DNA of 64,000 nucleotides from Rhodobacter sp. CZR27. Its GTDB lineage: Bacteria > Pseudomonadota > Alphaproteobacteria > Rhodobacterales > Rhodobacteraceae. Under the pieces are notes generated by a model. That model was given only the letters and a program-made list of their open reading frames with translations, did no database searches and was not told the DNA's origin. The DNA lies in the NCBI RefSeq assembly GCF_002407205.1, contig NZ_CP023548.1, forward strand, positions 3,000,501 through 3,064,500. The letters run 5' to 3'. Numbering within the stretch: the first letter of the stretch is position 1; each line of letters begins with the position of its first letter. Made by a program: the position numbers and the translations under genes. Positions 1 through 64,000 of this stretch are shown piece by piece.

Positions 1-142
1 CATCTCCGGGTCGAGGGACGCTTTCTCGACGATTTTGCCACCGCCGCCTGGCTCGAGGACCACCGGTCCGAAAGCAACGGACCCTGGCGGATCGTCCGAT
101 CGAAGGGGCCTTGGCCGCGCCGGTCAGCCTGGCCTGGAAGGG

Positions 143-496
143 TCAAACCATGGACTTGACGGCAACGACGCGCAACGTACCTGCGTCGCCAGCCGCCCAG
201 ACGCACATGCCTTGCCGCTTCTCCACCATGCGCACAAGCGTGCGGCGCTTGGCGTGGCGCAGCGCCTGGACGACCTTGAACACCAAGGAGTTCCGCAGCG
301 CCGTGTCCGTGATCTCGAGGTCGCGCTCGACAATCACCCGTTCGGCCAACTCCGGCGTCGTCATTTCCGCGCCATTCCCCATGTGCTGCACGCACATCTC
401 GGCGATCTCGCCCTTCTTGAAGAACCCGTGGCTCATGATGTAACGCGCCCGCTGGCGCTCCGGCGCCGCGAACAATTCGATGGTCGCGTTCAACAT
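143..496 (-). CDS. hypothetical protein, 117 aa
   Basis: This is an intact 117-residue reading frame with no family I can name. It is basic in its C-terminal half, around residues 70-95 (the stretch ALRHAKRRTLVRMVEKRQG), and begins with a hydrophobic helix-like segment. No signal peptide or membrane segment is visible and there is no clear ribosome binding site. It lies next to insertion-sequence scraps, so it may be the last gene of an otherwise lost accessory operon. Coding status is judged from codon use and from being longer than the competing frames; function is unknown. Confidence 0.45.
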   Translation of the reverse strand: MLNATIELFAAPERQRARYIMSHGFFKKGEIAEMCVQHMGNGAEMTTPELAERVIVERDLEITDTALRNSLVFKVVQALRHAKRRTLVRMVEKRQGMCVWAAGDAGTLRVVAVKSMV

Positions 497-659
497 GGGC
501 GAGGTCGTGCGTGGCGTGCGCGATCTGGGCGTCGGAGGCCTTGATGTGCCCGAGGATCTCGGCGCGATTCTGCTTCAATGTCCGGGCGACCAGGGGTTCG
601 CTCATGCCCCCGATGGCACCCCACGCCGCCATCCCGGTCCAGCCGGCAACTTGGTTCCT

Positions 660-818
660 GTGCTACCTAAGACCGAATGGCTGGACCTCTACATCCTTGA
701 ATCCATCGAGGAGGTGCAGGAAATCGCCACCGGACGGCTCTGGCCCCACAACAACGAACGTCCCAACATGGGTATCGGCGGCGTCACACCCGCCATGAAG
801 CTGAAAATGGGCACGTGA
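660..818 (+). pseudogene. IS3-family OrfB transposase, C-terminal fragment
   Basis: The last ~45 residues read as the end of an IS3-family DDE transposase: a WLDLYILESIEE helix, then NNERPNMGIGGVTPAMKL, matching the usual NxxRPNxALGGxTP tail. Nothing upstream in this frame resembles the catalytic core, so only the C-terminal tail survives. It is the outermost scrap of the insertion-sequence graveyard. Confidence 0.6.
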
Positions 819-822
819 ATTT

Positions 823-1170
823 CTACGGCCGCGCCCCGCCAAGCCGAGGAGAACTACGGCAGGACGGCGGGATCAGCCGCACGTCATGTCCAAGCATGGC
901 CAGTTCCCGAGACCGATGATGCGCGTTAGCGCAGGCTTCCTTGCCCATCAGGCACGGGGCAAGGCGCGAGAAGAACAGCAGCATCTCCGCCCGCCGAACC
1001 TGCCGCCGGACGAATACTCCAGCAGAATAGACTGCGTGAACCCGAAGCACGCTCTTGGCCAGATCCAGCACAACTGTGGCAATCTCCGCCTCATGGATGG
1101 CTTCCTGCACGCGATGATAGCACCCAATGTTGCACATCGCGATGCCGGGACCGGGAGCCATCCATTCCAT
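823..1170 (-). pseudogene. IS110-family transposase, N-terminal fragment
   Basis: Residues ~30-105 resemble the DEDD N-terminal domain of IS110 transposases: a VVLDLAKSVLRVHAV segment carrying the first Asp, then RRAEMLLFFSRLAPCLMGKEAC and HDVRLIPP. The frame then leaves the family and the C-terminal Tnp20 domain is absent. It differs from the IS110 copy at 4633-5661, so at least two IS110 lineages have passed through. The 1171-1305 stretch next to it holds, on the plus strand, a short IS3-like NHRRP tail that I support only weakly. Confidence 0.6.
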
Positions 1171-1305
1171 CAGGGCGTTCTCGGCCTCACTCTACAACCA
1201 CCGCCGCCCATCAGGCGCTGGACACGAGACCCCCGCCGGGTATTCGCCTTGGCAGTTCAACCTGTGCAGGTTCCGCCGCGTCAGTACAAAAGTCCACCGG
1301 TCGCG

Positions 1306-1561
1306 TGGCGATCACAATGGGCATCCTCTGGTCCGGGGCGATCGTCCACGCCGCGCCGGCAGCGCCACGATCTTCGCCACGCGTGCAGCCCGGCGTCGAG
1401 GCAGACAGGCGGATCGTGACGCCGCCCGCCTCGATCTCGATCCGCTCGTCAGATGTGGCCCGAGCCGATCGAGGTGCGGCTACCACCATCAGCGACACAA
1501 ACTTGGCCCCTCGGGAAAATCCGTTTCGAACGGCGATCTCGTCCGGGCTTGTGTACTCGAC
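1306..1561 (-). pseudogene. IS66-family tnpA/tnpB remnant
   Basis: In the minus frame a stretch ending IEIEAGGVTIRLSAST matches the C-terminus of IS66 TnpA. It is followed at once by APDQRMPIVIATRPVDF, the conserved N-terminus of IS66 TnpB. The two are fused in one frame, whereas in intact elements they are separate genes, and both are cut short. The piece is joined directly to an IS5-type fragment on its upstream side, so this is a recombination scar and not a functional element. Confidence 0.6.
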
Positions 1562-1772
1562 GGCGCCCGACTTGGACCCGGCCTCGATGGTCTTCGTCAG
1601 CAGCCACTCGACGTCTTCCTTGCCGATCCGCTTGCGCCAGCGGATGAGCGAGGTCGGGTCGATCGGCGGGCGGTGCTGGAACAAGGTCTCGCCGGTGAAG
1701 TGCCGGTAGCAGGTGGTTCCGGCCCAGCGGGCGACTACCGCCTCGTCCGAGAGCCGCGGTCACGTCCGTCAA
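1562..1772 (-). pseudogene. IS5-family transposase fragment
   Basis: The frame encodes SDEAVVARW, then a frame change, then FQHRPPIDPTSLIRWRKRIG and EWLLTKTIEAGSKSGAV. This closely resembles the N-terminal third of the IS5-family transposase at 60129-61474. The IS256 element abuts it at 1773, and IS66 sequence abuts its other end, so both boundaries are recombination joints. It carries no catalytic residue and is certainly inactive. Confidence 0.65.
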
Positions 1773-1973
1773 GCTGGTGTAAATTCCCGGATGGCCTGAG
1801 GTCATGATCAGGCGGCTTTTGTGGTCATGCTGAGAATGGGGTCGATCTCCTTGGTGTCGATGCGGGCGAAGGCCTCGACCATCATGTAGCGGCTCGAGGT
1901 CTGCCACTCGTCATTCTGCTCGAACAGCACCGCGCCGATCAGGCGCAGGATGGAGGCGTCGTTGGGGAGTTGG

Positions 1974-2010
1974 GAGGATCAGAAATCCTTCCAGTGGAAG
2001 GATTTCCCGA
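1974..2010 (+). repeat. hairpin insert 1 (GAG...CGA family, 37 bp)
   Basis: It starts GAG, has stem AAATCCTTCC, loop AGT, stem GGAAGGATTT, and ends CCCGA. It is flanked by 5-bp inverted repeats GTTGG and CCAAC. It interrupts the IS256 transposase after the DVVG codons. It shares the bulge GAGGRTCAG and the closing CCCGA with the copy at 58742. Confidence 0.75.
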
Positions 2011-2376
2011 CCAACGCCGACCACGTCGGCGCGCCGCTTCACCTCCTTGTTCAGTCGCTCGATCGGATTCGTGCTGTGCAACTTGGTCCGGTGCTGGCGC
2101 GGGAAGGACATGTAGGCCAGCACGTCGTGCTCGCTGGCATCCATGAGGTCGGCGAGCTTGGGCCAGCGCGGGCGCAACTGCTCAGAGACCTTGCGCCAGG
2201 TCTCGCCGGCATGGGCGCGGTCGGGCTGATCGAAGGCCTGCCGGATCGCGGCGGCGACGACGGTATGCTGGCCGCGCGAGACATGTGCCAGCGCGTTCCT
2301 GATCCAGGGAACGCGGCAGCGCTGCCAGGTCGCCTCGAACACCCGGGCGATGGCGGCCTTGAGGCCGGTATGGGTC

Positions 2377-2419
2377 GAGGCGGGGCACGAAACGGTCCGG
2401 GAGACCGTTTCGCCGCCGA
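2377..2419 (+). repeat. hairpin insert 2 (43 bp)
   Basis: It starts GAG, has arms GAAACGGTC (2389-2397) and GACCGTTTC (2403-2411), and ends CGA. It interrupts the IS256 transposase exactly at the second catalytic Asp codon (after LVIS). Confidence 0.75.
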
Positions 2420-2698
2420 GGGCTGATCACCAGCCTGATCCCGCCGAGGCCGCGGGCGCGCAGGGATCGCAGGAACTCGGTCCAGAAGGGTGAGGGCCAT
2501 CGCCCGAACGCTTCGGACGGGCCGATGCCAAGGCCGATGATCTCCCGGCGCCCCTCGGTATTGCGGCCACGGCGATTATCGCCGCGACCGGCACGATGCG
2601 ACCGCCCAGGCGCACCTTGAGGTAGGTCGCGTCCAGCCAGACATAGGGCCACTCGCCGGTCAGCGGGCGGTTCAGGAACTCGCCCACGCGTTCGTCAT

Positions 2699-2741
2699 TC
2701 GCCGGGAAAACGATCCCCCGGATCGTTTTCTGGCCCGGCTC
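2699..2741 (-). repeat. hairpin insert 3 (43 bp)
   Basis: Read on the minus strand it runs GAG, bulge, AAAACGATCC, GGG, GGATCGTTTT, CGA. It interrupts the IS256 transposase between the codons for KLCKE and DERVGEF. Confidence 0.78.
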
Positions 2742-3056
2742 ATTCCTTGCAAAGCTTGGACACCGTGCTCTTCGAGATTCCGTTCAGCCCCATGGCCTGC
2801 ACCAGTTCGTCCACCCGTCGGGTCGACACGCCGCTGATCCACGCCTCCTGGATGACCGCCACCGGCGCTTGTTCGAAGGTCTTCCGGGCCTCGGGGAAGC
2901 CTGGGAAGTAGCTGCCCTGCCGGAGCTTCGGCACCCGCAGGTTCAGCGTGCCCAGACGGGTATCGAGAGCGCGCTCTCGATACCCGTTGCGCCAGGTCGT
3001 GCGATCACCGCTGCGTTCATGCCGGCCGGCACCGATCAGGCCTTCCACATCCTTCT

Positions 3057-3095
3057 TCGCTACGATCGATCCACTGGATCGATCGCTTTACGCTC
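3057..3095 (-). repeat. hairpin insert 4 (39 bp)
   Basis: Read on the minus strand it runs GAG, CGATCGATCC, AGT, GGATCGATCG, CGA. It interrupts the IS256 transposase near residue 35, between LQLIM and DVEGLIGAG. Confidence 0.78.
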
Positions 3096-3307
3096 GAAGT
3101 CCATGATCAGCTGCAGGACAGCCTCGGCGATGGAGCGCAGGAAGTCGCCCTGATCGTGCTTGGCCAGAAGCTCGGACAGGTCCATGTTCGTCTTGGTCAT
3201 CGGGGTCTCCGTAAGGTCCGTGGTTGAAGTCGCCAAACTCCACCTCGACCATACACCTCGATGGCCACCCGGGATCACACCGCCGCTGGCGACGAAATTA
3301 CACCAGC

Positions 3308-3901
3308 TCCTCGCACGCTAACTCTATCAGCCGTTGCAACGAGTTGAGCGATAGCGAACTTGGAGGTCCGGTCGATTCCGACGAACAAGTAGAGCTTCCC
3401 TTCGCCGGTCTGACCTCGGCAATGTCGATGTGAAAGAACCCGATGGGGTAGCGCTTGAACTTCTGGCGCTTTGGTTTGTCGCCTTCGACATCCGGCAGGC
3501 GCGAGATGCCATGACGCTGCAGGCCCCGATGCAACGCCGACCGTGTCAGGTGCGGGATGGAGGGCTGCAGGGCCTAGAGGCGTTCCTCGCTTCAGACGAT
3601 CCCCCGGATCGTCTGGTTGACGCTCGAACTCCAGCGGGAGAAGCGTGCGGCGCCGGATCGCCACGACCGCCGCTTCCTCGGGCTCGGTCAAGACCGTCGA
3701 GCGCGGTTCCTTCGGCCCGGTCTTCATGTCCTCGACCGTCGCTCGCTTGTGCCACTTCGCCACCGTCTTCGGATTGACGCCCAGTTCCCGGCTCGGCTGC
3801 GCGAGCGAAGCGTGCGACCGCTGTATTGCTGCTCTGACGGCGTGCGTGGTCGTGGCGCTCCCGTGATGAACCTTGTCCCATAGGGCTTCCTTCCATTCCA
3901 T
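3308..3901 (-). pseudogene. IS481-family transposase, N-terminal half
   Basis: The protein begins with an HTH region (SATTTHAVRAAIQRSHASLAQPSRELGVNPKTVAKWHKRATVED) and continues into the start of an rve-type DDE core (IGFFHIDIAEV carrying the first Asp, LYLFVGIDRTSKFAIAQLV). It breaks off where the IS256 end begins. A 39-bp hairpin insert at 3587-3625 follows the TLLPL codons and shifts the frame. The second Asp and Glu are lost, so it is inactive. Confidence 0.75.
3587..3625 (-). repeat. hairpin insert 5 (39 bp)
   Basis: Read on the minus strand it runs GAG, bulge ending CAG, ACGATCC, GGG, GGATCGT, CTG, and ends CGA. It interrupts the IS481 transposase between its HTH and catalytic domains. 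Confidence 0.78.
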
Positions 3902-4632
3902 CGAATGGATCGCACCATCAACCGTTGGAGCAAACACCCTAATCCCCCGAGCGTAATAGTGATCTTCGTTCCCCAGTGAATGCCCCTCTTAGGCTCCAGA
4001 CCCATTGATTTTGGGCGGATCGCGTGATTCAGGCCTCGCAAGGAGACCTGACCGATGAGCAACCTCTACTGGCTGTCCGAGGCGCAAATGGAGCGCCTGA
4101 AGCCGTTCCTTCCCAGGAGCCATGGCAAGCCCCGTGTCGACGACCGGCGTGTGTTGAGCGGCATGATCTTCATCAATCGCAATGGCTTGCGGTGGTGCGA
4201 CGCGCCCAGGGAGTATGGGCCGGCGAAGACCCTCTACAATCGCTGGAAGCGTTGGAGCGAGAACGGAGTCTTCGCCCGGATCATGATGGGCCTGGCGGCC
4301 GAGAGAGCCGGGCACAAGACGATCATGATCGACGCGACCTGCCTGAAGGCGCATCGCACGGCCTCCAGCCTGCCGCTGCCAACGTATGGCCCGCCCCGGT
4401 GCAAGCGCCGATTGGGTGACAGCGTGATCAGTCTGCACAAACGTATCCGGCATGTCGGCGCCAGTGCCGCTGCAAGATGGAGATCCGCGCGTCCCGATCC
4501 TCATAAAGGGGCCGGTCTCGGAGACCATTTTTGACCGGAGGTTTTCGAGACGCCGTTCGACTGTCAGGCCATCTTCCTCTCATCACTCGCAGCTTGTCGC
4601 GCCCGACCGTGTTCAGGACGGGCGCGTGCTCA

Positions 4633-5661
4633 TTATCCCGCCGCCAACGGCACAGGGTCGTAGATCCGTCCGTGGCGCAAGAGCGCCCAGACAGTTCGGG
4701 CCATCTTGGCCGCAAGCGCGACGACGGCGACATTGGGATGAGAACGTGACAGCAGCCCGCGCAACCAGGCACCCACGGCGGTGTTTGTCCTCGCCAGTGT
4801 CGGCATGGCGGAACGCGCGCCCTGGATCAGCATCTTGCGGAGATAGCGACTGCCCCGCTTCGTGATCCCGAGGAGCCTTGGCCTGCCGCCGGTCGTGGCC
4901 TGACGAGGCACGAGACCCAGCCAGGCCGCTAGATCTCGGCCCTTGCCGAAGGTGGCAGCGTTGCCAACCGCGGCCGCCAGCGCGGTCGCATTGAGCACTC
5001 CAATGCCCGGAATGCTCGTCAGCCGTCGTGCCCTGTCATCACTTCGGACCATGGCTACAAACTCGGCGTCGAAGGCGGCGATGCGACGGTCCCAGTTCTT
5101 CCCGACGCGCGCGCATGTCTCCAAGCAGGAACGCCATGCGTGGGCTCAGGCGTCGGCGCCATCATCCGGAAGATCGCGCAGCAAGAGCCGCATCCGCCCG
5201 TGACCCTGCGCCACGACGTGCCCGCGCTCCAGCAGCAGGCTGCGGATCTGGTTGGTCAGGGAGGTTCGCTCCCCGACCAGACGATCGCGCACCCGGTGCA
5301 GCGTCTGAACGTCAAGCTGCTTCTCGCTCTTGAGTTCGACAAAGCGCATGGTCGGACGGGTGGCCGCTTCCGCAATCGCCTCGGCGTCCCGGTCATCGTT
5401 CTTCTGTGCCTTGACGTAGGGGCGAACATATTCCGGCGACATCAACCGGATCTCGTGCCCCAGCGCGGCCAGCGCACGACCCATGTGGTGCGCCCCGCAG
5501 CGCGCTTCCATCGCCATGATGCAAGGTGTCAACCGTGAGGCGAAGGTGATCACCCCGTCACGGCGCATCCGCCGTCTCACGACGACCTTGCCGTTGGCAT
5601 CCAGTCCAACCACGCGGCAGGCTGTTCTTGCCCAGATCGACCCCAGGATCACAATGCTCAT
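4633..5661 (-). pseudogene. IS110-family transposase with frame lesions
   Basis: The N-terminal DEDD domain (RVVGLDANGKVVVRRRMRRDGV, MSPEYVRPYVKAQKNDDRDAEAIAEAA) and the C-terminal Tnp20 domain (SIPGIGVLNATALAAAVG, FGKGRDLAAWLGLVPRQ, GSRYLRKMLIQGA) are both full. Near 5140 a missing C turns the expected GCCCTGAGC into GCCTGAGC and gives a stop. Some 45 bp later an extra G appears. With both repaired the protein would be ~340 aa, the normal length. The indels are in or beside short C and G runs, so sequencing error is possible. Confidence 0.85.
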
Positions 5662-6129
5662 GGCTCACTCCTTCCTTCATTCAACACCGCCATCCTGCAG
5701 AGGGCGGCGGGAGGGGCGGGCCATCCATAAAGGGGGGCGCGCACGTCAGATCGGGCGCACCAAGGGGAGCATGAACACCAAGTTGCACGCCGTCGCCAAT
5801 GCGAAGGGGCGGCCGATCGGGTTCTTCATGTCTGCTGGACAGGTCAGCGACTACACCGGCGCGGCGGCGCTGCCGGGCAGCCTGCCGAAGGCGGACTGGT
5901 TGCTGGCGGACAGTGGCTACGATGCAGACTGGCTGCGAGAAGCGTTGAAAGACAAGGGGATGAAGGTCTGCATCCCGGGGGCGTTGTTGCAGAAAGCCGC
6001 CTTGAGGCGTGACTTCCCCTTTCCCCCCGGGACGTCAGTCGACGCGGACGATCTCGGCGGTGCCGAGGGCGTTGAAGCGGTTCATGAGAGCGACGCGGAT
6101 GTGGATCTCGGCGGTCTGACGGTCGGGGG

Positions 6130-6168
6130 TGAGCCATTGGAACGCCATTGGTCCGAGAGACAGTGGCG
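6130..6168 (+). repeat. hairpin insert 6, degenerate (39 bp)
   Basis: It has the GAG start and CGA end of the family but an imperfect stem (CCATTGGTC facing AGACAGTGG). It interrupts the IS903-group transposase near its C-terminus. It is the weakest member. Confidence 0.4.
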
Positions 6169-6210
6169 AACGCCATGATGCGTTCACCTAAGGCCTTGAG
6201 CCGAGCCGGT

Positions 6211-6239
6211 GAGCGCCACCGGTTCGAGCGAACCGGCGA
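6211..6239 (+). repeat. hairpin insert 7 (29 bp)
   Basis: It starts GAG, has stem CCGGTTCG, loop AG, stem CGAACCGG, and ends CGA. It is the shortest member, and sits after the SRIEAKM codons of the IS903-group transposase. Confidence 0.6.
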
Positions 6240-6668
6240 GGGCATCTTCGCCTCGATCCGGCTGCGGGCGTGGTAGCCCGTCCATCGCTTCCAGAACGCC
6301 CGGCCATAGTGACGGGTGGCGCGCAGGGTCTCGTTTCCGGCCCGGGCGGCGGGGCCATCTTCCTTCCATGGTCGGCCGTTCCTGCGGATCGGTATGACGG
6401 CTGTGGCGCGGCGCTCGACGATGGCCGTGTGGCAGCGTCGCGTGTCATAGGCGCCGTCGCCGGTCACGGTGCCGATCTCCTCATCCTCGGGGATCTGGTC
6501 CGGCAGCTCGGGCAGGACAGGGCTGTCGCCGTCGCGGCTGGGGGTGAACTCGACGGCACGGATGTCGGACGTGGCCGCATCCATGGCCAGATGCACCTTG
6601 CGCCTTTGGCGCCGGCCCTGCGCCCCATGCTTGCGGACCTGCCATTCGCGCCCGGCAGGCTTACGCAT

Positions 6669-6711
6669 TCGGGGCTGGAACGATCCACTGGATCGTTCCC
6701 GATTTCCCCTC
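6669..6711 (-). repeat. hairpin insert 8 (43 bp)
   Basis: Read on the minus strand it runs GAG, bulge, GGAACGATCC, AGT, GGATCGTTCC, and ends CGA. It separates the FLG and GEW codons of the IS903-group transposase. Confidence 0.78.
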
Positions 6712-6938
6712 ATCACTGGCGCCACGGTCCTGCCTTACCCGAGGAACTTGATCCCGGTGCTGTCGACCAGCAGGTTCAGTGGGCCGTCGGCGCGGCGATA
6801 CGGGATGTGGACAGCCAAGGACGCCGGCAGAGGGTGGAATAGTCCGGAACCGGCCAATCCAGCCCGGCCAGGCGCAGGAGGCTGGCCACCATCCCGGCGG
6901 TCTGCCTCAGCGGCAGCCGGAACCAGGGCTCCGCCCGT

Positions 6939-6983
6939 TCAGGGCTGAAAACGGTCCTCAGGACCGTTTTCCGGGCGCCCTTC
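6939..6983 (-). repeat. hairpin insert 9 (45 bp)
   Basis: Read on the minus strand it starts GAA, has arms AAAACGGTCC and GGACCGTTTT around TGA, and ends TGA. The GAG/CGA ends of other copies are thus GAA/TGA here. It interrupts the LSIK segment of the IS903-group transposase. Confidence 0.75.
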
Positions 6984-7637
6984 ACCCTTGATCGAGAGGC
7001 AGAACTGGATCGCCGCATCCGAGAACAGCAGCGGCCGCCCAGGCCTGCCCTCAGGTGGCGCGAGCCAGGCCATCTCCCTGTCCAGCCAGATCAGCAGCGA
7101 CCCGCGCCTCCGGAGCGCCTGGTTGTAGGTGGACCAGTTCGTCGTGCGATGGCGGGGGCGTCCAGGCTTCGTCATGCTTCCCGTCTAACGCCATGGAGTC
7201 GTGACGTGAATCCTTCCGGGCGGAAGTTCTGCAACAATGCCCATCCCGGGCCGGAAATCGCGCAAGACCGATGTGACATACGACAAGAGGCGTTACAAGC
7301 GGCGCAACCGCATCGAGATCATGTTCGGGCGACTCAAGGACTGGCGACGGGTCGCTACCCGATACGACCGCTGCCCGGACACGTTCTTCTCCGCTATCGC
7401 ACTCGCAGCCATCGTCCTGTTCTGGCTCTGATAATCAATGAGTCTGGAGCCTAGGAACGATCCTATAAATCGCTCGCCCATGACCATCCTCCACACTCAC
7501 TCGCGCGAAGGATTCGCCGGCAAGCGGCAAGCCGGAAGCCCGAAGCCGCGACATCAAGGGGGAAGACCACTGCTGAAGGTAAGGCTATCGGTTCGGGGCT
7601 TGCTGCTCACTGCTCAAGGAGGTAGACATCTGTCATC

Positions 7638-7727
7638 GGAGCGATGGCCGAGTGGTCGAAGGCGCACGCCTGGAAAGTGTGTAGGCGGGGAACCGTCTCG
7701 AGGGTTCGAATCCCTCTCGCTCCGCCA
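7638..7727 (+). tRNA. tRNA-Ser (GGA anticodon)
   Basis: A 90-nt class II tRNA with encoded CCA. Acceptor arms are GGAGCGA and TCGCTCC, the anticodon loop is CTGGAAA (anticodon GGA), there is a long variable arm, and the T arm contains GGTTCGAATCC. It marks the boundary between the insertion-sequence graveyard and the accessory block. tRNA-Ser genes are frequent integration sites, but I found no second copy of its 3' end in the window. Confidence 0.93.
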
Positions 7728-8020
7728 TCACACACGATGTGGCAAAAATTTCTAGGGATCAATGACTTAGAGGTGGTGGTGAAAACTCCTCCACACACGT
7801 CTTCCACACACGTTGCCCCCGCACGTTGCCCCCGCACGGTGCCTCCGGTCAGCAGCAGCCTACAACCAAGGCAGCAACTGAATCGGGGAAGTGCTCGTAG
7901 GGAAATGGCGATATGCCTCGCGGCCTCAGAAGGGCAGCGGTAGTCCCTTGCAGAGCGCGCCGGAAACAACCTCCTTCTTCGGATGTGTTGCGGGGTTCTT
8001 GCTAGACCGCGGGACGCCGA
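7728..8020. repeat. leader of the reverse transcriptase gene with CA-rich repeats
   Basis: This 293-bp stretch has no gene. Between 7789 and 7841 it holds two copies of CCACACACGT followed by two copies of TGCCCCCGCACG, and a further CACACAC lies at 7730. It sits directly upstream of a reverse transcriptase of a class whose relatives often use a neighbouring non-coding RNA as template. An RNA here is an inference; no conserved structure is proved. Confidence 0.3.
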
Positions 8021-9889
8021 GTGGTTGATCTCCGTCAAGCACCTGCTACTCTGAGGAAAACAGGTGAGAAATTGCAGTCTCCTAAATTCAAATTTTTGCT
8101 GCCTGAACTGGAAGATGTTTTTTCAAAGAGCGAGCTTAAGGAGGAATGGAGAAAGAGAGTTGGCTATCAGATAAGGAAGCAATTGATATTTGACCCGATC
8201 GAATACAGAGACTTCAAGGAAGGAATAGACTCATACATTGACCAAATAATATATGAGCTTACCCGCGGTGAATATAAGGTCAAGTTGTGCAGGAGATACC
8301 TCGCTGAGAAGTCCCGCGGCCTCTGCAGGCAGATGACTCTAATCCACCCGTTGGATCTCTTGGTGCTGGAACGACTCTCCCGCTCGCTGCATTACGAGCT
8401 TAAATCAAAGTGCCCCAGCAAATCGGCTTTCTTTGAGCCAGACGATGGATCTTTTGTAAAGGGGTTTCATCAGCCGGACTTTCAATACGGCTCTTATGCG
8501 AGTTGGCGACGCTTCCAAAAGGCGGTTTTTGGGTTCTCCGACGAAAACAATTATATCATAGTTACGGATGTAGCCAACTTCTATGATTTTATTAACTTCC
8601 AGCATCTCCGCAACATAATATCCGGCTTAGCGGATGTCAGGGAGTCCATCCTTGACCTATTAATTCATATCCTCAATCGGATGACATGGACGCCAGACTT
8701 CATGCCCCTAAGTCAGATTGGGATGCCGCAAATTGAAACTTCGGCAACACGGGTTCTGGCTAATGCAATGCTATTTGAGGTGGACAAGGTATGCGAGCAT
8801 TTTTCCGCACTTAATTATGCTAGATTCATGGATGACATGGATATTGGGGTCGATGACATTCCAAAGGCGAAGCAGATTATTAGAGACATAGATCTGACAC
8901 TGCAATCAAGGCAGTTAAGACTAAATTCCTCCAAGACCCGTATTCTAAGCGCCAGCGAGGCCGTCGAGCACTTCTGCATCAAGGAGAATCATGCGCTCGC
9001 TCGCCTTGAGCGCTTCTCTCAAAAAGTCAGATGGAAAACCACGTGCCTTAAGATTCTGCTCAACAAGTATGAGAGGTGGTTGCAGCGAGTAGGGTCTGGA
9101 GAGCCCGGACCTAGGTCAGCATTTAGGAGGGCCAATGGCTCGAAAATACACAAATACATATTCAAACTCATTTACGAGTTAGGTGGTCGCGTTCCAGAAG
9201 AGGATCTTCTTTGGTTGGTAAGAAACGATCCCACACTTCGCAGCACAGCTCTGCGCTATCTTTCGCTCTCGCGGAGAGGCAATTCTAATATTGAGCGCAT
9301 TCTTGAAATGATGGCTCGCGGTCTGTTTGTGGACGATGCTGCTATGGTTGATATTTGCCATTACCTACTTCACGCGAGATTCAGAAGAACCCACGCAACA
9401 ATCAGGAGGGTCAGGGATATCGCCGGACTGATGGAGCGTCACAGCGATATCGGGCTTCACTGCGCTTTATTCGTCTCCTCGCGATTTTTATTTATGGCTG
9501 AGATTCTGAGCCTAGTAAGGCGCAACAGAAGAAGAATTAGGTCTGACTTTTGGTTGTCTAGGGCTGTAGCCGGCCTCACGCCAGTATTTCTGAAATCCCC
9601 TCATTCCTTGAACCACTTTATACGCATGATCCGAGATCTGAAGAGCGAAGATGCCGAAAACGTCATGGAATATATGCTGGCGCTGACAAGAACAAGCGCT
9701 CCATCTGCATCACTGAGGGCATACCTTGAGGCCAAGAACGACACCTTCGCGCAAGGAGTTTACTTCCCGAAGGTTCTTCAACTCCTTGCTGCGAGCCGAA
9801 ACCGTGATGCCTCCAAGTTGTTCCCAAAGATACATGCGATCCATACCTGCCTGAGATCGGATCAGTTCTACAAGAGCATGGGCTTCTAA
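8021..9889 (+). CDS. Abi/UG-type reverse transcriptase (putative anti-phage)
   Basis: This is a single 622-residue protein with an RT core in the N-terminal half. Motif A is VTDVANFYDF (~182), motif B region GMPQIETSATR (~233), and the catalytic motif is ARFMDDMDI (~270), an FMDD variant of YxDD. SSKTRIL follows. From ~370 on it is rich in amphipathic helices resembling the alpha-repeat half of AbiA/AbiK/UG reverse transcriptases. No maturase, integrase or retron features are seen. Base composition is far more AT-rich than the neighbours, pointing to recent transfer. The GTG at 8021 is the longest start; a TTG just inside, near 8072, is an alternative. It converges with the resolvase gene and overlaps its end by 4 bp. 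The exact UG group cannot be fixed here. Confidence 0.8.
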   Translation: MVDLRQAPATLRKTGEKLQSPKFKFLLPELEDVFSKSELKEEWRKRVGYQIRKQLIFDPIEYRDFKEGIDSYIDQIIYELTRGEYKVKLCRRYLAEKSRGLCRQMTLIHPLDLLVLERLSRSLHYELKSKCPSKSAFFEPDDGSFVKGFHQPDFQYGSYASWRRFQKAVFGFSDENNYIIVTDVANFYDFINFQHLRNIISGLADVRESILDLLIHILNRMTWTPDFMPLSQIGMPQIETSATRVLANAMLFEVDKVCEHFSALNYARFMDDMDIGVDDIPKAKQIIRDIDLTLQSRQLRLNSSKTRILSASEAVEHFCIKENHALARLERFSQKVRWKTTCLKILLNKYERWLQRVGSGEPGPRSAFRRANGSKIHKYIFKLIYELGGRVPEEDLLWLVRNDPTLRSTALRYLSLSRRGNSNIERILEMMARGLFVDDAAMVDICHYLLHARFRRTHATIRRVRDIAGLMERHSDIGLHCALFVSSRFLFMAEILSLVRRNRRRIRSDFWLSRAVAGLTPVFLKSPHSLNHFIRMIRDLKSEDAENVMEYMLALTRTSAPSASLRAYLEAKNDTFAQGVYFPKVLQLLAASRNRDASKLFPKIHAIHTCLRSDQFYKSMGF

Positions 9890-10446
9890 AACTGTGACTC
9901 CTTTTCTTTAATCATTCGAAATATAGAACGCTCGGAGATACAAAGCCTTTGTGCCACCTCTCTCTTCGTTAGCCCGTCAGCCAGTAATGCGCGCACGTCA
10001 CATGCTTTCGATTTTGCAGTCGGCCTCCTTCCCTTATACTTCCCCTCCGCCTTCGCCTTGGCAATCCCCTCTCGTTGCCGCTCAAGCATCATCTCCCGCT
10101 CGAACTGAGCCACAGCCCCAAGCACGTTCAGCATGAGCTTCCCTGTGGCGTTGCCGGTGTCCAGCCCAAGGTCCAGCACCCTCAGCCCCACCTTCTTCGC
10201 TTCAAGAGCGTCAACGATCTCCCCAAGGTGCCTCACCGAACGGGCAAGACGGTCCAGCTTCGTGACGATCAGCGTATCCCCCTCTCGCACGTAGTCCATA
10301 GCGGCCTTGAGAGCCTCCCTGACGCCCACTGAGCTTGTCTGTTCCTCATAGAGCCTCTCACAGCCAACCGCCTTCAGCGCCTCTCTCTGAGCCTCCAGGC
10401 CGGCGACCTGTTCGAGCGTCGAAGTCCGAGCGTATCCAACCAGCAT
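9886..10446 (-). CDS. small serine recombinase (resolvase/invertase)
   Basis: An intact ~186-aa resolvase: MLVGYARTSTLEQV with the catalytic Ser, LIVTKLDRLARSVRHL, QFEREMMLERQREGIAKAKAEGKYKGRRPT, and a C-terminal HTH (TKREVAQRLCISERSIFRMIKE). The frame extends upstream of 10446 but only this ATG gives the normal family length. It may resolve or invert a local segment. The direct repeats at 10934 and 11025 are candidate crossover sites, though this is only suggested by proximity. Confidence 0.9.
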   Translation of the reverse strand: MLVGYARTSTLEQVAGLEAQREALKAVGCERLYEEQTSSVGVREALKAAMDYVREGDTLIVTKLDRLARSVRHLGEIVDALEAKKVGLRVLDLGLDTGNATGKLMLNVLGAVAQFEREMMLERQREGIAKAKAEGKYKGRRPTAKSKACDVRALLADGLTKREVAQRLCISERSIFRMIKEKESQF

Positions 10447-10933
10447 GTTACCACCTCTGCCAATGAAGTCTAAGAGCTGGCGTCCCGAGTCTGCCAAAAC
10501 TCGAAACACCACTCCATTGTCAGGCGATCCCGTCACTGTGGCACCCTGACACATGGGCTTGCCCTATTGGCAGCGGGCGGATGAGGGATAACGGAGATCG
10601 GGTACCGAGGCAGGCAACCTCAGAGACTCACGGAGAGGCTCACTGACGGGCGGTAGCAAGGAGGGCAAACATTGCAGCCGACTTGAGCCAACGAGTCTCA
10701 GCGACTCTCTCCGTGGCGCTATGGGGCAAGGGGAAGGCAAGCCGCGGACCGGATTTGATCTCGGAGCCAGAAGGGGGTGGGGGTCTGAGATTGAGACTTC
10801 AAAAAATGGGGGTTTATAATTGCTCTTATTGTTCTTAATGTTCTTGTCGAGCGATGTTCCCGCTTCATCAAGTGACTCCATCATCAGGACGTCAACAGAA
10901 GGCCCCTTTAGGTGTCAGCATGGGTAAATGATC

Positions 10934-11045
10934 TATGGTGACAACGCTTTGGCTCATCACGAGCCAATCCACTACTCGGCATGAGCACGTCACGGCCTGA
11001 ACGCGCCAGCCTGTGTTATATATATATGGTGACGACGCTTTGCTC
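10934..11045. repeat. pair of ~21-bp direct repeats
   Basis: TATGGTGACAACGCTTTG at 10934 and TATGGTGACGACGCTTTG at 11025, both followed by a GCTC-like end, lie 91 bp apart. The second overlaps the 3' end of the zinc-finger gene and an AT tract (TATATATA). The wider 10447-11015 gap has no convincing gene: the one 106-codon frame is rich in Ser, Pro and Arg and looks like a shadow. It holds imperfect repeats of a GAGACTC-like motif around 10620-10700. Confidence 0.5.
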
Positions 11046-11528
11046 CGCCTTCCAAGCCAGCCCACAGAACACGGAGGCTATTTGACTTGTTGTCAGGTAG
11101 GCAGCAGGGCAGTTGCGGTGAAAAAGGCCCCTCATATCGTAATCAGGGAAGAGCAGGAGTTTATTCATAAGCAAGGCTCTCAACTTCCCGTGGCCCGATC
11201 TTGCTGCCTCAATCATGCCGGCGACGTAATCGAAGCGTTCACAAGGAGGCCTTGTATAAATATCCTCCGCGATTCTTCTGTTTGTATCGAAGAATAATTC
11301 GTTCTCCCTTCGCTTAGATGGCGACATCAGGGAGTTCCTCGGGTTCTCCTTCCCGTCGCGTTTTTGGTGGGCATTCTTCCGGCAGGCGTCAGAGCAAAAC
11401 TTCTGGTTCCTCCTTCGCTTCTCAAACTCTGCCGAACATTGGCCGCATATTGCTTTTTCTTTTTCTTGAGGTTCTTCGTTCATGGAAATAGGAGGCACGG
11501 CCAGTTTCCTGACCGAGCCTTTCGACAT
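11016..11528 (-). CDS. zinc-finger hypothetical protein, 170 aa
   Basis: Near residues 28-52 there is a CxxC (CGQCSAEFEKRRRNQ) followed by FCSDACRKNAHQKR, a four-Cys finger like those of small DNA-binding or transposon-linked proteins. The rest has no family I know. It starts just after the stop of the 11537-11908 gene, so the two probably form an operon. An internal Met at residue 16 is an alternative start. A regulatory or element-maintenance role is possible but not shown. Confidence 0.6.
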   Translation of the reverse strand: MSKGSVRKLAVPPISMNEEPQEKEKAICGQCSAEFEKRRRNQKFCSDACRKNAHQKRDGKENPRNSLMSPSKRRENELFFDTNRRIAEDIYTRPPCERFDYVAGMIEAARSGHGKLRALLMNKLLLFPDYDMRGLFHRNCPAAYLTTSQIASVFCGLAWKAEQSVVTIYI

Positions 11529-11536
11529 TGCCTTTC

Positions 11537-11908
11537 TTATTCGGTGACGGCGTTGCCTAGGGCAGCTTTACGCTCTCGATAGCGTTGGCGAAGAACCGTC
11601 GGATGCGTATATGGCAACTCAGAGAAGCTGCGTACCCCCATGACCTCCAGAATGTCGGCATCCTCTTTGCCAATGTGGGTCCGGTAGACCCAACGGCTGT
11701 TTGAGCGGAACGGAGAATCAAGCTCAGCGAGTTCTGGCAAGTTCTGTTGGATATACTGTCCGCGCAGTTTGGTGCTTGGGAAAGACTTCTTAAGTTCGTC
11801 CATCACGGCGCCGATGGAGATGACATCGTTGATGTCTTTTACGGTCCTCGCCTTGCGTTCGATTTTCTTTGCAGCGTCACGAGCGACTTGCTGAATTTCA
11901 ATATTCAT
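11537..11908 (-). CDS. hypothetical protein, 123 aa
   Basis: An intact, lysine- and arginine-rich protein with a coiled helical start (QQVARDAAKKIERKARTVKD) and a compact C-terminal part. I do not recognise the family. It is the first gene of a likely two-gene operon with the zinc-finger gene. Its AT content is higher than the prophage genes, in line with the reverse transcriptase block. Confidence 0.55.
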   Translation of the reverse strand: MNIEIQQVARDAAKKIERKARTVKDINDVISIGAVMDELKKSFPSTKLRGQYIQQNLPELAELDSPFRSNSRWVYRTHIGKEDADILEVMGVRSFSELPYTHPTVLRQRYRERKAALGNAVTE

Positions 11909-12337
11909 TGTTTTACCTTCATTTTAGGAGGTGGATAGGTTTTCCGATCCCGAGACCGCATCGGCAGACGCCGGCTCCCATCAGCTGCGGAAGCACTGGG
12001 CCATTTCACGAGTTATCCATGAGGATTCGGGACACGCGACCGAAGGAAGGACTTTTGCGTTTTCTTCCTCTATGTCAGGCTCTTTACGGTTACACTCAAT
12101 TCACGTCACCGCACGGCCTCCAGCGCGTTGGCTGAAGGCACGTAGGTCTCGGCAATGGAGTGAACTGTTAGCTGCACATTCGGGCGAACAAACGCTGCCC
12201 TTTTGGAGGCACAGCATGAAGGACGGATTTGCCCTTCTAAGTAAGGCCGTTTACGGCTACATTTCCGTCGCCGTCGCCGTCGCCTCGATGGCAAGGCGGC
12301 ATTCTTTATGAAGATGCACAAAGGGGCGGGAAGCCGC

Positions 12338-12361
12338 CGTTCGTTGCGATGTGAACGAACG
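12338..12361. promoter_or_regulatory. inverted repeat near the end of the HNH gene
   Basis: CGTTCGTT and AACGAACG face each other across an 8-nt spacer, about 40 bp downstream of the HNH gene's stop. No T tract follows in either direction, so it is more like an operator or a weak hairpin than a standard terminator. The rest of 11909-12400 shows no gene. Confidence 0.35.
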
Positions 12362-12400
12362 ACTGAAACGGGGCGGGTAGAAGACGGGTGGCTTTCCGTT

Positions 12401-13405
12401 TCAAATCTTCCCAAGCGGGCTCTTATTTTGCATAGCCAGATAAAATTCCCAACGCTCCGCCAGAGCCCCGGCATCAGGTCCGCTGGTGCCGTTGATTAAA
12501 AGCAAAGCTCCGTCATAGGCTGCGTAGCCGGCGCAGAGGCAGGCCGGATTGAAAGAGACGCGCCGTGTAACAGGATCGATTCCGATAAAGCCGAGATCGA
12601 AGAGTGGGTGAAGATCGCTGCGAAGCAGCAGTCCGTTTGCTACGCCGTTGTCCTGACACGCCGCATAGGGCCGAGTATGGGCAGCTTCGACCGCAGGTGA
12701 AAAATCATATCCGCTTATCTGACAGCGCTGGCCGTACCGTTGGATGAGCCTTTCACGGAATTGCGACTGCCCACGGCGCAGGCTGATCTCCCGAAGAACA
12801 CGCCTTCGTTCCTCGATTCTGGACGAGGGATTATCAGGTGGCGTCCCCGCGCCTCCCTGCTGAGGCACAGAGATCTCCGCGACAAAGCGCTTCAGAAGAG
12901 CGTCGATGGCATTGTCCTTACCCAGAAACAGTTCGAGACGGGCAAGATCGAGCTCCTTAATTGACATCTGATCGCTCGGACGGAGAACCGCCTCATGCAG
13001 GCGCGCTATTGTCAGATCGGAACTCACATGTCTGAATGAGTCGCCATAGTGTGCCTCATAGGTTGTAACTGAGACAGGTTCGTTAACCGGCTCTTCGAAG
13101 AAGTGCCCGTTCTTGCATCTCCACGGAGGCGATTGCGTCAGTCGACGCTTGATGTTCGTTACATGGCAATGTGGACAGCGCAGCCGTTCCTTCTGGCCGG
13201 TTCCTTCAAGAATACGCTCTATTTCGGCTATGCCGAGCACTTTTGAACGAGAACGTATAAAAACGATGTCGCCGGGCTCAACCCGTCGATGATTGGCGAC
13301 GTTGCTGTCGTACCTGTAGACAGCTTGAGGGTCATCATCATATCCGGTATTCCCGCCGTACTGGCGGACACCTGATATAGTCAGCAGTGACCATGCCCGC
13401 TTCAT
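12401..13405 (-). CDS. HNH endonuclease with PUA-like N-terminus and zinc ribbon
   Basis: 334 aa. The N-terminal ~65 residues (PGDIVFIRSRSKVLGIAEIERI) look like a PUA/ASCH-type small-molecule or modified-base reader. A four-Cys ribbon follows (CPHCH ... WRCKNGH, ~76-102). At ~220-270 is an HNH_2-type domain: RYGQRCQISG, VEAAHTRPY, then RSDLHPLFDLG. The layout of reader, ribbon and HNH recalls modification-dependent (type IV) restriction enzymes. Its start overlaps the stop of the upstream 592-aa gene by 4 bp, so the pair is co-translated. Substrate specificity is not deducible. Confidence 0.7.
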   Translation of the reverse strand: MKRAWSLLTISGVRQYGGNTGYDDDPQAVYRYDSNVANHRRVEPGDIVFIRSRSKVLGIAEIERILEGTGQKERLRCPHCHVTNIKRRLTQSPPWRCKNGHFFEEPVNEPVSVTTYEAHYGDSFRHVSSDLTIARLHEAVLRPSDQMSIKELDLARLELFLGKDNAIDALLKRFVAEISVPQQGGAGTPPDNPSSRIEERRRVLREISLRRGQSQFRERLIQRYGQRCQISGYDFSPAVEAAHTRPYAACQDNGVANGLLLRSDLHPLFDLGFIGIDPVTRRVSFNPACLCAGYAAYDGALLLINGTSGPDAGALAERWEFYLAMQNKSPLGKI

Positions 13406-15180
13406 GATGCGCCGGAGGAAGTAGCCGGCGAGGAAAGCTCAGCGCGATCGGCCTGAATAACAGCGAACTTCAAGCTATCAAGAACGTATTCCACAGGACC
13501 TTCGTCACGATGATAGCGATCAGGCGCATCCACAATGTAGGTGCGGAGAATCGCATGCAGACCGTTCAGCGTGCGAAAATCCCCCTGCCGCTGTTCCATC
13601 AGATGCACGGCATTGATCAGCTGGTTCCATGAGGCGAAAACGGTATCATTTTCGAGGCGGACGGATCGAAGCGACCATGCATGGTGCCGCGCCAGTATCA
13701 GTTTCCGGATACGGTTTATGCGCATCCCCCGAGGAATGCGGAACGTTGATCTGAGAGTCTGCTCATCGGTTGAGCTCAACCACAGGGACACCGTATCAAG
13801 CCAGCGGACTGATTCGTCGCGGAACCGTCCCATGCGAGATGCCTCCACCCGAAAATCGCCGCGAGTGACGTCTTGAAACTTCAACTGGATAAGCAGCAGA
13901 TGGCCCTGCTGCAGATCGATAACAGCCAGATCAACATCAGTAAGTTCTCTACCCTCTTTGCGAAGCCTTATATTCCGGCGCATTTCCAGATTGGGGAATG
14001 ACGATCCCAGAATTCCTTCCACGGCAGTTTGAAAAGAGCCTTCCCTCAGCTGCTGATGTGCATCGTATTCCCTGGGATAGGCGCGTCTTAGGGCGCCAAG
14101 CAGAAACTCCATCTGACGATACCTGCCGGCCAGACATTTTACGATACCGCCATTGGCGAACTCGATTATGCAGGGCAGCGCGGGAAATGCTCCGTCGAGT
14201 AGATCGGCGTTGCGCGGAGTGATGGAGATTATCTCATAAATCTGCTCCGCTTGCTCCTCTGTGGTGGTCGTATAGTGGAGGAATTTGCGACCGACGAGGT
14301 TCAGGGCCTCGCGTATGGACGTTATCAGTCCGGCCCGGTCGGCGGATATCGTCAGAATATCCTCCATCCGGATTTCTGGATGTTTTTTCACCATGCGCTG
14401 GCAGAAGGCTTCATGCTTCCGACACAGCGAAATAATAAAAGCGGCTGCAAGCGTGTATTTCAGATAGGTAATCCCGCCGAATTCGCGCAGCTCATTGAAT
14501 GAATCAAACCCGGGCCCACTCCTCAGATCACTCCAGGCGATCTGAAAGTAATATTCATCGAGCAACGGGTCCGCATCATATCCCATAAAGTGCTCGCGAT
14601 AGATAAACACGTTCTCGTCGTGCAGCTCGTTGACGACCCTCTGCAGATTGCGACCTTCCGCCTGTTGCATGAACTCATTCCGGACACGCGCAGTTTCCTT
14701 GGAAAAGTGATCGTTGACGTCGTCCTCAACCGCTCCGTGATTGGCGATCGCCGCCGGCAGAACAAATTCGTAGCGACCTTCGGCGCTGCGAGTCACCTTG
14801 CAGATTCCCGCAAATGCTGAATCCGCTATACGGCGCCCATGCTGAATAAACGCGAGATGGCTGATGAGTAACAGAATTTCCCGGTAGGGCCCGTTCTGTC
14901 GTCTGAAGGTCAGGGCGGGTACCGGAAAGCCGCCGTGAATCTGAAGTGAGAGCCGAATCAGCCGCGCTACACCCTGTGAAATAATGACATATTGTTCGGC
15001 CTGTTCCGCTGTTCGCTCCTGCTGTTGGTGGTAATTCCAGACATACCAGTCAAGCTCATTGATTGCTGTGCGAAAAGCCATACCGAGCCGATCCGAGGCG
15101 AGGTCGCGACTAACACTTTCCTCCTCCAGCGAAAGCGCGGCCAAGAATTCTCGGATGATCTCTCTTTCTTCAGGCGTCAT
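13402..15180 (-). CDS. 592-aa protein with C-terminal PD-(D/E)XK-like nuclease fold
   Basis: The N-terminal ~380 residues are mostly helical and match nothing I know. At ~385-440 the sequence VEGILGSSFPNLEMRRN, TDVDLAVIDLQQGHLLLIQLKF has the layout of a PD-(D/E)XK nuclease: Glu in a leading helix, Asp on the first strand, and QLK on the second in place of the usual ExK. Q-x-K variants are known in restriction-type nucleases. It is the first gene of a two-gene operon with the PUA-like/HNH protein. Together they look like an uncharacterised restriction or abortive module. The upstream 15181-15415 region should hold the promoter, but I see no strong -35/-10 pair. Confidence 0.6.
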   Translation of the reverse strand: MTPEEREIIREFLAALSLEEESVSRDLASDRLGMAFRTAINELDWYVWNYHQQQERTAEQAEQYVIISQGVARLIRLSLQIHGGFPVPALTFRRQNGPYREILLLISHLAFIQHGRRIADSAFAGICKVTRSAEGRYEFVLPAAIANHGAVEDDVNDHFSKETARVRNEFMQQAEGRNLQRVVNELHDENVFIYREHFMGYDADPLLDEYYFQIAWSDLRSGPGFDSFNELREFGGITYLKYTLAAAFIISLCRKHEAFCQRMVKKHPEIRMEDILTISADRAGLITSIREALNLVGRKFLHYTTTTEEQAEQIYEIISITPRNADLLDGAFPALPCIIEFANGGIVKCLAGRYRQMEFLLGALRRAYPREYDAHQQLREGSFQTAVEGILGSSFPNLEMRRNIRLRKEGRELTDVDLAVIDLQQGHLLLIQLKFQDVTRGDFRVEASRMGRFRDESVRWLDTVSLWLSSTDEQTLRSTFRIPRGMRINRIRKLILARHHAWSLRSVRLENDTVFASWNQLINAVHLMEQRQGDFRTLNGLHAILRTYIVDAPDRYHRDEGPVEYVLDSLKFAVIQADRAELSSPATSSGAS

Positions 15181-15415
15181 GTTTCCTCAGCAGCGGCCGC
15201 ACGGCGGTCCTCTTCGGGCGCAGCGGCAATCGCCTCCGAGATGATCGCTTCCCCTTCGAACGTGTCAGAAACGAACAAAAAAGCAGCGTATGCATTCGTC
15301 CACTTCGGTCGCGGTCACGTCTGCTTGCGGCAAATGGCAGAGTTGTGCTGCGCGTTCAAGATCAGGCGTGAAGCTGAACTTCGTCGCGTATGGTGGAAAT
15401 GGCTGCTCAGGGCCG

Positions 15416-15799
15416 CTAGCCGAAGTGCATCGGCTGCGCTTCCCAAGATGTTGGAAATGGCTCCAGCAACCACGCCAGCGTCACCTCCGGTCCCTGCTTT
15501 CCGTCCAGGATCGCCTCGACGATATCGGGTGCGAGCAGGGTTAGCCGCAGGACGCGGGTCATATAGGATGGTGCAATCCCCTCACGCTCGGCCAGTTCGG
15601 CGATGGTGGCGAACTCACCCGACTCGAGCATCCGCTTCCAGCGGAACGCGCGGGCCAACGCCTTGACCAGCGTGTTGTCAGTCCGCCGCGGTTGCGCGGC
15701 GCTGTCCGGCAATTGCATCTCCTTCCGCCCGCCGTGCGTCACGACGCGAAACGGGATGTGGATCGTCACGGTCTCGGGGATCGTCATCCCGCGGGTCAT
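15416..15799 (-). CDS. recombinase-associated HTH protein, 127 aa
   Basis: The middle of the protein (FATIAELAEREGIAPSYMTRVLRLTLLAPDIVEAIL) is a ParB/KorB-like helix-turn-helix. It ends ALLEPFP-like WEAQPMHFG. Proteins of this kind often sit directly behind large serine recombinases in alphaproteobacterial mobile elements. Here its start overlaps the recombinase stop by 4 bp. A recombination-directing or copy-control role is plausible by association only. Confidence 0.7.
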   Translation of the reverse strand: MTRGMTIPETVTIHIPFRVVTHGGRKEMQLPDSAAQPRRTDNTLVKALARAFRWKRMLESGEFATIAELAEREGIAPSYMTRVLRLTLLAPDIVEAILDGKQGPEVTLAWLLEPFPTSWEAQPMHFG

Positions 15800-16995
15800 G
15801 CGGCTTCTCCGATGCTGCCAGACAGCATCTCACGTGCGAGCCCTCCAAGGCCGTCCATGCGAAGGCGGACGTTGAGTCCATCCGTGCAGATGTCCACGCG
15901 CTCGACCAGCAGCGCCACGATGCGCGCCTGCTCGGCCGGGAAGAGTTCGTCCCACAGCGGATCGAACTGCTGCAGGACCGCACTGGCATCGGCCTCGGTG
16001 ATGTCGTCGGCGTGGCCGCGCGCGGCCTTCGATGTGCCCGCCACGATCTCGGGCTGGCGAAAGACGGCGCGAAGTTGGTCGATCACCGCCGCCTCAATAT
16101 CGCCCGCGGGCACGCGGCCGACCGGGCACGATCCAGCACCATGTTTCAGCACCGTTTGGCTGACATAATAACGGTATAGTCTATCGCCCTTGCGCGTATG
16201 CGTCGGTGAGAACGCGGCGCCGTCGGGCCCGAACAATAGCCCCTTCAGCAGCGCGGGCGTGTCAGCGCGTGTGCGGGCGGCGCGCTTCCGGGGGCTCTCC
16301 TGCAGGATGGTGTGAACCTTATCCCACGTCTCGCGGTCGATGATCGCGTCGTGCTCGCCGGGATAGCTGTCGCCCTTGTGGACCGCCTCGCCGATGTAGG
16401 CGCGGTTGCTGAGCATCCGGTAGATGTACTTCTTGTCGATCCGGTTGCCGCGCGGTGTGCGGACGCCGCGCGCGCCGACCTCCCTCGCAAGTTCCGTGCA
16501 GGACCCGATCTCGAGGAAGCGGGCGAAGATCCAGCGCACATGCGCAGCGGTTTCTTCGTCGACCACCAGCTTCCGGTTCTCGACCCGGTAGCCGTAGGGC
16601 GGCACCCCGCCCATCCACATGCCCTTCTTCCGACTGGCCGCGACCTTGTCTCGGATTCGCTCGGCGGTCACCTCGCGTTCGAATTGTGCGAAGGACAGCA
16701 GGATGTTCAGCGTCAACCGCCCCATCGACGTGGTCGTGTTGAACGACTGCGTCACCGACACGAAGGTCACGGCGTTCCGGTCGAACACCTCGACCAGCTT
16801 GGCGAAGTCGGCGAGCGAGCGGCTGAGGCGGTCGATCTTGTAGACCACCACCACATCGACCAGCCCGTCCTCGATGTCTTCCAGCAGCCGCTTCAATCCG
16901 GGGCGCTCCAGCGTACCGCCCGAGATGCCGCCGTCGTCATACTGATCGCGGACCAGCACCCACCCTTCCGACCGCTGACTAGACGCCTTCCTCAT
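15796..16995 (-). pseudogene. large serine recombinase lacking its catalytic N-terminus
   Basis: The frame begins inside the resolvase domain (EGWVLVRDQYDDGGISGG), continues VVVVYKIDRLSRSLADFAKLVE and FAQFEREVTAERIRDKVAASRKKGMWMGGVPPYGY, and has the recombinase domain and zinc-ribbon-like region to its end. Full-length relatives carry ~40 more N-terminal residues with the YTRxSS catalytic serine. That part is missing, and the sequence just upstream is the antisense of a phage structural gene. The apparent Met start arises from that junction, so the protein should be inactive. Confidence 0.75.
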
Positions 16996-17059
16996 TCAGG
17001 GCGAGCCTGTCCGCGACCGCGAGCGGCTGGTCTGGACCGTCGATCTGAGGCCTGCGTGA
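16985..17059 (+). pseudogene. phage head-tail joining protein, C-terminal remnant
   Basis: The last ~24 codons (AFLIQGEPVRDRERLVWTVDLRP) match the tail of small head-tail connector proteins in Rhodobacterales phages. The 5' part is gone where the recombinase frame begins. Its TGA overlaps the GTG of the next gene (GTGA at 17056-17059), the usual tight coupling of phage structural genes. Confidence 0.55.
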
Positions 17060-17685
17060 AACTGAAACTCGACATCGATCCAGACATCGTCGCGATGATG
17101 CAGGCCGAGATCGCGGCGGGCGAACGCGCAATGACCGCCGCCATGCGCGAGGCCGGGATTGGGCTGAAGTCGGCCTGGCGGTTGCAGATCACCGGCGCGG
17201 GGCTCGGCACACGGCTCGCCAACTCGATCCGGAGCCAGAACTTCCCGAGGTCGGGCGAGAGCCTGGACGCGGCCGCACTGGTCTGGTCCAAGGCGCCGGT
17301 CATCGTGGGCGCGCATGATACCGGACCGCTGATCCGCTCAAAGAACGGGTTCTGGCTGGCGATCCCGCTGCCCGCCGCCGGCAAATCCCTGCGCGGCGGA
17401 CGGATCACCCCCGGCGAATGGGAACGACGACGCGGGCTGCGCCTGCGCTTCGTCTATCGTCGCACCGGACCGAGCCTGCTGGTGGCGGAGGGCCGGCTGA
17501 ACACGAAGGGCCAGGCGGTGGTGTCGCGCTCCAAGACCGGGCGCGGAAAGGTCACCGCGCCGATCTTCCTGCTGGTGCCTCAGGTCAAGCTGCCAAAGCG
17601 GCTGGACCTGGCGCGGGACGCAGACCGGGCGTTGGACAGCGTGCCGGGGCTGATCGTGGCGAACTGGGTGGAAGCTAGACGGTGA
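17056..17685 (+). CDS. phage tail-completion protein (DUF6441-like)
   Basis: About 209 aa from a GTG start fixed by the GTGA overlap with the preceding remnant. It starts MKLKLDIDPDIVAMMQAEIAAGERAMTAAMREAG and ends VNWVEAR-like; basic segments such as KSLRGGRITPGEWERRRGLRLRF lie in the middle. The position after a head-tail joining gene and before the tail terminator and tube is where phages keep a neck or tail-completion protein. The DUF assignment is from memory of similar proteins. Confidence 0.65.
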   Translation: MKLKLDIDPDIVAMMQAEIAAGERAMTAAMREAGIGLKSAWRLQITGAGLGTRLANSIRSQNFPRSGESLDAAALVWSKAPVIVGAHDTGPLIRSKNGFWLAIPLPAAGKSLRGGRITPGEWERRRGLRLRFVYRRTGPSLLVAEGRLNTKGQAVVSRSKTGRGKVTAPIFLLVPQVKLPKRLDLARDADRALDSVPGLIVANWVEARR

Positions 17686-17740
17686 AGAATGTCGATTAAG
17701 CGAACCTTCCGAAGTCATCTGTCCAGCCGCAAACCGGCTG

Positions 17741-18448
17741 TCACTGATCCTTTCTTTCCTGACCATTGCGGCGCGCCATGACATCCGAGATCCGCGCATC
17801 AATCCAAGCCGCGAGCGTCTCAACCTCCGAAATTGCCGCGCCGATGCCCTCCTCTGTGATCTCGAGCCGGGGAGCAAGCCAAGTGGCAGGGTCAGCACCC
17901 TGATCCACCCACATTTTGAGCTCTCCTTCAGTCGCGAAAATGAGGTCACGATGCTTCGTGAGTGTCTTGGGGTCATGCCGAGCGCCCATAATCGACAGAT
18001 GTTCGCCGTGCTGCGCCCGGTTGCGCGCCAGCACGATCTGCTCAATGACGTCGAAGCGAACCGGACAGTTGGTCCAGTCCGTTTCGAGAACTTCGCCGAT
18101 GGCTCCCCTGTATGCCTCCAGAAAGCCTCCCTTTGTTGCAGTAGCTTTACCATCCCGGCTCAGACGAAACTCTAGCTGTTGTTCTAGGGCCTTGAAGTAC
18201 AGTTTAAGCGAGTCGGACAAGATCGATACGGCGGACCGGCCAACAACCTGCGCGGCCTCGCCTGCCTCTATCCATTCCTCGAGGAATGCTGGCTCACCGT
18301 ACTCTGGATCGTACGATGGCGGCGGTTCGTCGTAGGGACATTCCTGAGCATCGATCTGCCGCTGTATCTTACGGAATGGCTCGACACCGACTCTATAGTA
18401 GCGGCGGGTGAAGCCGGTCCGACGAAAGAGAAAAAATGCAGCATCCAT
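17741..18448 (-). CDS. putative HEPN-domain protein A, 235 aa
   Basis: Helical protein with ALARNRAQHGEHL-type sequence at ~145-157. The RNRAQH hexamer fits the HEPN ribonuclease signature RNxxxH. The rest has no recognisable family. It is transcribed against the surrounding tail genes and directly follows a second RNxxxH protein with a 2-bp gap, so they form an operon. Position and opposite strand mark it as a moron cargo gene. An RNase-type defence or toxin role is inferred from the motif alone. Confidence 0.6.
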   Translation of the reverse strand: MDAAFFLFRRTGFTRRYYRVGVEPFRKIQRQIDAQECPYDEPPPSYDPEYGEPAFLEEWIEAGEAAQVVGRSAVSILSDSLKLYFKALEQQLEFRLSRDGKATATKGGFLEAYRGAIGEVLETDWTNCPVRFDVIEQIVLARNRAQHGEHLSIMGARHDPKTLTKHRDLIFATEGELKMWVDQGADPATWLAPRLEITEEGIGAAISEVETLAAWIDARISDVMARRNGQERKDQ

Positions 18449-18450
18449 GC

Positions 18451-19191
18451 TTACTTTACCGTTGCATCAACGGTCTCGTCAGGGATGGTGCTTGCATCAG
18501 CTTCGAGCGCTTCTAGGCCGAGATCATCAGCCAATATCTGTTCCATCGCTTCTCCGTTAAGCCAATCGACCCAGCGTTGCAGGAATGCGCGGTAGTCGGC
18601 CATCGTGATCCGGAGGAAATATAGCTTCGACGGATTATATGGATTGTCCGTGCTGACAAACGCGAAGCGGCGCACAGGGGAGCCGGAACTAGAGCGACCA
18701 TGCTGATCCAGATATAGCACGCCGCCATGGGCCAAAGCGTTGCGGAGGATTTTACAGAAGCGATTGGCGGATAGATTCCTCGCATTCTCTACGGCATCGG
18801 GAGCGTCGAGTTGCTGAGCGATGTCTGGCGGTAACCCACCGGCAGCCAAGTTCGGAAAGCCTGCTCCTTTCGGTAGCACGGCGTACTGCCATGAACCGGC
18901 GAAAAACTTGGCCTCATGAACCTTGGCGTCGAAATCCATAGCTCGATCGACTGCATTCGCGAGCCTTTCATTGAGAATGGCATCGTTCATGTGAATTTCG
19001 GCCGGCTTCCGTTTATACTTTAGAATACGTTCGATCGGCAGGATGACGATAGGCATCGAAACCGACAGCAATAAAGTTGCTTTCAGCGGAAGTCGCGTTC
19101 CGTCGGAGTCGCTTAGCTGTTCATAAAGATCGCGAAGAAGTTGATGTGCCCTCTTGGGGACTTCAAGACTGAAATGTGTCGGATTGCCCAT
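18451..19191 (-). CDS. putative HEPN-domain protein B, 246 aa
   Basis: It carries ANRFCKILRNALAHGGVLYLD at ~150-170, where RNALAH is a textbook RNxxxH HEPN motif placed at the end of a helix. A hydrophobic stretch near residues 38-58 (KATLLLSVSMPIVILPIERIL) is probably a buried helix and not a transmembrane anchor. It is the upstream gene of the reversed pair. Two different RNxxxH proteins encoded together is a layout seen in HEPN-based toxin or defence modules. Confidence 0.62.
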   Translation of the reverse strand: MGNPTHFSLEVPKRAHQLLRDLYEQLSDSDGTRLPLKATLLLSVSMPIVILPIERILKYKRKPAEIHMNDAILNERLANAVDRAMDFDAKVHEAKFFAGSWQYAVLPKGAGFPNLAAGGLPPDIAQQLDAPDAVENARNLSANRFCKILRNALAHGGVLYLDQHGRSSSGSPVRRFAFVSTDNPYNPSKLYFLRITMADYRAFLQRWVDWLNGEAMEQILADDLGLEALEADASTIPDETVDATVK

Positions 19192-19316
19192 AGCCCACCT
19201 CTGTGCCGATCCGGGTTAGACTAGCACGGCCATCCGAGTTCGCAGAGGCAGGATTCAGGAAGAACTGCACGGGGGCAAAGTGCCCACTGTCGATACACTA
19301 TTACCTTGGATCAAAG

Positions 19317-19736
19317 ATGCCCACTCCCCGAGAAACCATCCTCGCCGCGCTGCACGCGCGGCTCTCGGCGCTGCCCGCCACCGCGCTCCGCGGCGAGGTG
19401 CTGCCCGAGCGTATCCCGACCGAGGGGCTGCTGATCCTGCGCGACGGCGAGCCGGGGGACCCCGAGGTGACGCTCTCGCCGCTCGCCTATCACTACCAGC
19501 ACCGCGCCGAGATCGAGGCGGTCGTACAGGGCGCCGACCGTGACGTCGCCTTCGACACGCTGACCGCCAGCATCGGCGCGGCGCTCGCCGCCGACCGCAC
19601 GCTGGGCGGGCTCTGCGACTGGGTCGAGGCGGAAGCGCCGCGGCCCTTGGACCTGCCGGTTGAAGGCGCGGCCAGCCTCAAGGCCGCCGTGATCACGGTG
19701 GTGCTGCACTATTCCACGGCCGATCCGCTCGGCTGA
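19317..19736 (+). CDS. phage tail terminator-like protein, 139 aa
   Basis: The ATG at 19317 is preferred to earlier in-frame starts because the protein then begins MPTPRETILAALHARLSALPA, as expected for this family. An acidic/amphipathic C-terminal half (YHYQHRAEIEAVVQGADRDVAFD) precedes HYSTADPL. It lies directly before the tail tube gene, the standard place for the tail terminator/minor tail protein in GTA-like clusters. Confidence 0.65.
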   Translation: MPTPRETILAALHARLSALPATALRGEVLPERIPTEGLLILRDGEPGDPEVTLSPLAYHYQHRAEIEAVVQGADRDVAFDTLTASIGAALAADRTLGGLCDWVEAEAPRPLDLPVEGAASLKAAVITVVLHYSTADPLG

Positions 19737-19760
19737 TCCCGACAACCCGAGGAGAACACC

Positions 19761-20702
19761 ATGGCACGAGCCCAGGGGGCGCGGGCGCTGATGGCGCTTG
19801 CGTTCGAGACAACCTATGGAACGCCGCCAGCGAGCGGCTTCACCCGCATGCCCTTCGCAAGCACCTCGCTCGGGGCCGAGCAGCCTCTGCTGAATTCGGA
19901 GCTTCTCGGCTACGGCCGCGATCCGCTGGCGCCGATCAAGGATGCGGTGACCGCGGATGGCGATGTCGTCGTGCCGCTCGACGCCGAGGCTTTGGGCTTC
20001 TGGATGAAGGCAGCTTTCGGCGCACCGACGACCACGGGCATGGAAGCGCCGTACAGCCACGAGTTCCAGTCCGGGTCCTGGACGCTCCCCAGCATGTCGA
20101 TCGAGACCGGCATGCCGGAAGTGCCGCACTATGCGATGTATTCGGGCTGCGTGCTCGACCAGATCACCTGGCAGATGCAGCGCTCGGGGCTGCTGACCGC
20201 GACTGCGCGGCTGGTGGCGCAGGGCGAGACGGTGGGCACGACCACCAGCGCAGGTACACCAGCGGCGTTGGAGCTGAAGCGGTTCGGGCATTTCAACGGG
20301 GCGATCACCCGCAATGGCACCGCCCTCGGCAATGTGGTCTCGGCCGAGATCACCTATGCCAACAACCTCGACCGGATCGAGACCATCCGCTCGGACGGTC
20401 GCATCGATGGCGCGGACCCGTCCATCGCGGCGCTGACCGGCCGGATCGAGGTCCGCTTCGCCGACCAGACGCTGGTGACGCAGGCGATCAATGGCGAAGC
20501 CTGCGAGATGGAGTTCGCCTACGCCCTGCCCTCGGGCGAGAGCTTCACCTTCACGGTGCACGCCGTCTACCTGCCGCGCCCGCGCATCGAGATCTCCGGG
20601 CCGCAGGGCGTGCAGGCAACCTTCGACTGGCAGGCCGCGCGCGACAGCGTGGTCGGGCGGATGTGTACCGCCACCCTCGTGAACGACGTGGAGACCTATT
20701 GA
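19761..20702 (+). CDS. phage tail tube protein, 313 aa
   Basis: An intact 313-aa protein from ARAQGARALMALAFETTYGTPP to MCTATLVNDVETY. Repeated beta-type segments such as DGDVVVPLDAEALGFWMKAAFG and YSHEFQSGSWTLPSMSIETGMP are typical of siphophage tail tube subunits of the GTA g9 kind. An SD-like GAGGAGA precedes the ATG. Its stop overlaps the next start (TGATG), so translation is coupled to the tail chaperone gene. Confidence 0.75.
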   Translation: MARAQGARALMALAFETTYGTPPASGFTRMPFASTSLGAEQPLLNSELLGYGRDPLAPIKDAVTADGDVVVPLDAEALGFWMKAAFGAPTTTGMEAPYSHEFQSGSWTLPSMSIETGMPEVPHYAMYSGCVLDQITWQMQRSGLLTATARLVAQGETVGTTTSAGTPAALELKRFGHFNGAITRNGTALGNVVSAEITYANNLDRIETIRSDGRIDGADPSIAALTGRIEVRFADQTLVTQAINGEACEMEFAYALPSGESFTFTVHAVYLPRPRIEISGPQGVQATFDWQAARDSVVGRMCTATLVNDVETY

Positions 20703-21366
20703 TGCTGACGCTTGATCTAACGAACGCGCCGCGCTGGCATGACCTGGCGCCCGGCGTCCGGGTGCAGCTGCGACCCCTGACTACCGCGCTGATGGTGGCG
20801 ACCCGCAGCGATCCCGCTGTCGAGACGGTGCCCGAAGAGGCAGCGGACGAGCAGCGCGCCGTCGCCTTTGCCAAGGCGCTCGCGCGCCGGGCGGTACTCG
20901 CCTGGGAGGGCATCGGCGACGCCGACGGCAAGCCGATCGACCCGAGCCCGGAGGCCATCGACGCGCTGCTCGATGTCTGGCCGATCTTCGAGGCCTTCCA
21001 GCTGACCTATGTCTCCAAGGGCCTGCTGCTGGAACAGGAAAAAAACGCCTCCGCGCTCTCGCCGAATGGTCTTTCGGCGGGGGCGAGCGCTACTGCGAAG
21101 CCTGCCAAACGACGTGCCCGGACTGCCCGGCGCGGCTGAACCGGCCCCTGACGTACGAGGGCTGTCAGGTCTGGGATCTCGTCGGCCGCCTTGGCGGCCA
21201 GCTGCGTGTCCTGCCCGGCGCCGTGATCGGCTGGGACATGTCGGCGGCGCTGGCGCTCGGGGGTGCGCTTGGGGTCTCACCACTCGCCATGGCCGAACTG
21301 CTGCCCGTCATCGAGGCAGTGATGGTCACCAAACTCAACGAACAGATGGATCATTCCCATGGCTGA
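20702..21366 (+). CDS. tail assembly chaperone pair expressed by -1 frameshifting
   Basis: The zero-frame product (20702-21139, 145 aa) runs from MLTLDLTNAPRWHDLAPG to a basic end. At 21040 the heptamer A AAA AAC lies in the correct zero frame. A -1 slip there continues RLRALAEWSFGGGERYCEACQ and TTCPDCPARLNRP to LNEQMDHSHG and stops at 21366. The -1 segment has four Cys and the GERYCEAC motif seen in GTA-like second chaperones, and no start codon suits it as a separate gene. This is the phage G/GT arrangement that makes a short and a long chaperone for tape-measure assembly. Confidence 0.8.
21040..21090 (+). other. programmed -1 frameshift signal
   Basis: Slippery heptamer A AAA AAC at 21040-21046, a 6-nt spacer, then a stem made by GCGCTCTCGCC (21053-21063) and GGCGAGCGC (21082-21090) with one bulged T. 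This is the standard order of a bacterial -1 recoding site. Confidence 0.8.
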
Positions 21367-23776
21367 GAAGAGGGTCAGCGTCCGCCTCGCGGCCGTGGGC
21401 GGACGGCAGGTGCGCGCCGAACTGGAAGGTGTCGGCGAGGCTGGCGCGCGCGGCTTTGGGCGGCTCAGCCGCGAAATGGAAGCGGCCAACGCGAGGCTCG
21501 CGGCTTTCTCGCGCCGGGTCAGGGTCGCGGCAGCCGCTGCCGTGGCCGCCGCAGCCGCCGCTGGCGTGGCGATGATCCGCTCCGGCCTCCAGACGGTCGA
21601 TGCGCAGGCAAAGCTGGCGCAGTCCCTCGGGACCACAGTCGCTTCGATTCAGACGCTGGAGCGCGCGGGCGAGCTGGCGGGCGTGTCGATGTCCGGCATC
21701 GAGCAGGCCACCAAGGATCTGACGCGCCGTCTAAGCCAAGCGGCCGCCGGGACCGGTCCCGCCGCCGACGCGCTCGACCGGCTGGGGCTCTCGGCCACCG
21801 ACCTGATCGCGCTGCCGCTGGACCAGCGCGTGGGTGCGATCAACGCCGCCATCGAGAGCTTCGTGCCCGCCGCCGAGCGTGCGGCGGTCGCGGGCCAGCT
21901 GTTCGGTGAGGAAGGCTCCATCGCCATGTCGCGGATCGACACCGCGACGCTGCGCCAGGCGACCGAGGACGTTCTCGCCTTCGGCGTCGTCGTGTCCGAG
22001 CAGGATGCCGACCAGATCGAGCGGACCAACGATGCCATCTCGCGGCTCGGGCTGATCTGGCGCGGGCTCTCGAACCAGCTGGCGGTTGCCGCGGCGCCCG
22101 CCCTGGAGGCGGTTGCCGATGCCATGGCGGCGGTCGCCAGTCGCACGGGGCCGCTCGGCATCGCGATCCGGGGGCTTTTCGACAACATCGGCCGCCTGAC
22201 CACCTATGCCGCCAACTGCGCGGCCTTTCTCGCGGGACGCTGGGTCGCCGGCATGGCCGCCGCGGAGCTCTCGGTCCGGGGCCTCGGCACGGCGCTGGTC
22301 GTCCTGCGTGGGGCGCTGATCCGCACCGGCATCGGCGCCCTGATCGTCGGCGCGGGCGAACTCGTCTACCAGTTTACACGCCTCGTCTCCGGCGCGGGCG
22401 GCTTTGGTGAAGCCATGTCACTCCTGAAGGACCTCGCCGTCGAGGTCTGGGAGCGGATCCGCATGGGCGCGGCGGCGGCGGGCGCGGCCGCCACGGCGAT
22501 GTTTTTCGACCTCAAGGCCGACGCCGCGTCGGGCATGCAGAACGCCATCGAGAGCGTCGTGGCTTTCGGCAACACGGCGGCGAACACGTTCGAGGGGGCC
22601 TACGAGGCGATCAAGGCGATCTGGGGTCTGCTGCCCGCCGCCATCGGCGATCTCGCGTTCCAGGCGGCTAACAGCCTGGTCGACGGTGTCGAGGCGATGC
22701 TGAACGGCGTGGTCTCGCGCATCAACGGCTTCATCGGCGGGATCAACCAGGGGCTCGAAGCGCTCGGATCGGAGCGGCGCATCTCGCTGGTGCCCGACCT
22801 CGACCTCGGCGAGATCGAGAACCGCTTCGAGGGCGCGGCCAGCACTGCCACGACGGCGGCGCAGGCGGCGTTCGACCGGGCCTTCGAGGACAATCCGCTG
22901 ACCGCGCCCGATCTCGGCCTGACCGAGGCGGCCGCCCGGGCGCTCGAGGCCGCGAATGTCTACCGGGGCGCCGCGCGTGATCTGGCCGAAGGGGCTCGTG
23001 CGCCCCTCGAAAGCTGGCAGGCCCTGCGCGATGCCGTGCGGGGAACCGACGAGGCGAGCGCGGATGCGCTGACCGAGGCCACCGGAGCGGCCGAGCGACT
23101 GGAGACGGCGCTCGGCGATGCCGGGCGCGCCACGACGGATGCAGGTGCGGCGGCCGGAGCTGCTGCCGCTGCAGCGGAGCCCGCGACCGAGGCAGCCGTC
23201 ACCGGCTGGCAGGCGGTCACGGCGGCACTGTCGGACTACGCCAGCAAGGCCCGCGAGATCGGTGGCGACATCGGCCAGAGCCTCGTCGGCGCCTTCCAGT
23301 CGGCCGAGAACGCGGTGGGCCAGTTTGTGAAGACCGGCAAGCTGAACTTCCGCGACCTCGTCACCTCGCTGCTGGCCGATCTCGCCCAGCTGGCGGCGCG
23401 GCGTTTCATCCTCGGGCCAATCGCCAATGCGCTCTCCGGTGTGTTTGCTGGCGCGGGCGGTATTTTTGCCAACGTCCTGCATGCGGGCGGGATGGTCGGA
23501 TCGGCCGGACCCTCGCGCATGGTCCCGGCCATGGCCTTCGCCGCTGCCCCCCGCATGCATGGCGACGGCATGGCTGGCCTCCGCCATGACGAGGTGCCCG
23601 CGATCCTGCAGCGCGGCGAGCGCGTGCTGTCGCGGCGTGACGCGCAGAGCTACGGCGCGGGCGGCGGGGTCAACGTCACCATCATAGCGCGTGACGCCGA
23701 GAGCTTCCGGCAGTCCCGCACGCAGGTCGCGGCCGACATCGCCCGCGCCGTGTCGCTCGGGCGGAGGGGCATGTGA
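21359..23776 (+). CDS. tail tape measure protein, 805 aa
   Basis: Long alanine-rich, mostly helical protein starting MAEKRVSVRLAAVGGRQVRAELEGVG. Hydrophobic runs (VAAAAAVAAAAAAGVAMI near 60, and TALVVLRGALIRTGIGALIVGAG near 315) suit a tape measure that inserts in the membrane. The C-terminal GGIFANVLHAGGMVGSAGPSR and GLRHDEVPAILQRGERVL are conserved in lambda-type tape measures of this class. Its ATG overlaps the chaperone stop. 805 aa predicts a tail of roughly 120 nm by the usual ~0.15 nm per residue rule. Confidence 0.85.
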   Translation: MAEKRVSVRLAAVGGRQVRAELEGVGEAGARGFGRLSREMEAANARLAAFSRRVRVAAAAAVAAAAAAGVAMIRSGLQTVDAQAKLAQSLGTTVASIQTLERAGELAGVSMSGIEQATKDLTRRLSQAAAGTGPAADALDRLGLSATDLIALPLDQRVGAINAAIESFVPAAERAAVAGQLFGEEGSIAMSRIDTATLRQATEDVLAFGVVVSEQDADQIERTNDAISRLGLIWRGLSNQLAVAAAPALEAVADAMAAVASRTGPLGIAIRGLFDNIGRLTTYAANCAAFLAGRWVAGMAAAELSVRGLGTALVVLRGALIRTGIGALIVGAGELVYQFTRLVSGAGGFGEAMSLLKDLAVEVWERIRMGAAAAGAAATAMFFDLKADAASGMQNAIESVVAFGNTAANTFEGAYEAIKAIWGLLPAAIGDLAFQAANSLVDGVEAMLNGVVSRINGFIGGINQGLEALGSERRISLVPDLDLGEIENRFEGAASTATTAAQAAFDRAFEDNPLTAPDLGLTEAAARALEAANVYRGAARDLAEGARAPLESWQALRDAVRGTDEASADALTEATGAAERLETALGDAGRATTDAGAAAGAAAAAAEPATEAAVTGWQAVTAALSDYASKAREIGGDIGQSLVGAFQSAENAVGQFVKTGKLNFRDLVTSLLADLAQLAARRFILGPIANALSGVFAGAGGIFANVLHAGGMVGSAGPSRMVPAMAFAAAPRMHGDGMAGLRHDEVPAILQRGERVLSRRDAQSYGAGGGVNVTIIARDAESFRQSRTQVAADIARAVSLGRRGM

Positions 23777-23837
23777 GTGCGACCCCGCAAGTGGGAACCG
23801 GTTGCGGGGGCCAGAGCACGAACCAAGGAGAGACTCG

Positions 23838-24464
23838 ATGGCGTTTCACGAAGTCCGGTTTCCCGACAACATCAGCCGCGGTGCCCGCGGCGGGCCGGAG
23901 CGGCGCACGCAGATCGTCGAGCTTGCCTCGGGCGACGAGGAGCGCAACGCCAGCTGGGCCAACTCGCGCCGTCGCTACGATGTCGCCTATGGCATCCGCC
24001 GCGCCGACGACCTGGCGGCGGTGGTCGCCTTCTTCGAGGCGCGAAACGGTCGCCTGCACGGTTTCCGGTTCAAGGACTGGGGCGACCACAAGTCCTGCCT
24101 GCCTTCGGGCACGCCATCGCCGACCGACCAGGCGATCGGCACCGGCGACGGCACGACGACCGCCTTCCAGCTGGTCAAGCGCTACGCCTCCGGCGCGCAA
24201 TCCTGGACGCGCGCCATCGTCAAGCCGGTGGCAGGCTCCGTGCGCATCGCGCTCGGCGGGGTGGATCAACCCTCCGGCTGGTCGGTCGACACCGCCACCG
24301 GCGTCGTCACCTTCGGAGCCGCGCCGGGCGCTGGCGTCGCGATCACCGCGGGCTTCGAGTTCGACGTGCCGGTCCGCTTCGACACCGACGTGCTCGACGT
24401 GACGCTCGACCTCGAGCGACTCGGCTCGATCACCTCCATTCCGCTTCTGGAACTGCGCCGATGA
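23838..24464 (+). CDS. DUF2460 distal tail protein (GTA g12-like)
   Basis: 208 aa from an ATG behind AAGGAGAG. MAFHEVRFPDNISRGARGGPERRTQIVEL, RNASWANSRRRYDVAYGIR and FRFKDWGDHKSC are the hallmarks of the DUF2460/TIGR02217 family, which corresponds to the distal tail protein in the Rhodobacter GTA. It overlaps the next gene by 4 bp (ATGA). Confidence 0.88.
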   Translation: MAFHEVRFPDNISRGARGGPERRTQIVELASGDEERNASWANSRRRYDVAYGIRRADDLAAVVAFFEARNGRLHGFRFKDWGDHKSCLPSGTPSPTDQAIGTGDGTTTAFQLVKRYASGAQSWTRAIVKPVAGSVRIALGGVDQPSGWSVDTATGVVTFGAAPGAGVAITAGFEFDVPVRFDTDVLDVTLDLERLGSITSIPLLELRR

Positions 24465-25345
24465 AGACCCTCGTTCCCGCCCTGCAGGCCCATCTCGACG
24501 AGGGCACGACGACGCTCGCCTGGTGCTGGCGGATTGCCCGCGCCGACGGCGTCGCCTTCGGCTTTACCGATCACGACCGCACGCTGAGCTTCGACGGCAC
24601 CGACTTCGAACCCGAGAGCGGGCTGACAGCCTCCGAGGTGCGGTCGGGATCGGACCTGTCGGTGGACGCGCAGGACGCCGAAGGCGTGCTGACCTCCGAC
24701 CGGATCACCGAGACCGACATTCTCGACGGCCGCTGGGACAACGCGGACGTCGTGGTCTGGCGGGTGAACTGGGCGGACACCGGCCAGCGCGTACTGATCC
24801 GTCGCGGCGCCATCGGCCAGATCCGGCGCGGGCGGCTGGCCTTCGTCGCCGAAGTCCGCTCGCTCGCCCATGTGCTCGGCCAGACGGTCGGGCGAACCTT
24901 CCAGGCCAGCTGTGACGCGGCGCTCGGCGATGCGCGCTGCGGCGTCAATCTGGAGGACCCGGCCTTCAAGGGCACGGGCACCGTCATCGACATGCTGCGC
25001 GACCGGGCCTTCACCGCCTCGGGCCTCGGCGGTTTCGCCTCCGGCTGGTTCACCTTCGGCACGCTCGAATGGACCAACGGCGCAAACGCGGGGCGTATGA
25101 CGGAAGTGCTGGGCCATGAGGTCACGGACGGCGGGGCGATCCTGACTCTGCTCGAGGCGCCGGTGCGCCCTATCGCCGAGGGCGACGCCTTCACCATCCG
25201 CGCGGGCTGCGACAAGCGGATGGAGACCTGCGGGGCGAAGTTCGCCAACACCGCCAACTTCCGCGGCTTCCCGCACATCCCTGGTCAGGACGCCGTCCTC
25301 CGCTATGCCACGAAGGACGGCGGTCACGAGGGGTCCGTCCTGTGA
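24461..25345 (+). CDS. DUF2163 tail hub protein (GTA g13-like)
   Basis: 294 aa, with ALQAHLDEGTTTLAWCWRIARADGVAFGFTDHDR at the start and FQASCDAALGDARCGVNL and CGAKFANTANFRGFPHIPG at the C-terminus. The conserved Cys residues fit the DUF2163/TIGR02218 family, whose members form the tail hub and in related phages bind an iron-sulfur cluster. It overlaps both neighbours by 4 bp. Confidence 0.88.
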   Translation: MKTLVPALQAHLDEGTTTLAWCWRIARADGVAFGFTDHDRTLSFDGTDFEPESGLTASEVRSGSDLSVDAQDAEGVLTSDRITETDILDGRWDNADVVVWRVNWADTGQRVLIRRGAIGQIRRGRLAFVAEVRSLAHVLGQTVGRTFQASCDAALGDARCGVNLEDPAFKGTGTVIDMLRDRAFTASGLGGFASGWFTFGTLEWTNGANAGRMTEVLGHEVTDGGAILTLLEAPVRPIAEGDAFTIRAGCDKRMETCGAKFANTANFRGFPHIPGQDAVLRYATKDGGHEGSVL

Positions 25346-25776
25346 CCTCCGCCGACCCCACGCGTGTCATCGCCATCGCGCGGTCCTGGCTCGGCACGCC
25401 GTACCACGACCAGGCAAGCCTGCGCGGTATCGGCTGTGACTGCCTCGGGCTGGCCCGCGGCGTCTGGCGTGATGTCGTCGGCCCCGAGCCATTCCCGATC
25501 CCGCCCTACAGCCGGGACTGGGGCGAGACCGGACCGCGCGAGGTTCTGGCCGAGGGCGCGCGGCGGATGATGATCGACGTGGCGCCCGCTGCGGCCGGGC
25601 CGGGCGCGCTGGTCCTTTTCCGCATGAGGCCCCGCGCCATCGCCAAGCATGTCGGGATCCTGACCGAGCCTGGCTCCTTCCTCCACGCCCATGAGCGGCT
25701 GGGCGTGATCGAGGAACCGCTCACCCCAACCTGGCGACGGCGCATCGCCTTCGCCTTGCTGTTTCCGCAACGCTGA
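25342..25776 (+). CDS. NlpC/P60 tail peptidase (GTA g14-like)
   Basis: 144 aa from a GTG fixed by the GTGA overlap. GIGCDCLGLARGVW holds the catalytic Cys and AKHVGILTE the catalytic His of the NlpC/P60 cell-wall peptidase fold. In GTA-type tails this enzyme opens peptidoglycan during DNA entry and sits between the hub and the receptor-binding protein, as here. Confidence 0.88.
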   Translation: MTSADPTRVIAIARSWLGTPYHDQASLRGIGCDCLGLARGVWRDVVGPEPFPIPPYSRDWGETGPREVLAEGARRMMIDVAPAAAGPGALVLFRMRPRAIAKHVGILTEPGSFLHAHERLGVIEEPLTPTWRRRIAFALLFPQR

Positions 25777-25784
25777 GACCCCCC

Positions 25785-28700
25785 ATGGCAACACTTGTCC
25801 TTGGTGCCGCTGGCGCCGCCATTGGCGGCAGCATCGGCGGCGCCATCCTCGGTGTCAGCGCCGCGACGATCGGCGGTTTCATCGGCTCGAGCATCGGCTC
25901 GGTGGTCGACAGCTGGATCATCTCGTCGCTGGCGCCCACGCAGCGCATAGAGGGCGCGCGGCTCGACACGCTGCGCATCACTTCAGCCACCGAAGGCGCA
26001 GTCATCCCCCGGCTCTATGGCCGCATGCGGCTGGGCGGCAACATCATCTGGGCGACGGATTTCCGCGAGGAGACGAAGACCACCACGCAGGGCGGCGGCA
26101 AGGGCGGCGGAGGCGGCAAGGTCAAGACCACCGAGTATCTGTACTACGCCAGCTTCGCCGTCGCCTTGTGCGAGGGGCCGATCACCGGCATCGGCCGCAT
26201 CTGGGCTGACGGCAAGCCGATGGACCTCTCCGGCGTCACCTGGCGCTGGTATCCGGGCGACGAGGCGCAGACGGCGGACCCGTTCATCGCGGCGAAGATG
26301 GGTGCCGCCAACACCCCCGCCTATCGCGGTACGGCCTATGTGGTCTTCGAGGAACTCGCGCTCTCGACCTATGGCAACCGCCTGCCGCAGCTTTCCTTCG
26401 AGGTGTTCCGGCCGCTGGCCGACCCCGACACCGCCGAGGGACTGACCCGCGCCGTCACCATGATCCCGGCCTCGGGCGAATTCACCTACGCGACACAGGC
26501 GATCCGCAAGACCGATGGCGGCGTGACGGTGCCCGAGAACCTGAACGCGCTGGCCGACTCCACTGACATGGTGGAGGCGCTGGACCGGCTTCAGGCGATG
26601 GCGCCTGCGGTCGAGAGCGTCAGCCTCGTCGTGGCGTGGTTCGGCGACGACCTGCGCGCGGGATCGTGCAAGGTGCGGCCGGGTGTCGAGGTGTCGGCCA
26701 AGTCGACGACGCCCGCGAGTTGGTCGGTGAACGGCGTCAGCCGGGCCAGCGCCTTCCTCGTCAGCCGCGACGATCAGGACCGCCCCGTCTATGGCGGCAC
26801 GCCGTCCGACTTCGCAGTGGTGCAGGCGATCCAGGAGATGAAGGCGCGCGGGCTGCGGGTGACCTTCTATCCGTTCATCCTGATGGACGTGCCGCCCGGC
26901 AACACGCTGCCGAACCCGTATTCCGACAACGCCGCGGAGACCGGTCAGCCAGTCTTCCCGTGGCGCGGACGGATCACCTGTTCTCCGGCAGCAGGGTTTG
27001 CCGGAACCGTGGACAAGACCGAAACGGCGGCAAGCCAGGTCGCCGCGCTGTTTGGCGCGGCTACGCCCGCCAGCTTCAGCGTCTCGGGTCAGTCCGTTTC
27101 GTGGGCCGGCTCTCCCGGCGACTGGGGCCTGCGACGGATGGTGCTGCACTACGCCCATCTCTGCGCGGCAGCGGGTGGCGTCGATGCGTTCCTGATCGGG
27201 ACCGAGATGCCGGGGCTGACGACGATCCGCTCGGGCGCCAGCAGCTATCCGGCCGTGCAGGCGTATCGGGACCTCCTTGCGGATGTGCGCCTGATCCTCG
27301 GGTCCGGCACCAAGGTCGGCTATGCGGCGGACTGGTCGGAGTATTTCGGTCACCAGCCGGGTGACGGCTCAGGCGACGTGTTCTTTCATCTCGATCCGCT
27401 CTGGGCTGATCCGGAGATCGACTTCGTCGGGATCGACAACTACATGCCGCTCTCCGACTGGCGGGGCGGTTCGAGCATCTCGATGCAGCCGAGGGCTGGC
27501 CCGCGATCTACGACCGCGCCTACCTGCAAACCAATATCGCGGGCGGCGAAGGCTTCGGCTGGTTCTATGCCAGTGCGGCGGATCGCACCGGGCAGGTGCG
27601 GACCCCGATCACGGATGGCGCGGCGGCCAAGCCGTGGGTCTTTCGCTACAAGGATCTTCGCGCCTGGTGGTCGAACGCACACTACGACCGCCCGGGCGGT
27701 GTGGAGAGCGCGACGCCGACCGCGTGGGCGCCGCAGTCCAAGCCGATCTGGTTCACCGAGCTGGGCTGTCCCGCCATCGACCGAGGCGCGAACCAGCCCA
27801 ACGTCTTCTTCGATCCGAAGTCGTCCGAGAGCTCCACGCCGCATTTCTCGCGGGGCTGGCGGGACGACGCCATCCAGCGCGCCTATCTCGAGGCGACCTA
27901 TCTCTGGTGGGGCACCCCGGCGAACAACCCGGTGTCCTCGGTCTACGGCGGCCGGATGGTGCACGTGCCGGAATGCGCCGCCTGGACCTGGGACGCGCGG
28001 CCCTATCCGTTCTTCCCGGCGCTGACCGACGTCTGGACGGACGGCGCGAACTGGCGGCTCGGCCACTGGCTGACCGGGCGGCTCGGGGCAGTGTCACTGG
28101 CGGCGCTTGTCCGGCACCTTTGCCTGCGCGCGGGGCTGGGCGAGTCCCTGATCGACGTCACCGGGCTCTGGGGCGCGGTCGAGGGCTATGCCATCACGGC
28201 GCTCGAAAGCCCGCGCGCCTCCATCACCACGCTGTCGCGACACTTCGGCTTCGACGCCGTGGAGACCGAGGGAATGATCCGGTTTGTCATCCGCGGCCGG
28301 GCCTCCGTCGCGACCCTCACACCCGACGATCTGGTGGCCGCCCGCGAGGGCGACGTGCTGGAACTGACGCGCGGCCAGGAGACGGAACTGCCGCAGGCGC
28401 TGAAATGGCAGGTCGCCCGAGCCGACGAGGATTACGACGCCGCCCTCGTCGAGGCGCGGCGCATCACGGTGGACACGACCCGGATCGCCTCGGAATCCTT
28501 CCCGATGGCCGTGCCGCCCGAGGAAGCCGAGCGGCGCTGCCGCCGCGCGCTGATGGAGGCGTGGGTCGGGCGCGAGAGGGCGGCGTTCCGTCTGCCGCCC
28601 TCGCGGCTCGCGCTCGATCCGGCCGACGCGATCCGGCTGGCGCATGACGGGCGTCTGGTCGATCTGCGGCTGGTCTCCATCGCCGACGCCGAGGCCCGCG

Positions 28701-29748
28701 GCATCGAGGCGGTCCGCCAGGACAGAGCGACCTACGATTGCCGCCCGGCGATCCGCGCGCGGCGTCACTGACGCGCGCCGTGGTGTTCGGGGCGCCGGAC
28801 GCGCTGCTGATGGACCTGCCGCAGCTGACCGAGGACCAGCCCGCACACCGGCCGCTGGTCGCCGCCCACGCGGTTCCCTGGCCGGGCGAGATGGCGGTGT
28901 TCCGCAGCCCCTCCACGGATGGCTTCGAGTTGTTGACCGCGTTCGGCAGTCGCGCCCGGATCGGGGCGCTGGTCTCGGATTTCTACGCAGGGCCCACCTC
29001 GCGCTTCGACCTCGGCAATGCGCTGGTGGTCGATCTGCTCACCGGCACGCTGGAAAGTGTCACCGACCTGACGCTGTTCGGCGGGGCGAACGCGCTGGCC
29101 ATCGAGAGCGCGCCCGGCACCTGGGAGATCGTGCAGGCGGGCGCGGCAGAGCTTCTGGCACCGGGTCGATATCGTCTGACCCGGCTCCTGCGTGGCCAGC
29201 GCGGGACCGAGGGCACCATGGGCAACCCGGCGCCTGCTGGTGCCCGCGTCGTGGTGCTCGACGACAGCCTCGCGTCGCTGCCGATCGCCGAGGCCGACCT
29301 CGGCATCCCGTGGAACTGGCGCATCGGCCCGGCCAGCCGTCCGGTCAGCGACGAGACCTATGTGGCAAAGGCCTTCACACCTGAAGGCGTCGGGCTGCGG
29401 CCATTTTCGGTCACCCATGTCGAACAGCCATGGCGCGTGCCGCGCTCGCCCGGCGATCTCACCATCCGCTGGACCCGCCGGTCCCGCGCGCTGTCCGCCG
29501 ACAGCTGGGGCGGGCTTGAGGTGCCGCTCGGCGAGGAGTTCGAAGCCTACGAGGTCGAGATCCTCGACGGCGCCACTGTGAAGCGGGTGCTGAGCACGAC
29601 TACGACCAGCGTGGTCTACACCGCCGCCCAGCAGACCGCCGACTGGGGCGGGCCGCTCGGCCCCGGGGACACGCTCGACATCCGCATCTTCCAGCTCTCC
29701 GCCCTCGTCGGGCGGGGCGCGCCCGAGACCGTCACGCTCTTGTTCTGA
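25785..29748 (+). pseudogene. receptor-binding tail protein (GTA g15-like) with two frameshifts
   Basis: Intact it would be ~1320 aa. Frame one (25785 to ~27470) starts with the glycine/isoleucine-rich VLGAAGAAIGGSIGGAILG segment and runs into a GTA TIM-barrel domain (AADWSEYFGHQPGDGSGDVFFHLDPLW). Frame two (~27470 to ~28745) holds the rest of the barrel (IWFTELGCPAIDRGANQPNVF) and the phage-tail domain. Frame three (~28745 to 29748) is the C-terminal domain (PPGDPRAASLTRAVVFGAPD to PETVTLLF). One base is missing near 27468 (a GGGG run) and one near 28738. Either the tail is dead or these are assembly errors. Confidence 0.8.
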
Positions 29749-29758
29749 AAGCCATCTC

Positions 29759-30835
29759 ATGTCCGACGCCACGACCCATCTCCTGCTACCCTACATCCTG
29801 GCGGCGCAGGCCCAGAAGCATGTCACCCACAACGAGGCGCTGCGGATCCTCGACGGGCTCGTGCAGCTCTCCGTTCTCGACCGCGATCTGGCAGCACCCC
29901 CGGCGAGCCCCGCCGACGGCGACCGCTACATCGTCGGCTCGGGCGCGACGGGTGACTGGGCGGGCTGGGACCTGAATGTGGCGCTCTGGACGGACGGGGC
30001 GTGGCTACGTCTGCCGCCACGCACCGGCTGGCGCGCGTGGGTCGAGGACGAGCGCCTGCTGCTGGTCTACGACGGCACAGGCTGGATCGGAACGACACCC
30101 ACGGCGCTGCAGAACATGGCGCTGCTCGGGATGGGGACGACGGCGGATGCATCGAACCCGTTCTCGGCCAAGCTCAACGCCGCGCTCTGGACCGCGAAGA
30201 CCGTGGCCGAAGGCGGGACCGGTGATCTCTTCTACACCATGAACAAGGAGGCTGCGGCCGACGACCTAGGCCTCACGCTGCAGACCGGCTTCGTGACCAA
30301 GGCGCTGGTGGGCCTGTTCGGCTCCGACCGCTTCCGCCTTGCTGTCTCCGCCGACGGCAGCACCTTCTTCGACGGGCTGAGCGTAGACAACGCCACCGGC
30401 ACCGTCGACCAGCCCCGCCTGCCGCGCTTCAAGGCCTACACCAACTACGACAACTATGTCGGCGTCGGGACCTGGACCAAGATCGGCCTCAACAATACCG
30501 ACTACAACGATCAAGGGGCCTTCGACGCCGCGAACAACCACTTCGTCGCGCCCGTGGACGGCACCTACCTGTTCGGCGCGACGCTGCTCTACAAGGTCAA
30601 CGCCAGTACCACCGCCCGCATGCGCGGGAGGCTCGTGCTGAACGGCACCACCGAAATCCGCGGCTCCCTCGGCGAAATCTCCGCCACCCATGTCTCGCTC
30701 GCCACCGCGATCTGGCTGCAGACCATGGTGCCGCTGACTGCGGGCGATACCGTCGAGCTGCAAGGGTATTTCCGGGTCGCGGACGGCTACTTCGCCGCCG
30801 ATCACACGTCCTTCTGGGGCTGCAAGATTGGCTGA
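29759..30835 (+). CDS. DUF2793 tail fibre-like protein, 358 aa
   Basis: The N-terminal ~115 residues (THLLLPYILAAQAQKHVTHNEALRILDGLVQLSV, WAGWDLNVALWTDGAW, LRLPPRTGWRAWVEDE) are DUF2793, a common module after the receptor-binding gene in Rhodobacterales phages. The C-terminal ~140 residues (YTNYDNYVGVGTWTKIGLNNTDYND to SFWGCKIG) look like a C1q/TNF-like trimeric receptor domain. It probably forms a fibre or decoration. The gene is intact. Confidence 0.75.
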   Translation: MSDATTHLLLPYILAAQAQKHVTHNEALRILDGLVQLSVLDRDLAAPPASPADGDRYIVGSGATGDWAGWDLNVALWTDGAWLRLPPRTGWRAWVEDERLLLVYDGTGWIGTTPTALQNMALLGMGTTADASNPFSAKLNAALWTAKTVAEGGTGDLFYTMNKEAAADDLGLTLQTGFVTKALVGLFGSDRFRLAVSADGSTFFDGLSVDNATGTVDQPRLPRFKAYTNYDNYVGVGTWTKIGLNNTDYNDQGAFDAANNHFVAPVDGTYLFGATLLYKVNASTTARMRGRLVLNGTTEIRGSLGEISATHVSLATAIWLQTMVPLTAGDTVELQGYFRVADGYFAADHTSFWGCKIG

Positions 30836-30854
30836 GCGGCGGAAGGAGGATCCG

Positions 30855-31142
30855 ATGACACCACCCCGATCCGAGGGCTTCGTGCGCATGCCCGACGCCG
30901 AGTTCGAGGCGATCCTGACCCGGGCGGCCGAGGAAGGCGCGAAGCGTGCGCTCGCCGATGTCGGCCTCGACGGCGCCGAGGCCGCGCTCGACATCCGCGA
31001 TCTGCGCTCCCTGGTCGACTGCATCCGGCTGGTGCGGCGCACCGCAATGCAGACCGCCGTTCGCATGATCACCACCGGCGTCATGCTGGCGCTGCTCGCG
31101 GGCATCGCCATCAAGCTCAAGATCTTCGGCAGCGGCCCGTAG
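30855..31142 (+). CDS. holin-like small membrane protein, 95 aa
   Basis: An acidic N-terminal half (EGFVRMPDAEFEAILTRAAEEGAKRALADVGLDG) is followed by one membrane segment (MITTGVMLALLAGIAIKL). Similar proteins (I believe DUF6127) lie before the lysis genes in related prophages. A strong GGAGGA precedes the ATG. A holin or accessory lysis role is inferred from size, topology and place. Confidence 0.6.
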   Translation: MTPPRSEGFVRMPDAEFEAILTRAAEEGAKRALADVGLDGAEAALDIRDLRSLVDCIRLVRRTAMQTAVRMITTGVMLALLAGIAIKLKIFGSGP

Positions 31143-31175
31143 CCGCGCCCGATCCCCATTCATCAGCCCGCAATG

Positions 31176-31198
31176 ACCCGCCCTCGAGGCGGGTTTTT
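31176..31198 (+). terminator. rho-independent terminator
   Basis: ACCCGCC, loop CTCGA, GGCGGGT, then TTTTT. It lies between the holin-like gene and the peptidase gene. Confidence 0.85.
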
Positions 31199-31215
31199 CG
31201 TTTTCGGAGGACCCC

Positions 31216-31890
31216 ATGACGACGACCTTCCACCGCCATTGGCGTGATGTACCAGAGAGCGCGTGGCGCTGGCCGAACTTCAGCCCGGCCGAGATCGCCT
31301 GCCGGGGCACCGGCAAGCTGCTCGTCAACGAGCCCGCGCTCGACAAGCTGCAGGCGCTGCGCGATCGGCTGGGCAAGCCGCTGATCGTGCGTTCCGGCTA
31401 TCGCAGCCCCGAGCATAACCGCGCGGTCGGTGGCGCCACGAGGTCGAAGCATCTGGACGGCGCCGCCTTCGATATCGCCATGGCCAACCAGGACCCGGTG
31501 GCGTTCGAGGCTGCGGCGCGCGAGGTCGGGTTCCTCGGCTTCGGGTTCTACCCGCGCTCGGGCTTCATCCATGTCGACCTTGGCCCCGCGCGCCAGTGGG
31601 GCGAGCGGTTCCCGGTCCGGGCTACCGCGTTTGCAGCGGAGACGCCCCCCGCACGCGAAGTGCTGGCCGACAGCCGCACCATGAAGGGTGGTGGCGCGGC
31701 AGGCTTGGCGACGCTGGGCGCTGCCGGGGTCGAGGTCGCGCAAAGCGTCTTGGCCGAGACCCAGACCGCCATCCTGCCGCTCGTGCCGTATCTCGACACA
31801 TTGCGCTGGGTGTTCATCGCCGTGGCGCTCGGGGGCATCGCAGTCACGATCTACGCCCGTCTCGACGATTGGAAACGGGGGCAGCGATGA
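31216..31890 (+). CDS. M15-family peptidase endolysin, 224 aa
   Basis: The first ~125 residues form a peptidase M15_3 domain: LIVRSGYRSPEHNRAVGG, SKHLDGAAFDIAM (zinc His and Asp) and SGFIHVDLG (zinc His). The C-terminal part ends in one membrane segment (TLRWVFIAVALGGIAVTIYA). It cuts peptide cross-links, and the C-terminal helix may anchor it. GGAGGA precedes the ATG. It overlaps the next gene by 4 bp (ATGA). Confidence 0.85.
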   Translation: MTTTFHRHWRDVPESAWRWPNFSPAEIACRGTGKLLVNEPALDKLQALRDRLGKPLIVRSGYRSPEHNRAVGGATRSKHLDGAAFDIAMANQDPVAFEAAAREVGFLGFGFYPRSGFIHVDLGPARQWGERFPVRATAFAAETPPAREVLADSRTMKGGGAAGLATLGAAGVEVAQSVLAETQTAILPLVPYLDTLRWVFIAVALGGIAVTIYARLDDWKRGQR

Positions 31891-32144
31891 TCGCCACCTT
31901 GCTCGGCGGCATCGCTGCGAGCCCATGGATGCGGGCCCCGCTGCGCTACGGCGCCATCGTCATAACCGTGCTCCTGTTTCTGCTTTCGCTTCGGCGGTCC
32001 GGCGAGCGAGCGGGACGCCTCGCCGAACGCCTTGAGACCACGGAGAAGGCAAATGATGTCCATCGCCGGATGCTGGAGGCGGCGGCTCGCCGCCCTCGCG
32101 ATCGTAACGAGCTTGCTCAGCGGCTGCGCGACGGTTCGTTCTGA
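31887..32144 (+). CDS. i-spanin-like protein (Rz-type), 85 aa
   Basis: It has one N-terminal membrane helix (YGAIVITVLLFLLSL) and a charged helical tail (RAGRLAERLETTEKANDVHRRMLEAAARR). A second lipoprotein frame starts inside it at 32053. The embedded overlap and the place after the endolysin match Rz/Rz1 spanin pairs, which fuse inner and outer membranes at lysis. Confidence 0.65.
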   Translation: MIATLLGGIAASPWMRAPLRYGAIVITVLLFLLSLRRSGERAGRLAERLETTEKANDVHRRMLEAAARRPRDRNELAQRLRDGSF

Positions 32145-32304
32145 GAACGGGAGGCTGGCGACATGCCCGCCCGTGGTCGAGTATGGCAGGGAGTTCCAGG
32201 CGCGGGCGGCCGAGGAGTTGGCCCTGCTGCCACAGGGATCTGCGCTCGCTGAGATGTTTCGCGACTACGCTGTCATGCGCAACCAGGCGCGGGCCTGCGG
32301 ATAG
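32053..32304 (+). CDS. o-spanin-like lipoprotein (Rz1-type), 83 aa
   Basis: A signal peptide with lipobox (LAALAIVTSLLSGC) is followed by a short soluble part ending YAVMRNQARACG. The frame begins inside the i-spanin gene, as with Rz1. Together they form the outer part of the lysis module, and this is the last prophage gene before the defence cluster. Confidence 0.7.
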   Translation: MMSIAGCWRRRLAALAIVTSLLSGCATVRSENGRLATCPPVVEYGREFQARAAEELALLPQGSALAEMFRDYAVMRNQARACG

Positions 32305-32380
32305 CGCAGCTCGGTCAGCAACGTCGCTCGATCACCACGGTGCTGGTTTCATGGCCCAGAAAGGAAAACGGCCCTTCCGC

Positions 32381-32845
32381 TCAGGATCGACGTGCGTTGT
32401 CGTCGCCAATCTCGATCTGAAGTTCTTCTGTTCGCAGCCAGATCGACAGGCTTTCCGTAGAGGCTTCCACCTGTTCCGGCTTCCGCAGGGCGCACTCCCA
32501 TACCGTCGCCACGCGCCACCCGTCTTCGAGGAGTCTTGTGCGAACGGCGCTGTCTCGAGCGGTGTTCGCATCGAACTTCGCCCGCCAGAACTCCGGCCGG
32601 GTTGCCGGTACGGTCGCGTAGCGGCACCCCTCGTGTCGGTGCCAGAAGCAGCCGTGCACGAAGACCACGGCGCGGTGCTTCGGAAGGACAAGGTCCGGTC
32701 GACCGTGAACCTTTCCGGAATGAAGCCGGAAGCGGAACCCGCGCGCGTGCAATGCGCGCCTGAGAGCCAGCTCGGGCCTGGTGTTCTTTCCCCTGATTCC
32801 CGACATCATCCGGGAACGGGTCTGCTGGTCCACGATGTCGGTCAT
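32381..32845 (-). CDS. vsr: Vsr-type very short patch repair endonuclease
   Basis: 154 aa. MTDIVDQQTRSRMMSGIRGKNTRPELALRRALHARGFRFRLH is the N-terminal DNA-binding part. GRPDLVLPKHRAVVFVHGCFWHRHEGCRYA has the catalytic Asp and the zinc-binding His/Cys of Vsr. EFWRAKFDANTARD completes the fold. It nicks 5' of T in G:T mismatches that arise by deamination of 5-methylcytosine, so it protects the genome next to the neighbouring C5 methyltransferase. It is divergent from that gene. Confidence 0.92.
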   Translation of the reverse strand: MTDIVDQQTRSRMMSGIRGKNTRPELALRRALHARGFRFRLHSGKVHGRPDLVLPKHRAVVFVHGCFWHRHEGCRYATVPATRPEFWRAKFDANTARDSAVRTRLLEDGWRVATVWECALRKPEQVEASTESLSIWLRTEELQIEIGDDNARRS

Positions 32846-32912
32846 ATCCGTCCTGGTCTTCGTCCCTGAACCTAGTATACACCGGCTAAATGAAATTCGT
32901 CAGGAGCCTGAT

Positions 32913-34490
32913 TTGCCTTCCACTTTCGGCATTGTCGATCTGTTCGCCGGCCCGGGCGGACTTGGCGAGGGGTTCGCTTCCCTCGTCGAGGACGGCCATG
33001 CGCCGTTCCGGATCGGCATTTCGGTCGAGAAGGAGGCGTCGGCCCATCGGACCCTGACGCTGCGTGCCTTTCTGCGCGAGTACCGTGCACGTTATGGCGT
33101 TTTCCCGAAAGAGTTCATCGATTTCCATGCCGGGCTGGCATCCGAACCGGACTGGTCAGCCGTCGATGCCGAAGCGTGGCAGCATTCCATCGACGAAGCC
33201 CGCGCGCTTGAGCTCGGCACCGGGGCTGCGGCGACCGCCATTGATGGCGCCATCGCGACGCTGAAAGCAAAGTACGACGACACGATCCTGATCGGCGGCC
33301 CGCCCTGTCAGGCCTATTCCCTGGTGGGGCGTGTCCGTTCCAGAGGCAAGGTCGGCTACGTCCCGGAGGAGGATGCGCGGCACTACCTCTTTCGCGAGTA
33401 CATCCGGGTCCTCGACAAGCTTCGCCCGGCCGCCTTCGCTATGGAAAACGTCAAGGGCATGCTTTCGTCGACCGTCGAGAGCCGGCTTGTCTTCGAGATG
33501 CTGATGGAGGATCTGTCCTCGCTCGGCACGGGTCACGCTCATCACTACGAACTTCGTGCCGTCCGGGTCGAGGATGGCAAGGCCAGCCTGCAGGAAGCGT
33601 CACAGCCCTCGGACTTCATCGTGCGCTCCGAGGCGTTCGGAGTCCCCCAGCGTCGCCACAGGGTGATCATCGTCGGCATCCGTTCGGACCTCGCAGGACG
33701 GGCTAGCGATGCCCAGATCGCTGTGTCGGGTAGAGTGCGGACCGTCCGCGATGTCATCGAAACGATGCCAACCTTGCGGAGCGGCATCAGCCGCGGGCTC
33801 GACGACGCGGCCGCTTGGCGGGAAGAAGTCCTCGGCGCCGCGAGCATGCTGGCCGGCATTTCCAAGGGGAAGGACGACCAGGCGCTCCGTGAGGCATTCC
33901 TGAGCGTTTCGGAGCGAGTGAAGGAAAACCCGCCTATCGTTCGGGCTGCGTCACGGTTGCCAGACGGCTACGGCACTTCAAACGATGAGTTGCTGCAGTG
34001 GATCGAGCGACCGGAACTTCGCGCGATCGCTCAGCACGAGACGCGCGGGCACATGGCGTCGGACCTAGGCCGCTACCTGTGTGCTGCCGTGTTCGGGACC
34101 GTCCACGGCTACAGCCCGAAGGCCGCCGATTTCCCTCTGGTGCTCAGCCCCGATCACCGGAACTGGCACAGCGGTGTGTTCAATGACCGCTTCCGGGTTC
34201 AGCTGGCGGACGAGGCATCGACCACGGTTACGAGCCACATCTCGAAGGATGGCCACTACTTCATTCACCCCGATCCCATCCAGTGCCGGAGCCTGACGGT
34301 TCGCGAAGCTGCTCGTCTGCAGACCTTTCCCGACGATTACCTGTTCCTCGGCAACCGCACGCAGCAGTATGTCCAGGTCGGAAACGCTGTGCCGCCGCTC
34401 CTGGCACGTCAGATCGCAGCGGTTGTGCACGCCACGCTTCAAAAAACCAGCACCCAGCGAACGCAGACGTTCGTTTCAGCGAACGATTGA
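32913..34490 (+). CDS. C5-cytosine DNA methyltransferase
   Basis: ~525 aa. Motif I is FGIVDLFAGPGGLGEGF. The catalytic loop IGGPPCQAYSLVG (~128) holds the nucleophilic Cys, and FAMENVKGML is motif VI. FGVPQRRHRVIIVGIR is motif VIII and YVQVGNAVPPLLARQIA motif X. I prefer the TTG at 32913 because AGGAG stands 6 nt before it. Earlier in-frame ATGs run into the divergent vsr gene, and the ATG at 32890 is in another frame. The long insert between motifs I and IV is unusual. It probably marks self DNA against the Z1 cluster. Confidence 0.85.
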   Translation: MPSTFGIVDLFAGPGGLGEGFASLVEDGHAPFRIGISVEKEASAHRTLTLRAFLREYRARYGVFPKEFIDFHAGLASEPDWSAVDAEAWQHSIDEARALELGTGAAATAIDGAIATLKAKYDDTILIGGPPCQAYSLVGRVRSRGKVGYVPEEDARHYLFREYIRVLDKLRPAAFAMENVKGMLSSTVESRLVFEMLMEDLSSLGTGHAHHYELRAVRVEDGKASLQEASQPSDFIVRSEAFGVPQRRHRVIIVGIRSDLAGRASDAQIAVSGRVRTVRDVIETMPTLRSGISRGLDDAAAWREEVLGAASMLAGISKGKDDQALREAFLSVSERVKENPPIVRAASRLPDGYGTSNDELLQWIERPELRAIAQHETRGHMASDLGRYLCAAVFGTVHGYSPKAADFPLVLSPDHRNWHSGVFNDRFRVQLADEASTTVTSHISKDGHYFIHPDPIQCRSLTVREAARLQTFPDDYLFLGNRTQQYVQVGNAVPPLLARQIAAVVHATLQKTSTQRTQTFVSAND

Positions 34491-34515
34491 CAATCGTTCG
34501 CTCAGTTGAGATATA
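34478..34515 (+). promoter_or_regulatory. palindromic operator over a promoter for the Z1 operon
   Basis: Arms AGCGAACGATT (34478-34488) and AATCGTTCGCT (34492-34502) form a perfect palindrome around GAC. A TTGACA -35 (34487-34492) lies at its centre, and GATATA/TATATC follows 17-19 bp on. A half site ATCGTTCG lies at 34516 and another inverted pair CGAACG/CGTTCG at ~34458. The next gene starts with an XRE-type HTH, so autoregulation is likely. Confidence 0.65.
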
Positions 34516-34678
34516 TCGTTCGCGCCAGCATACGGCGCTGTGTGTAACTCATCTGGATAGCGCGTAGGGGCGAGGCAAATCCCGAGCAGAAGCGTCGTTG
34601 GGCCCAGTCCACGGCGGGTCTGTGGAGATGTCTCTTCGACTGCGACCGCATTCCCTTCCAGATCATCGCGGAGAACCC

Positions 34679-37513
34679 ATGTCGCTCTCATCCCTTCTTA
34701 AGGACCTGCGCGTCCAATCGGGCCAATCTCTCCAGCAGGTCGCCGAAAAGGTCGGTTCGTCCAAGGCCTACCTGTCCGAGCTCGAACGCGGCGTGGCGAA
34801 GAACCCGGGCATCGACGTGCTGAAGGCGCTCGCCCACAACTACGGCGTTTCCGTTGCGACGCTGATTGGCGAAGCTGACGCGGCGCCGTTGCCACCGCCC
34901 GTGGCCGGTCAGGTCGAGGCATGGGTCGGCAACATCCGGAAGGAGCAGGCTGCCGGGCTGGATCTCGAAACCGCGGCAAACGAGGCCCGCGCGTCCTTCG
35001 AGCGACTTCTTGGCCCGCTCGACCCGCAGCACGAGGCGAACTGGAAGGCGGCTGTCAGCGAGCTTGAAGCCGCTTTCGAGCGGAAGATCGAGTATCTTGG
35101 CAACTATTCGCTCCGCAAGCCGCGACGGCCGCACTGGTATGACGGTCCGCGCGCGGGCGATCTGCACTGGCCGAAGCTCGAGGCCTTCCTGCTGTCTCGC
35201 AAGGGCTGGTCGAAGGAGACCGTTGCGAGCATCGACGCAACATCGACCGAGGTAGTCTCGCTTCTCGAAAATCCTGCCCAGAGCGAGTTCCGGGGTCGAG
35301 GACTGGTGGTCGGCTATGTTCAGAGTGGGAAGACTGCCAACATGGAGGCGGTCATCGCCAAGGCGGTCGATGCCGGGTACCGCTTCGTGATCATCCTGAC
35401 TGGCATGACAAATTCGCTGCGAACGCAGACTCAGGATCGCATCGAATCCGATCTGGTCGAGCGCAACAAGTACGGGTGGCACAGCCACACCACAAGCGAC
35501 TCCGACTTCCGGAAGCCGGCGAGTAAGTGGTTTTCGATTATGGACCCGGTGCAGATCGCTGCCGTGAAGAAGAATGTGGCGCCACTTGAAGCGCTTCTCG
35601 GCACGATCGAGAAGACGCCGCCAACGCACCGCGCGCGCATGCCTGTGCTTATTGTAGATGACGAATGCGATCAGGCCGGCGTCAATTCGACCGGCAGTCA
35701 GTACAACATGACGGCGATCAACGCGCTCATCCGCAAGATTCTCGCGGCACTGCCGAAGGTCCAATACGTCGGATACACGGCGACGCCCTTTGCAAACGTG
35801 CTGATCAACCCGGAGAAGCCGACCGGCGGCCTGGACGACCTATATCCCGAGGACTTCATCACGAGCCTGCCAAAGCCCGAAGGCTATTTCGGTCCGGAGA
35901 GCCTGTTCGGGCGCGACCCGATCGATGCCGATGACGAGAAACCGGAGGAGTCCGGACTCGACATGATCCGTGGGGTCGATGACGCCGAGGTAGCCCTCGT
36001 CCGTCCACCGTCAGCAAAGGACCGGTTCACCTTTGAGCCCGGCATCCCGAAATCGCTCGACAAGGCGCTTTCCTACTTCGTGCTTGCAACCGCCGCCCGC
36101 TATGTACGTGGGCAGTCGCGCCAGCACAGTTCGATGCTGGTGCACACGACGGTCTACACGCACCCGCATCACGCGCTTGCCGACAAGATCGCGGCCTGGC
36201 AGAAAGGGCTCGCCAAGAAGATCTCGAAGGGCGACGAGAAGACGTTCGATCGACTTGAGAAGCTCTGGCTCGAAGAGGTGGCCAAGGTCGATGCGGGTCG
36301 CTTCGGCCTTGCGCCGACATCGTTCAGCGCGCTGAAGCCTGAGCTCGAGAAGGTCCTCGATGACATCGCGATCGTGGTCGAGAACAGCGACAGCGAGACG
36401 CGGCTCGACTACGCGTCGGGGCCGAAGAAGTACATCGTGGTCGGCGGCTCGGTGCTCGCGCGTGGTCTCACAATTGAGGGGCTGGTCGTCAGCTACTTCG
36501 TGCGCTCATCGAACCAGTACGACACCCTCCTTCAGATGGGCCGATGGTTCGGATATCGGCCCGGTTACGAGGACCTCCCGCGGATCTGGATGACCGACGA
36601 CCTGCGGACATCGTTCCGCGATCTGGCGACGGTCGAGGCCGAGATCCGGGCCGACATTCAGCAGTACCGCAAACGCGAGGTGACACCGGCGGATTTCTCG
36701 ATCCGGGTGCGACGCATTCCTGGATTGGCCATCACCGCTGCCAAGAAGATGTATGCGGCCAAGGCATGCGACGTGAGCTTCTCGGGAGAGCACATCCAGA
36801 CCATACGCTTCCCGCACCGTGACGAGGACTTTCTTCGGCACAACTGGGAGGCTGCGGCCGAGCTGGTCGATGCGGCAGCGAGCCAAGGTATCAAGCCTGC
36901 GCGGCGCGGCCGTCTGATCGAAGGCGTATCCTTCGATCTCGCCATGAAGTTTCTGGAGACTTACAGAAGTGACCAGCGCGATCTGATCTCGGGAAAGCTG
37001 TTGGAATACATCCGGCTCGAGGCGAGTCGGGCCGATCAGCCGTACGAAACCTGGAACATCGCGATCGTCGAAACAGGCGGAACCCGCCGCTCCGTTGAGC
37101 CGCTTGGTGCCTTCGGCAATGTCGGCCTCGTCAATCGGGCACGCCTCAAGGGACTGACACGCGACGGTCTCGCCGACATCAAGGCTCTGATGTCGCGGGA
37201 CGACGTGCTTATGGACGTCACCGGCTCGCCCGATGACAGGTCTTGGGACAGCGTTAAGGAATTCCGTCAGGCGCTGGTCGGTGACCGGATTCCACTGCTG
37301 CTCCTTTACGCAATCGATGAGGCGTCGGTACCGAGGTCTGAGAAGCTGCGCGAACCGCTCGGCGCGGTGCGCGACATGCTGGGAATTGGCCTCGTTCTGC
37401 CAGAGCGGGGCGCAAAGACAAGTTATGTCCGCGTCCCGATCAACCAGGACGACGGCGACGAGGAGGACGTTCAGGCAGACATCGACGGCGATGCCGGACA
37501 GGCTGCGAAATGA
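34679..37513 (+). CDS. XRE-HTH fused to Z1-type superfamily II helicase, 944 aa
   Basis: Residues 1-62 form an XRE/Cro HTH (LLKDLRVQSGQSLQQVAEKVG, KAYLSELERG). The remainder is a Z1-type ATPase: Walker A GYVQSGKTA (~212), VDDECDQAG (~325), YTATPFANVL (~366), ARGLTIEGLVVSYFVR (~594) and QMGRWFGYRPGYEDLPRI (~619). The ATG at 34679 has GGAGA just upstream; the longer frame has no SD. Z1 ATPases accompany methylases, GHKL ATPases and nucleases in predicted restriction systems, where they are thought to translocate on DNA. The fused HTH would let the motor protein govern its own operon. Confidence 0.85.
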   Translation: MSLSSLLKDLRVQSGQSLQQVAEKVGSSKAYLSELERGVAKNPGIDVLKALAHNYGVSVATLIGEADAAPLPPPVAGQVEAWVGNIRKEQAAGLDLETAANEARASFERLLGPLDPQHEANWKAAVSELEAAFERKIEYLGNYSLRKPRRPHWYDGPRAGDLHWPKLEAFLLSRKGWSKETVASIDATSTEVVSLLENPAQSEFRGRGLVVGYVQSGKTANMEAVIAKAVDAGYRFVIILTGMTNSLRTQTQDRIESDLVERNKYGWHSHTTSDSDFRKPASKWFSIMDPVQIAAVKKNVAPLEALLGTIEKTPPTHRARMPVLIVDDECDQAGVNSTGSQYNMTAINALIRKILAALPKVQYVGYTATPFANVLINPEKPTGGLDDLYPEDFITSLPKPEGYFGPESLFGRDPIDADDEKPEESGLDMIRGVDDAEVALVRPPSAKDRFTFEPGIPKSLDKALSYFVLATAARYVRGQSRQHSSMLVHTTVYTHPHHALADKIAAWQKGLAKKISKGDEKTFDRLEKLWLEEVAKVDAGRFGLAPTSFSALKPELEKVLDDIAIVVENSDSETRLDYASGPKKYIVVGGSVLARGLTIEGLVVSYFVRSSNQYDTLLQMGRWFGYRPGYEDLPRIWMTDDLRTSFRDLATVEAEIRADIQQYRKREVTPADFSIRVRRIPGLAITAAKKMYAAKACDVSFSGEHIQTIRFPHRDEDFLRHNWEAAAELVDAAASQGIKPARRGRLIEGVSFDLAMKFLETYRSDQRDLISGKLLEYIRLEASRADQPYETWNIAIVETGGTRRSVEPLGAFGNVGLVNRARLKGLTRDGLADIKALMSRDDVLMDVTGSPDDRSWDSVKEFRQALVGDRIPLLLLYAIDEASVPRSEKLREPLGAVRDMLGIGLVLPERGAKTSYVRVPINQDDGDEEDVQADIDGDAGQAAK

Positions 37514-38529
37514 CGGACGGAACCCGTGCGGGCATCGGCTGGGAACGCCTGCGGCAGGAGTCAGGTGCGCAGGCGAGTGATCTGGGCGTGCCCTCCCTGG
37601 TGCTTGACGCCTCGGCTGGCGCTGGCCCCGCCCGCCTCGCGATAGGAGCTGAGCGCGAAGCGCGGCTTCTTGTCCCGCTCGCAGCCGGTGAGCGGTTCCC
37701 GATGGTCCACGATACGCACGGTCTTGAACTCAGGGACAGCGTGCTTCTGCTGCAGGGACAGCCGGTCCGGTTCATCGATGTCGCCTGCCGCGGCGAGCGT
37801 CTCGAGGCCGTCTTCGAGAAGCTGGTCGATGAAATCGTTCGGCGCCTGAGGGGGGGCGCCGCGCCGGCGAACGCGCTCGAGGATGCAATCACCGACTTTC
37901 GCAATCTCCTCTCGGGCGCTAACCGCGAGCGTCCTTCGATCGAAACCGCACTCGGGCTGATTGGCGAGCTCATCATCCTGAACCGGCTACTTCTTGTTGA
38001 TCCCGACGCCTGGCAACTCTGGACCGGGCCGGCTGGCGGCCGTCACGACTTCCGTGGCGGTGACCGGGCAATCGAGGTCAAGACTTCGCTTCGTGCCCAG
38101 TCCCGGATCGTGGAGGTATCTGCAATTGACCAGCTGGCAGCGCCCCCCGGCGGACATCTGCTGCTCGCGCACTGCGTGCTCGAGTATGACGGGGCGGGGC
38201 CTCTTTCGGTTGTGGGTGAGGCGACGCATGCGTGCACGATCGCAAGCGATCCTGCCGCCGTGGCCGATCGGCTCGCCCTGCTCGGATACGATCAGGCCCA
38301 GGCCGATGAGTGGTCCTCGTTCAGGTTCTCCCTGTTCTCGCAGGAGCTCTATTCGGTGACCGACGGCTTTCCGCGGCTCACTCCCGCCTCGTTTGCGGAG
38401 GGAGAACTGCCGGTCGGGGTCAGCCACTTCCGCTACCGGGTGAATCTCGATTTTGCGTCGGAGTTTCGAGTCCGGCCCGCCGAGGCCGACAATGCGCTTC
38501 AGGAGATAGTGTCATGTCTAAGCCCCTGA
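37510..38529 (+). CDS. PD-(D/E)XK motif nuclease (DUF4420-like), 339 aa
   Basis: The nuclease core is at ~150-195: LGLIGELIILNRLLL (Glu), a W-x-GP, GGRHDFRGGDRAIEVKTSL (Asp and E-V-K). This is the pattern of the PD-(D/E)XK motif family found beside Z1 helicases. N- and C-terminal parts are beta-rich. It overlaps the Z1 gene by 4 bp and the ATPase gene by 16 bp, so the products should be made in fixed ratio. It is the likely DNA-cutting subunit. Confidence 0.82.
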   Translation: MTDGTRAGIGWERLRQESGAQASDLGVPSLVLDASAGAGPARLAIGAEREARLLVPLAAGERFPMVHDTHGLELRDSVLLLQGQPVRFIDVACRGERLEAVFEKLVDEIVRRLRGGAAPANALEDAITDFRNLLSGANRERPSIETALGLIGELIILNRLLLVDPDAWQLWTGPAGGRHDFRGGDRAIEVKTSLRAQSRIVEVSAIDQLAAPPGGHLLLAHCVLEYDGAGPLSVVGEATHACTIASDPAAVADRLALLGYDQAQADEWSSFRFSLFSQELYSVTDGFPRLTPASFAEGELPVGVSHFRYRVNLDFASEFRVRPAEADNALQEIVSCLSP

Positions 38530-40373
38530 GTCTCCATGCGGAATGCTTCGCGGCTGCAGGTGGCATGGCTGCCGACGGCATGAAGAAGCTTCTGGGCACA
38601 CCTGCGCTGTCCCTGCTGGAGACGGTGGTGAGGGAGACGGTCCAGAACAGCTGGGATGCACGGCTCGTCGAGTCCGGCGTCGGCTACAGGATTGGCTTGC
38701 GAGAGCTGCGGCCCGAGGAGGCTGCCATTCTCCGCGATGAGATTCTCGCCAAGCTCCCTTCGTCCAAGGAGTCCGCAGACCCACTGCTTGCCTACCTTTC
38801 CTCGAAGCATCCGGTCGTCATGGAGATTTCCGACTGGAGGACCCGTGGCCTCGGCGGTCCATCTCGGGCGAACGTGCTGCCGAAGCCAGGAGAGCACAAC
38901 GACTTCGTGAATTTCGTGCGCAACATGGGTGCCCGTCGTGACATGGCGGGCGGTGGCGGCACTTATGGTTACGGGAAGAGTTCGCTCTATCAGCTCAGTC
39001 GATGTGCCACGGTCCTCGTTGACTCGGTCTCGCTGACTCCTTCCGCGCGGATCGTTCACCGCTTCATTGGATGCCACTTGGGCGATGCCCACGACAGCAA
39101 GCGCCATGGCCGGCTGACCGGCCGCCACTGGTGGGGCGTGGCCGATGCCGACGACGCGAACGTGGTCGATCCGGTTACTGGTCGCAACGCCGTTCGGCTG
39201 CGGAAGGCGCTCGGGCTTCCTGATCGGGGAGCCGACGCCACGGGAACAACGCTGGTCGTGCTCGCCCCCGATCTCGAGGACCGCCCGCTCGAGGCGGTTG
39301 CGACCGAAATCCAGGAGGCGCTTCTCTGGTACCTCTGGCCAAAGATGCTCCTCGGCGCCGATGGCCAAAGGGCCATGGCCATCGAGGTCGAACTCAACGG
39401 AGAGCTGTTGCCGCTTCCGGCACCCGAAGATTTCCCGCCACTCGACCTGTTCGTTGAGGCCTATCGCGCTGTGAAGGCTGGAGGGCCAAACCTGAACAGG
39501 ATCGCTTCCGAGCGGCCCATCCAGCACCTTGGCCTCTGCTCCATCAGACGCGGCTTCAGGAGGCCTCGACAGTTTCTAGGCGACCCCGCTGAAAGCATCA
39601 TCCCGGCCACCAGTGCGCACATAGCGCTCATGCGTCCGGTTGAACTGGTCGTGAAGTACATAGAGGGCACCCACCTGCCAGGGGACACCGTCGAATGGGC
39701 CGGGGTCTTCATCTGTGACGACGATCCCGTAGTTGAGCAAGCTTTCGCCGACGCTGAGCCACCTGCCCACGACGACTGGATCCCGGACAAGATGCCGAAG
39801 AGCTGGGCAAAGACCTTCGTGCGGGTTGCGCTGGCAAGGCTGAAGTACCTCGCGGCATCATACGCATATCCGGCTTCGTCCTCCACGTCCGGAGCATCCG
39901 AGCAGCCACCGCTTGCCAAGGCGGCCGACCTTCTCGGCAGCTGCATGCCCGCAATCGGAGGTACGGGCGGCGGTGGCGGCGGGTCGCGCGGCCGCGGAAA
40001 TGGCCGAGGCGGCGGTGGTCGCGGCGGAGGCCGCAGCTGGCGGGTCAGCGAGCCACGTTTCGTAGCGTTGCAGGAAGGCGCTACCGGGGCCGAAGCGCTC
40101 TTCGAGATCGACGTGGACAACAATACGGAGCGGGCAATCCGCCTCACCGCCATACCTGCTCCTGTGATCGATGGTGTCTTGGCAGGTCCGGACGAGGGTG
40201 ACGTCGTCGTCACGTTCGTCTGCTGGGAAGATCAGGACGGCAATCAGCTGACCACATCGCCTGAGCTGCTCGCAACGCCGGACGAGAGTGGCAGCTATCG
40301 TGCGCGGATCATCGTGCCTGATGTTGCAGCGGCCGGAGTGCGAGTGGCGGCAGCTGAGCAGGCACCATCATGA
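38514..40373 (+). CDS. GHKL (Hsp90/MORC-like) ATPase, 619 aa
   Basis: Bergerat-fold motifs are VRETVQNSWDA (N box, ~45), ISDWRTRGLGG (G1-type, ~105) and AGGGGTYGYGKSSLYQ (G2 box, ~143). A long Gly/Arg-rich linker (~480-510) leads to a beta-rich C-terminal domain. The ATG at 38514 lies inside the end of the nuclease gene behind AGGAGA. ATPases of this group were proposed as clamp-like partners in restriction systems that also use Z1 helicases and were linked to the origin of MORC proteins. Confidence 0.82.
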   Translation: MSKPLSLHAECFAAAGGMAADGMKKLLGTPALSLLETVVRETVQNSWDARLVESGVGYRIGLRELRPEEAAILRDEILAKLPSSKESADPLLAYLSSKHPVVMEISDWRTRGLGGPSRANVLPKPGEHNDFVNFVRNMGARRDMAGGGGTYGYGKSSLYQLSRCATVLVDSVSLTPSARIVHRFIGCHLGDAHDSKRHGRLTGRHWWGVADADDANVVDPVTGRNAVRLRKALGLPDRGADATGTTLVVLAPDLEDRPLEAVATEIQEALLWYLWPKMLLGADGQRAMAIEVELNGELLPLPAPEDFPPLDLFVEAYRAVKAGGPNLNRIASERPIQHLGLCSIRRGFRRPRQFLGDPAESIIPATSAHIALMRPVELVVKYIEGTHLPGDTVEWAGVFICDDDPVVEQAFADAEPPAHDDWIPDKMPKSWAKTFVRVALARLKYLAASYAYPASSSTSGASEQPPLAKAADLLGSCMPAIGGTGGGGGGSRGRGNGRGGGGRGGGRSWRVSEPRFVALQEGATGAEALFEIDVDNNTERAIRLTAIPAPVIDGVLAGPDEGDVVVTFVCWEDQDGNQLTTSPELLATPDESGSYRARIIVPDVAAAGVRVAAAEQAPS

Positions 40374-41275
40374 CGGCCATTGCCTATCCCTTCCTTCGTC
40401 CCGGCCCCGACCGGATCAGTGCCGGGCCCTGGCTCGTCACGCGTGACGGCGAACCCTGCGTCTTCGCGGACGGCCACCTCGATCACTTTGACTACTCGAC
40501 CAACCTCGAGGCAGTTCGTCATTTCAAAGTCGATGTGGAAGGGGTAGCCGCTGACACCGGGCTAAAGGCCGACGAGATCAGGCTCCTCTGCGTCGTCACT
40601 TTCGGCACCGGTGGCCGCCGCCTCCAGCGCGCGAGAAGAATTGTTACCCGGGAAGTGATCCAAGCCGGCCGCGAGGCTGCTGTACTGGCGCTAGCAATCG
40701 ATGGTCGCGAGGTCTCAGAGCTCTTCGTGCTCACGACCGAAATCATCCTTCTTTCGTCGGGTACGGTCCGTCGCCGGGTCTCGCCAGTCACGACAGGTGC
40801 AAGACTTTGGCGAGACGAATTCCGCGCCGCGGTGGAACCGCTCGGTGCGCGCTTCCCGATGGAAGCCGTGAGCTTTGCGACTGTTTTCCCCACCGGCCAT
40901 GGTGATGCACTCTGGTACCTCGACTGGTCACCGCAGACCCTCCACCATGACTTCGCGACGTCGGTCCGACTGCTGATCAACCTGGACAGGCCGGCCTTTG
41001 TGGAAGCCGTGCAGCAAGCGGACGAGGTCACACTGAGGATGCTAATGTGCTCGGTAACCACCCAGATGGTCAGGTCGGCCATCGATCTCGATCATTTTCC
41101 GCTGGACCAAGCGGAGGCCAGCCCTTCGTCGGTATCAGCGGTGATCGAGGCATGGGTGGAACAGGCATTCCCCGGACAGTCGGCGGAGGCTGTGCGGACG
41201 CTGGCACAGCATGACCCTTCACGCTTCGAGCTCGCGATCGGAAGCCTCTTTGCAGGAGAGTTCGGCAATGAGTGA
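40370..41275 (+). CDS. Z1-cluster accessory protein of unknown function, 301 aa
   Basis: Intact, with no motif I can name. The N-terminal half is beta-rich (ITAYPFLRPG-like start, GPWLVTRDGEPCVFADGHLDHFDY), with an LFVLTTEIILLSSG strand around 120 and a helical C-terminus. No membrane segment is apparent. It overlaps the ATPase gene by 4 bp and the next gene by 8 bp, so it is an integral member of the operon. Similar genes may be conserved in Z1 clusters; a scaffold or recognition role is only a guess. Confidence 0.7.
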   Translation: MTAIAYPFLRPGPDRISAGPWLVTRDGEPCVFADGHLDHFDYSTNLEAVRHFKVDVEGVAADTGLKADEIRLLCVVTFGTGGRRLQRARRIVTREVIQAGREAAVLALAIDGREVSELFVLTTEIILLSSGTVRRRVSPVTTGARLWRDEFRAAVEPLGARFPMEAVSFATVFPTGHGDALWYLDWSPQTLHHDFATSVRLLINLDRPAFVEAVQQADEVTLRMLMCSVTTQMVRSAIDLDHFPLDQAEASPSSVSAVIEAWVEQAFPGQSAEAVRTLAQHDPSRFELAIGSLFAGEFGNE

Positions 41276-42014
41276 GTTCCTCCTCATGCCCCGCCTCGAC
41301 AACCACGGCGTTCGGCGACTGATTGGCATGCCAGACTTGCTGCGAACAGGCTCCATCAGCGAGCGAATGGAGGCGGCCGGCACTTCGGTCTCATATGCGT
41401 CCAGTGGCGGATCGCGAGCCGACGCGGCCGATCTGACAGAACTCCAAGAGCAAATCGGTGCCCTTGCCAAACGCTTCGGATTTCCGAACGAGGGTCGAGC
41501 CGCCGGCAGGGCCTCGTTCGATGCAGAATGTGCGCAGTGGCTGGTGGAGGCTCCCATCATCAGCGGCGGTGAGGCGTTGCGGGATGATGTCTGGGCATTC
41601 GTTGCATGTTGTATCGCCCCGGAGGTGGTGCTCTGGCGCTTCGAGGACGGCCACGCTGACCGCTTCCATGGTGGTCTGCGCAACACCTTCCAGCGGCTCT
41701 GGCTCCGAGCACGTTCGCTGGATCGGGGCGCAGGAGCGCCGCAACGGTGGCAACTCGTCGAGGCGCTGTCGGAGGATGCGGTGGTTCAGATTGTGGAAAG
41801 GCCATCCATCGGGGGCGACCCCATGCTCGCTCGCGCAGTTGCAGAAGCTTGGCTCGCGACCGCGAACCGGATTGGTGCGCGCCGAATGGAAGATGTGACT
41901 CGCCGAGCGGTGCGAAGAATCAGGATCGACAACGAGATTACGTGCCTAGCCTCGTTGGGTGAGCCAGAGCTTGTCAGCCGACTGCAGGGATTTTTCGACG
42001 AGGCGGCGTTATGA
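41268..42014 (+). CDS. Z1-cluster terminal protein (DUF6339-like), 248 aa
   Basis: The ATG at 41268 follows AGGAGA and overlaps the upstream stop. The start MSEFLLMPRLDNHGVRRLIGM and the central block DDVWAFVACCIAPEVVLWRF with FHGGLRNTFQRLWLRAR recall a small family (I believe DUF6339) found as the last gene of Z1-type operons. No catalytic motif is visible. It ends the operon; the next gene is on the other strand. Confidence 0.68.
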   Translation: MSEFLLMPRLDNHGVRRLIGMPDLLRTGSISERMEAAGTSVSYASSGGSRADAADLTELQEQIGALAKRFGFPNEGRAAGRASFDAECAQWLVEAPIISGGEALRDDVWAFVACCIAPEVVLWRFEDGHADRFHGGLRNTFQRLWLRARSLDRGAGAPQRWQLVEALSEDAVVQIVERPSIGGDPMLARAVAEAWLATANRIGARRMEDVTRRAVRRIRIDNEITCLASLGEPELVSRLQGFFDEAAL

Positions 42015-42670
42015 CCTTCGCGGCAACAAGATTGCTTGCAAGGTCACCTGAGGCCGAAGCGAAGTAGTCAGTAGCCCCAGCCAGAGCTGACGGGGGGATC
42101 GCCAAGCGGATCTTCAAGCTCGTCGACTGCCGGGAACAGATCACCTTCGCCCGCAAAGGATTTCGCGGCATCCAGTCCTGTTCGACGATCAATCTCGGCC
42201 AACCGTGAATCTACCCACTGCAGCATTCGGCCCAGATCCGAGTCGACGGATAGGCTGTCTTCTTGCGGCAGGCTGGAGATCCACTCGCGGATTTCTTGGG
42301 CCTCCCGACGCAGCTCAATTATCTGCCGCAAGCGAGAAAGTCGCGTCTCCTCGCGCTTGAGGCGGGCCTGCGCCAGCTGTCGCCGGTGCTGCAGAATCTT
42401 CCACTGTCTCTCGCGCTCCTCACGCTCTTCGCGGCGCACGCGAATGGTCTCGAGAATGAGTTCTATGCCTGCGACTATTTCGGGGACCATCCGTTCCACG
42501 CGTTGCGTCTTGCCGTCACCCCACGTCTTCCGCAGGCCGTCTGCCCACGCATCGATCGAGAACACGAGTTCGCCGGTCCACTCGGTCACATATTCCGGTG
42601 TAGAGCGTCAACCTCCTTGGCCGTGACCGACAACCAGGATGGCCGGTTTTGACCGCTGCGGTCGTTGGTG

Positions 42671-43534
42671 TTAGTCGGCGCTGATCTCCCTCTGCTTGTC
42701 GTTGATGTTGTCGGTGGCTTCGACGCCGATGTTGTCGCTGGAGGTTGTCGGCGCAGCGACAGGCTCCGTGGATCGGCGTCGTGCGGCGGCGCGTCGGCGG
42801 AAGCTCTCGCCGTTCATCTCGAGGATGGTCGCGTGGTGAACCAGCCGGTCGATGGCGGCGACGGTCATGGCCTGATCGGGGAAGACGCGGTTCCAGGCGC
42901 TGAAGGGCTGGTTGGCGGCGATGGCGAGGCTTCTGGTCTCGTAGCGCCGGGCGATGAGCTCGAAGAGCACCGAGCTCTCGGCCTGGTCCTTCTGGGCGTA
43001 GGTGATGTCGTCGAGGATAATCAGGTCGAATTTGTCGAGCTTCGCGAGGGCGGCCTCAAGGACGAGGTCGCGGCGCGCGGCCTGCAGCCTCTGCACGATG
43101 TCGGTGGTGGGGGTGTAGAGGACGCGCTTGCCGGCCTCGACGAGGGCATGGCCGATGGCACAGAGAACGTGGCTCTTGCCGGCGCCCGAGTTGCCGATGG
43201 CGATGAGATTGGCGCCGGTCTCAACCCAATCCCCGGCGGCCAACGCCTCGATGCGGGCCCGGGTCACGCCGGACAGCGCCTTGAAGTCAAGCGTTGCCAG
43301 CGTCTTGCCGCCGGGAAGTTCGGACTGCTGCAGATGGCGCTGGATGCGGCGGGCATCGCGATCGGCGAGCTCGACCTCGGCCAGGGCTGCGAGGAAGCGC
43401 GAGGCGGGCCAGCCCTCGGCGTCGGCACGCTCGGCGAGCATCGGCCAGTGGCGCTGGATGCTGGGCAGGCGCAGAGCCGTGAGCATGGCGGGCAACGCAT
43501 GCACATCGACGGGGTGCGGGGCAGCGGCGGTCAT
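42671..43534 (-). CDS. istB: IstB-like ATPase of IS21
   Basis: 287 aa. GSRFLAALAEVELADRDARRIQRHL-type N-terminus, then GNSGAGKSHVLCAIG-type Walker A (IAIGNSGAGKSH), LIILDDITYAQKD (Walker B) and ANQPFSAWNRVFPDQ with sensor residues. IstB is the AAA+ helper that selects target DNA and activates the IstA transposase. Its start overlaps the istA stop by 4 bp. It has a longer, Ser/Thr-rich C-terminus than usual. Confidence 0.93.
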   Translation of the reverse strand: MTAAAPHPVDVHALPAMLTALRLPSIQRHWPMLAERADAEGWPASRFLAALAEVELADRDARRIQRHLQQSELPGGKTLATLDFKALSGVTRARIEALAAGDWVETGANLIAIGNSGAGKSHVLCAIGHALVEAGKRVLYTPTTDIVQRLQAARRDLVLEAALAKLDKFDLIILDDITYAQKDQAESSVLFELIARRYETRSLAIAANQPFSAWNRVFPDQAMTVAAIDRLVHHATILEMNGESFRRRAAARRRSTEPVAAPTTSSDNIGVEATDNINDKQREISAD

Positions 43535-45039
43535 GCGCGCGCCTCCAGCAGCTCGTCGAAGCGGGCCAGATCGGTGAGGTTGACGGGCGTGTCGTCGGGC
43601 AGCTCGCGCCGACGCGGCTCCAGCTTGCTCCTTAGCGCATGGGCTTCGGGCAATTCGCCATGACCGAGGGTGTGGGCAATCAGCGCGGCCAGTTCAGCCT
43701 CGCAGCCCTCCGCATGGGCAAGCCACAGCAGATCGACCATGCGACGGCAGGCGTCGCGGCGCGGCAAGGCGGCGGACAACGCAACCCAGGCCTCGGCGTA
43801 TTCCGATCGCGGGAACAGGCCGTCGCGGTAAACGGAACCGGCCAGCGCCTGCGGCTTGCGGCGCAGGGCGTGGATGACAGGGCGATAGTTGACGCAGTGG
43901 ACGCGGGCGCCGTCATCGCGGCCGCGACGGCGGGGGTGCGTGACGACAGGGGTCGCTCCGAGAAAGGCCTCGATCCGGTCGTCGTAGACATGGACCCGCA
44001 GGCGCTTGCCGATCAGCTGCGAGGGTGCCGAGTAGAAGACCTGGTGGACCAGAAAGCCCCCGGTCTTCGTGACCCGCGCGACCACTTCGGTGAAGTCTGT
44101 GGTGCGCCGGGCCGGCAGCGGCCTGAGCGCCGCCATCTCGATGCGCACCGCGGACTCGCGCCGGCGGTTGCGTCGGGCGACCAGTTCATCGACGAAGCGG
44201 CGCCAGCTGGCGAGATCGGCGAAGTCGCGGGAGCCACGCAGGATCAGGGCCTGGTCGAGGGCGACCTTCAGGTGGTTGTTGTGGGCCTCGACCGATCCGT
44301 TCTCGTGCGCCTCGCCCGGGTTGTTGCGGCTGGCGAGCATGCCGTAGTGGGCGCAGAACGCCTGATAGCGGCTGGTGACATCGGCCGCCGCTTCGGTGTC
44401 GAGGTTCCGGTAAGCTGCGGACAGGCTGTCGGTTCGGTGCTCGTGCGGGACGCCGCCAAGGGTCCAGAGTGCGTTCTGGAGGTTCTCGGCCAGCGCCGGG
44501 AAGCTCTCGCCGCCCAGCACCACGGCGGCATGTTCCCAGCCGCTGTAGGCCAGGACGAAGTGGTAGAGGCGCTGCTCCAGCGGCTGCCCCGCGATCGTCA
44601 CGCAGAGTTCGTTCGCATCGGTGAAGTCCGACAGGGCCATCCGGCCGGGCTCGGGCGTCTGACGGAAGATCACGTCGCGCTCGGGGCCGTTCAGGGCACG
44701 CCAGTCGCGGACGCGCCGCTCGAGCGTCCGGCGCACGCGGTCGTCCGGGAAAGCCTCCGGGTCGCTCATCTGAAGGTGCCGCAGCAGGGTCACGGCCTGA
44801 ACGGCCGGATCACGCGCGAGGATCGGCAGCAGCACCGGCTCCCACACCGCCTCGAGCGGGTCGGGCACGGTGCGGCCCCGGGGGGCCGGACGTTGCGAGG
44901 GAAGGCGCGGATCGGCATCGATGCGGCGGGCGGTGCGCTCGCTGAAGCCGGCGCGGGCGGCGGCGACACGCTGGCTGTGCTGGAGACGGTCGGTCATGTA
45001 GACTCTCAATTGCTGGTCGGTGACGGGTTTGCCCGGCAC
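43531..45039 (-). CDS. istA: IstA transposase of IS21
   Basis: ~502 aa from the GTG at 45039 (PGKPVTDQQLRVYMTDRLQH), the customary start; the frame extends further upstream. There is an HTH (SQRVAAARAGFSERTARRI) and a DDE core including ALSDFTDANELCVTIAG, YAVVL-like strands, and EHRTDSLSAAYRNL leading to NNPGEAHENGSVEAHNNHLK with the catalytic Glu. A basic C-terminal domain follows. It appears intact, so with istB this is probably an active element. Confidence 0.92.
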   Translation of the reverse strand: MPGKPVTDQQLRVYMTDRLQHSQRVAAARAGFSERTARRIDADPRLPSQRPAPRGRTVPDPLEAVWEPVLLPILARDPAVQAVTLLRHLQMSDPEAFPDDRVRRTLERRVRDWRALNGPERDVIFRQTPEPGRMALSDFTDANELCVTIAGQPLEQRLYHFVLAYSGWEHAAVVLGGESFPALAENLQNALWTLGGVPHEHRTDSLSAAYRNLDTEAAADVTSRYQAFCAHYGMLASRNNPGEAHENGSVEAHNNHLKVALDQALILRGSRDFADLASWRRFVDELVARRNRRRESAVRIEMAALRPLPARRTTDFTEVVARVTKTGGFLVHQVFYSAPSQLIGKRLRVHVYDDRIEAFLGATPVVTHPRRRGRDDGARVHCVNYRPVIHALRRKPQALAGSVYRDGLFPRSEYAEAWVALSAALPRRDACRRMVDLLWLAHAEGCEAELAALIAHTLGHGELPEAHALRSKLEPRRRELPDDTPVNLTDLARFDELLEARA

Positions 45040-46274
45040 GGTCGGATCTCCGTTTGGACGCAGAGATCCCGATCCTACCGGCCCGCAGCGGCCAGCACCC
45101 ACCCTTCTCCCCCGAAACGAGGGCCAGCCGCTGGGTTCAGCCTCCGGGACGGGCTACGCCCGTCCTCCGGCTCAACCCAGCGGCCAACTTGCCTGACGGT
45201 GTCGGACAACTTGGTTGTCGCTCATCAGTCCGGCCAGGGTGGACTGCTGCCGAACGAAATACTGTTCCAATCGTTGCGTCGAAGGGACCGTGCCTGTTTC
45301 TCTTTCCGCTTCTCCTCCCGAGCGACTTCTTCTGGGGTCGGTACGTATTTCAGCCTTCTCGTTCGTTCGAGCAGGGTGAAGCTGATCTTGTCCGCGCCCT
45401 TCTGAACGGACATCTTCTCCCCGTCCGCTGTCAGGCTCAGCCCGACCTCGTCGAGCGTCCGCGCCAACGCGTCGAGGAAGAAGCAAGCCCGTTCGGCGGA
45501 CGCAGCGCCGACGATCACGCCACACTGGCCTGGCGCCGTGGCGCTGAGGACGCCCTCCTTGTCCGGCTTCCTGGTCCGAAGGAACTTCACCGTTGTCGCC
45601 ACCGAGGCGTGTGGGTTTTCCATCAGAGGCATTGGGGATTCTGGCGTCGCCTTGATGGTAGCAGCCCGGACTTCCCGCTCAGCCTTTCGCTTGCGGGCGA
45701 GTTCGGCGACGCTGTCGGGAAGAGCTGAGGTGGCCCCGCGGATGCTTACCCGATCGAGGCTTCGATCCCTCAGTTCGAGGAACGGCGGCACTTTCGGTTG
45801 TTCTCCGGCTGCTACCTTGGCCCAGTACCCCCGCGGCGGTACGGGAATACGATGACGACTGCAGACCTTCGCGAGCCCCCGGTCCGATATCCCGAATTCC
45901 TGTGCAAGCGCTGTCATCGGTTTGCTCCAGACCAAGTCGTAGAGGTCCCGACGGCTAAGTATCTGTGAAGGCGACAATTCTTGAACTCTCCGCAATACAG
46001 CTTCGCGCGGAAGCAATATCCCGCAGCGCCGTTTTAGCTGTCATCGCCACCCGGATGAAACCTGGAGAAGGTTCGACGTCAGGCCCATTCCCTCCGCCAT
46101 CATGTTGCGAATTAGCCTATTGACTTCAGTGGGTTAGCGTAGCGCCCCGTCGCCTCGTATGCCATAGCGTATACCGATTTGGCGGTTACCGGCATCAACT
46201 GCAGCCACCGGCTGCCTGATGCGCACAAGGTTCGGCGTCCTGCACATCCGAAAGCACGCTTCGGAACCGTCCCG

Positions 46275-49200
46275 CTACGCCGCTTCTGCAGTCTGCCTGA
46301 TCTGCTTCACGATTGCCACGATCTGCTCCACGTCGGCCTGCGGGAAGATGCCGCCGATGCCCTGGTCGTTCAGGTCGGTGAATGGGCTCTCGTAGAAGAG
46401 CGCGGGTTCGATGATGCCCTGTTCGGCGAGATGGTTGACGGCGAGGTCGATGAACTCGCTCTGGGCGGCCGTCAGCGTCCGGCCGTCGGTAAGCTTGCTG
46501 AACGCCTCCTTGGCCGCCTTCCGGTCAAGGCCGGTGAGGCTGCGCAGGAAGAGGCCGAGGCCGCCGGCTTGGGTGATCTCACCCTCGCCCTCCTCGACCT
46601 GCACGCCTTCGGCCACAAACATCTTCTCCAGCTCGGCAAGGTCGGTTGGTGTCAGCTGCTCGGCGCGACGCAGCTTCAGGAGCGCGATGTGGTCCTTGTG
46701 CTTCTCCAAGAAGCGGCGGACCTTCTTGCGGAACTGCGGCTTGTCGATGCCGGGGCTGATGGCGTCGATGGTGATTTCGGTGCCTGCACCGATCTCGTCG
46801 GTGAAGTCGGTGTAGACGATCTTGCGCTCGCGCGGGTCGATCAGCTTCACAAGGGCGCGCAGCGACCTTCGGACATGCTCCAGCTCTTCGGGCGACACAT
46901 CCTCCCAGTAGGCGTCGGTCTGCAGTTCGGCGATCAGCTCCAGCTGCTTCGCGACCATCGGGATGTTCGCCTTGCCCTCCAGGTCGGCCGCAACCTTGCG
47001 GATGCGCAGCGCGAACTGCGCGAAGGCCGCATCCGACTTCAGCAGGCGCAGCATGGCGCCGAGCGTCAGGAGGTCGAACTGCTTCGCCGGCAGGTCGTCG
47101 TCCTGCAGCGCCGTCGGCAGGCTGGAGATGTGGGCGGCCAGATCCTCCCGATCCTCGGCGCCGAGGCTGTCCCAGGCATCGCGGTGCTGGAACTTCTCCA
47201 CCGTGCGGCGCTGCTGCCGGACGAGGAAGTTCTCCAGCGACATGCCGGCCACCTCCTCGTGCAGCCGGTCCCTAAGCCCAGCGGCAAGCTCGGCGTGCTC
47301 CTCCTTGCCCGCCATCGCGTCGATCAGGTCGAGCCGCGTGGTGAAGAGCCTGGCGCCGAGGGGCAGGCCCATCACCGGCTCCGTCCGCGTCGGGTTCTGG
47401 TTGAAGAACTCGAAGTTCTGACAAAAATCGAAAATGCGGAACGCCTCCTTGTCCTGCCCCGGCCCGAACAGATCGCGGCGCAGGCGGGTGCCGCGGCCGA
47501 TCATCTGCCAGAACTTGGTCTTGGAGCGCACGATCTTGAAGAAGACGAGGTTCACCACCTCCGGCACGTCGATGCCGGTGTCGAGCATGTCAACCGACAC
47601 CGCGATGTGCGGCGCCTTCTCCGGGTCCGAGAAGTCGTCGATCAACGACTGGGCATAGACCACGCTGTAGTCGATGAGCCGGGCGAACTGGCCGGCGTGG
47701 TGCGGGTAGTTCGCGTCGAAGCGCTGCGCGATGAACTGAGCGTGCTTGCTGTTCTTGGCGAAGATGATGGTTTTGCCAAGGCGGTCACCGCCGGCCACCC
47801 TGATGCCGTGGGTCATCAGGTGCTCCAGCACCTTGTCCACGGTGTCCTTGTTAAACAGCCACTTGTTCACGTCGTCCGCTTCGACGCGGTCCGGGATCTC
47901 GCCGTCCTCGCTCCATTCCAGCGCGTCCCACTCTGCCTTCTCGTCATCCGAGAGTTGGTCGTAGGTGATGCCCTCGCGCTGGAACTTCAGCGGCACCGAC
48001 ACGACCGAGGGCGGCACGAGGTAGCCGTCGGCCACCGCATCCTCCAGGTCGTAGGCGTCGGTCGGTACGCCCTTCTCCAGCTCGAAGAGCGAGTAGGTAT
48101 CGCGGTCGATCTCGTCGCGCGGTGTGGCGGTGAGGCCCACCAGCAGGGCGTCGAAGTAGTCGAAGATGGCGCGGTACTTGCGGTAGACCGAGCGGTGCGC
48201 CTCGTCGATCACGATCAGGTCGAAGTGGCCGGGGCCGAAGCGCTTCGTCCCGTCCTTCATCTCGTCGATCAGCCCCATCATCGTCGGGTAGGTCGAGAGG
48301 CAGACGCGGGCGGCCGAGTGGTCGTTCTTCTTCGGGTCGTGGCCCTCCAGCAGGTTCGCGCTCGGCGCGCTCGGCAGGTGCGCCTTGAACGCACCATGCG
48401 CCTGCTTCACCAGCGCCACCCGGTCGGCGAGGAACAGCACCCGCTTGCACCAGTTCGCGCGCATCAGCTGGTCGATCAGCGCGATCACCGTGCGCGTCTT
48501 GCCCGAGCCCGTCGCCATCACCAGGAGCGCCTTGCGCTGCCGGTCCTTTTCGAAGGCCTCGCCGACGCGGCGGATCGCCCGCGTCTGGTAGAAGCGCTCG
48601 ACGATGGTCTCGTCCACCTCCACGCCATCGAGCTTCTTCCGGCTCGTCCGGCGCTGGTGCAGCAGCTCCAGCTCGTCGCGCTTGTAGAAGCCCGAGACCG
48701 GCCGCGGCGGGTACATCCGGTCGTCCCAGAACCAGTGCTCGTAGCCGTTGCTGCAGAAGATCACCGGCCGGCGGCCGAACTGCTTCTCCAGGCAGTCGGC
48801 ATAGAGCTTCGCCTGCTGCTGACCGACCAGCGCGTCCTTCCGCGTCCGCTTCGCCTCGACCACCGCGAGCGGCAGCCCGTCGCTACCCCAGAGCACATAG
48901 TCCACGAAGCCCTTGCCCTGCTGGTTCGGCATGCCCTCGACCGGGAACTCGATGTCCTGCGGCTTGTCGAGCGGCCAGCCAGCTTCCTCCAGCAGCAGGT
49001 CGATGAAGGCATCGCGAGTGGCGGCCTCGTTGTAGTCGTGGTGATCCTCGGCCTTCTGGTTCGTCGCGCGTATGGCCGCGATTTCCGCCCGTAGCGCGGC
49101 GAGTTCGGCCTCCAGCGCAGCACGACCCTCCTCCGAGGCCTGACGGGCCGCTACGGCCGCTCTGGCGCGCTCTGCGGCGGCGTCATGCTCCTCCTTCAGC

Positions 49201-49667
49201 CGCTTGATCCGGTCGAGCGTGCTGGCGGTGATGGCGTGGATGCGCTCCAGTTTCGCCGGGTCGAAGGCGAGGCCCGCCGGGGGCTTCGCGCCCTTGGCGT
49301 AGGTCCGAGCGATCCAGTAGCAGATGTGGTGCAGCTCGCGCAGGACGGCGACGGCGGAGGCTTCCTTGACCTGCCGCGGGTCATGCACCGCCCGGTTGCC
49401 GTGGTCCTTCACGAACCGGGCCTTGGTGACGATGGCGGGGCCGGCGAGGACGGTCAGGCTCGGCTCGGCGATCAGCGCGGCGAGGCTGGTGTCGTAGGGC
49501 GTCCGGAGCGCTGGATCGCTGCGGTAGAGTTGCTGCAGCGCCGTCTCCAGCGTCAGCCGGGCGTAGAAGCAGGCGCCCCGGGGGTCCGTCAGGGCAGCCG
49601 CCTCTGCTCGCTTGGCGAGGTCGAGGAGGTCGAGGAACTCGGGCGAGAGGAAGGCGAACTGGGACAT
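46275..49667 (-). CDS. hsdR: type I restriction enzyme R subunit
   Basis: 1130 aa. An N-terminal DUF4145/HEPN-like region (~1-130) and a coiled coil (~145-205) precede the nuclease domain, where FVDYVLWGSDGLPLAVVEAKR (~265) supplies the PD-(D/E)XK residues. Helicase motifs are MATGSGKTRTV (~384), VIDEAHRS (~487), GLTATPRDE (~515) and IGRGTRLRRDLFG (~725). An EcoEI-type C-terminal domain follows. HsdR translocates and cuts unmodified DNA as part of the R2M2S complex. It is the last gene of the hsdM-hsdS-hsdR run. No frame lesion is seen. Confidence 0.95.
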   Translation of the reverse strand: MSQFAFLSPEFLDLLDLAKRAEAAALTDPRGACFYARLTLETALQQLYRSDPALRTPYDTSLAALIAEPSLTVLAGPAIVTKARFVKDHGNRAVHDPRQVKEASAVAVLRELHHICYWIARTYAKGAKPPAGLAFDPAKLERIHAITASTLDRIKRLKEEHDAAAERARAAVAARQASEEGRAALEAELAALRAEIAAIRATNQKAEDHHDYNEAATRDAFIDLLLEEAGWPLDKPQDIEFPVEGMPNQQGKGFVDYVLWGSDGLPLAVVEAKRTRKDALVGQQQAKLYADCLEKQFGRRPVIFCSNGYEHWFWDDRMYPPRPVSGFYKRDELELLHQRRTSRKKLDGVEVDETIVERFYQTRAIRRVGEAFEKDRQRKALLVMATGSGKTRTVIALIDQLMRANWCKRVLFLADRVALVKQAHGAFKAHLPSAPSANLLEGHDPKKNDHSAARVCLSTYPTMMGLIDEMKDGTKRFGPGHFDLIVIDEAHRSVYRKYRAIFDYFDALLVGLTATPRDEIDRDTYSLFELEKGVPTDAYDLEDAVADGYLVPPSVVSVPLKFQREGITYDQLSDDEKAEWDALEWSEDGEIPDRVEADDVNKWLFNKDTVDKVLEHLMTHGIRVAGGDRLGKTIIFAKNSKHAQFIAQRFDANYPHHAGQFARLIDYSVVYAQSLIDDFSDPEKAPHIAVSVDMLDTGIDVPEVVNLVFFKIVRSKTKFWQMIGRGTRLRRDLFGPGQDKEAFRIFDFCQNFEFFNQNPTRTEPVMGLPLGARLFTTRLDLIDAMAGKEEHAELAAGLRDRLHEEVAGMSLENFLVRQQRRTVEKFQHRDAWDSLGAEDREDLAAHISSLPTALQDDDLPAKQFDLLTLGAMLRLLKSDAAFAQFALRIRKVAADLEGKANIPMVAKQLELIAELQTDAYWEDVSPEELEHVRRSLRALVKLIDPRERKIVYTDFTDEIGAGTEITIDAISPGIDKPQFRKKVRRFLEKHKDHIALLKLRRAEQLTPTDLAELEKMFVAEGVQVEEGEGEITQAGGLGLFLRSLTGLDRKAAKEAFSKLTDGRTLTAAQSEFIDLAVNHLAEQGIIEPALFYESPFTDLNDQGIGGIFPQADVEQIVAIVKQIRQTAEAA

Positions 49668-49696
49668 GAAGCGACCACAAGAACGATGAGTAAGTG

Positions 49697-50797
49697 TTAG
49701 GCGGCGGATACTACCTGATACGGCGAGAGTTCACCTATGAAGGCTCGGTGCTGGAGCGCCGCGAACAAACGGTCAGCGTTGATCAAGGCTGCTCGCAGAC
49801 TTGCTGTGACGCCGTCGCACGCTGCAATTCGCTGAGAAAAGGTTTCTTGATCGGGAAGTGCTGGGACACGGATGTGAACGGGGTAGATGCGGCTACCGGA
49901 AACAAGTGGCTGAGCTGCCTTCCCTGCATACTGATTTAGATTGGCTAGGCGGAGGGAGAACGCCAAGAAGGTAGTGTCGATCTCTATTAGCTTCTTTACG
50001 GCGAGCGCGTTGTCCGTAATCCACGACGGGCGATCTGTAACATGAACCGCGCCACAGTAAACGCCAACTCTGCCAATCACGATAGTATCAGCCGGATGCG
50101 TTGGAACGTCATGCCAGCCGGTTATTCCGTTGCCTCCATACACGGGGACGCAGCCGCCCTGCATATCTTTTGCGATCAAGCCGTGCCCGCTGCTAACTTT
50201 AACGACCTCTTTAAGAGGCAGAGTAGGCAAACCATGCTCGTTAATGACAGGATCCCCAAACATCTCATTGAAGATCGCCTGCCCGAGCGCGTTGATGCGG
50301 TCGAGGGCGCGGGCGCGGAGGCGACGCAGCGCGTCCGCCTGATCGAGGATCGCCGCAATGCGTTTCTGCTCCTCCAAGGATGGTAGGGGGATCTCCAGGC
50401 CACGAATATCGGCTCGCGACACCTGCAGGAACGTTGCTCCCCTTCCTTTTGAGCGAAGGGTGTCGGCAGCGTGCTCCATAACGCGCCAAAGATACCGCTG
50501 ATCTAGATGACGGTTCTTGGCTCTCAGGCCAGCAACACCTCGGCCAAGGCAGTACCTTCTGTCCGCAAGGTTCAGGTCACCAATGGTCGCTCGGATGCAA
50601 ACGATGATGTCGCCGGCGTCAGCCACCTTCGCGGGAGCCGAGGTGTACCTCTTTGGCGCCGGCGTAAGAGCACCAAAGTCGCCGGCGCCAGCGATTAGCG
50701 GCAAGCCGTCTCCCTTGTCATTGTATGTTTCGCCGCTGGGCGCTTGGCCCATTTCGATGTGTGCTACATCACCCAGGGCAACGATAGGATAACTCAC
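49697..50797 (-). CDS. hsdS: type I restriction enzyme S subunit
   Basis: 366 aa with two target-recognition halves, each followed by a conserved helix. The first half runs MSYPIVALGDVAHIEMGQAPSGETYN to ISRADIRGLEIPLPSLEEQKRIAAILDQADALRR. The second runs LPTLPLKEVVKVSSGHG to IRVPALPDQETFSQRI. It sets the DNA sequence read by the complex. Its start overlaps the hsdM stop by 4 bp. HsdS genes diverge quickly, so the specificity cannot be predicted here. Confidence 0.92.
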   Translation of the reverse strand: MSYPIVALGDVAHIEMGQAPSGETYNDKGDGLPLIAGAGDFGALTPAPKRYTSAPAKVADAGDIIVCIRATIGDLNLADRRYCLGRGVAGLRAKNRHLDQRYLWRVMEHAADTLRSKGRGATFLQVSRADIRGLEIPLPSLEEQKRIAAILDQADALRRLRARALDRINALGQAIFNEMFGDPVINEHGLPTLPLKEVVKVSSGHGLIAKDMQGGCVPVYGGNGITGWHDVPTHPADTIVIGRVGVYCGAVHVTDRPSWITDNALAVKKLIEIDTTFLAFSLRLANLNQYAGKAAQPLVSGSRIYPVHIRVPALPDQETFSQRIAACDGVTASLRAALINADRLFAALQHRAFIGELSPYQVVSAA

Positions 50798-52335
50798 GAC
50801 AACATATCCTCAAGCCGATCCAGCCCCTCGGCAATCTCAGCTTCGATGGCTCGCAGCTCGGCGATGATCTCGGCGGGCGAGGAATGCTCCACCGCCTCGT
50901 GCTCCACCTGCTTGTAGCGGTTCAGCGACAGGTCCCAGCTGCCGGTCGCCTTGATCTCCTCGGCATCGACGACGAAGCTCTGCGCCGTGCGTGGGCGCAG
51001 CAGCTCGGTCTCCTCCCGATGCTTCCAGCGCGCGAGGATGTCGGGCAGGTTGTTCTTCGCGTAGTCCTCAGCCGACAGCGGCTGCTCCGGCACCGCGCCG
51101 AGCTTCGCCTCGTCCAGCAGCGGCGTGCGCTTGTCGTCGAGCGAGAAGCCGTCGGCCGTCATGTCGTAGAACCAGACGCCGCTGGTGCCGCCGACGCCGG
51201 TCTTGGTGAAGACCACGATGGCGCAGGAGACGCCGGCGTAGGGGCGGAACACGCCGGAGGGCAGCTTGATGATCGCCTCCAGTTTGTGGTCCTCGACCAG
51301 CCTGCGCCGGATCTCCTTGTGCGCGCCCGACGAGCCGAACAGCACCCCGTCCGGCACGATCACCGCTGCCCGGCCGCCAGTGCGCAGCAGCCGCAGGAAG
51401 AGCGCGACGAACAGCAGCTCGGTCTTCTTGGTCTTGACCAGCTTCAGCAGGTCCTTCGCTGTCGTCTCGTAATCGAGCGAGCCCGCGAACGGCGGGTTGG
51501 CCAGGATCAGGGAGTAGCGGCCCTCATCTCCCGCATGCTCCTCCGCCAAGCTGTCGCGGTAGCTGACGTCCGGGTCCTCGACCCCGTGCAGCGTCATGTT
51601 CATCGCGCCGATCCGCAGCATGGTGCTGTCGAAGTCGAAGCCGTGGAACATGCCGCCGTGGAAGTGCTGCTTGAGCTTCGCGTCGCGGAAGAGGCCGGCG
51701 TGATGCTCGCGCAGGTATTCGCCCGCAGCCACCAGGAAGCCGCAGGTGCCGGCAGCCGGATCGCAGATGATGTCGTCCGGCTGCGGCGCCATCAGGTGCA
51801 CCATCAGGTTGATGATGTGCCGCGGCGTGCGGAACTGGCCGTTCTGCCCGGCGCTGGCGATCTTGCCGAGCATGTACTCGTAGAGGTCGCCCTTGGTGTC
51901 GCGGTCCTCCATCGGGATCTTGTCGAGCAGGTCGACGACCTTGGCGAGAAGGCCTGCATTCGGGATGCCGAGGCGGGCATCCTTCATGTGCTTGCCGTAG
52001 CTCGATCCGACCTCGCCCAGCGTGCGCAGGAAGGGGAAGACGTGCTCCTCCACCACTTCCATCATCACCCGCGGGTCGAAGTTCTTGAACCGCGACCAGC
52101 GCAGATCCTCGTAAGGCTTGCCCTTGGCGTCAGATCCCTCGGGGAAGATCCGCCGCTGCATCGGGGTGCCGAGCGTGCGGGACTTGTTCTCCTCCAGCGT
52201 ATGCAGGTCGTCGAGCCGCTTGATGAAGAGCAGGTAGGTGATCTGCTCGATCACCGACAGCGGGTTGGAGACGCCGCCCGACCAGAAGGCGTTCCAGATT
52301 TGATCGACCTGCGTGCGCAGAGGTCCCGTGAGCAT
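50794..52335 (-). CDS. hsdM: type I restriction enzyme M subunit
   Basis: 513 aa. An N-terminal helical domain (QIWNAFWSGGVSNPLSVIEQITYLLFIKRLDD) is followed by the N6-adenine methylase core: ICDPAAGTCGFLVAAGEYL (~192, SAM binding), LILANPPFAGSLDYE (~280, catalytic NPPF) and AVIVPDGVLFGSSGAHKEIRRRLVE. It methylates adenine to protect the host site and is the first gene of the operon. It is of normal length and intact. Confidence 0.95.
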   Translation of the reverse strand: MLTGPLRTQVDQIWNAFWSGGVSNPLSVIEQITYLLFIKRLDDLHTLEENKSRTLGTPMQRRIFPEGSDAKGKPYEDLRWSRFKNFDPRVMMEVVEEHVFPFLRTLGEVGSSYGKHMKDARLGIPNAGLLAKVVDLLDKIPMEDRDTKGDLYEYMLGKIASAGQNGQFRTPRHIINLMVHLMAPQPDDIICDPAAGTCGFLVAAGEYLREHHAGLFRDAKLKQHFHGGMFHGFDFDSTMLRIGAMNMTLHGVEDPDVSYRDSLAEEHAGDEGRYSLILANPPFAGSLDYETTAKDLLKLVKTKKTELLFVALFLRLLRTGGRAAVIVPDGVLFGSSGAHKEIRRRLVEDHKLEAIIKLPSGVFRPYAGVSCAIVVFTKTGVGGTSGVWFYDMTADGFSLDDKRTPLLDEAKLGAVPEQPLSAEDYAKNNLPDILARWKHREETELLRPRTAQSFVVDAEEIKATGSWDLSLNRYKQVEHEAVEHSSPAEIIAELRAIEAEIAEGLDRLEDMLS

Positions 52336-52439
52336 CCTGATGGTCCCAAGCAGTCCAAGTTTATGCTGTTGTGACCGACGCTACGCGCAACCTCAAGCGT
52401 GATCTTTCGCAAGCCAGAGCCTTGATCCGCGCCACATCG

Positions 52440-53108
52440 TTATTGGCCGGCGGCGCCGACGCGGTGGATTTGCGCTGAGAGGAGCTGCCGTGCTTTAATA
52501 AAGAGCTTTTTGTTTTCCGGCTTGTTGAGAAACTGGCTTCTTCCCGAGGTATGGGGCAGGTAGGCAACTCCCATATCACCCACGAAGTCAATCCTGCCGA
52601 CGTAATCTTCTTGGGCTCCGGTGGCCAGCCCAAATAGCCTCTGAACATGCCCGGCCGCAAAGGCGCCGAGACATACAATCAGCTTGGGCTTGAAAATCTC
52701 GATCTGCCTTACCAAGAACGGTTTACACGCCCGAACTATTGGAGCTGGCGGAACCACGTCTTCCGGTCGCCCGTTGCTGCCTTCCTTTCTGCCGCAGAAA
52801 CACTTTACCACGGAGGTTTGATAAACGAGGACGTCGAATTGATCCCTCCGCAGACCGCACTGTTCGAAGAGCGCGCGAGCTTCTTCCCCAGCTGGGCCGC
52901 TGAAAGGGCGGCCGCTGATGTATTCAGTCAAACCCGGTGCCTGGCCGACAAGCATTATTGACGCTCTATTCGGAGAAGACACAACGGGCCGCGGAGCAAC
53001 TGGCGTATCGGGAAATCTTATATCGGCGGGAAAACGAGACAGATCAGCGCTGCAAGCTGTGCAAGAGCGAATGACCTCTGTTAATTCGAGCGCCTCAGGG
53101 AGTGCCAT
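52440..53108 (-). CDS. uracil-DNA glycosylase family protein (Fe-S type)
   Basis: 222 aa. CTACSADL (two Cys), VGQAPGLTEYISGRPFSGPAGEE (motif A of family 4/5 glycosylases), KCFCGRK with two further Cys, and VCLGAFAAGHVQRLFG. This gives four Cys for an iron-sulfur cluster. Motif B reads YLPHTSGRSQF, where family 4 usually has an HPS/HPA-type loop, so it may have a divergent substrate. It sits 105 bp behind the start of hsdM on the same strand. Whether it serves uracil repair or defence is open. Confidence 0.78.
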   Translation of the reverse strand: MALPEALELTEVIRSCTACSADLSRFPADIRFPDTPVAPRPVVSSPNRASIMLVGQAPGLTEYISGRPFSGPAGEEARALFEQCGLRRDQFDVLVYQTSVVKCFCGRKEGSNGRPEDVVPPAPIVRACKPFLVRQIEIFKPKLIVCLGAFAAGHVQRLFGLATGAQEDYVGRIDFVGDMGVAYLPHTSGRSQFLNKPENKKLFIKARQLLSAQIHRVGAAGQ

Positions 53109-53136
53109 GTCTTCGTTGCCTTGCGTTGCTCGCGCT

Positions 53137-54639
53137 TCAGCTTTGCCTCAACGGCCTGTATTCGCTTGCGGCAAAAAGCGCACGAGTTGCGTCGATGATG
53201 CTGTCGGACCAAGCTACAGTGCGGCACCAACGAGATGGAACGGCGTCTGCTCCGTAAACTGCTCCCGCGAGCTGCCCCGCGATAGCCCCGGTCGTGTCGG
53301 CATCCTCGCCAAGGTTGGCCGCCAGCAGCACCGCCTCAGCGAAGCTGCCGGTGCGGGCGACGCTCCAGAGCGACGCCTCCAGCGAATGCGCGACGTAGCC
53401 GGAGGCGCGGATCGCCTTCCGCTGCTTGCCCCGCCAGCTTCCCGCCATGATCGAGGCGATAGCGCCCGCGTAGGGCTCCAGCCGATCCCGCAGCACCTCG
53501 CTGCGCTTGCGGCCCTCGATGGCGTCTGCCAGCGCCTCGGCGTAGGCCACGCAGCCGTCCACGGCCTCGGGCGCGCCGTGCGTCGTGCGGCTCTGCCGGG
53601 CGGCGACGTCGCGCAGCAGAGCGCGGTCCTGCCAATGCCGCACTGCGACCGGGGCAAGGCGCATCAGGCTGCCGTTGCCGGCCGTCTGCGGATCGGTGGA
53701 ACCGGCGAAGGGGTCGCCCGACTTCTTCCACCGGCCGAGCGCCTGCCGCGTCGTGATGCCGATGTCGAAGCAGCGGCCGGTGCAGGAGTAGGTGCCCTTC
53801 TCGTGCCACTCCACGAAGCGACGCATGAGGTCTTTCTCGTCGAGCTTCGGATCAAGCGCGAGGCTGTCGGCCAGCGCGAGCGCCATCGCCGTGTCGTCGG
53901 TCCACTCGCCCGGCTTCAGCCCGAACGGCCCGCCGCCCACCATGTCGGTCAGGAGCGGGTAGCTGTCGCGCGCCTTGAACTCCAGCGTGGTGCCGATGGC
54001 ATCGCCCACCGCGAGGCCCAGCAGAGCGCCTGTAGCGCGGTCCTTGATGGCCTCGGCGGTGGCGGCAGGCTCGGCCTCAGGAACGGGCTTCTGCGCCATG
54101 ACATAGGCGAGCTGCGCGTCGGTTTCGATGGCGCCGGGGCGGGCCGTCCGCACCGCCTGCACGGCAGCCTTCGGCTCCATGCCCAGCTCGATGAGCAGCC
54201 GGCTCGCGATGGTGCCGGCGCGGCCGAGGCCGCCCTTGCAGTGCACCAGCACGTTGAAGCCTGCGCGGAGCCGCGCCCGCAGCCCTTCGCCGACTTCGGT
54301 CCACTGCCGCTCGAAGGATACGGGCGGCACCGAGTAGTCGCCGATTGGCAAGTGGAACCACGCCATGTGCCGCGCGGCCACCTTCGCCCCCATACCCTCT
54401 GTTTTTAAAGCCGTCAGTTCGTGGTCTTCGATCAGCGTCACCACGGCCGCAGCGTTCCATGCGGCGACGGCATCAAGGTCGAGGTCAAGGTCGCGATCCC
54501 ATGCGCCCGTGGCAGCCTTGGGCTGCTTCTTGCCGGGGCAGAAGGTGATGCCGACACGGCCGGCACCGAGGAACGGTTGAACTTCGGCGATCTGGAGGGG
54601 ATGGGTGAGGCTGGTGCGCAATTGGGGGAGGCTCTTCAT
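53137..54639 (-). CDS. phosphatase/ADP-ribosylglycohydrolase fusion, 500 aa
   Basis: Residues ~1-180 form a dual-specificity (CDKN3-like) phosphatase with VLVHCKGGLGRAGTIASRLL (~131), the HCx5R loop. Residues ~205-495 are an ADP-ribosylglycohydrolase: LLGLAVGDAIGTTLEF, GEWTDDTAMALAL (first metal site), NGSLMRLAPV, and LGEDADTTGAIAGQLAGA (second metal site). Such fusions occur in alphaproteobacterial islands. It would remove ADP-ribose from a target and perhaps a phosphate. It is intact and on the same strand as the restriction genes, but no toxin partner is adjacent. Confidence 0.88.
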   Translation of the reverse strand: MKSLPQLRTSLTHPLQIAEVQPFLGAGRVGITFCPGKKQPKAATGAWDRDLDLDLDAVAAWNAAAVVTLIEDHELTALKTEGMGAKVAARHMAWFHLPIGDYSVPPVSFERQWTEVGEGLRARLRAGFNVLVHCKGGLGRAGTIASRLLIELGMEPKAAVQAVRTARPGAIETDAQLAYVMAQKPVPEAEPAATAEAIKDRATGALLGLAVGDAIGTTLEFKARDSYPLLTDMVGGGPFGLKPGEWTDDTAMALALADSLALDPKLDEKDLMRRFVEWHEKGTYSCTGRCFDIGITTRQALGRWKKSGDPFAGSTDPQTAGNGSLMRLAPVAVRHWQDRALLRDVAARQSRTTHGAPEAVDGCVAYAEALADAIEGRKRSEVLRDRLEPYAGAIASIMAGSWRGKQRKAIRASGYVAHSLEASLWSVARTGSFAEAVLLAANLGEDADTTGAIAGQLAGAVYGADAVPSRWCRTVAWSDSIIDATRALFAASEYRPLRQS

Positions 54640-54848
54640 TGCAGCCCCGCATGGATATGCTGAGGGCCTTGTTCTTTTTAAGACCTCGGAAACTACTCTG
54701 GTGGGCCTCGGATCAGCAAGACAATTCGGACGCTGCGCCGCGTGGTCACAGGTTTATCACATTCATGATCTTTCCCTCCGTCGAGGCTTCTTCGCCATGT
54801 AGAGGCTGCAGATGTCTTCTCCTTCCGATCTGCGGGCGCGCAAGGGCG

Positions 54849-55447
54849 CTATTCGTCGTCGCTCAGGATCGCAAATCGCCTGCCATGCGACGAGAAGTTG
54901 GCGTGCACCTCACCCGGAATGCCAATTTCGACATGATAGCGGCTTTTCGCCACGCGGATGATGGTCTGGTTGTCAACCCGGTGGACGATCAGGCCGGCGT
55001 CGGCCTTGTTGTACCAACGCGCGCTGTCCAAGATGTCGTAGAGCGTCGGCACCTTGACGTTGCCGTCTTGGTCTTTGTGCTGCTTCGCCGGGTGCGTCAC
55101 GATGACGACCGCCACCAGGAACTTCTTCGCAAAGCGCTTGAAGACCTTGATCGCCCGACCGGTGTATTCGGTCAGGCTTTTGACCGGCAGCCGGCGATGA
55201 TCCATCTCGTTCCACGGGTCGACCACCAGAACCTTGGCATTGTGCTGGACTGCGGCAGCCTCCGCGCGGTCGAGGAACCAGTCAAGCGTCGCGTCGTCGA
55301 CTTCGGACGGCACGATCAAGACGTACTGCCGGTCGATCCAGCGATCCGCCCCGATAAGATCCATCTCGCTCTGATAGACCTCGGGCTTGCTGTTGAACCA
55401 CGCCGGCAGGCTGCGCTTGTGATCGCGGGCCGGGGACGACGGCGGCC
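54849..55447 (-). pseudogene. replicative helicase (RecA/DnaB-like) C-terminal fragment
   Basis: From RDHKRSLPAWFNSKPEVYQSEMDLIG onward it matches the C-terminal half of a toprim/RecA-type element helicase: VLVVDPWNEMDHRR (Walker B), VAVVIVTHPAKQHKD, VPTLYDILDSARWYNKADAGLIVHR and GEIGIPGEVHANF-like end. The primase half and Walker A are missing. The frame continues upstream to 55568 but that part looks like a shadow of the neighbouring frame. Confidence 0.65.
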
Positions 55448-55660
55448 TCACCACCAGCCGAGGGCCTTTGTCCAGAGGCCGAGCTTCGCTATTCCTGCCC
55501 ATCCGCAGCGGTAACAACACACGGTCTCGTTCGCGCCTATTGCGCGTTGTTCCTTTGCGCCGGCCCAACGCAGACCGAGAGGCACGGCTTCTTCTGGTTC
55601 ATCGGCTTCCGCCCGTGACTGCACTGGGGCGGACTGTCGTATACTCACCGGGGGGATCAT
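55448..55660 (-). CDS. short ORF with a CCYRCGW motif, 70 aa
   Basis: NETVCCYRCGWAGIAKLGLWT suggests half a zinc finger. It may be a small real gene of the integrative element, or the start of a larger gene deleted together with the helicase N-terminus; the deletion joint lies close to its 3' end. Start uncertain. Confidence 0.3.
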   Translation of the reverse strand: MIPPVSIRQSAPVQSRAEADEPEEAVPLGLRWAGAKEQRAIGANETVCCYRCGWAGIAKLGLWTKALGWW

Positions 55661-55707
55661 GCCCGAGGGTGATGCCCTTCTCGCGGAGCTTCACCCACAC
55701 GCTCATG

Positions 55708-56601
55708 TCAGAAACCGCTCGGCCCCATCGGCACATAGCCGGGCATGTGCGAGAACTTGCCCTTCGGCTTGCCGGGCGGCTCGGGCGCGGGCTCGTCGTT
55801 CCAGCCGTCGGCATTGAGCCAAGTGGCAGCGTGCTTGGTGTAGTGGGGGTCTTGGCCCTTGCGGCGCTTGGCGTAGGCGGTGGCCCCGTCCATGAGCCGC
55901 TGGACGGCCGCGCGGCGTTTAGCGATCCGGAAGGCTTTGAAGGCGGCACCCTTGCCCTCCTTCCTCGGGTAGACCTGCCAGAAGGCCTCGAACTCGGCCG
56001 AGTAGCCCTCGCTCGGCTCGACCGGCTTAGACGCCGCTTGCTCCGAACGAACGCTCGCCTCTACCGCCGCGGCAGCGACGAGAACCGTGCAGTAAGAACT
56101 TTTCTCTTCTCGTTCTTCTTCTCCTTCACTGTCCCGGGAGTTGCCAAGGATACCATCAGGCATCCTTGAAGGATCGGTCACATCAACAACATCAACAGGT
56201 TGGCTGTTCTTGGTTCCCCACCGGGCGGTGTTGCCGGCGGCACTTCTCGCCCGGTACTTCTTACGTCGCGACCAAGCCTCCATCGCCTGCTCCGCGAGAA
56301 CTCGATGGTACAAGCGACCGTCCGAGCACTTCACAAAGCCGCGCAAAGCCATTGCTCGGATCTTCGGCCAGCGCTTGCCGGCACCGGAGAAGGACGCGAG
56401 CACGCGTTCATCGTCAGGAAGGGACGCGTGCGGGTGCTGCTGCCAAGCACGGCACCAAAGCAAGCAGGCGGCCCAACACTCCTCGGGGGAACCAATGGCA
56501 ACAAGTTCCGATGCCAGCAGCCGCTCGACGTCCAGCATGAACGCCGGGAACCCACGCAAATCAACCTCGGCGGGGACGAGGGGCGCCGGAAGTTGCGTCA
56601 C
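55708..56601 (-). CDS. DUF1376/YdaU-like replication protein, ~297 aa
   Basis: The GTG at 56599-56601 overlaps the upstream stop (GTGA), and gives the start MTQLPAPLVPAEVDLRGFPAFMLDVERLLASELV, the family's usual beginning. WAACLLWCRAWQQHPHASLPDDERVLASF and LYHRVLAEQAMEAWSRRKKYRARSAAGNTARWG follow. The C-terminal FEAFWQVYPRKEGKGAAFKAFRIAK and YTKHAATWLNADGWND resemble a phage helicase-loader tail. It probably helps load the element helicase, which is now broken. Confidence 0.75.
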   Translation of the reverse strand: MTQLPAPLVPAEVDLRGFPAFMLDVERLLASELVAIGSPEECWAACLLWCRAWQQHPHASLPDDERVLASFSGAGKRWPKIRAMALRGFVKCSDGRLYHRVLAEQAMEAWSRRKKYRARSAAGNTARWGTKNSQPVDVVDVTDPSRMPDGILGNSRDSEGEEEREEKSSYCTVLVAAAAVEASVRSEQAASKPVEPSEGYSAEFEAFWQVYPRKEGKGAAFKAFRIAKRRAAVQRLMDGATAYAKRRKGQDPHYTKHAATWLNADGWNDEPAPEPPGKPKGKFSHMPGYVPMGPSGF

Positions 56602-56900
56602 TTCGGGATCTCCCCGCGAAGGTGGACCGGCAGCCCGTTCACAAAATCGCACAGAAGGCCGGAAACAGGCCGCACGAGCCGCTTCAGTCCTTCGCACGTA
56701 GTGCAGTAGCCCACGCTGTCCCACGCCTGCGCTGCGGCCGCGTTCTCACGCCGACGCTGCAGCAGCCATTGGATGCCCTGCCGGCAAAGGGAGATGCGAT
56801 AATTGCCGTCGCGACACAGGACGCGGGCGTAGTCGTCAGAGGTTTCACGAGTGCTGTTTGCCCCGATAGGCGCAGGAACAGCGGCGAGGTGCTGGTTCAT
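56598..56900 (-). CDS. hypothetical element protein, 100 aa
   Basis: From the ATG at 56900: MNQHLAAVPAPIGANSTRE, ARVLCRDGNYRISLCRQGIQWLLQRRR and GYCTTCEGLKRLVRP. This pattern (CRDGxYRISLCRxGIQW) is common in small genes next to DUF1376 proteins in alphaproteobacterial elements. Its role is unknown. Its stop overlaps the downstream GTG. Confidence 0.65.
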   Translation of the reverse strand: MNQHLAAVPAPIGANSTRETSDDYARVLCRDGNYRISLCRQGIQWLLQRRRENAAAAQAWDSVGYCTTCEGLKRLVRPVSGLLCDFVNGLPVHLRGEIPK

Positions 56901-57031
56901 TCCTAAATCCAAAAAATGGATATGCAAGCGCCAGCGGCGGCGCCCTCGGGCGTCGCTGGCGGCATGTCCTATTGTGGAGGGAGACGTCGGTGCTTTGGCG
57001 CGTGAAAGATCGGCGCCCGCTGAACTGGATA

Positions 57032-57217
57032 CTATGCGGCTCCGCGCATCGCCTCGCGGGAGGCGAGCCACGCGATCACCTCGTCCTCGATCCAGCCGAC
57101 GGCGCGCTTGCCAAGCCGAACCGGTTTCGGGAACTGCCCCGAAGCCGACATGGCATAGATCGACGAGCGCGAGAGGCCCGTCGACGCGAGAACTTTAGGG
57201 AGACGCAAAACCTTCAT
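57032..57217 (-). CDS. alpA: AlpA-family excision/regulatory protein, 61 aa
   Basis: MKVLRLPKVLASTGLSRSSIYAMSASGQFPKPVRLGKRAVGWIEDEVIAWLASR is a classic AlpA/MerR-type winged HTH. The inner ATG at 57217 is favoured by GAGGA upstream. AlpA proteins control or assist excision of integrative elements; it sits between the integrase and replication genes as usual. Confidence 0.85.
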   Translation of the reverse strand: MKVLRLPKVLASTGLSRSSIYAMSASGQFPKPVRLGKRAVGWIEDEVIAWLASREAMRGAA

Positions 57218-57659
57218 TCCATTCCTCATGCTTGTCCGCGACCGCGCAGGTTGCGGCGGAATTCAACGTGAGCGAGGAAACGGCTTGGCGAGCTTAAACG
57301 TCCACACTCCGCCTCTAACGGCGTTGGCGTGCCGGTAGAGGTCCTTCGATCATGCCGTCCAAGCGATCTTTCCTCGGCCGAGAAGATCCGTAGCCGTCCT
57401 CATTTAGTTTGAGAAGGCCATCAGGTAGCACGGGAATGAGACGCTGCGGCCGGCGATATCATGGTCATGATAGGGGTTAACCACAGGCCAGTGCCACATT
57501 ATCATCGTTGTGATAATTCGAGGCAAAAGTCACGGGCAAGCGGACCGACAGAAGCTCGACGGCGCTGTCGACCGGTTTCGACCCATTCTTGCAGAAGAAG
57601 GCGCACTCGCCTCTCACGGCGCCAAGGCAAGCGAGAGGCGAACGCGCTGAGATACCAAT
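57218..57659. promoter_or_regulatory. intergenic region between integrase and alpA with inverted repeats
   Basis: No gene is seen here. ATTATCA and TGATAAT face each other across TCGTTG (~57498-57517), a possible operator. TCGCCTCTC and GAGAGGCGA (~57608-57643) form a longer hairpin downstream of the integrase stop that could end its transcript, but no T run follows. Confidence 0.4.
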
Positions 57660-58464
57660 CTAGATGTCGCCGCCCGGCCGCTCGGTCACATAGTCCGCCC
57701 ACTGCTGCAGGACGAGGCGGCGCTCCTCCAGAAGGTCCGAGCGCTGGTAGGCGGCATCGAGATACTTCGGCTGGTGGGCTTTGATGTAGTCCGACACCCG
57801 CTTGTCCACCTTCCCCTCTGCGCACCACGACCCGAGTGTCGCGCGAAAGCCGTGGGTCGTGATGTCGTCGAAGCGCTTAAGCGCAATGAGCATCGCGTTC
57901 TCCGACATGGGCTTCCCTCTGCCGCTGTCGAAGACGTAACCGCTTTCGGAGCGACCGAGATTGCTTAGGAACTGCAGCTTCTCCAGCGCCTGCCGCGGCA
58001 ACGGCTGACGGCGCATCTTGCGTTTCTTCATATTGCCAAACGGCGTCACCCAGACCGCTTTGTCGAAGTCGATCTGCTCCCACTTCATCATGCGGATCTC
58101 TTTCGTCCGCTTCGCCAGCAGTACGGCGATGGCAATGCCGGCATGGGTGTGCGGCCCCATGCGCGGACGAGTGTGCAACCACGCCCACAACTCGTGGATG
58201 CGCTCGTGCGGAAGGGATGTGAAGTGCTTGACGTGGTGCTGGTGCAGAGGCATCGAACGCGGGGGCGGCGTGGGATTATCCTCGCGAAGCTCCAGGTCGA
58301 TGGCGTAGTCGAAGACCCGCTCCACGTTGCCGCGAACCTTCACGCCGCTCGGATGATGCTTCACCCAGAGGTCGGCCAAAGCGTCGGTGATTTCGCGCCG
58401 CTTCATCTCATTGATCGGACGGCGGCCGATGCGCGGGAAGACATGGTCCTCAAGCTGCTTGGCC
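57660..58464 (-). pseudogene. tyrosine integrase, C-terminal part, cut by IS407
   Basis: The retained part (FPRIGRRPINEMKRREITDAL to VTERPGGDI) holds the SAM-like linker and the catalytic domain: LLAKRTKEIRMMKWEQIDF (first Arg region), ITTHGFRATLGSWCAEG (H-x-x-R) and YLDAAYQRSDLLEERR (Tyr nucleophile). The N-terminal domain is missing: the IS407-group element starts at 58465, and beyond it I find no convincing continuation. Confidence 0.8.
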
Positions 58465-58493
58465 TGCCCCCATTGAGTGGTCCGGTTTCAATC

Positions 58494-59430
58494 TTAGTGC
58501 ATGACAGGTCTTGGCGCCACGCTTGGGGTGGCCGGCGTAGCGGGTGCGGGTGGCGAAGCCGGCCACTGCACCGCCCGTGGTGCCGGAGGACGGTAGCCGA
58601 GCGATGAGTGCGGGCGCCTTGTGTTGTAATGTTGGCGCCAGGACTCGATCACGATCCGGGCCTCGGCCAGGCTGTAGAAGATCTCGCCGTTCAACAGCTC
58701 GTCTCGGAGCTTGGAATTGAAGCTCTCGCAATAGCCCTGCCTCGGGAAAACGGTCCCCCGGACCGTTTTCTGACCCTCGGCAGTCCCAAGGGCTGCCGGG
58801 CTCGATGAAAGCGGTGCGGGCGCCGACCGCGGCGATCCAGGTCCGCACCGCGGTCGCGATGAACTCGGGGCCATTGTCGGAACGTATGTGGCCGGGCACG
58901 CCGCGGAGGATGAACAACTCGGAGAGCACGTCGATGACGTCGGTCGAGTTGAGCTTGCGGGCGATCCGGATGGACAGGCATTCGCGGGTGAACTCGTCGA
59001 GGACATTGAGCATGCGGAACTTTCTCCCGTCGTGGGTTCGGCTTTCGACGAAGTCGTAGGACCAGACGTGGTTGGGGCGTTCGGGCCGCAGCCGGACACA
59101 GGACCCGTCATTGAGCCACAGGCGCCGCTTCTTCGGCTGCTTTTGCGGGACCTTCAGCCCCTCGCGCCGCCAGATCCGCTCGACCCGCTTCACGTTCACC
59201 ACCCAGCCCGCCTCGCGGAGCAGCGCGGTGATCCGGCGATAGCCGTAGCGGCCGTACTGGCTGGCCAGCGCGACGATGTCGGCCGTCAGCGCCTCTTCGT
59301 CGGGCCGGCCCTGTGGCACCTTGCGCTGCGTCGAGCGATGCTGCCCCAGCACGCGGCAGGCGACCCGTTCCGACACGCCGAGCTTCTGGCGGACGTGGTC
59401 GATGCAGGCTCGGCGGCGGGCGGGGCTCAG
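58494..59430 (-). pseudogene. IS407-group OrfB transposase, broken by a hairpin
   Basis: RPDEEALTADIVALASQYGRYGYRRI, PNHVWSYDFVESRTHDGRKFRMLNV (first Asp) and PGHIRSDNGPEFIATAVRTWI (second Asp) are in one frame. The last part, NGYCESFNSKLRDELLNGEIF (catalytic Glu) to RRPHSSLGYRPPAP, is in another. The 47-bp insertion between them (hairpin plus 5-bp inverted ends) falls just before the Glu codon and replaces about four bases. Confidence 0.85.
58742..58778 (-). repeat. hairpin insert 10 (37 bp)
   Basis: Read on the minus strand it runs GAG, bulge GGTCAG, AAAACGGTCC, GGG, GGACCGTTTT, CCCGA, flanked by CTGCC and GGCAG. It has the same length, bulge and end as the copy at 1974-2010, though the stem sequence differs. 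Confidence 0.8.
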
Positions 59431-59705
59431 TAGTTTCCCGAGGCAGCCTCGCGTAGAATCAGCTTCTCGAGCGTGAGATCCGACACGGCCTTCCGCAGCC
59501 GCTCATTCTCCTTCTCCAGTTCCTTCAGCCGCTTGACCTGATCGGTCTTCAGGCCGCCGAACTCCTTGCGCCAGCGGTAGTAGGTGAACTGGGTTACACC
59601 GATCGACCGTACGGCCTCAGCCACAGACCGGCCCTGCGACACCAACACGTCGACCTGCCGGAGCTTCGCCACGATCTCCTCCGGCTTGTGCTTCTTCTGG
59701 GGCAT
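59427..59705 (-). CDS. IS407-group OrfA
   Basis: 92 aa. MPQKKHKPEEIVAKLRQVDVLVSQGRSVAEAVRSIGVTQFTYYRWRKE is an HTH, and KRLKELEKENERLRKAVSDLTLEKLIL a leucine-zipper-like coil. This is the usual OrfA, made alone or fused to OrfB by -1 frameshifting. It is intact, but the broken orfB makes the element non-autonomous. Confidence 0.85.
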   Translation of the reverse strand: MPQKKHKPEEIVAKLRQVDVLVSQGRSVAEAVRSIGVTQFTYYRWRKEFGGLKTDQVKRLKELEKENERLRKAVSDLTLEKLILREAASGNY

Positions 59706-59765
59706 TCCTGCGTCCTCCATCCGGCTCGAAAGCCTACCTCAGGGAGGACCACTTTTCTGGGGGCA

Positions 59766-60113
59766 GGCCACTCGTATACCAGTGCAGAGCTGGATTTTGC
59801 TGCTGCACCTTGGACATTCTAACATGTCGAGAAGATGTTTTGCTAGAGCGATCAATGGTATATTAGATCCGCAATGGATGCCAATGGACTGCTTTAGACA
59901 AAGATGTGGAGTTCTCTCGCCCCGCCATATATCATTGAATTCTCTGCCTTTTCCGTGAGCATCTGGGCACTACCCGCCCAAAGACCCGCCCAACGTAAAA
60001 CTGTGGTTCGGTCGCCCGCCCGTTGCCACCGCCGCGCCTCATCCGAACCCCATGCCAAAGCGTCGCAGGGGGAGGATGGCGGGTTTTGTATTCATGGGGT
60101 GATACTTCGTTCA
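59766..60113. other. intergenic region without a recognisable gene
   Basis: This 348-bp stretch between two insertion sequences is more AT-rich around 59810-59960 than its neighbours. No reading frame has recognisable content and no hairpin or repeat stands out. Confidence 0.5.
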
Positions 60114-61588
60114 GCCTGAACAACGCGGTCAGGCGGCCGCGATGCTGTGGTGCTGAAATCTGTCGTGCCGGATCGCCGTCAGGACGAGGGTGATGATGGC
60201 GGCAAGAAGCTTCCTCAGGTGGGCGAGGATCTTGCGGATGTTGTGGCCGCAGCCGCAGAGGACGGCGAAGAGGGCGTCTCCGAGGGTGCCTTTCAGGTAG
60301 CAGCGGGCGAGGCGGCCATCGGTCTTCATGTGGCCGATCGCGGGCTCGATGCTGCTGCGCCGTCGGAGCGCCTTCGCCAGCGAGGGCGTCAGGCCGCGGC
60401 GGGTGCCGCTGATCAGCACCTGGGTATGTTCGACGCCGTGGCCCTTGTAGCCGCGATCGACGACAGCCCGCTTCGGCGGGTGGCCGGTGAGGATCGCCAC
60501 CTGCTCCAGCGCCTCGCCGAGGGTGTGGCCGTCGCAAGGGTTCCCCGGCAGCGAGCGCGTGCCCACCACGAAGCTGCCCGTCAGCGTGGTGGCGATGCTG
60601 ACCTTGGTGCCGAACTCGTAGCGCACCCGAGCCTTGCCCTTGGAGATGCAGTCGACCTCCGGCTCATGCAGTGAATAGATCTTGCCGGGATCCTTCGGCT
60701 TCTGGTGGAGCAGCCGCGAGACCAGCACGAGCTTGTCGAGCATCCGCTCGCGCAGCGGCCCCGCGGGGATCTCGTCGAGCTGCCGCCGGATGTCCCGCAT
60801 CACGCGGCCGGTGTAGCCTTTCTGCGTTCTCAAGGCCTTGCGCATGCGCCGGAACTGCTTCGCGTGGGCGTAGCGCCCCACCTGCGCCGCCAGCCGCGGT
60901 GCCAGGGGGCGTAGCTTTGGCGCAGCTCGATCCCGGCGTCCCGGGCCAGACCCACCAGCTGCGCCCGCGCGCGTTCGTAGAGGCGGGAGTCCGTCGGGTG
61001 CGCGATGTTCTTTTCCATGACGGTCGTGTCGACCGCCACCTCGTCGAGGCAGGCATCGTCGACGGCACCCGATTTCCGCCCGGCCTCGATGGTCTTCGTC
61101 AGCAGCCATTCGACTCCCTCTTCCCCGATCCGCTTCCGCCAGCGGATGAGCGAGGTGGGATCGATCGGCGGGCGGTGCTGAAAGAAGGTCTCCCCGGTGA
61201 AATGCTGAAAGTAGGGGTTCTCGACCCAGCGCGCGACCACAGCCTCGTCCGACAGCCGGAACGCGTGCTGCAGGTAGAGCAGCCCCGCGACCAGCCGCGG
61301 CGAGGTCGCCGGCCGTCCGGTGCTGGACGGGAAGAAGCCCGCCCATTCGCGCTCGAAGAACTCCCAGTCGATCAGCCCCGCCAGCGTGACCAGCTCGTGG
61401 CGCAGGTCGATCATGTCGACGAGGCGCGGCCGGAAGAGGTCATTCTGCTCGGGCGGACGGGGACGGTGCTTCATGCGGCGGACCAAAATTGCAGGGTTAC
61501 GGGCGGAATCCTATGAAATCATGCAGGCCATGGCGACTGAAACCTCGGCTTTCACGCGCTGTATCAACCACTTCCGTGTTGTTCAGGC
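60114..61588. mobile_element. IS5-family element
   Basis: Ends GCCTGAACAACGCGG (60114-60128) and CCGTGTTGTTCAGGC (61574-61588) are inverted copies with one mismatch. The element is ~1.48 kb, and one transposase gene fills it. I see no sure target duplication. Confidence 0.7.
60129..61474 (-). pseudogene. IS5-family transposase with one frameshift
   Basis: MKHRPRPPEQNDLFRPRLVDMIDLRHEL, then FERE..GFFPSSTGRPATSPRLVAGLLYLQHAF, FFQHRPPIDPTSLIRWRKRIG and DEVAVDTTVMEKNIAHPTDSR (first Asp) up to LRQSYAP. A frame change follows near 60905, in a CCCC run. It then continues LAAQVGRYAHAKQFRRM, RAVVDRGYKGHGV (second Asp) and SSIEPAIGHMKTDGRLARC (Glu) to the end. A single missing C explains the change, so the gene may be intact in reality. 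It is closely related to the fragment at 1562-1772. Confidence 0.82.
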
Positions 61589-62047
61589 CGGACTAACGAC
61601 TTCGCTCAGCACACGCTGCTGATTACCACCAGAGAACTCGCCTTCGTTCACTCGTCATCCCCACCGTTCGCGGCCCTCGCACCATCTTACGCACCGACGG
61701 CGCCTGGGCAACAACGCATCAGGCAACGGGGACGACGGACGGCTGCCGGCCCTTAGCCGCCGCTCGGCTTCGACCTACACTGCATGGCCGCATTCCCAGA
61801 AGCCGACGTTCGACTGGCGGCACAGCAAGGCTCGGTCGCGTAGCTATGGTTGCGCGCTAGCGGAGGTATTCGGACAGAAGGATGCGTCGGTAGTCGCTGC
61901 GTTCAGGCGACGCGTCGAGCCGAACTGGAACGGGTCACCGGTAGCCATTGGCGTGCGCTCGCGTTTTAATATTTCCACGAGAACATCTGGACTACGGGGC
62001 GCGATTAGGCGAGGTTGATGCAAACACAGGGTAATTTGAGCTTCGCT
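61589..62047. other. intergenic region upstream of the KAP NTPase
   Basis: This 459-bp stretch holds no supportable gene. The promoter of the downstream operon should lie near its right end (AT-rich around 61965-61985), but I cannot pick out a clear -35/-10 pair. Confidence 0.45.
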
Positions 62048-63976
62048 ATGTTTTTGAATGACCAAGAAACCGCGACCGATCTTCTTTACTTCGAAGCCAT
62101 CTCGAGGACCGTTGTCCGTCTGATCGACGCTTCCAAAAATGATCCTCTGACCATCGGGATTCATGGCGACTGGGGGGCCGGGAAATCCAGCATCCTCAAA
62201 ATGATCCAGTCCTCCTGGGAGGACGACGGGACACTCTGCCTCTGGTTCAATGGCTGGGCGTTCGAGGGCTTTGACGACGCGAAAACGGTAGTCATTGAAA
62301 CCGTTGTGGAAGAACTCACCCGGGCCCGGCCCAAGATGGCAGACGTCAAGGAAGCGGCCACTAAGCTGCGAAAACGTATCGACTGGCTGAAGCTCGCCCG
62401 CAAAACGGGCGGGCTTGCATTGACCGCCTTCTCCGGGGTCCCGACGCCGGACATTGTCTCGGATGCGGTAGGCCTGATCAAGGGCCTTGTGGACAATCCC
62501 GGCGAGGCTATCTCGATCGAGAAGCTCGTTGACTGGGCGAGCACAGCCAGCGAATTCGTAAAGGATGCTCCCGAAGAGGCGGGCGGGACCCCCGCGCATA
62601 TGCATGCGTTCAGAGAGGAATTCGCAGCATTGCTAGATGCTGCGAAAGTCCAACGGCTGGTCGTCATGGTGGATGATCTGGATCGCTGCCTGCCGAGTAC
62701 GGCCATCGCCACCCTGGAAGCGATTAGGCTCTTCCTGTTCGTCGAGCGCACCGCCTTCATCATCGGCGCTGACGAGGCGATGATCGAGTATGCGGTGAAG
62801 GACCACTTCCCGGAGCTCCCGCCATCCTCCGGCCCGGTGAGCTACTCTAGGAACTACCTCGAAAAATTGATCCAGGTCCCGTTCCGGATCCCCGCCTTGG
62901 GCGCTGCTGAGACGCGCATCTACGTGTCTCTGCTTCTGGCCGAGAACGCCCTCGGAAGCGACGACCCGATATTTACCCAGCTCATCGCCGCAGCGCGGGA
63001 TCAGTTGAAGAAGCCATGGCTCATCCAAGGGCTCGACCGCTCGGCCATTGAAGAGGAAATCGGCAGGTTACCGGCTCCCATCGATAATGCCCTGGCCATA
63101 AGCGCCCAAGTCAGTGCGGTGTTGAGCGAGGGCGCGCACGGGAACCCACGGCAGATCAAGCGCTTCCTCAATACGATGATGCTGCGCGAGGCGATTGCAG
63201 AAGAACGTGGATTCGCTGACGACATCGAGCGGTCTACCCTCGCGAAAATCATGCTCGCAGAGCGTTTCGCGCCTTCGTTTTATGGGGAACTGGCGAAGCT
63301 CGCGGCCGGCGATATCAACGGATCTCCAAAAGCGATCAAGGCGCTTGAGGGTCATGCGAAAGTCAGTGGTTCGGCACAATCCGTGTCGGCCGCGGACGAA
63401 GAGCCAGTCGAACCTCCAGCCGAGGTCGGTGAATGGTTGACTAGCGAGTGGATCGTTCGCTGGGCGAAGACTGAGCCGAAGCTGGCAGGCAAGGATCTGC
63501 GGCCCTATGTCTTCGTCACCCGAGACAAACGTAGCGCGCTGTCCGGCGTCGCCGCCAATCAGCACCTCGAGGCGATCATCGAGAGGTTGATGGCGGGCCG
63601 CATCTCGGCCACTCAGAGTATAGAGGATTTGCGCAAGCTCACGGGAATGGAGCCTGAGGCAGTATTCAACGCGCTTCGCGACCACATCCTCGCGACAGAC
63701 AAGCCATCCAGAAAGCCAGATGGTGTCGATGGGCTGGCAGTGTTGGTTGAGCATCACCCACAACTGCAGCCGCGATTGGTTGAGCTTCTCGAGGCATTGC
63801 CGACCGAGCACATCGGAGCATGGGCTGTGTCCAGCTGGAGCAAGGCACTTCAGTCCACCAACTCCATCGAACGCTTCGACTTGCTGAAGAACAAATGGTC
63901 GAAGCAGACAGAAAACAAGAAACTGCAGTCGGCAGCAAAAGCGACCGATCTGCTTCCGCGGGCAAGGAACCTCTAA
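62048..63976 (+). CDS. qatA: KAP-family P-loop NTPase, QatA-like
   Basis: 642 aa from the ATG at 62048 (MFLNDQETATDLLYFEAISRTVVRLI), which I prefer to earlier in-frame starts because the family begins this way. Walker A is GIHGDWGAGKSSILKMI (~40). The Walker B region LVVMVDDLDRCLPSTAIATLEAIRLFLF (~208) and NPRQIKRFLNTMMLR are KAP hallmarks. A long, partly acidic C-terminal region is present. The next gene starts 2 bp later with MGTSTRFG, the typical QatB beginning, so this should be the first gene of a Qat anti-phage operon (KAP ATPase, QatB, QueC-like QatC, TatD-like QatD). Confidence 0.85.
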   Translation: MFLNDQETATDLLYFEAISRTVVRLIDASKNDPLTIGIHGDWGAGKSSILKMIQSSWEDDGTLCLWFNGWAFEGFDDAKTVVIETVVEELTRARPKMADVKEAATKLRKRIDWLKLARKTGGLALTAFSGVPTPDIVSDAVGLIKGLVDNPGEAISIEKLVDWASTASEFVKDAPEEAGGTPAHMHAFREEFAALLDAAKVQRLVVMVDDLDRCLPSTAIATLEAIRLFLFVERTAFIIGADEAMIEYAVKDHFPELPPSSGPVSYSRNYLEKLIQVPFRIPALGAAETRIYVSLLLAENALGSDDPIFTQLIAAARDQLKKPWLIQGLDRSAIEEEIGRLPAPIDNALAISAQVSAVLSEGAHGNPRQIKRFLNTMMLREAIAEERGFADDIERSTLAKIMLAERFAPSFYGELAKLAAGDINGSPKAIKALEGHAKVSGSAQSVSAADEEPVEPPAEVGEWLTSEWIVRWAKTEPKLAGKDLRPYVFVTRDKRSALSGVAANQHLEAIIERLMAGRISATQSIEDLRKLTGMEPEAVFNALRDHILATDKPSRKPDGVDGLAVLVEHHPQLQPRLVELLEALPTEHIGAWAVSSWSKALQSTNSIERFDLLKNKWSKQTENKKLQSAAKATDLLPRARNL

Positions 63977-63977
63977 C

Positions 63978-64000
63978 ATGGGAACCTCGACGCGCTTCGG
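63978..64000 (+). CDS. qatB: start of a QatB-like gene (cut by window end)
   Basis: Only MGTSTRF and part of the next codon are visible. QatB proteins commonly begin MGTSxxxGG, and the gene follows a QatA-like NTPase with a 1-bp gap. Confidence 0.55.

Follow-up and report, generated by a model that had tools for sequence, protein, structure and literature searches.

Hairpin inserts in the transposase genes

The window, by which we mean the whole stretch of 64,000 nucleotides analysed, contains transposase genes interrupted by hairpin inserts, and such inserts, of about 40 to 50 bases, were found within numerous transposase genes, both in this bacterium and in its relatives. In IS256, type I inserts occupy site A (IS256 position 1044; 1969..2015, plus strand, by alignment with an intact relative; flanks GTTGG/CCAAC, net +43), site B (position 681; 2375..2421, plus strand; flanks TC/GG, net +43), site D (position 413; 2697..2743, minus strand; flanks AT/AT, net +43) and site C (position 100; 3052..3099, minus strand; flanks CTTC/GAAG, net +44). 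Further type I inserts lie in an IS481 transposase gene (3582..3629, minus strand, by intact-relative alignment) and an IS3 transposase gene (58737..58783, minus strand; flanks CTGCC/GGCAG). One IS5 transposase gene carries type II inserts at 6129..6171 (flanks GT/AC) and 6201..6241 (flanks CC/GG), both on the plus strand, and type I inserts on the minus strand at 6667..6713, which seems to lie inside another palindromic insert (84 bp net for the two), and at 6938..6984, of the GCCCGG subtype and adjoining a GGGCGGAGCCC hairpin (net 58 bp together).

All ten hairpins of the preliminary description are present at the positions it gave, and the four host families it named (IS256, IS481, IS5 and IS3) are correct. 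Alignment to intact relatives established that these segments are inserts in IS256 (1974, 2377, 2699 and 3057), IS3 (58742), IS481 (3587) and IS5 (6130, 6211, 6669 and 6939); those at 6669 and 6939, taken for single units, are real but composite. The list had overlooked a 20-nt mini insert, GT-GAGGGCCATCGCCCGA-AC, at about IS256 position 604 (2490..2509, plus strand, net +15, from the sequence and intact-relative alignment), and it was right to leave out the palindrome at 2956-2987, which we rejected as an insert since it is native and present in intact IS256 copies. The 5-bp flanking repeats also exist, but they are inverted and belong to the insert, in exchange for which about 4 bp of target are lost.

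The copies share the layout N2-5 / GAG-stem-bulge-stem-loop-stem'-CGA / complementary N2-5, with a 10-bp inner stem, outer helices and a 3-nt loop, and we interpret the two flanking GAs as forming a tandem mismatch close to the hairpin base. The claim of a single structural family whose stems vary and co-vary was upheld: for 18 pairs in 61 elements, aligned by fitting to the model from 51 of the 89 examined loci plus the window (mostly repeats and GCCCGG-type intergenic copies being omitted), the covariation score was 0.409; sliding the partners gave no more than 0.098, and shuffles averaged 0.124. The long stem was 98.2% paired, and the two outermost positions were paired in 57 and 53 of the 61 elements, with five pair types at the outermost pair. 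Chance hairpins were ruled out, as the window holds 11 perfect stems of at least 10 bp (loop 0 to 7) in comparison to 0 to 3 in ten first-order Markov shuffles; eight of these are sites on the earlier list, and the remaining three lie at 2956, 34478 and 62621.

The type II hairpin (6130 and 6211) has no long perfect stem; elsewhere it recurs with 17 matches in the 89 loci examined, among the matches listed, and the high scores of 6130 and 6211 come from a model that both sites helped build. The window scores are not independent, because both models, R1 and R2, derive from the inserts of the window itself, with two plasmid loci added in the case of R2. A C. sphaeroides plasmid matches the insert at 6129..6171 over 39 nt (97.4%), within apparent IS481 sequence. 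A known Rfam family was rejected for want of a covariance model match: at the gathering threshold the window gave nothing but a tRNA, and the best weak match within 1900-7000 had an E value of 0.62.

Distribution and host genes

A covariance-model search of relatives, which had been proposed with the preliminary description, was run and the host genes were tabulated. Within the taxonomic family 80 of 149 genomes gave matches (E 1e-4), and within the class 4 of 190 did (E 1e-5), the own genome being included in both counts; 89 loci were examined among the matches listed in the 149-genome search. The hairpins occur chiefly in the taxonomic family to which the window belongs (Rhodobacterales). 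Some genomes in the 149-genome search are rich in them, one with at least 30 matches and two with at least 10.

The inserts had been described as confined to transposase genes and absent from other gene types. The first statement largely agrees with the own genome, where 67 of 70 matches were placed in IS genes, and the second with the listed window sites, but neither stands for the relatives. Of 116 sites there among the matches listed, 62 lay within IS genes and 42 were intergenic, a single one fell in a phage gene (a tape-measure gene), and 11 were of unclear class, the classes being assigned by tblastn with five IS references and by Pfam on chosen ORF fragments, and "intergenic" being judged from the ORF map. 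Relatives commonly carry intergenic copies 3' of genes, and the GCCCGG bulge subtype was intergenic there in 20 of 20 unique contexts among the matches listed, even though the same motif lies inside IS5 in the window's 6939 insert. In one IS66 region, about 1.4 kb contain five matches at E 1e-4 plus two weak ones. Relative to the gene, the inserts lie in either orientation. The exact D junction was found in none of the viral contigs.

Hairpin and position in IS256

The IS256 copies L257 and L260, which are 96.7% identical, form a filled/empty pair: L257 carries inserts at 100, 413, 467 and 919, while its sister L260 lacks all four and has native-like bases there, and at each of the four sites 4 bp are exactly swapped for 43 to 48 nt. 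At least four IS256 gains are thus recent. The 4-bp rule is exact only in this near-identical pair, 5 to 6 bp being apparently replaced at sites 724, 311 and 6130, and the consensus around the site is RGA/NNNN/G. Insertion is precise and usually shifts or stops the reading frame, and some inserts keep it open. A transposon or MITE with target-site duplication was rejected, as 4 bp are replaced and the ends are inverted-complementary at the four sites of one pair.

The same hairpin is found at the same position in IS256 copies that have diverged by 11 to 13%. The site D insert is shared with P. yeei, P. aminovorans, P. mutanolyticus and L257, and with more differences L278; between L257 and the window it differs at 1 of 51 nt, with genes 13.4% apart. 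The 919 insert of L257 differs from that of P. yeei or P. aminovorans at 2 of 47 nt (genes 11.1 and 13.0% apart), and the latter two species have three internally identical inserts in common in genes 12.5% apart. The site A insert shows no difference across 51 aligned nt in C. ovatus IS256, the site B insert is also present in the C. ovatus and L275 copies, and the site C insert shows 4 differences per 52 aligned nt in L257. Altogether about ten insert positions recur in IS256, and near 413, 304-311 and 1044 differing elements occupy differing copies. An IS110 gene (L139) also contains the D hairpin, as do, at one pattern mismatch, two further loci.

We also looked for rare states around the inserts, counting a marker if it occurred in under 10% of the other copies; the counts include the fast, 388-nt L218 and other partial IS256 copies, and L276 (327 nt) was dropped. 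At sites 413, 919 and 100 no rare state was common to every bearer, whether close by or distant. Over ten site groups, those rare states that all bearers had in common lay no more than 5 nt from the site and mostly among the bases replaced, the sole exception being one at +21 (site 1044). At site 100 a marker lying 9 nt away from the insert, present in the window and L257 and not in L260, was rejected as co-conversion since it failed the rarity threshold. Common ancestry is likely for some bearers, because L226 and L229 have rare states in common at 10 of 1113 far positions, and the window and C. ovatus (site 1044) at 4 of 697. A tree built from 26 copies placed the D-bearing ones, L218 excepted, in a clade (support 0.976), which suggests descent for some copies. 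Common descent of the filled IS256 copies was rejected on the L257/L260 pair and the rare-state test, though it may hold for some bearers. The recurrence in diverged copies, the recent gains and the lack of accompanying flanking markers show that hairpin and target position are coupled in IS256, as in homing, in which the same element is likewise found at the same site in independent alleles.

Possible origins and known palindromes

Short mobile palindromes are common in bacteria. We give a probability of about 0.5 to a non-autonomous mobile hairpin family with element-specific target choice, moved by a putative trans-acting enzyme. The hairpin would be recognised as a folded single strand by this enzyme, encoded elsewhere, and the choice of target would depend on the sequence around the site. 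The predominance of transposase genes may reflect their dispensability and their multiple copies, which let insertions survive and be amplified; the filled IS5 would itself have moved to new places. Of the three ideas first offered, a mobile mini-element fits best; a repair footprint does not account for the return of one hairpin to one position. More tentatively, a programmed Rhodobacterales system could write hairpins, each matched to its own position, into transposase genes, as a gene-less homing element or a guide-directed defence silencing IS elements. If homing, this would be a bacterial homing element that carries no gene itself; if the targeting is active, it would offer a novel route to editing and silencing insertion sequences. 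The highly similar filled/empty pair, the exact replacement footprint, the element-specific positions and the repeated gains amount to a natural experiment and make the mechanism testable. To our knowledge, a programmed system of this kind, replacing exactly 4 bp without co-conversion, would be unlike any known mobile palindrome.

Homing by gene conversion is also conceivable as a minority reading: the hairpin of a filled copy would spread by short-tract recombination to the same position in empty homologues, in the manner of the yeast var1 GC clusters, an enzyme being needed for the first insertion only. One cell often holds filled and empty IS homologues, element and site are coupled, and within 30 nt of site 681 the flanks differ at 10 of 180 positions over three non-independent pairs in comparison to 12.6 to 14.3% for the genes. 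However, common markers lie only near the site, apart from that at +21, and 12 of the 93 bases lying no more than 15 nt from the inserts common to P. yeei and P. aminovorans differ between the two; any conversion tracts would have to be very short, and gene conversion is not preferred as the main reading, given the lack of flanking markers in the rare-state test.

It is unlikely that a host defence writes the hairpins at conserved transposase positions to disable the genes. The placement of nearly all own-genome matches in IS genes and the IS66 cluster would agree with it, as would several sites that, in our reading, lie in conserved transposase motifs (TDNG, PWxNG and SDAH), but the intergenic and phage-gene copies in relatives do not, much of the IS bias can be put down to selection against insertions in useful genes, and we know of no linked defence machinery for hairpin insertion.

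Quite improbable is that the inserts are old and neutralised, being removed from RNA or bypassed in translation, with the transposase functional. The P. yeei and P. aminovorans IS256 copies, which differ by 19/12/116 changes at codon positions 1/2/3, an intact-like pattern, evolved under coding selection, which also fits long-retained inserts if they were very strongly constrained, and the clustering of most D-bearers in one tree is in line with this. On the other hand, L257/L260 requires recent gains, both orientations to the gene occur, and the IS5 copies drift neutrally after insertion (3/6/8 changes at codon positions 1/2/3). Extra frameshifts were found in 11 of 19 insert-bearing in comparison to 5 of 30 insert-free IS256 copies (Fisher p 0.005, near-identical copies being counted separately). 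In addition, no change was seen in about 130 nt of common inserts (computed for 127), fewer than the rate at codon positions 1+2 would give (p 0.006), and hairpins at different sites vary freely. The evidence favours inserts that inactivate genes rather than act as introns. Least probable of all are ordinary REP-like palindromes landing randomly and kept only in dispensable DNA, which would suit the copies 3' of genes but leave unaccounted for both the recurrent IS256 positions and the fact that independent copies have the same hairpin at the same base. On general knowledge we set aside integron attC sites, IS200/IS605 or RAYT action, and retron or DGR donors.

The closest analogue is the GC clusters of yeast mitochondria, described in PMC4478555 and PMC8811140 as short GC-rich hairpins, intergenic and intragenic, sporadic, with stems more constrained than loops, and in var1 with a spread tied to gene conversion and unidirectional inheritance. 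The hairpins here are likewise short, GC-rich, sporadic, and intergenic as well as intragenic, with stems under tighter constraint than loops; unlike GC clusters, they are bacterial, replace 4 bp in place of the AG or TAG end repeats given there, hit many transposase families and show no flanking conversion marker. The byps of Magnusiomyces mitochondria, translational bypass elements described as GC clusters in PMC8811140, are also short hairpins in coding sequence, but our inserts give no sign of ribosome skipping, and the IS5 copies change neutrally. Rickettsia palindromic elements, by their description as cited in PMC3733652, are likewise palindromic inserts inside reading frames, in other gene types.

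The same source describes REP elements of the GTAG and CGTC superfamilies as short palindromes with variable stems and no gene of their own, the CGTC repeats being mostly alphaproteobacterial and mostly 3' of genes, some intragenic, and it notes only a few fortuitous associations with transposase genes. Our hairpins resemble both superfamilies in being short, variable-stemmed, without their own gene and in part intragenic. Assignment to CGTC was rejected: the stems of 8 to 9 bp starting with A/T pairs and loops of 4 to 5 nt given in PMC3733652 contrast with the 10-bp inner stem, outer helices and 3-nt loop found here, and in place of an unpaired terminal tag and CCA-like tail the outermost positions are paired (57/61 and 53/61). 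No GTAG tag was seen at the listed hairpin ends. CGTC does occur on the complementary strand of many copies, within the hairpin rather than at its end.

Inserts in transposase genes and their fold

The window (C1:3000501-3064500, in a genome of 4.44 Mb and four contigs) was compared by alignment with intact relatives of its four insertion sequences, namely plasmid copies of IS256 from Leisingera, Thioclava and two Paracoccus, IS3 from Roseivivax and P. ferrooxidans, IS481 from Cereibacter and P. marcusii, and IS5 from P. pantotrophus, Celeribacter and Alloyangia. All are unbroken at the positions of the window hairpins, so the hairpins are real inserts interrupting transposase genes, as the preliminary description had claimed; its ten listed hairpins are inserts, although a further member of 20 nt, at 2490-2509, was absent from the list. 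The IS256 inserts on the list, four in all, each add a net 43-44 bp. Of the four in IS5, two are of type II and add 36-37 bp, and two are composite, adding 58 and 84 bp net. The 84-bp case, at 6650-6740, seems to consist of the insert at 6667-6713 nested within a second palindromic insert (GGCAGG...CCTGCC). A perfect 16-bp palindrome at 2956-2987 is native IS256 coding sequence, present also in intact copies of other species. An IS256 copy of a same-genus genome is identical to that of Cereibacter ovatus over 789 compared positions, which makes Cereibacter the probable genus. A tRNA gene at 7638-7724, adjoining the right side of the IS cluster, possibly marks an island boundary.

The common form of the type I hairpin, a consensus made by eye, is GTGAGGAGGATCAGAAAACGRTCC-RGT-GGAYCGTTTTCCCGACGAAC, and its predicted folds combine a long inner stem with an outer stem and a 5'-side bulge; several copies also leave a GA unpaired on either side, which would form a tandem GA mismatch. 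Type II has the same GAG...CGA ends, enclosing a conserved stretch near GCCAYTGGTYCGA. The type I hairpin covaries: in an alignment of 61 elements fitted to the model, and thus favouring its structure, the covariation score was 0.409, compared with 0.034-0.098 when the partners were slid and 0.124 on average in shuffles. The pair cells were paired in 83.8% of cases over the 61 elements, the two outermost pairs also covary (paired in 57 and 53 elements), and alignment columns 3-4 versus 46-47 were unpaired in 50 and 48.

Exact replacement and recurrence at IS256 positions

At the three positions preceding the insert, R, G and A occur in 45, 34 and 35 of 50 unique IS contexts, and G follows it in 40. 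The two IS256 copies L257 and L260, which are 96.7% identical and have disjoint insert sets, give the replacement directly, with CATA, CGCC, TATG and GACC in the empty L260 corresponding to 47, 43, 43 and 48 nt in the filled L257. Their other differences lie at least 9 nt away from the inserts, and the replacement in this near-identical pair is precise.

Inserts were found in 19 of 49 IS256 copies (reference excluded), at about ten positions (100, 304-311, 413, 467, 606, 681, 724, 919, 947 and 1044). Near 413, 304-311 and 1044 different copies carry unlike hairpins; elsewhere the same hairpin recurs in diverged copies, and element and site are thus coupled. The window hairpin at 413 (D) differs from that of L257 by 1 in 51 nt, with genes 13.4% apart, and from that of L278 by 5 mismatches and a gap, with genes 25.2% apart. 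At 681, three copies 12.6-14.3% apart show 2 differences in 51 nt in every pair, and at 947 two copies 14.7% apart differ over 71 nt by 4 mismatches and one gap, two of the changes being compensatory within the stem. The hairpins of four copies at 724 are related yet clearly different. Between P. yeei and P. aminovorans, whose IS256 genes are 12.5% apart, the inserts at 413, 919 and 1044 are shared with zero internal differences, while 12 of 93 bases differ within 15 nt of the inserts, and at 1044 a single difference lies just outside.

To distinguish descent from repeated gain, rare states common to all bearers of a site were scored near the insert and at far positions. For sites 413, 919 and 100 no such state was found near the insert or among 1113-1115 far positions. 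The far counts were 0/698 (681), 1/1115 (724), 2/698 (947), 4/697 and 3/1084 (two elements at 1044), 3/613 (304) and 10/1113 (the L226/L229 pair at 413). Some bearers with common rare states may thus share ancestry. These counts, together with the L257/L260 pair, argue for repeated, precise and element-specific gains. Against repeated gain, the D-bearers other than L218 form one clade (support 0.976) in a tree of 26 IS256 copies; several of these were found by searching for D, which by itself would not cause the clustering.

On the favoured reading, repeated gain would proceed by an enzyme acting in trans on a hairpin folded as single-strand DNA, with the target recognised through sequence near the insertion site. 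The main rival is homing via very short-tract gene conversion. The nearest functional relative is the GC clusters of yeast mitochondria (PMC4478555, PMC8811140). CGTC REPs are nearest among bacteria by habitat, and were rejected as the identity of the hairpins after failing the structural test. Searches of open-licence PMC papers yielded no paper on this hairpin family.

Effect on host transposase genes

Most of the host genes examined are damaged. By hand count, further frameshifts occur in 11 of 19 insert-bearing versus 5 of 30 insert-free IS256 copies (Fisher p 0.005), and a few inserts leave the frame open, such as C2:577274 in an IS481 gene. Five full copies of the filled IS5 lie on contig C2. 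Four of them (c1, c2, c3 and c5) each have different flanks, which indicates that the element moved after acquiring its inserts; the flanks of c4 resemble those of the window copy. Differences between the window copy and c1 fall at codon positions 1/2/3 as 3/6/8, as expected without selection. The most economical explanation is that the transposase is dead and the element was mobilised in trans. Consistent with recent gain, the codon pattern of the P. yeei and P. aminovorans IS256 copies still resembles that of intact genes (19/12/116). A defence role for hairpin insertion is possible.

Distribution in the genome and in relatives

With the models R1 and R2, built from inserts of the window (R2 also from two plasmid loci), 42 and 28 matches were found in the own genome at E 1e-4 or better. 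By our placement, 67 of the 70 lie in IS genes (IS256, IS3, IS481, IS5, IS66 and IS21 istB), where C2:846981 was placed on a 28-nt IS5 match and C1:1757627 and 1758224 were classed by their equals. The majority of the 70 stem from the multiplication of a small number of filled IS. The other three are C1:792637, beside IS66 and unplaced, and two tandem hairpins of the same architecture (L089:3620-3800, C1:225121-225235), which follow a lytic transglycosylase (SLT) gene at its 3' end; three such matches occupy the equivalent place in G149, a genome of the same genus. Within an IS66 region (L088:4400-5800, C1:791.4-792.8k), about 1.4 kb contains, counting both models, five matches reaching E 1e-4 plus two weak ones. 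An IS3-family gene (L086:8387-9370; Pfam rve_3) holds two type II hairpins in a single open frame, and the same pair occurs at three places of the genome.

Counting the own genome, R1 matched 80 of 149 genomes of the taxonomic family (E 1e-4) and 4 of 190 in a class sample (E 1e-5), the matches outside the family being in G618, G603 and G661 (L285-L288). Across 394 genomes, again with the own one, the D pattern (at most 1 mismatch) was found in 4 and that of the window hairpin at 1044 (A; at most 3 mismatches) in 1. The 89 loci contained 116 sites, of which IS genes accounted for 62, intergenic DNA for 42 and a phage tape-measure gene for 1, with 11 ambiguous (50, 38, 1 and 10 of 99 unique contexts), so the confinement to transposase genes stated in the preliminary description largely holds within the own genome but does not extend to these loci. 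A GCCCGG subtype was intergenic in 20 of 20 unique contexts of this set. The phage case (L134:1494-1540) is an in-frame type I hairpin within an open gene of 767 codons. Intergenic hairpins at L105, L114, L160, L164, L167, L174 and L178 lie immediately 3' of genes, and several of them adjoin GC-rich hairpins resembling terminators.
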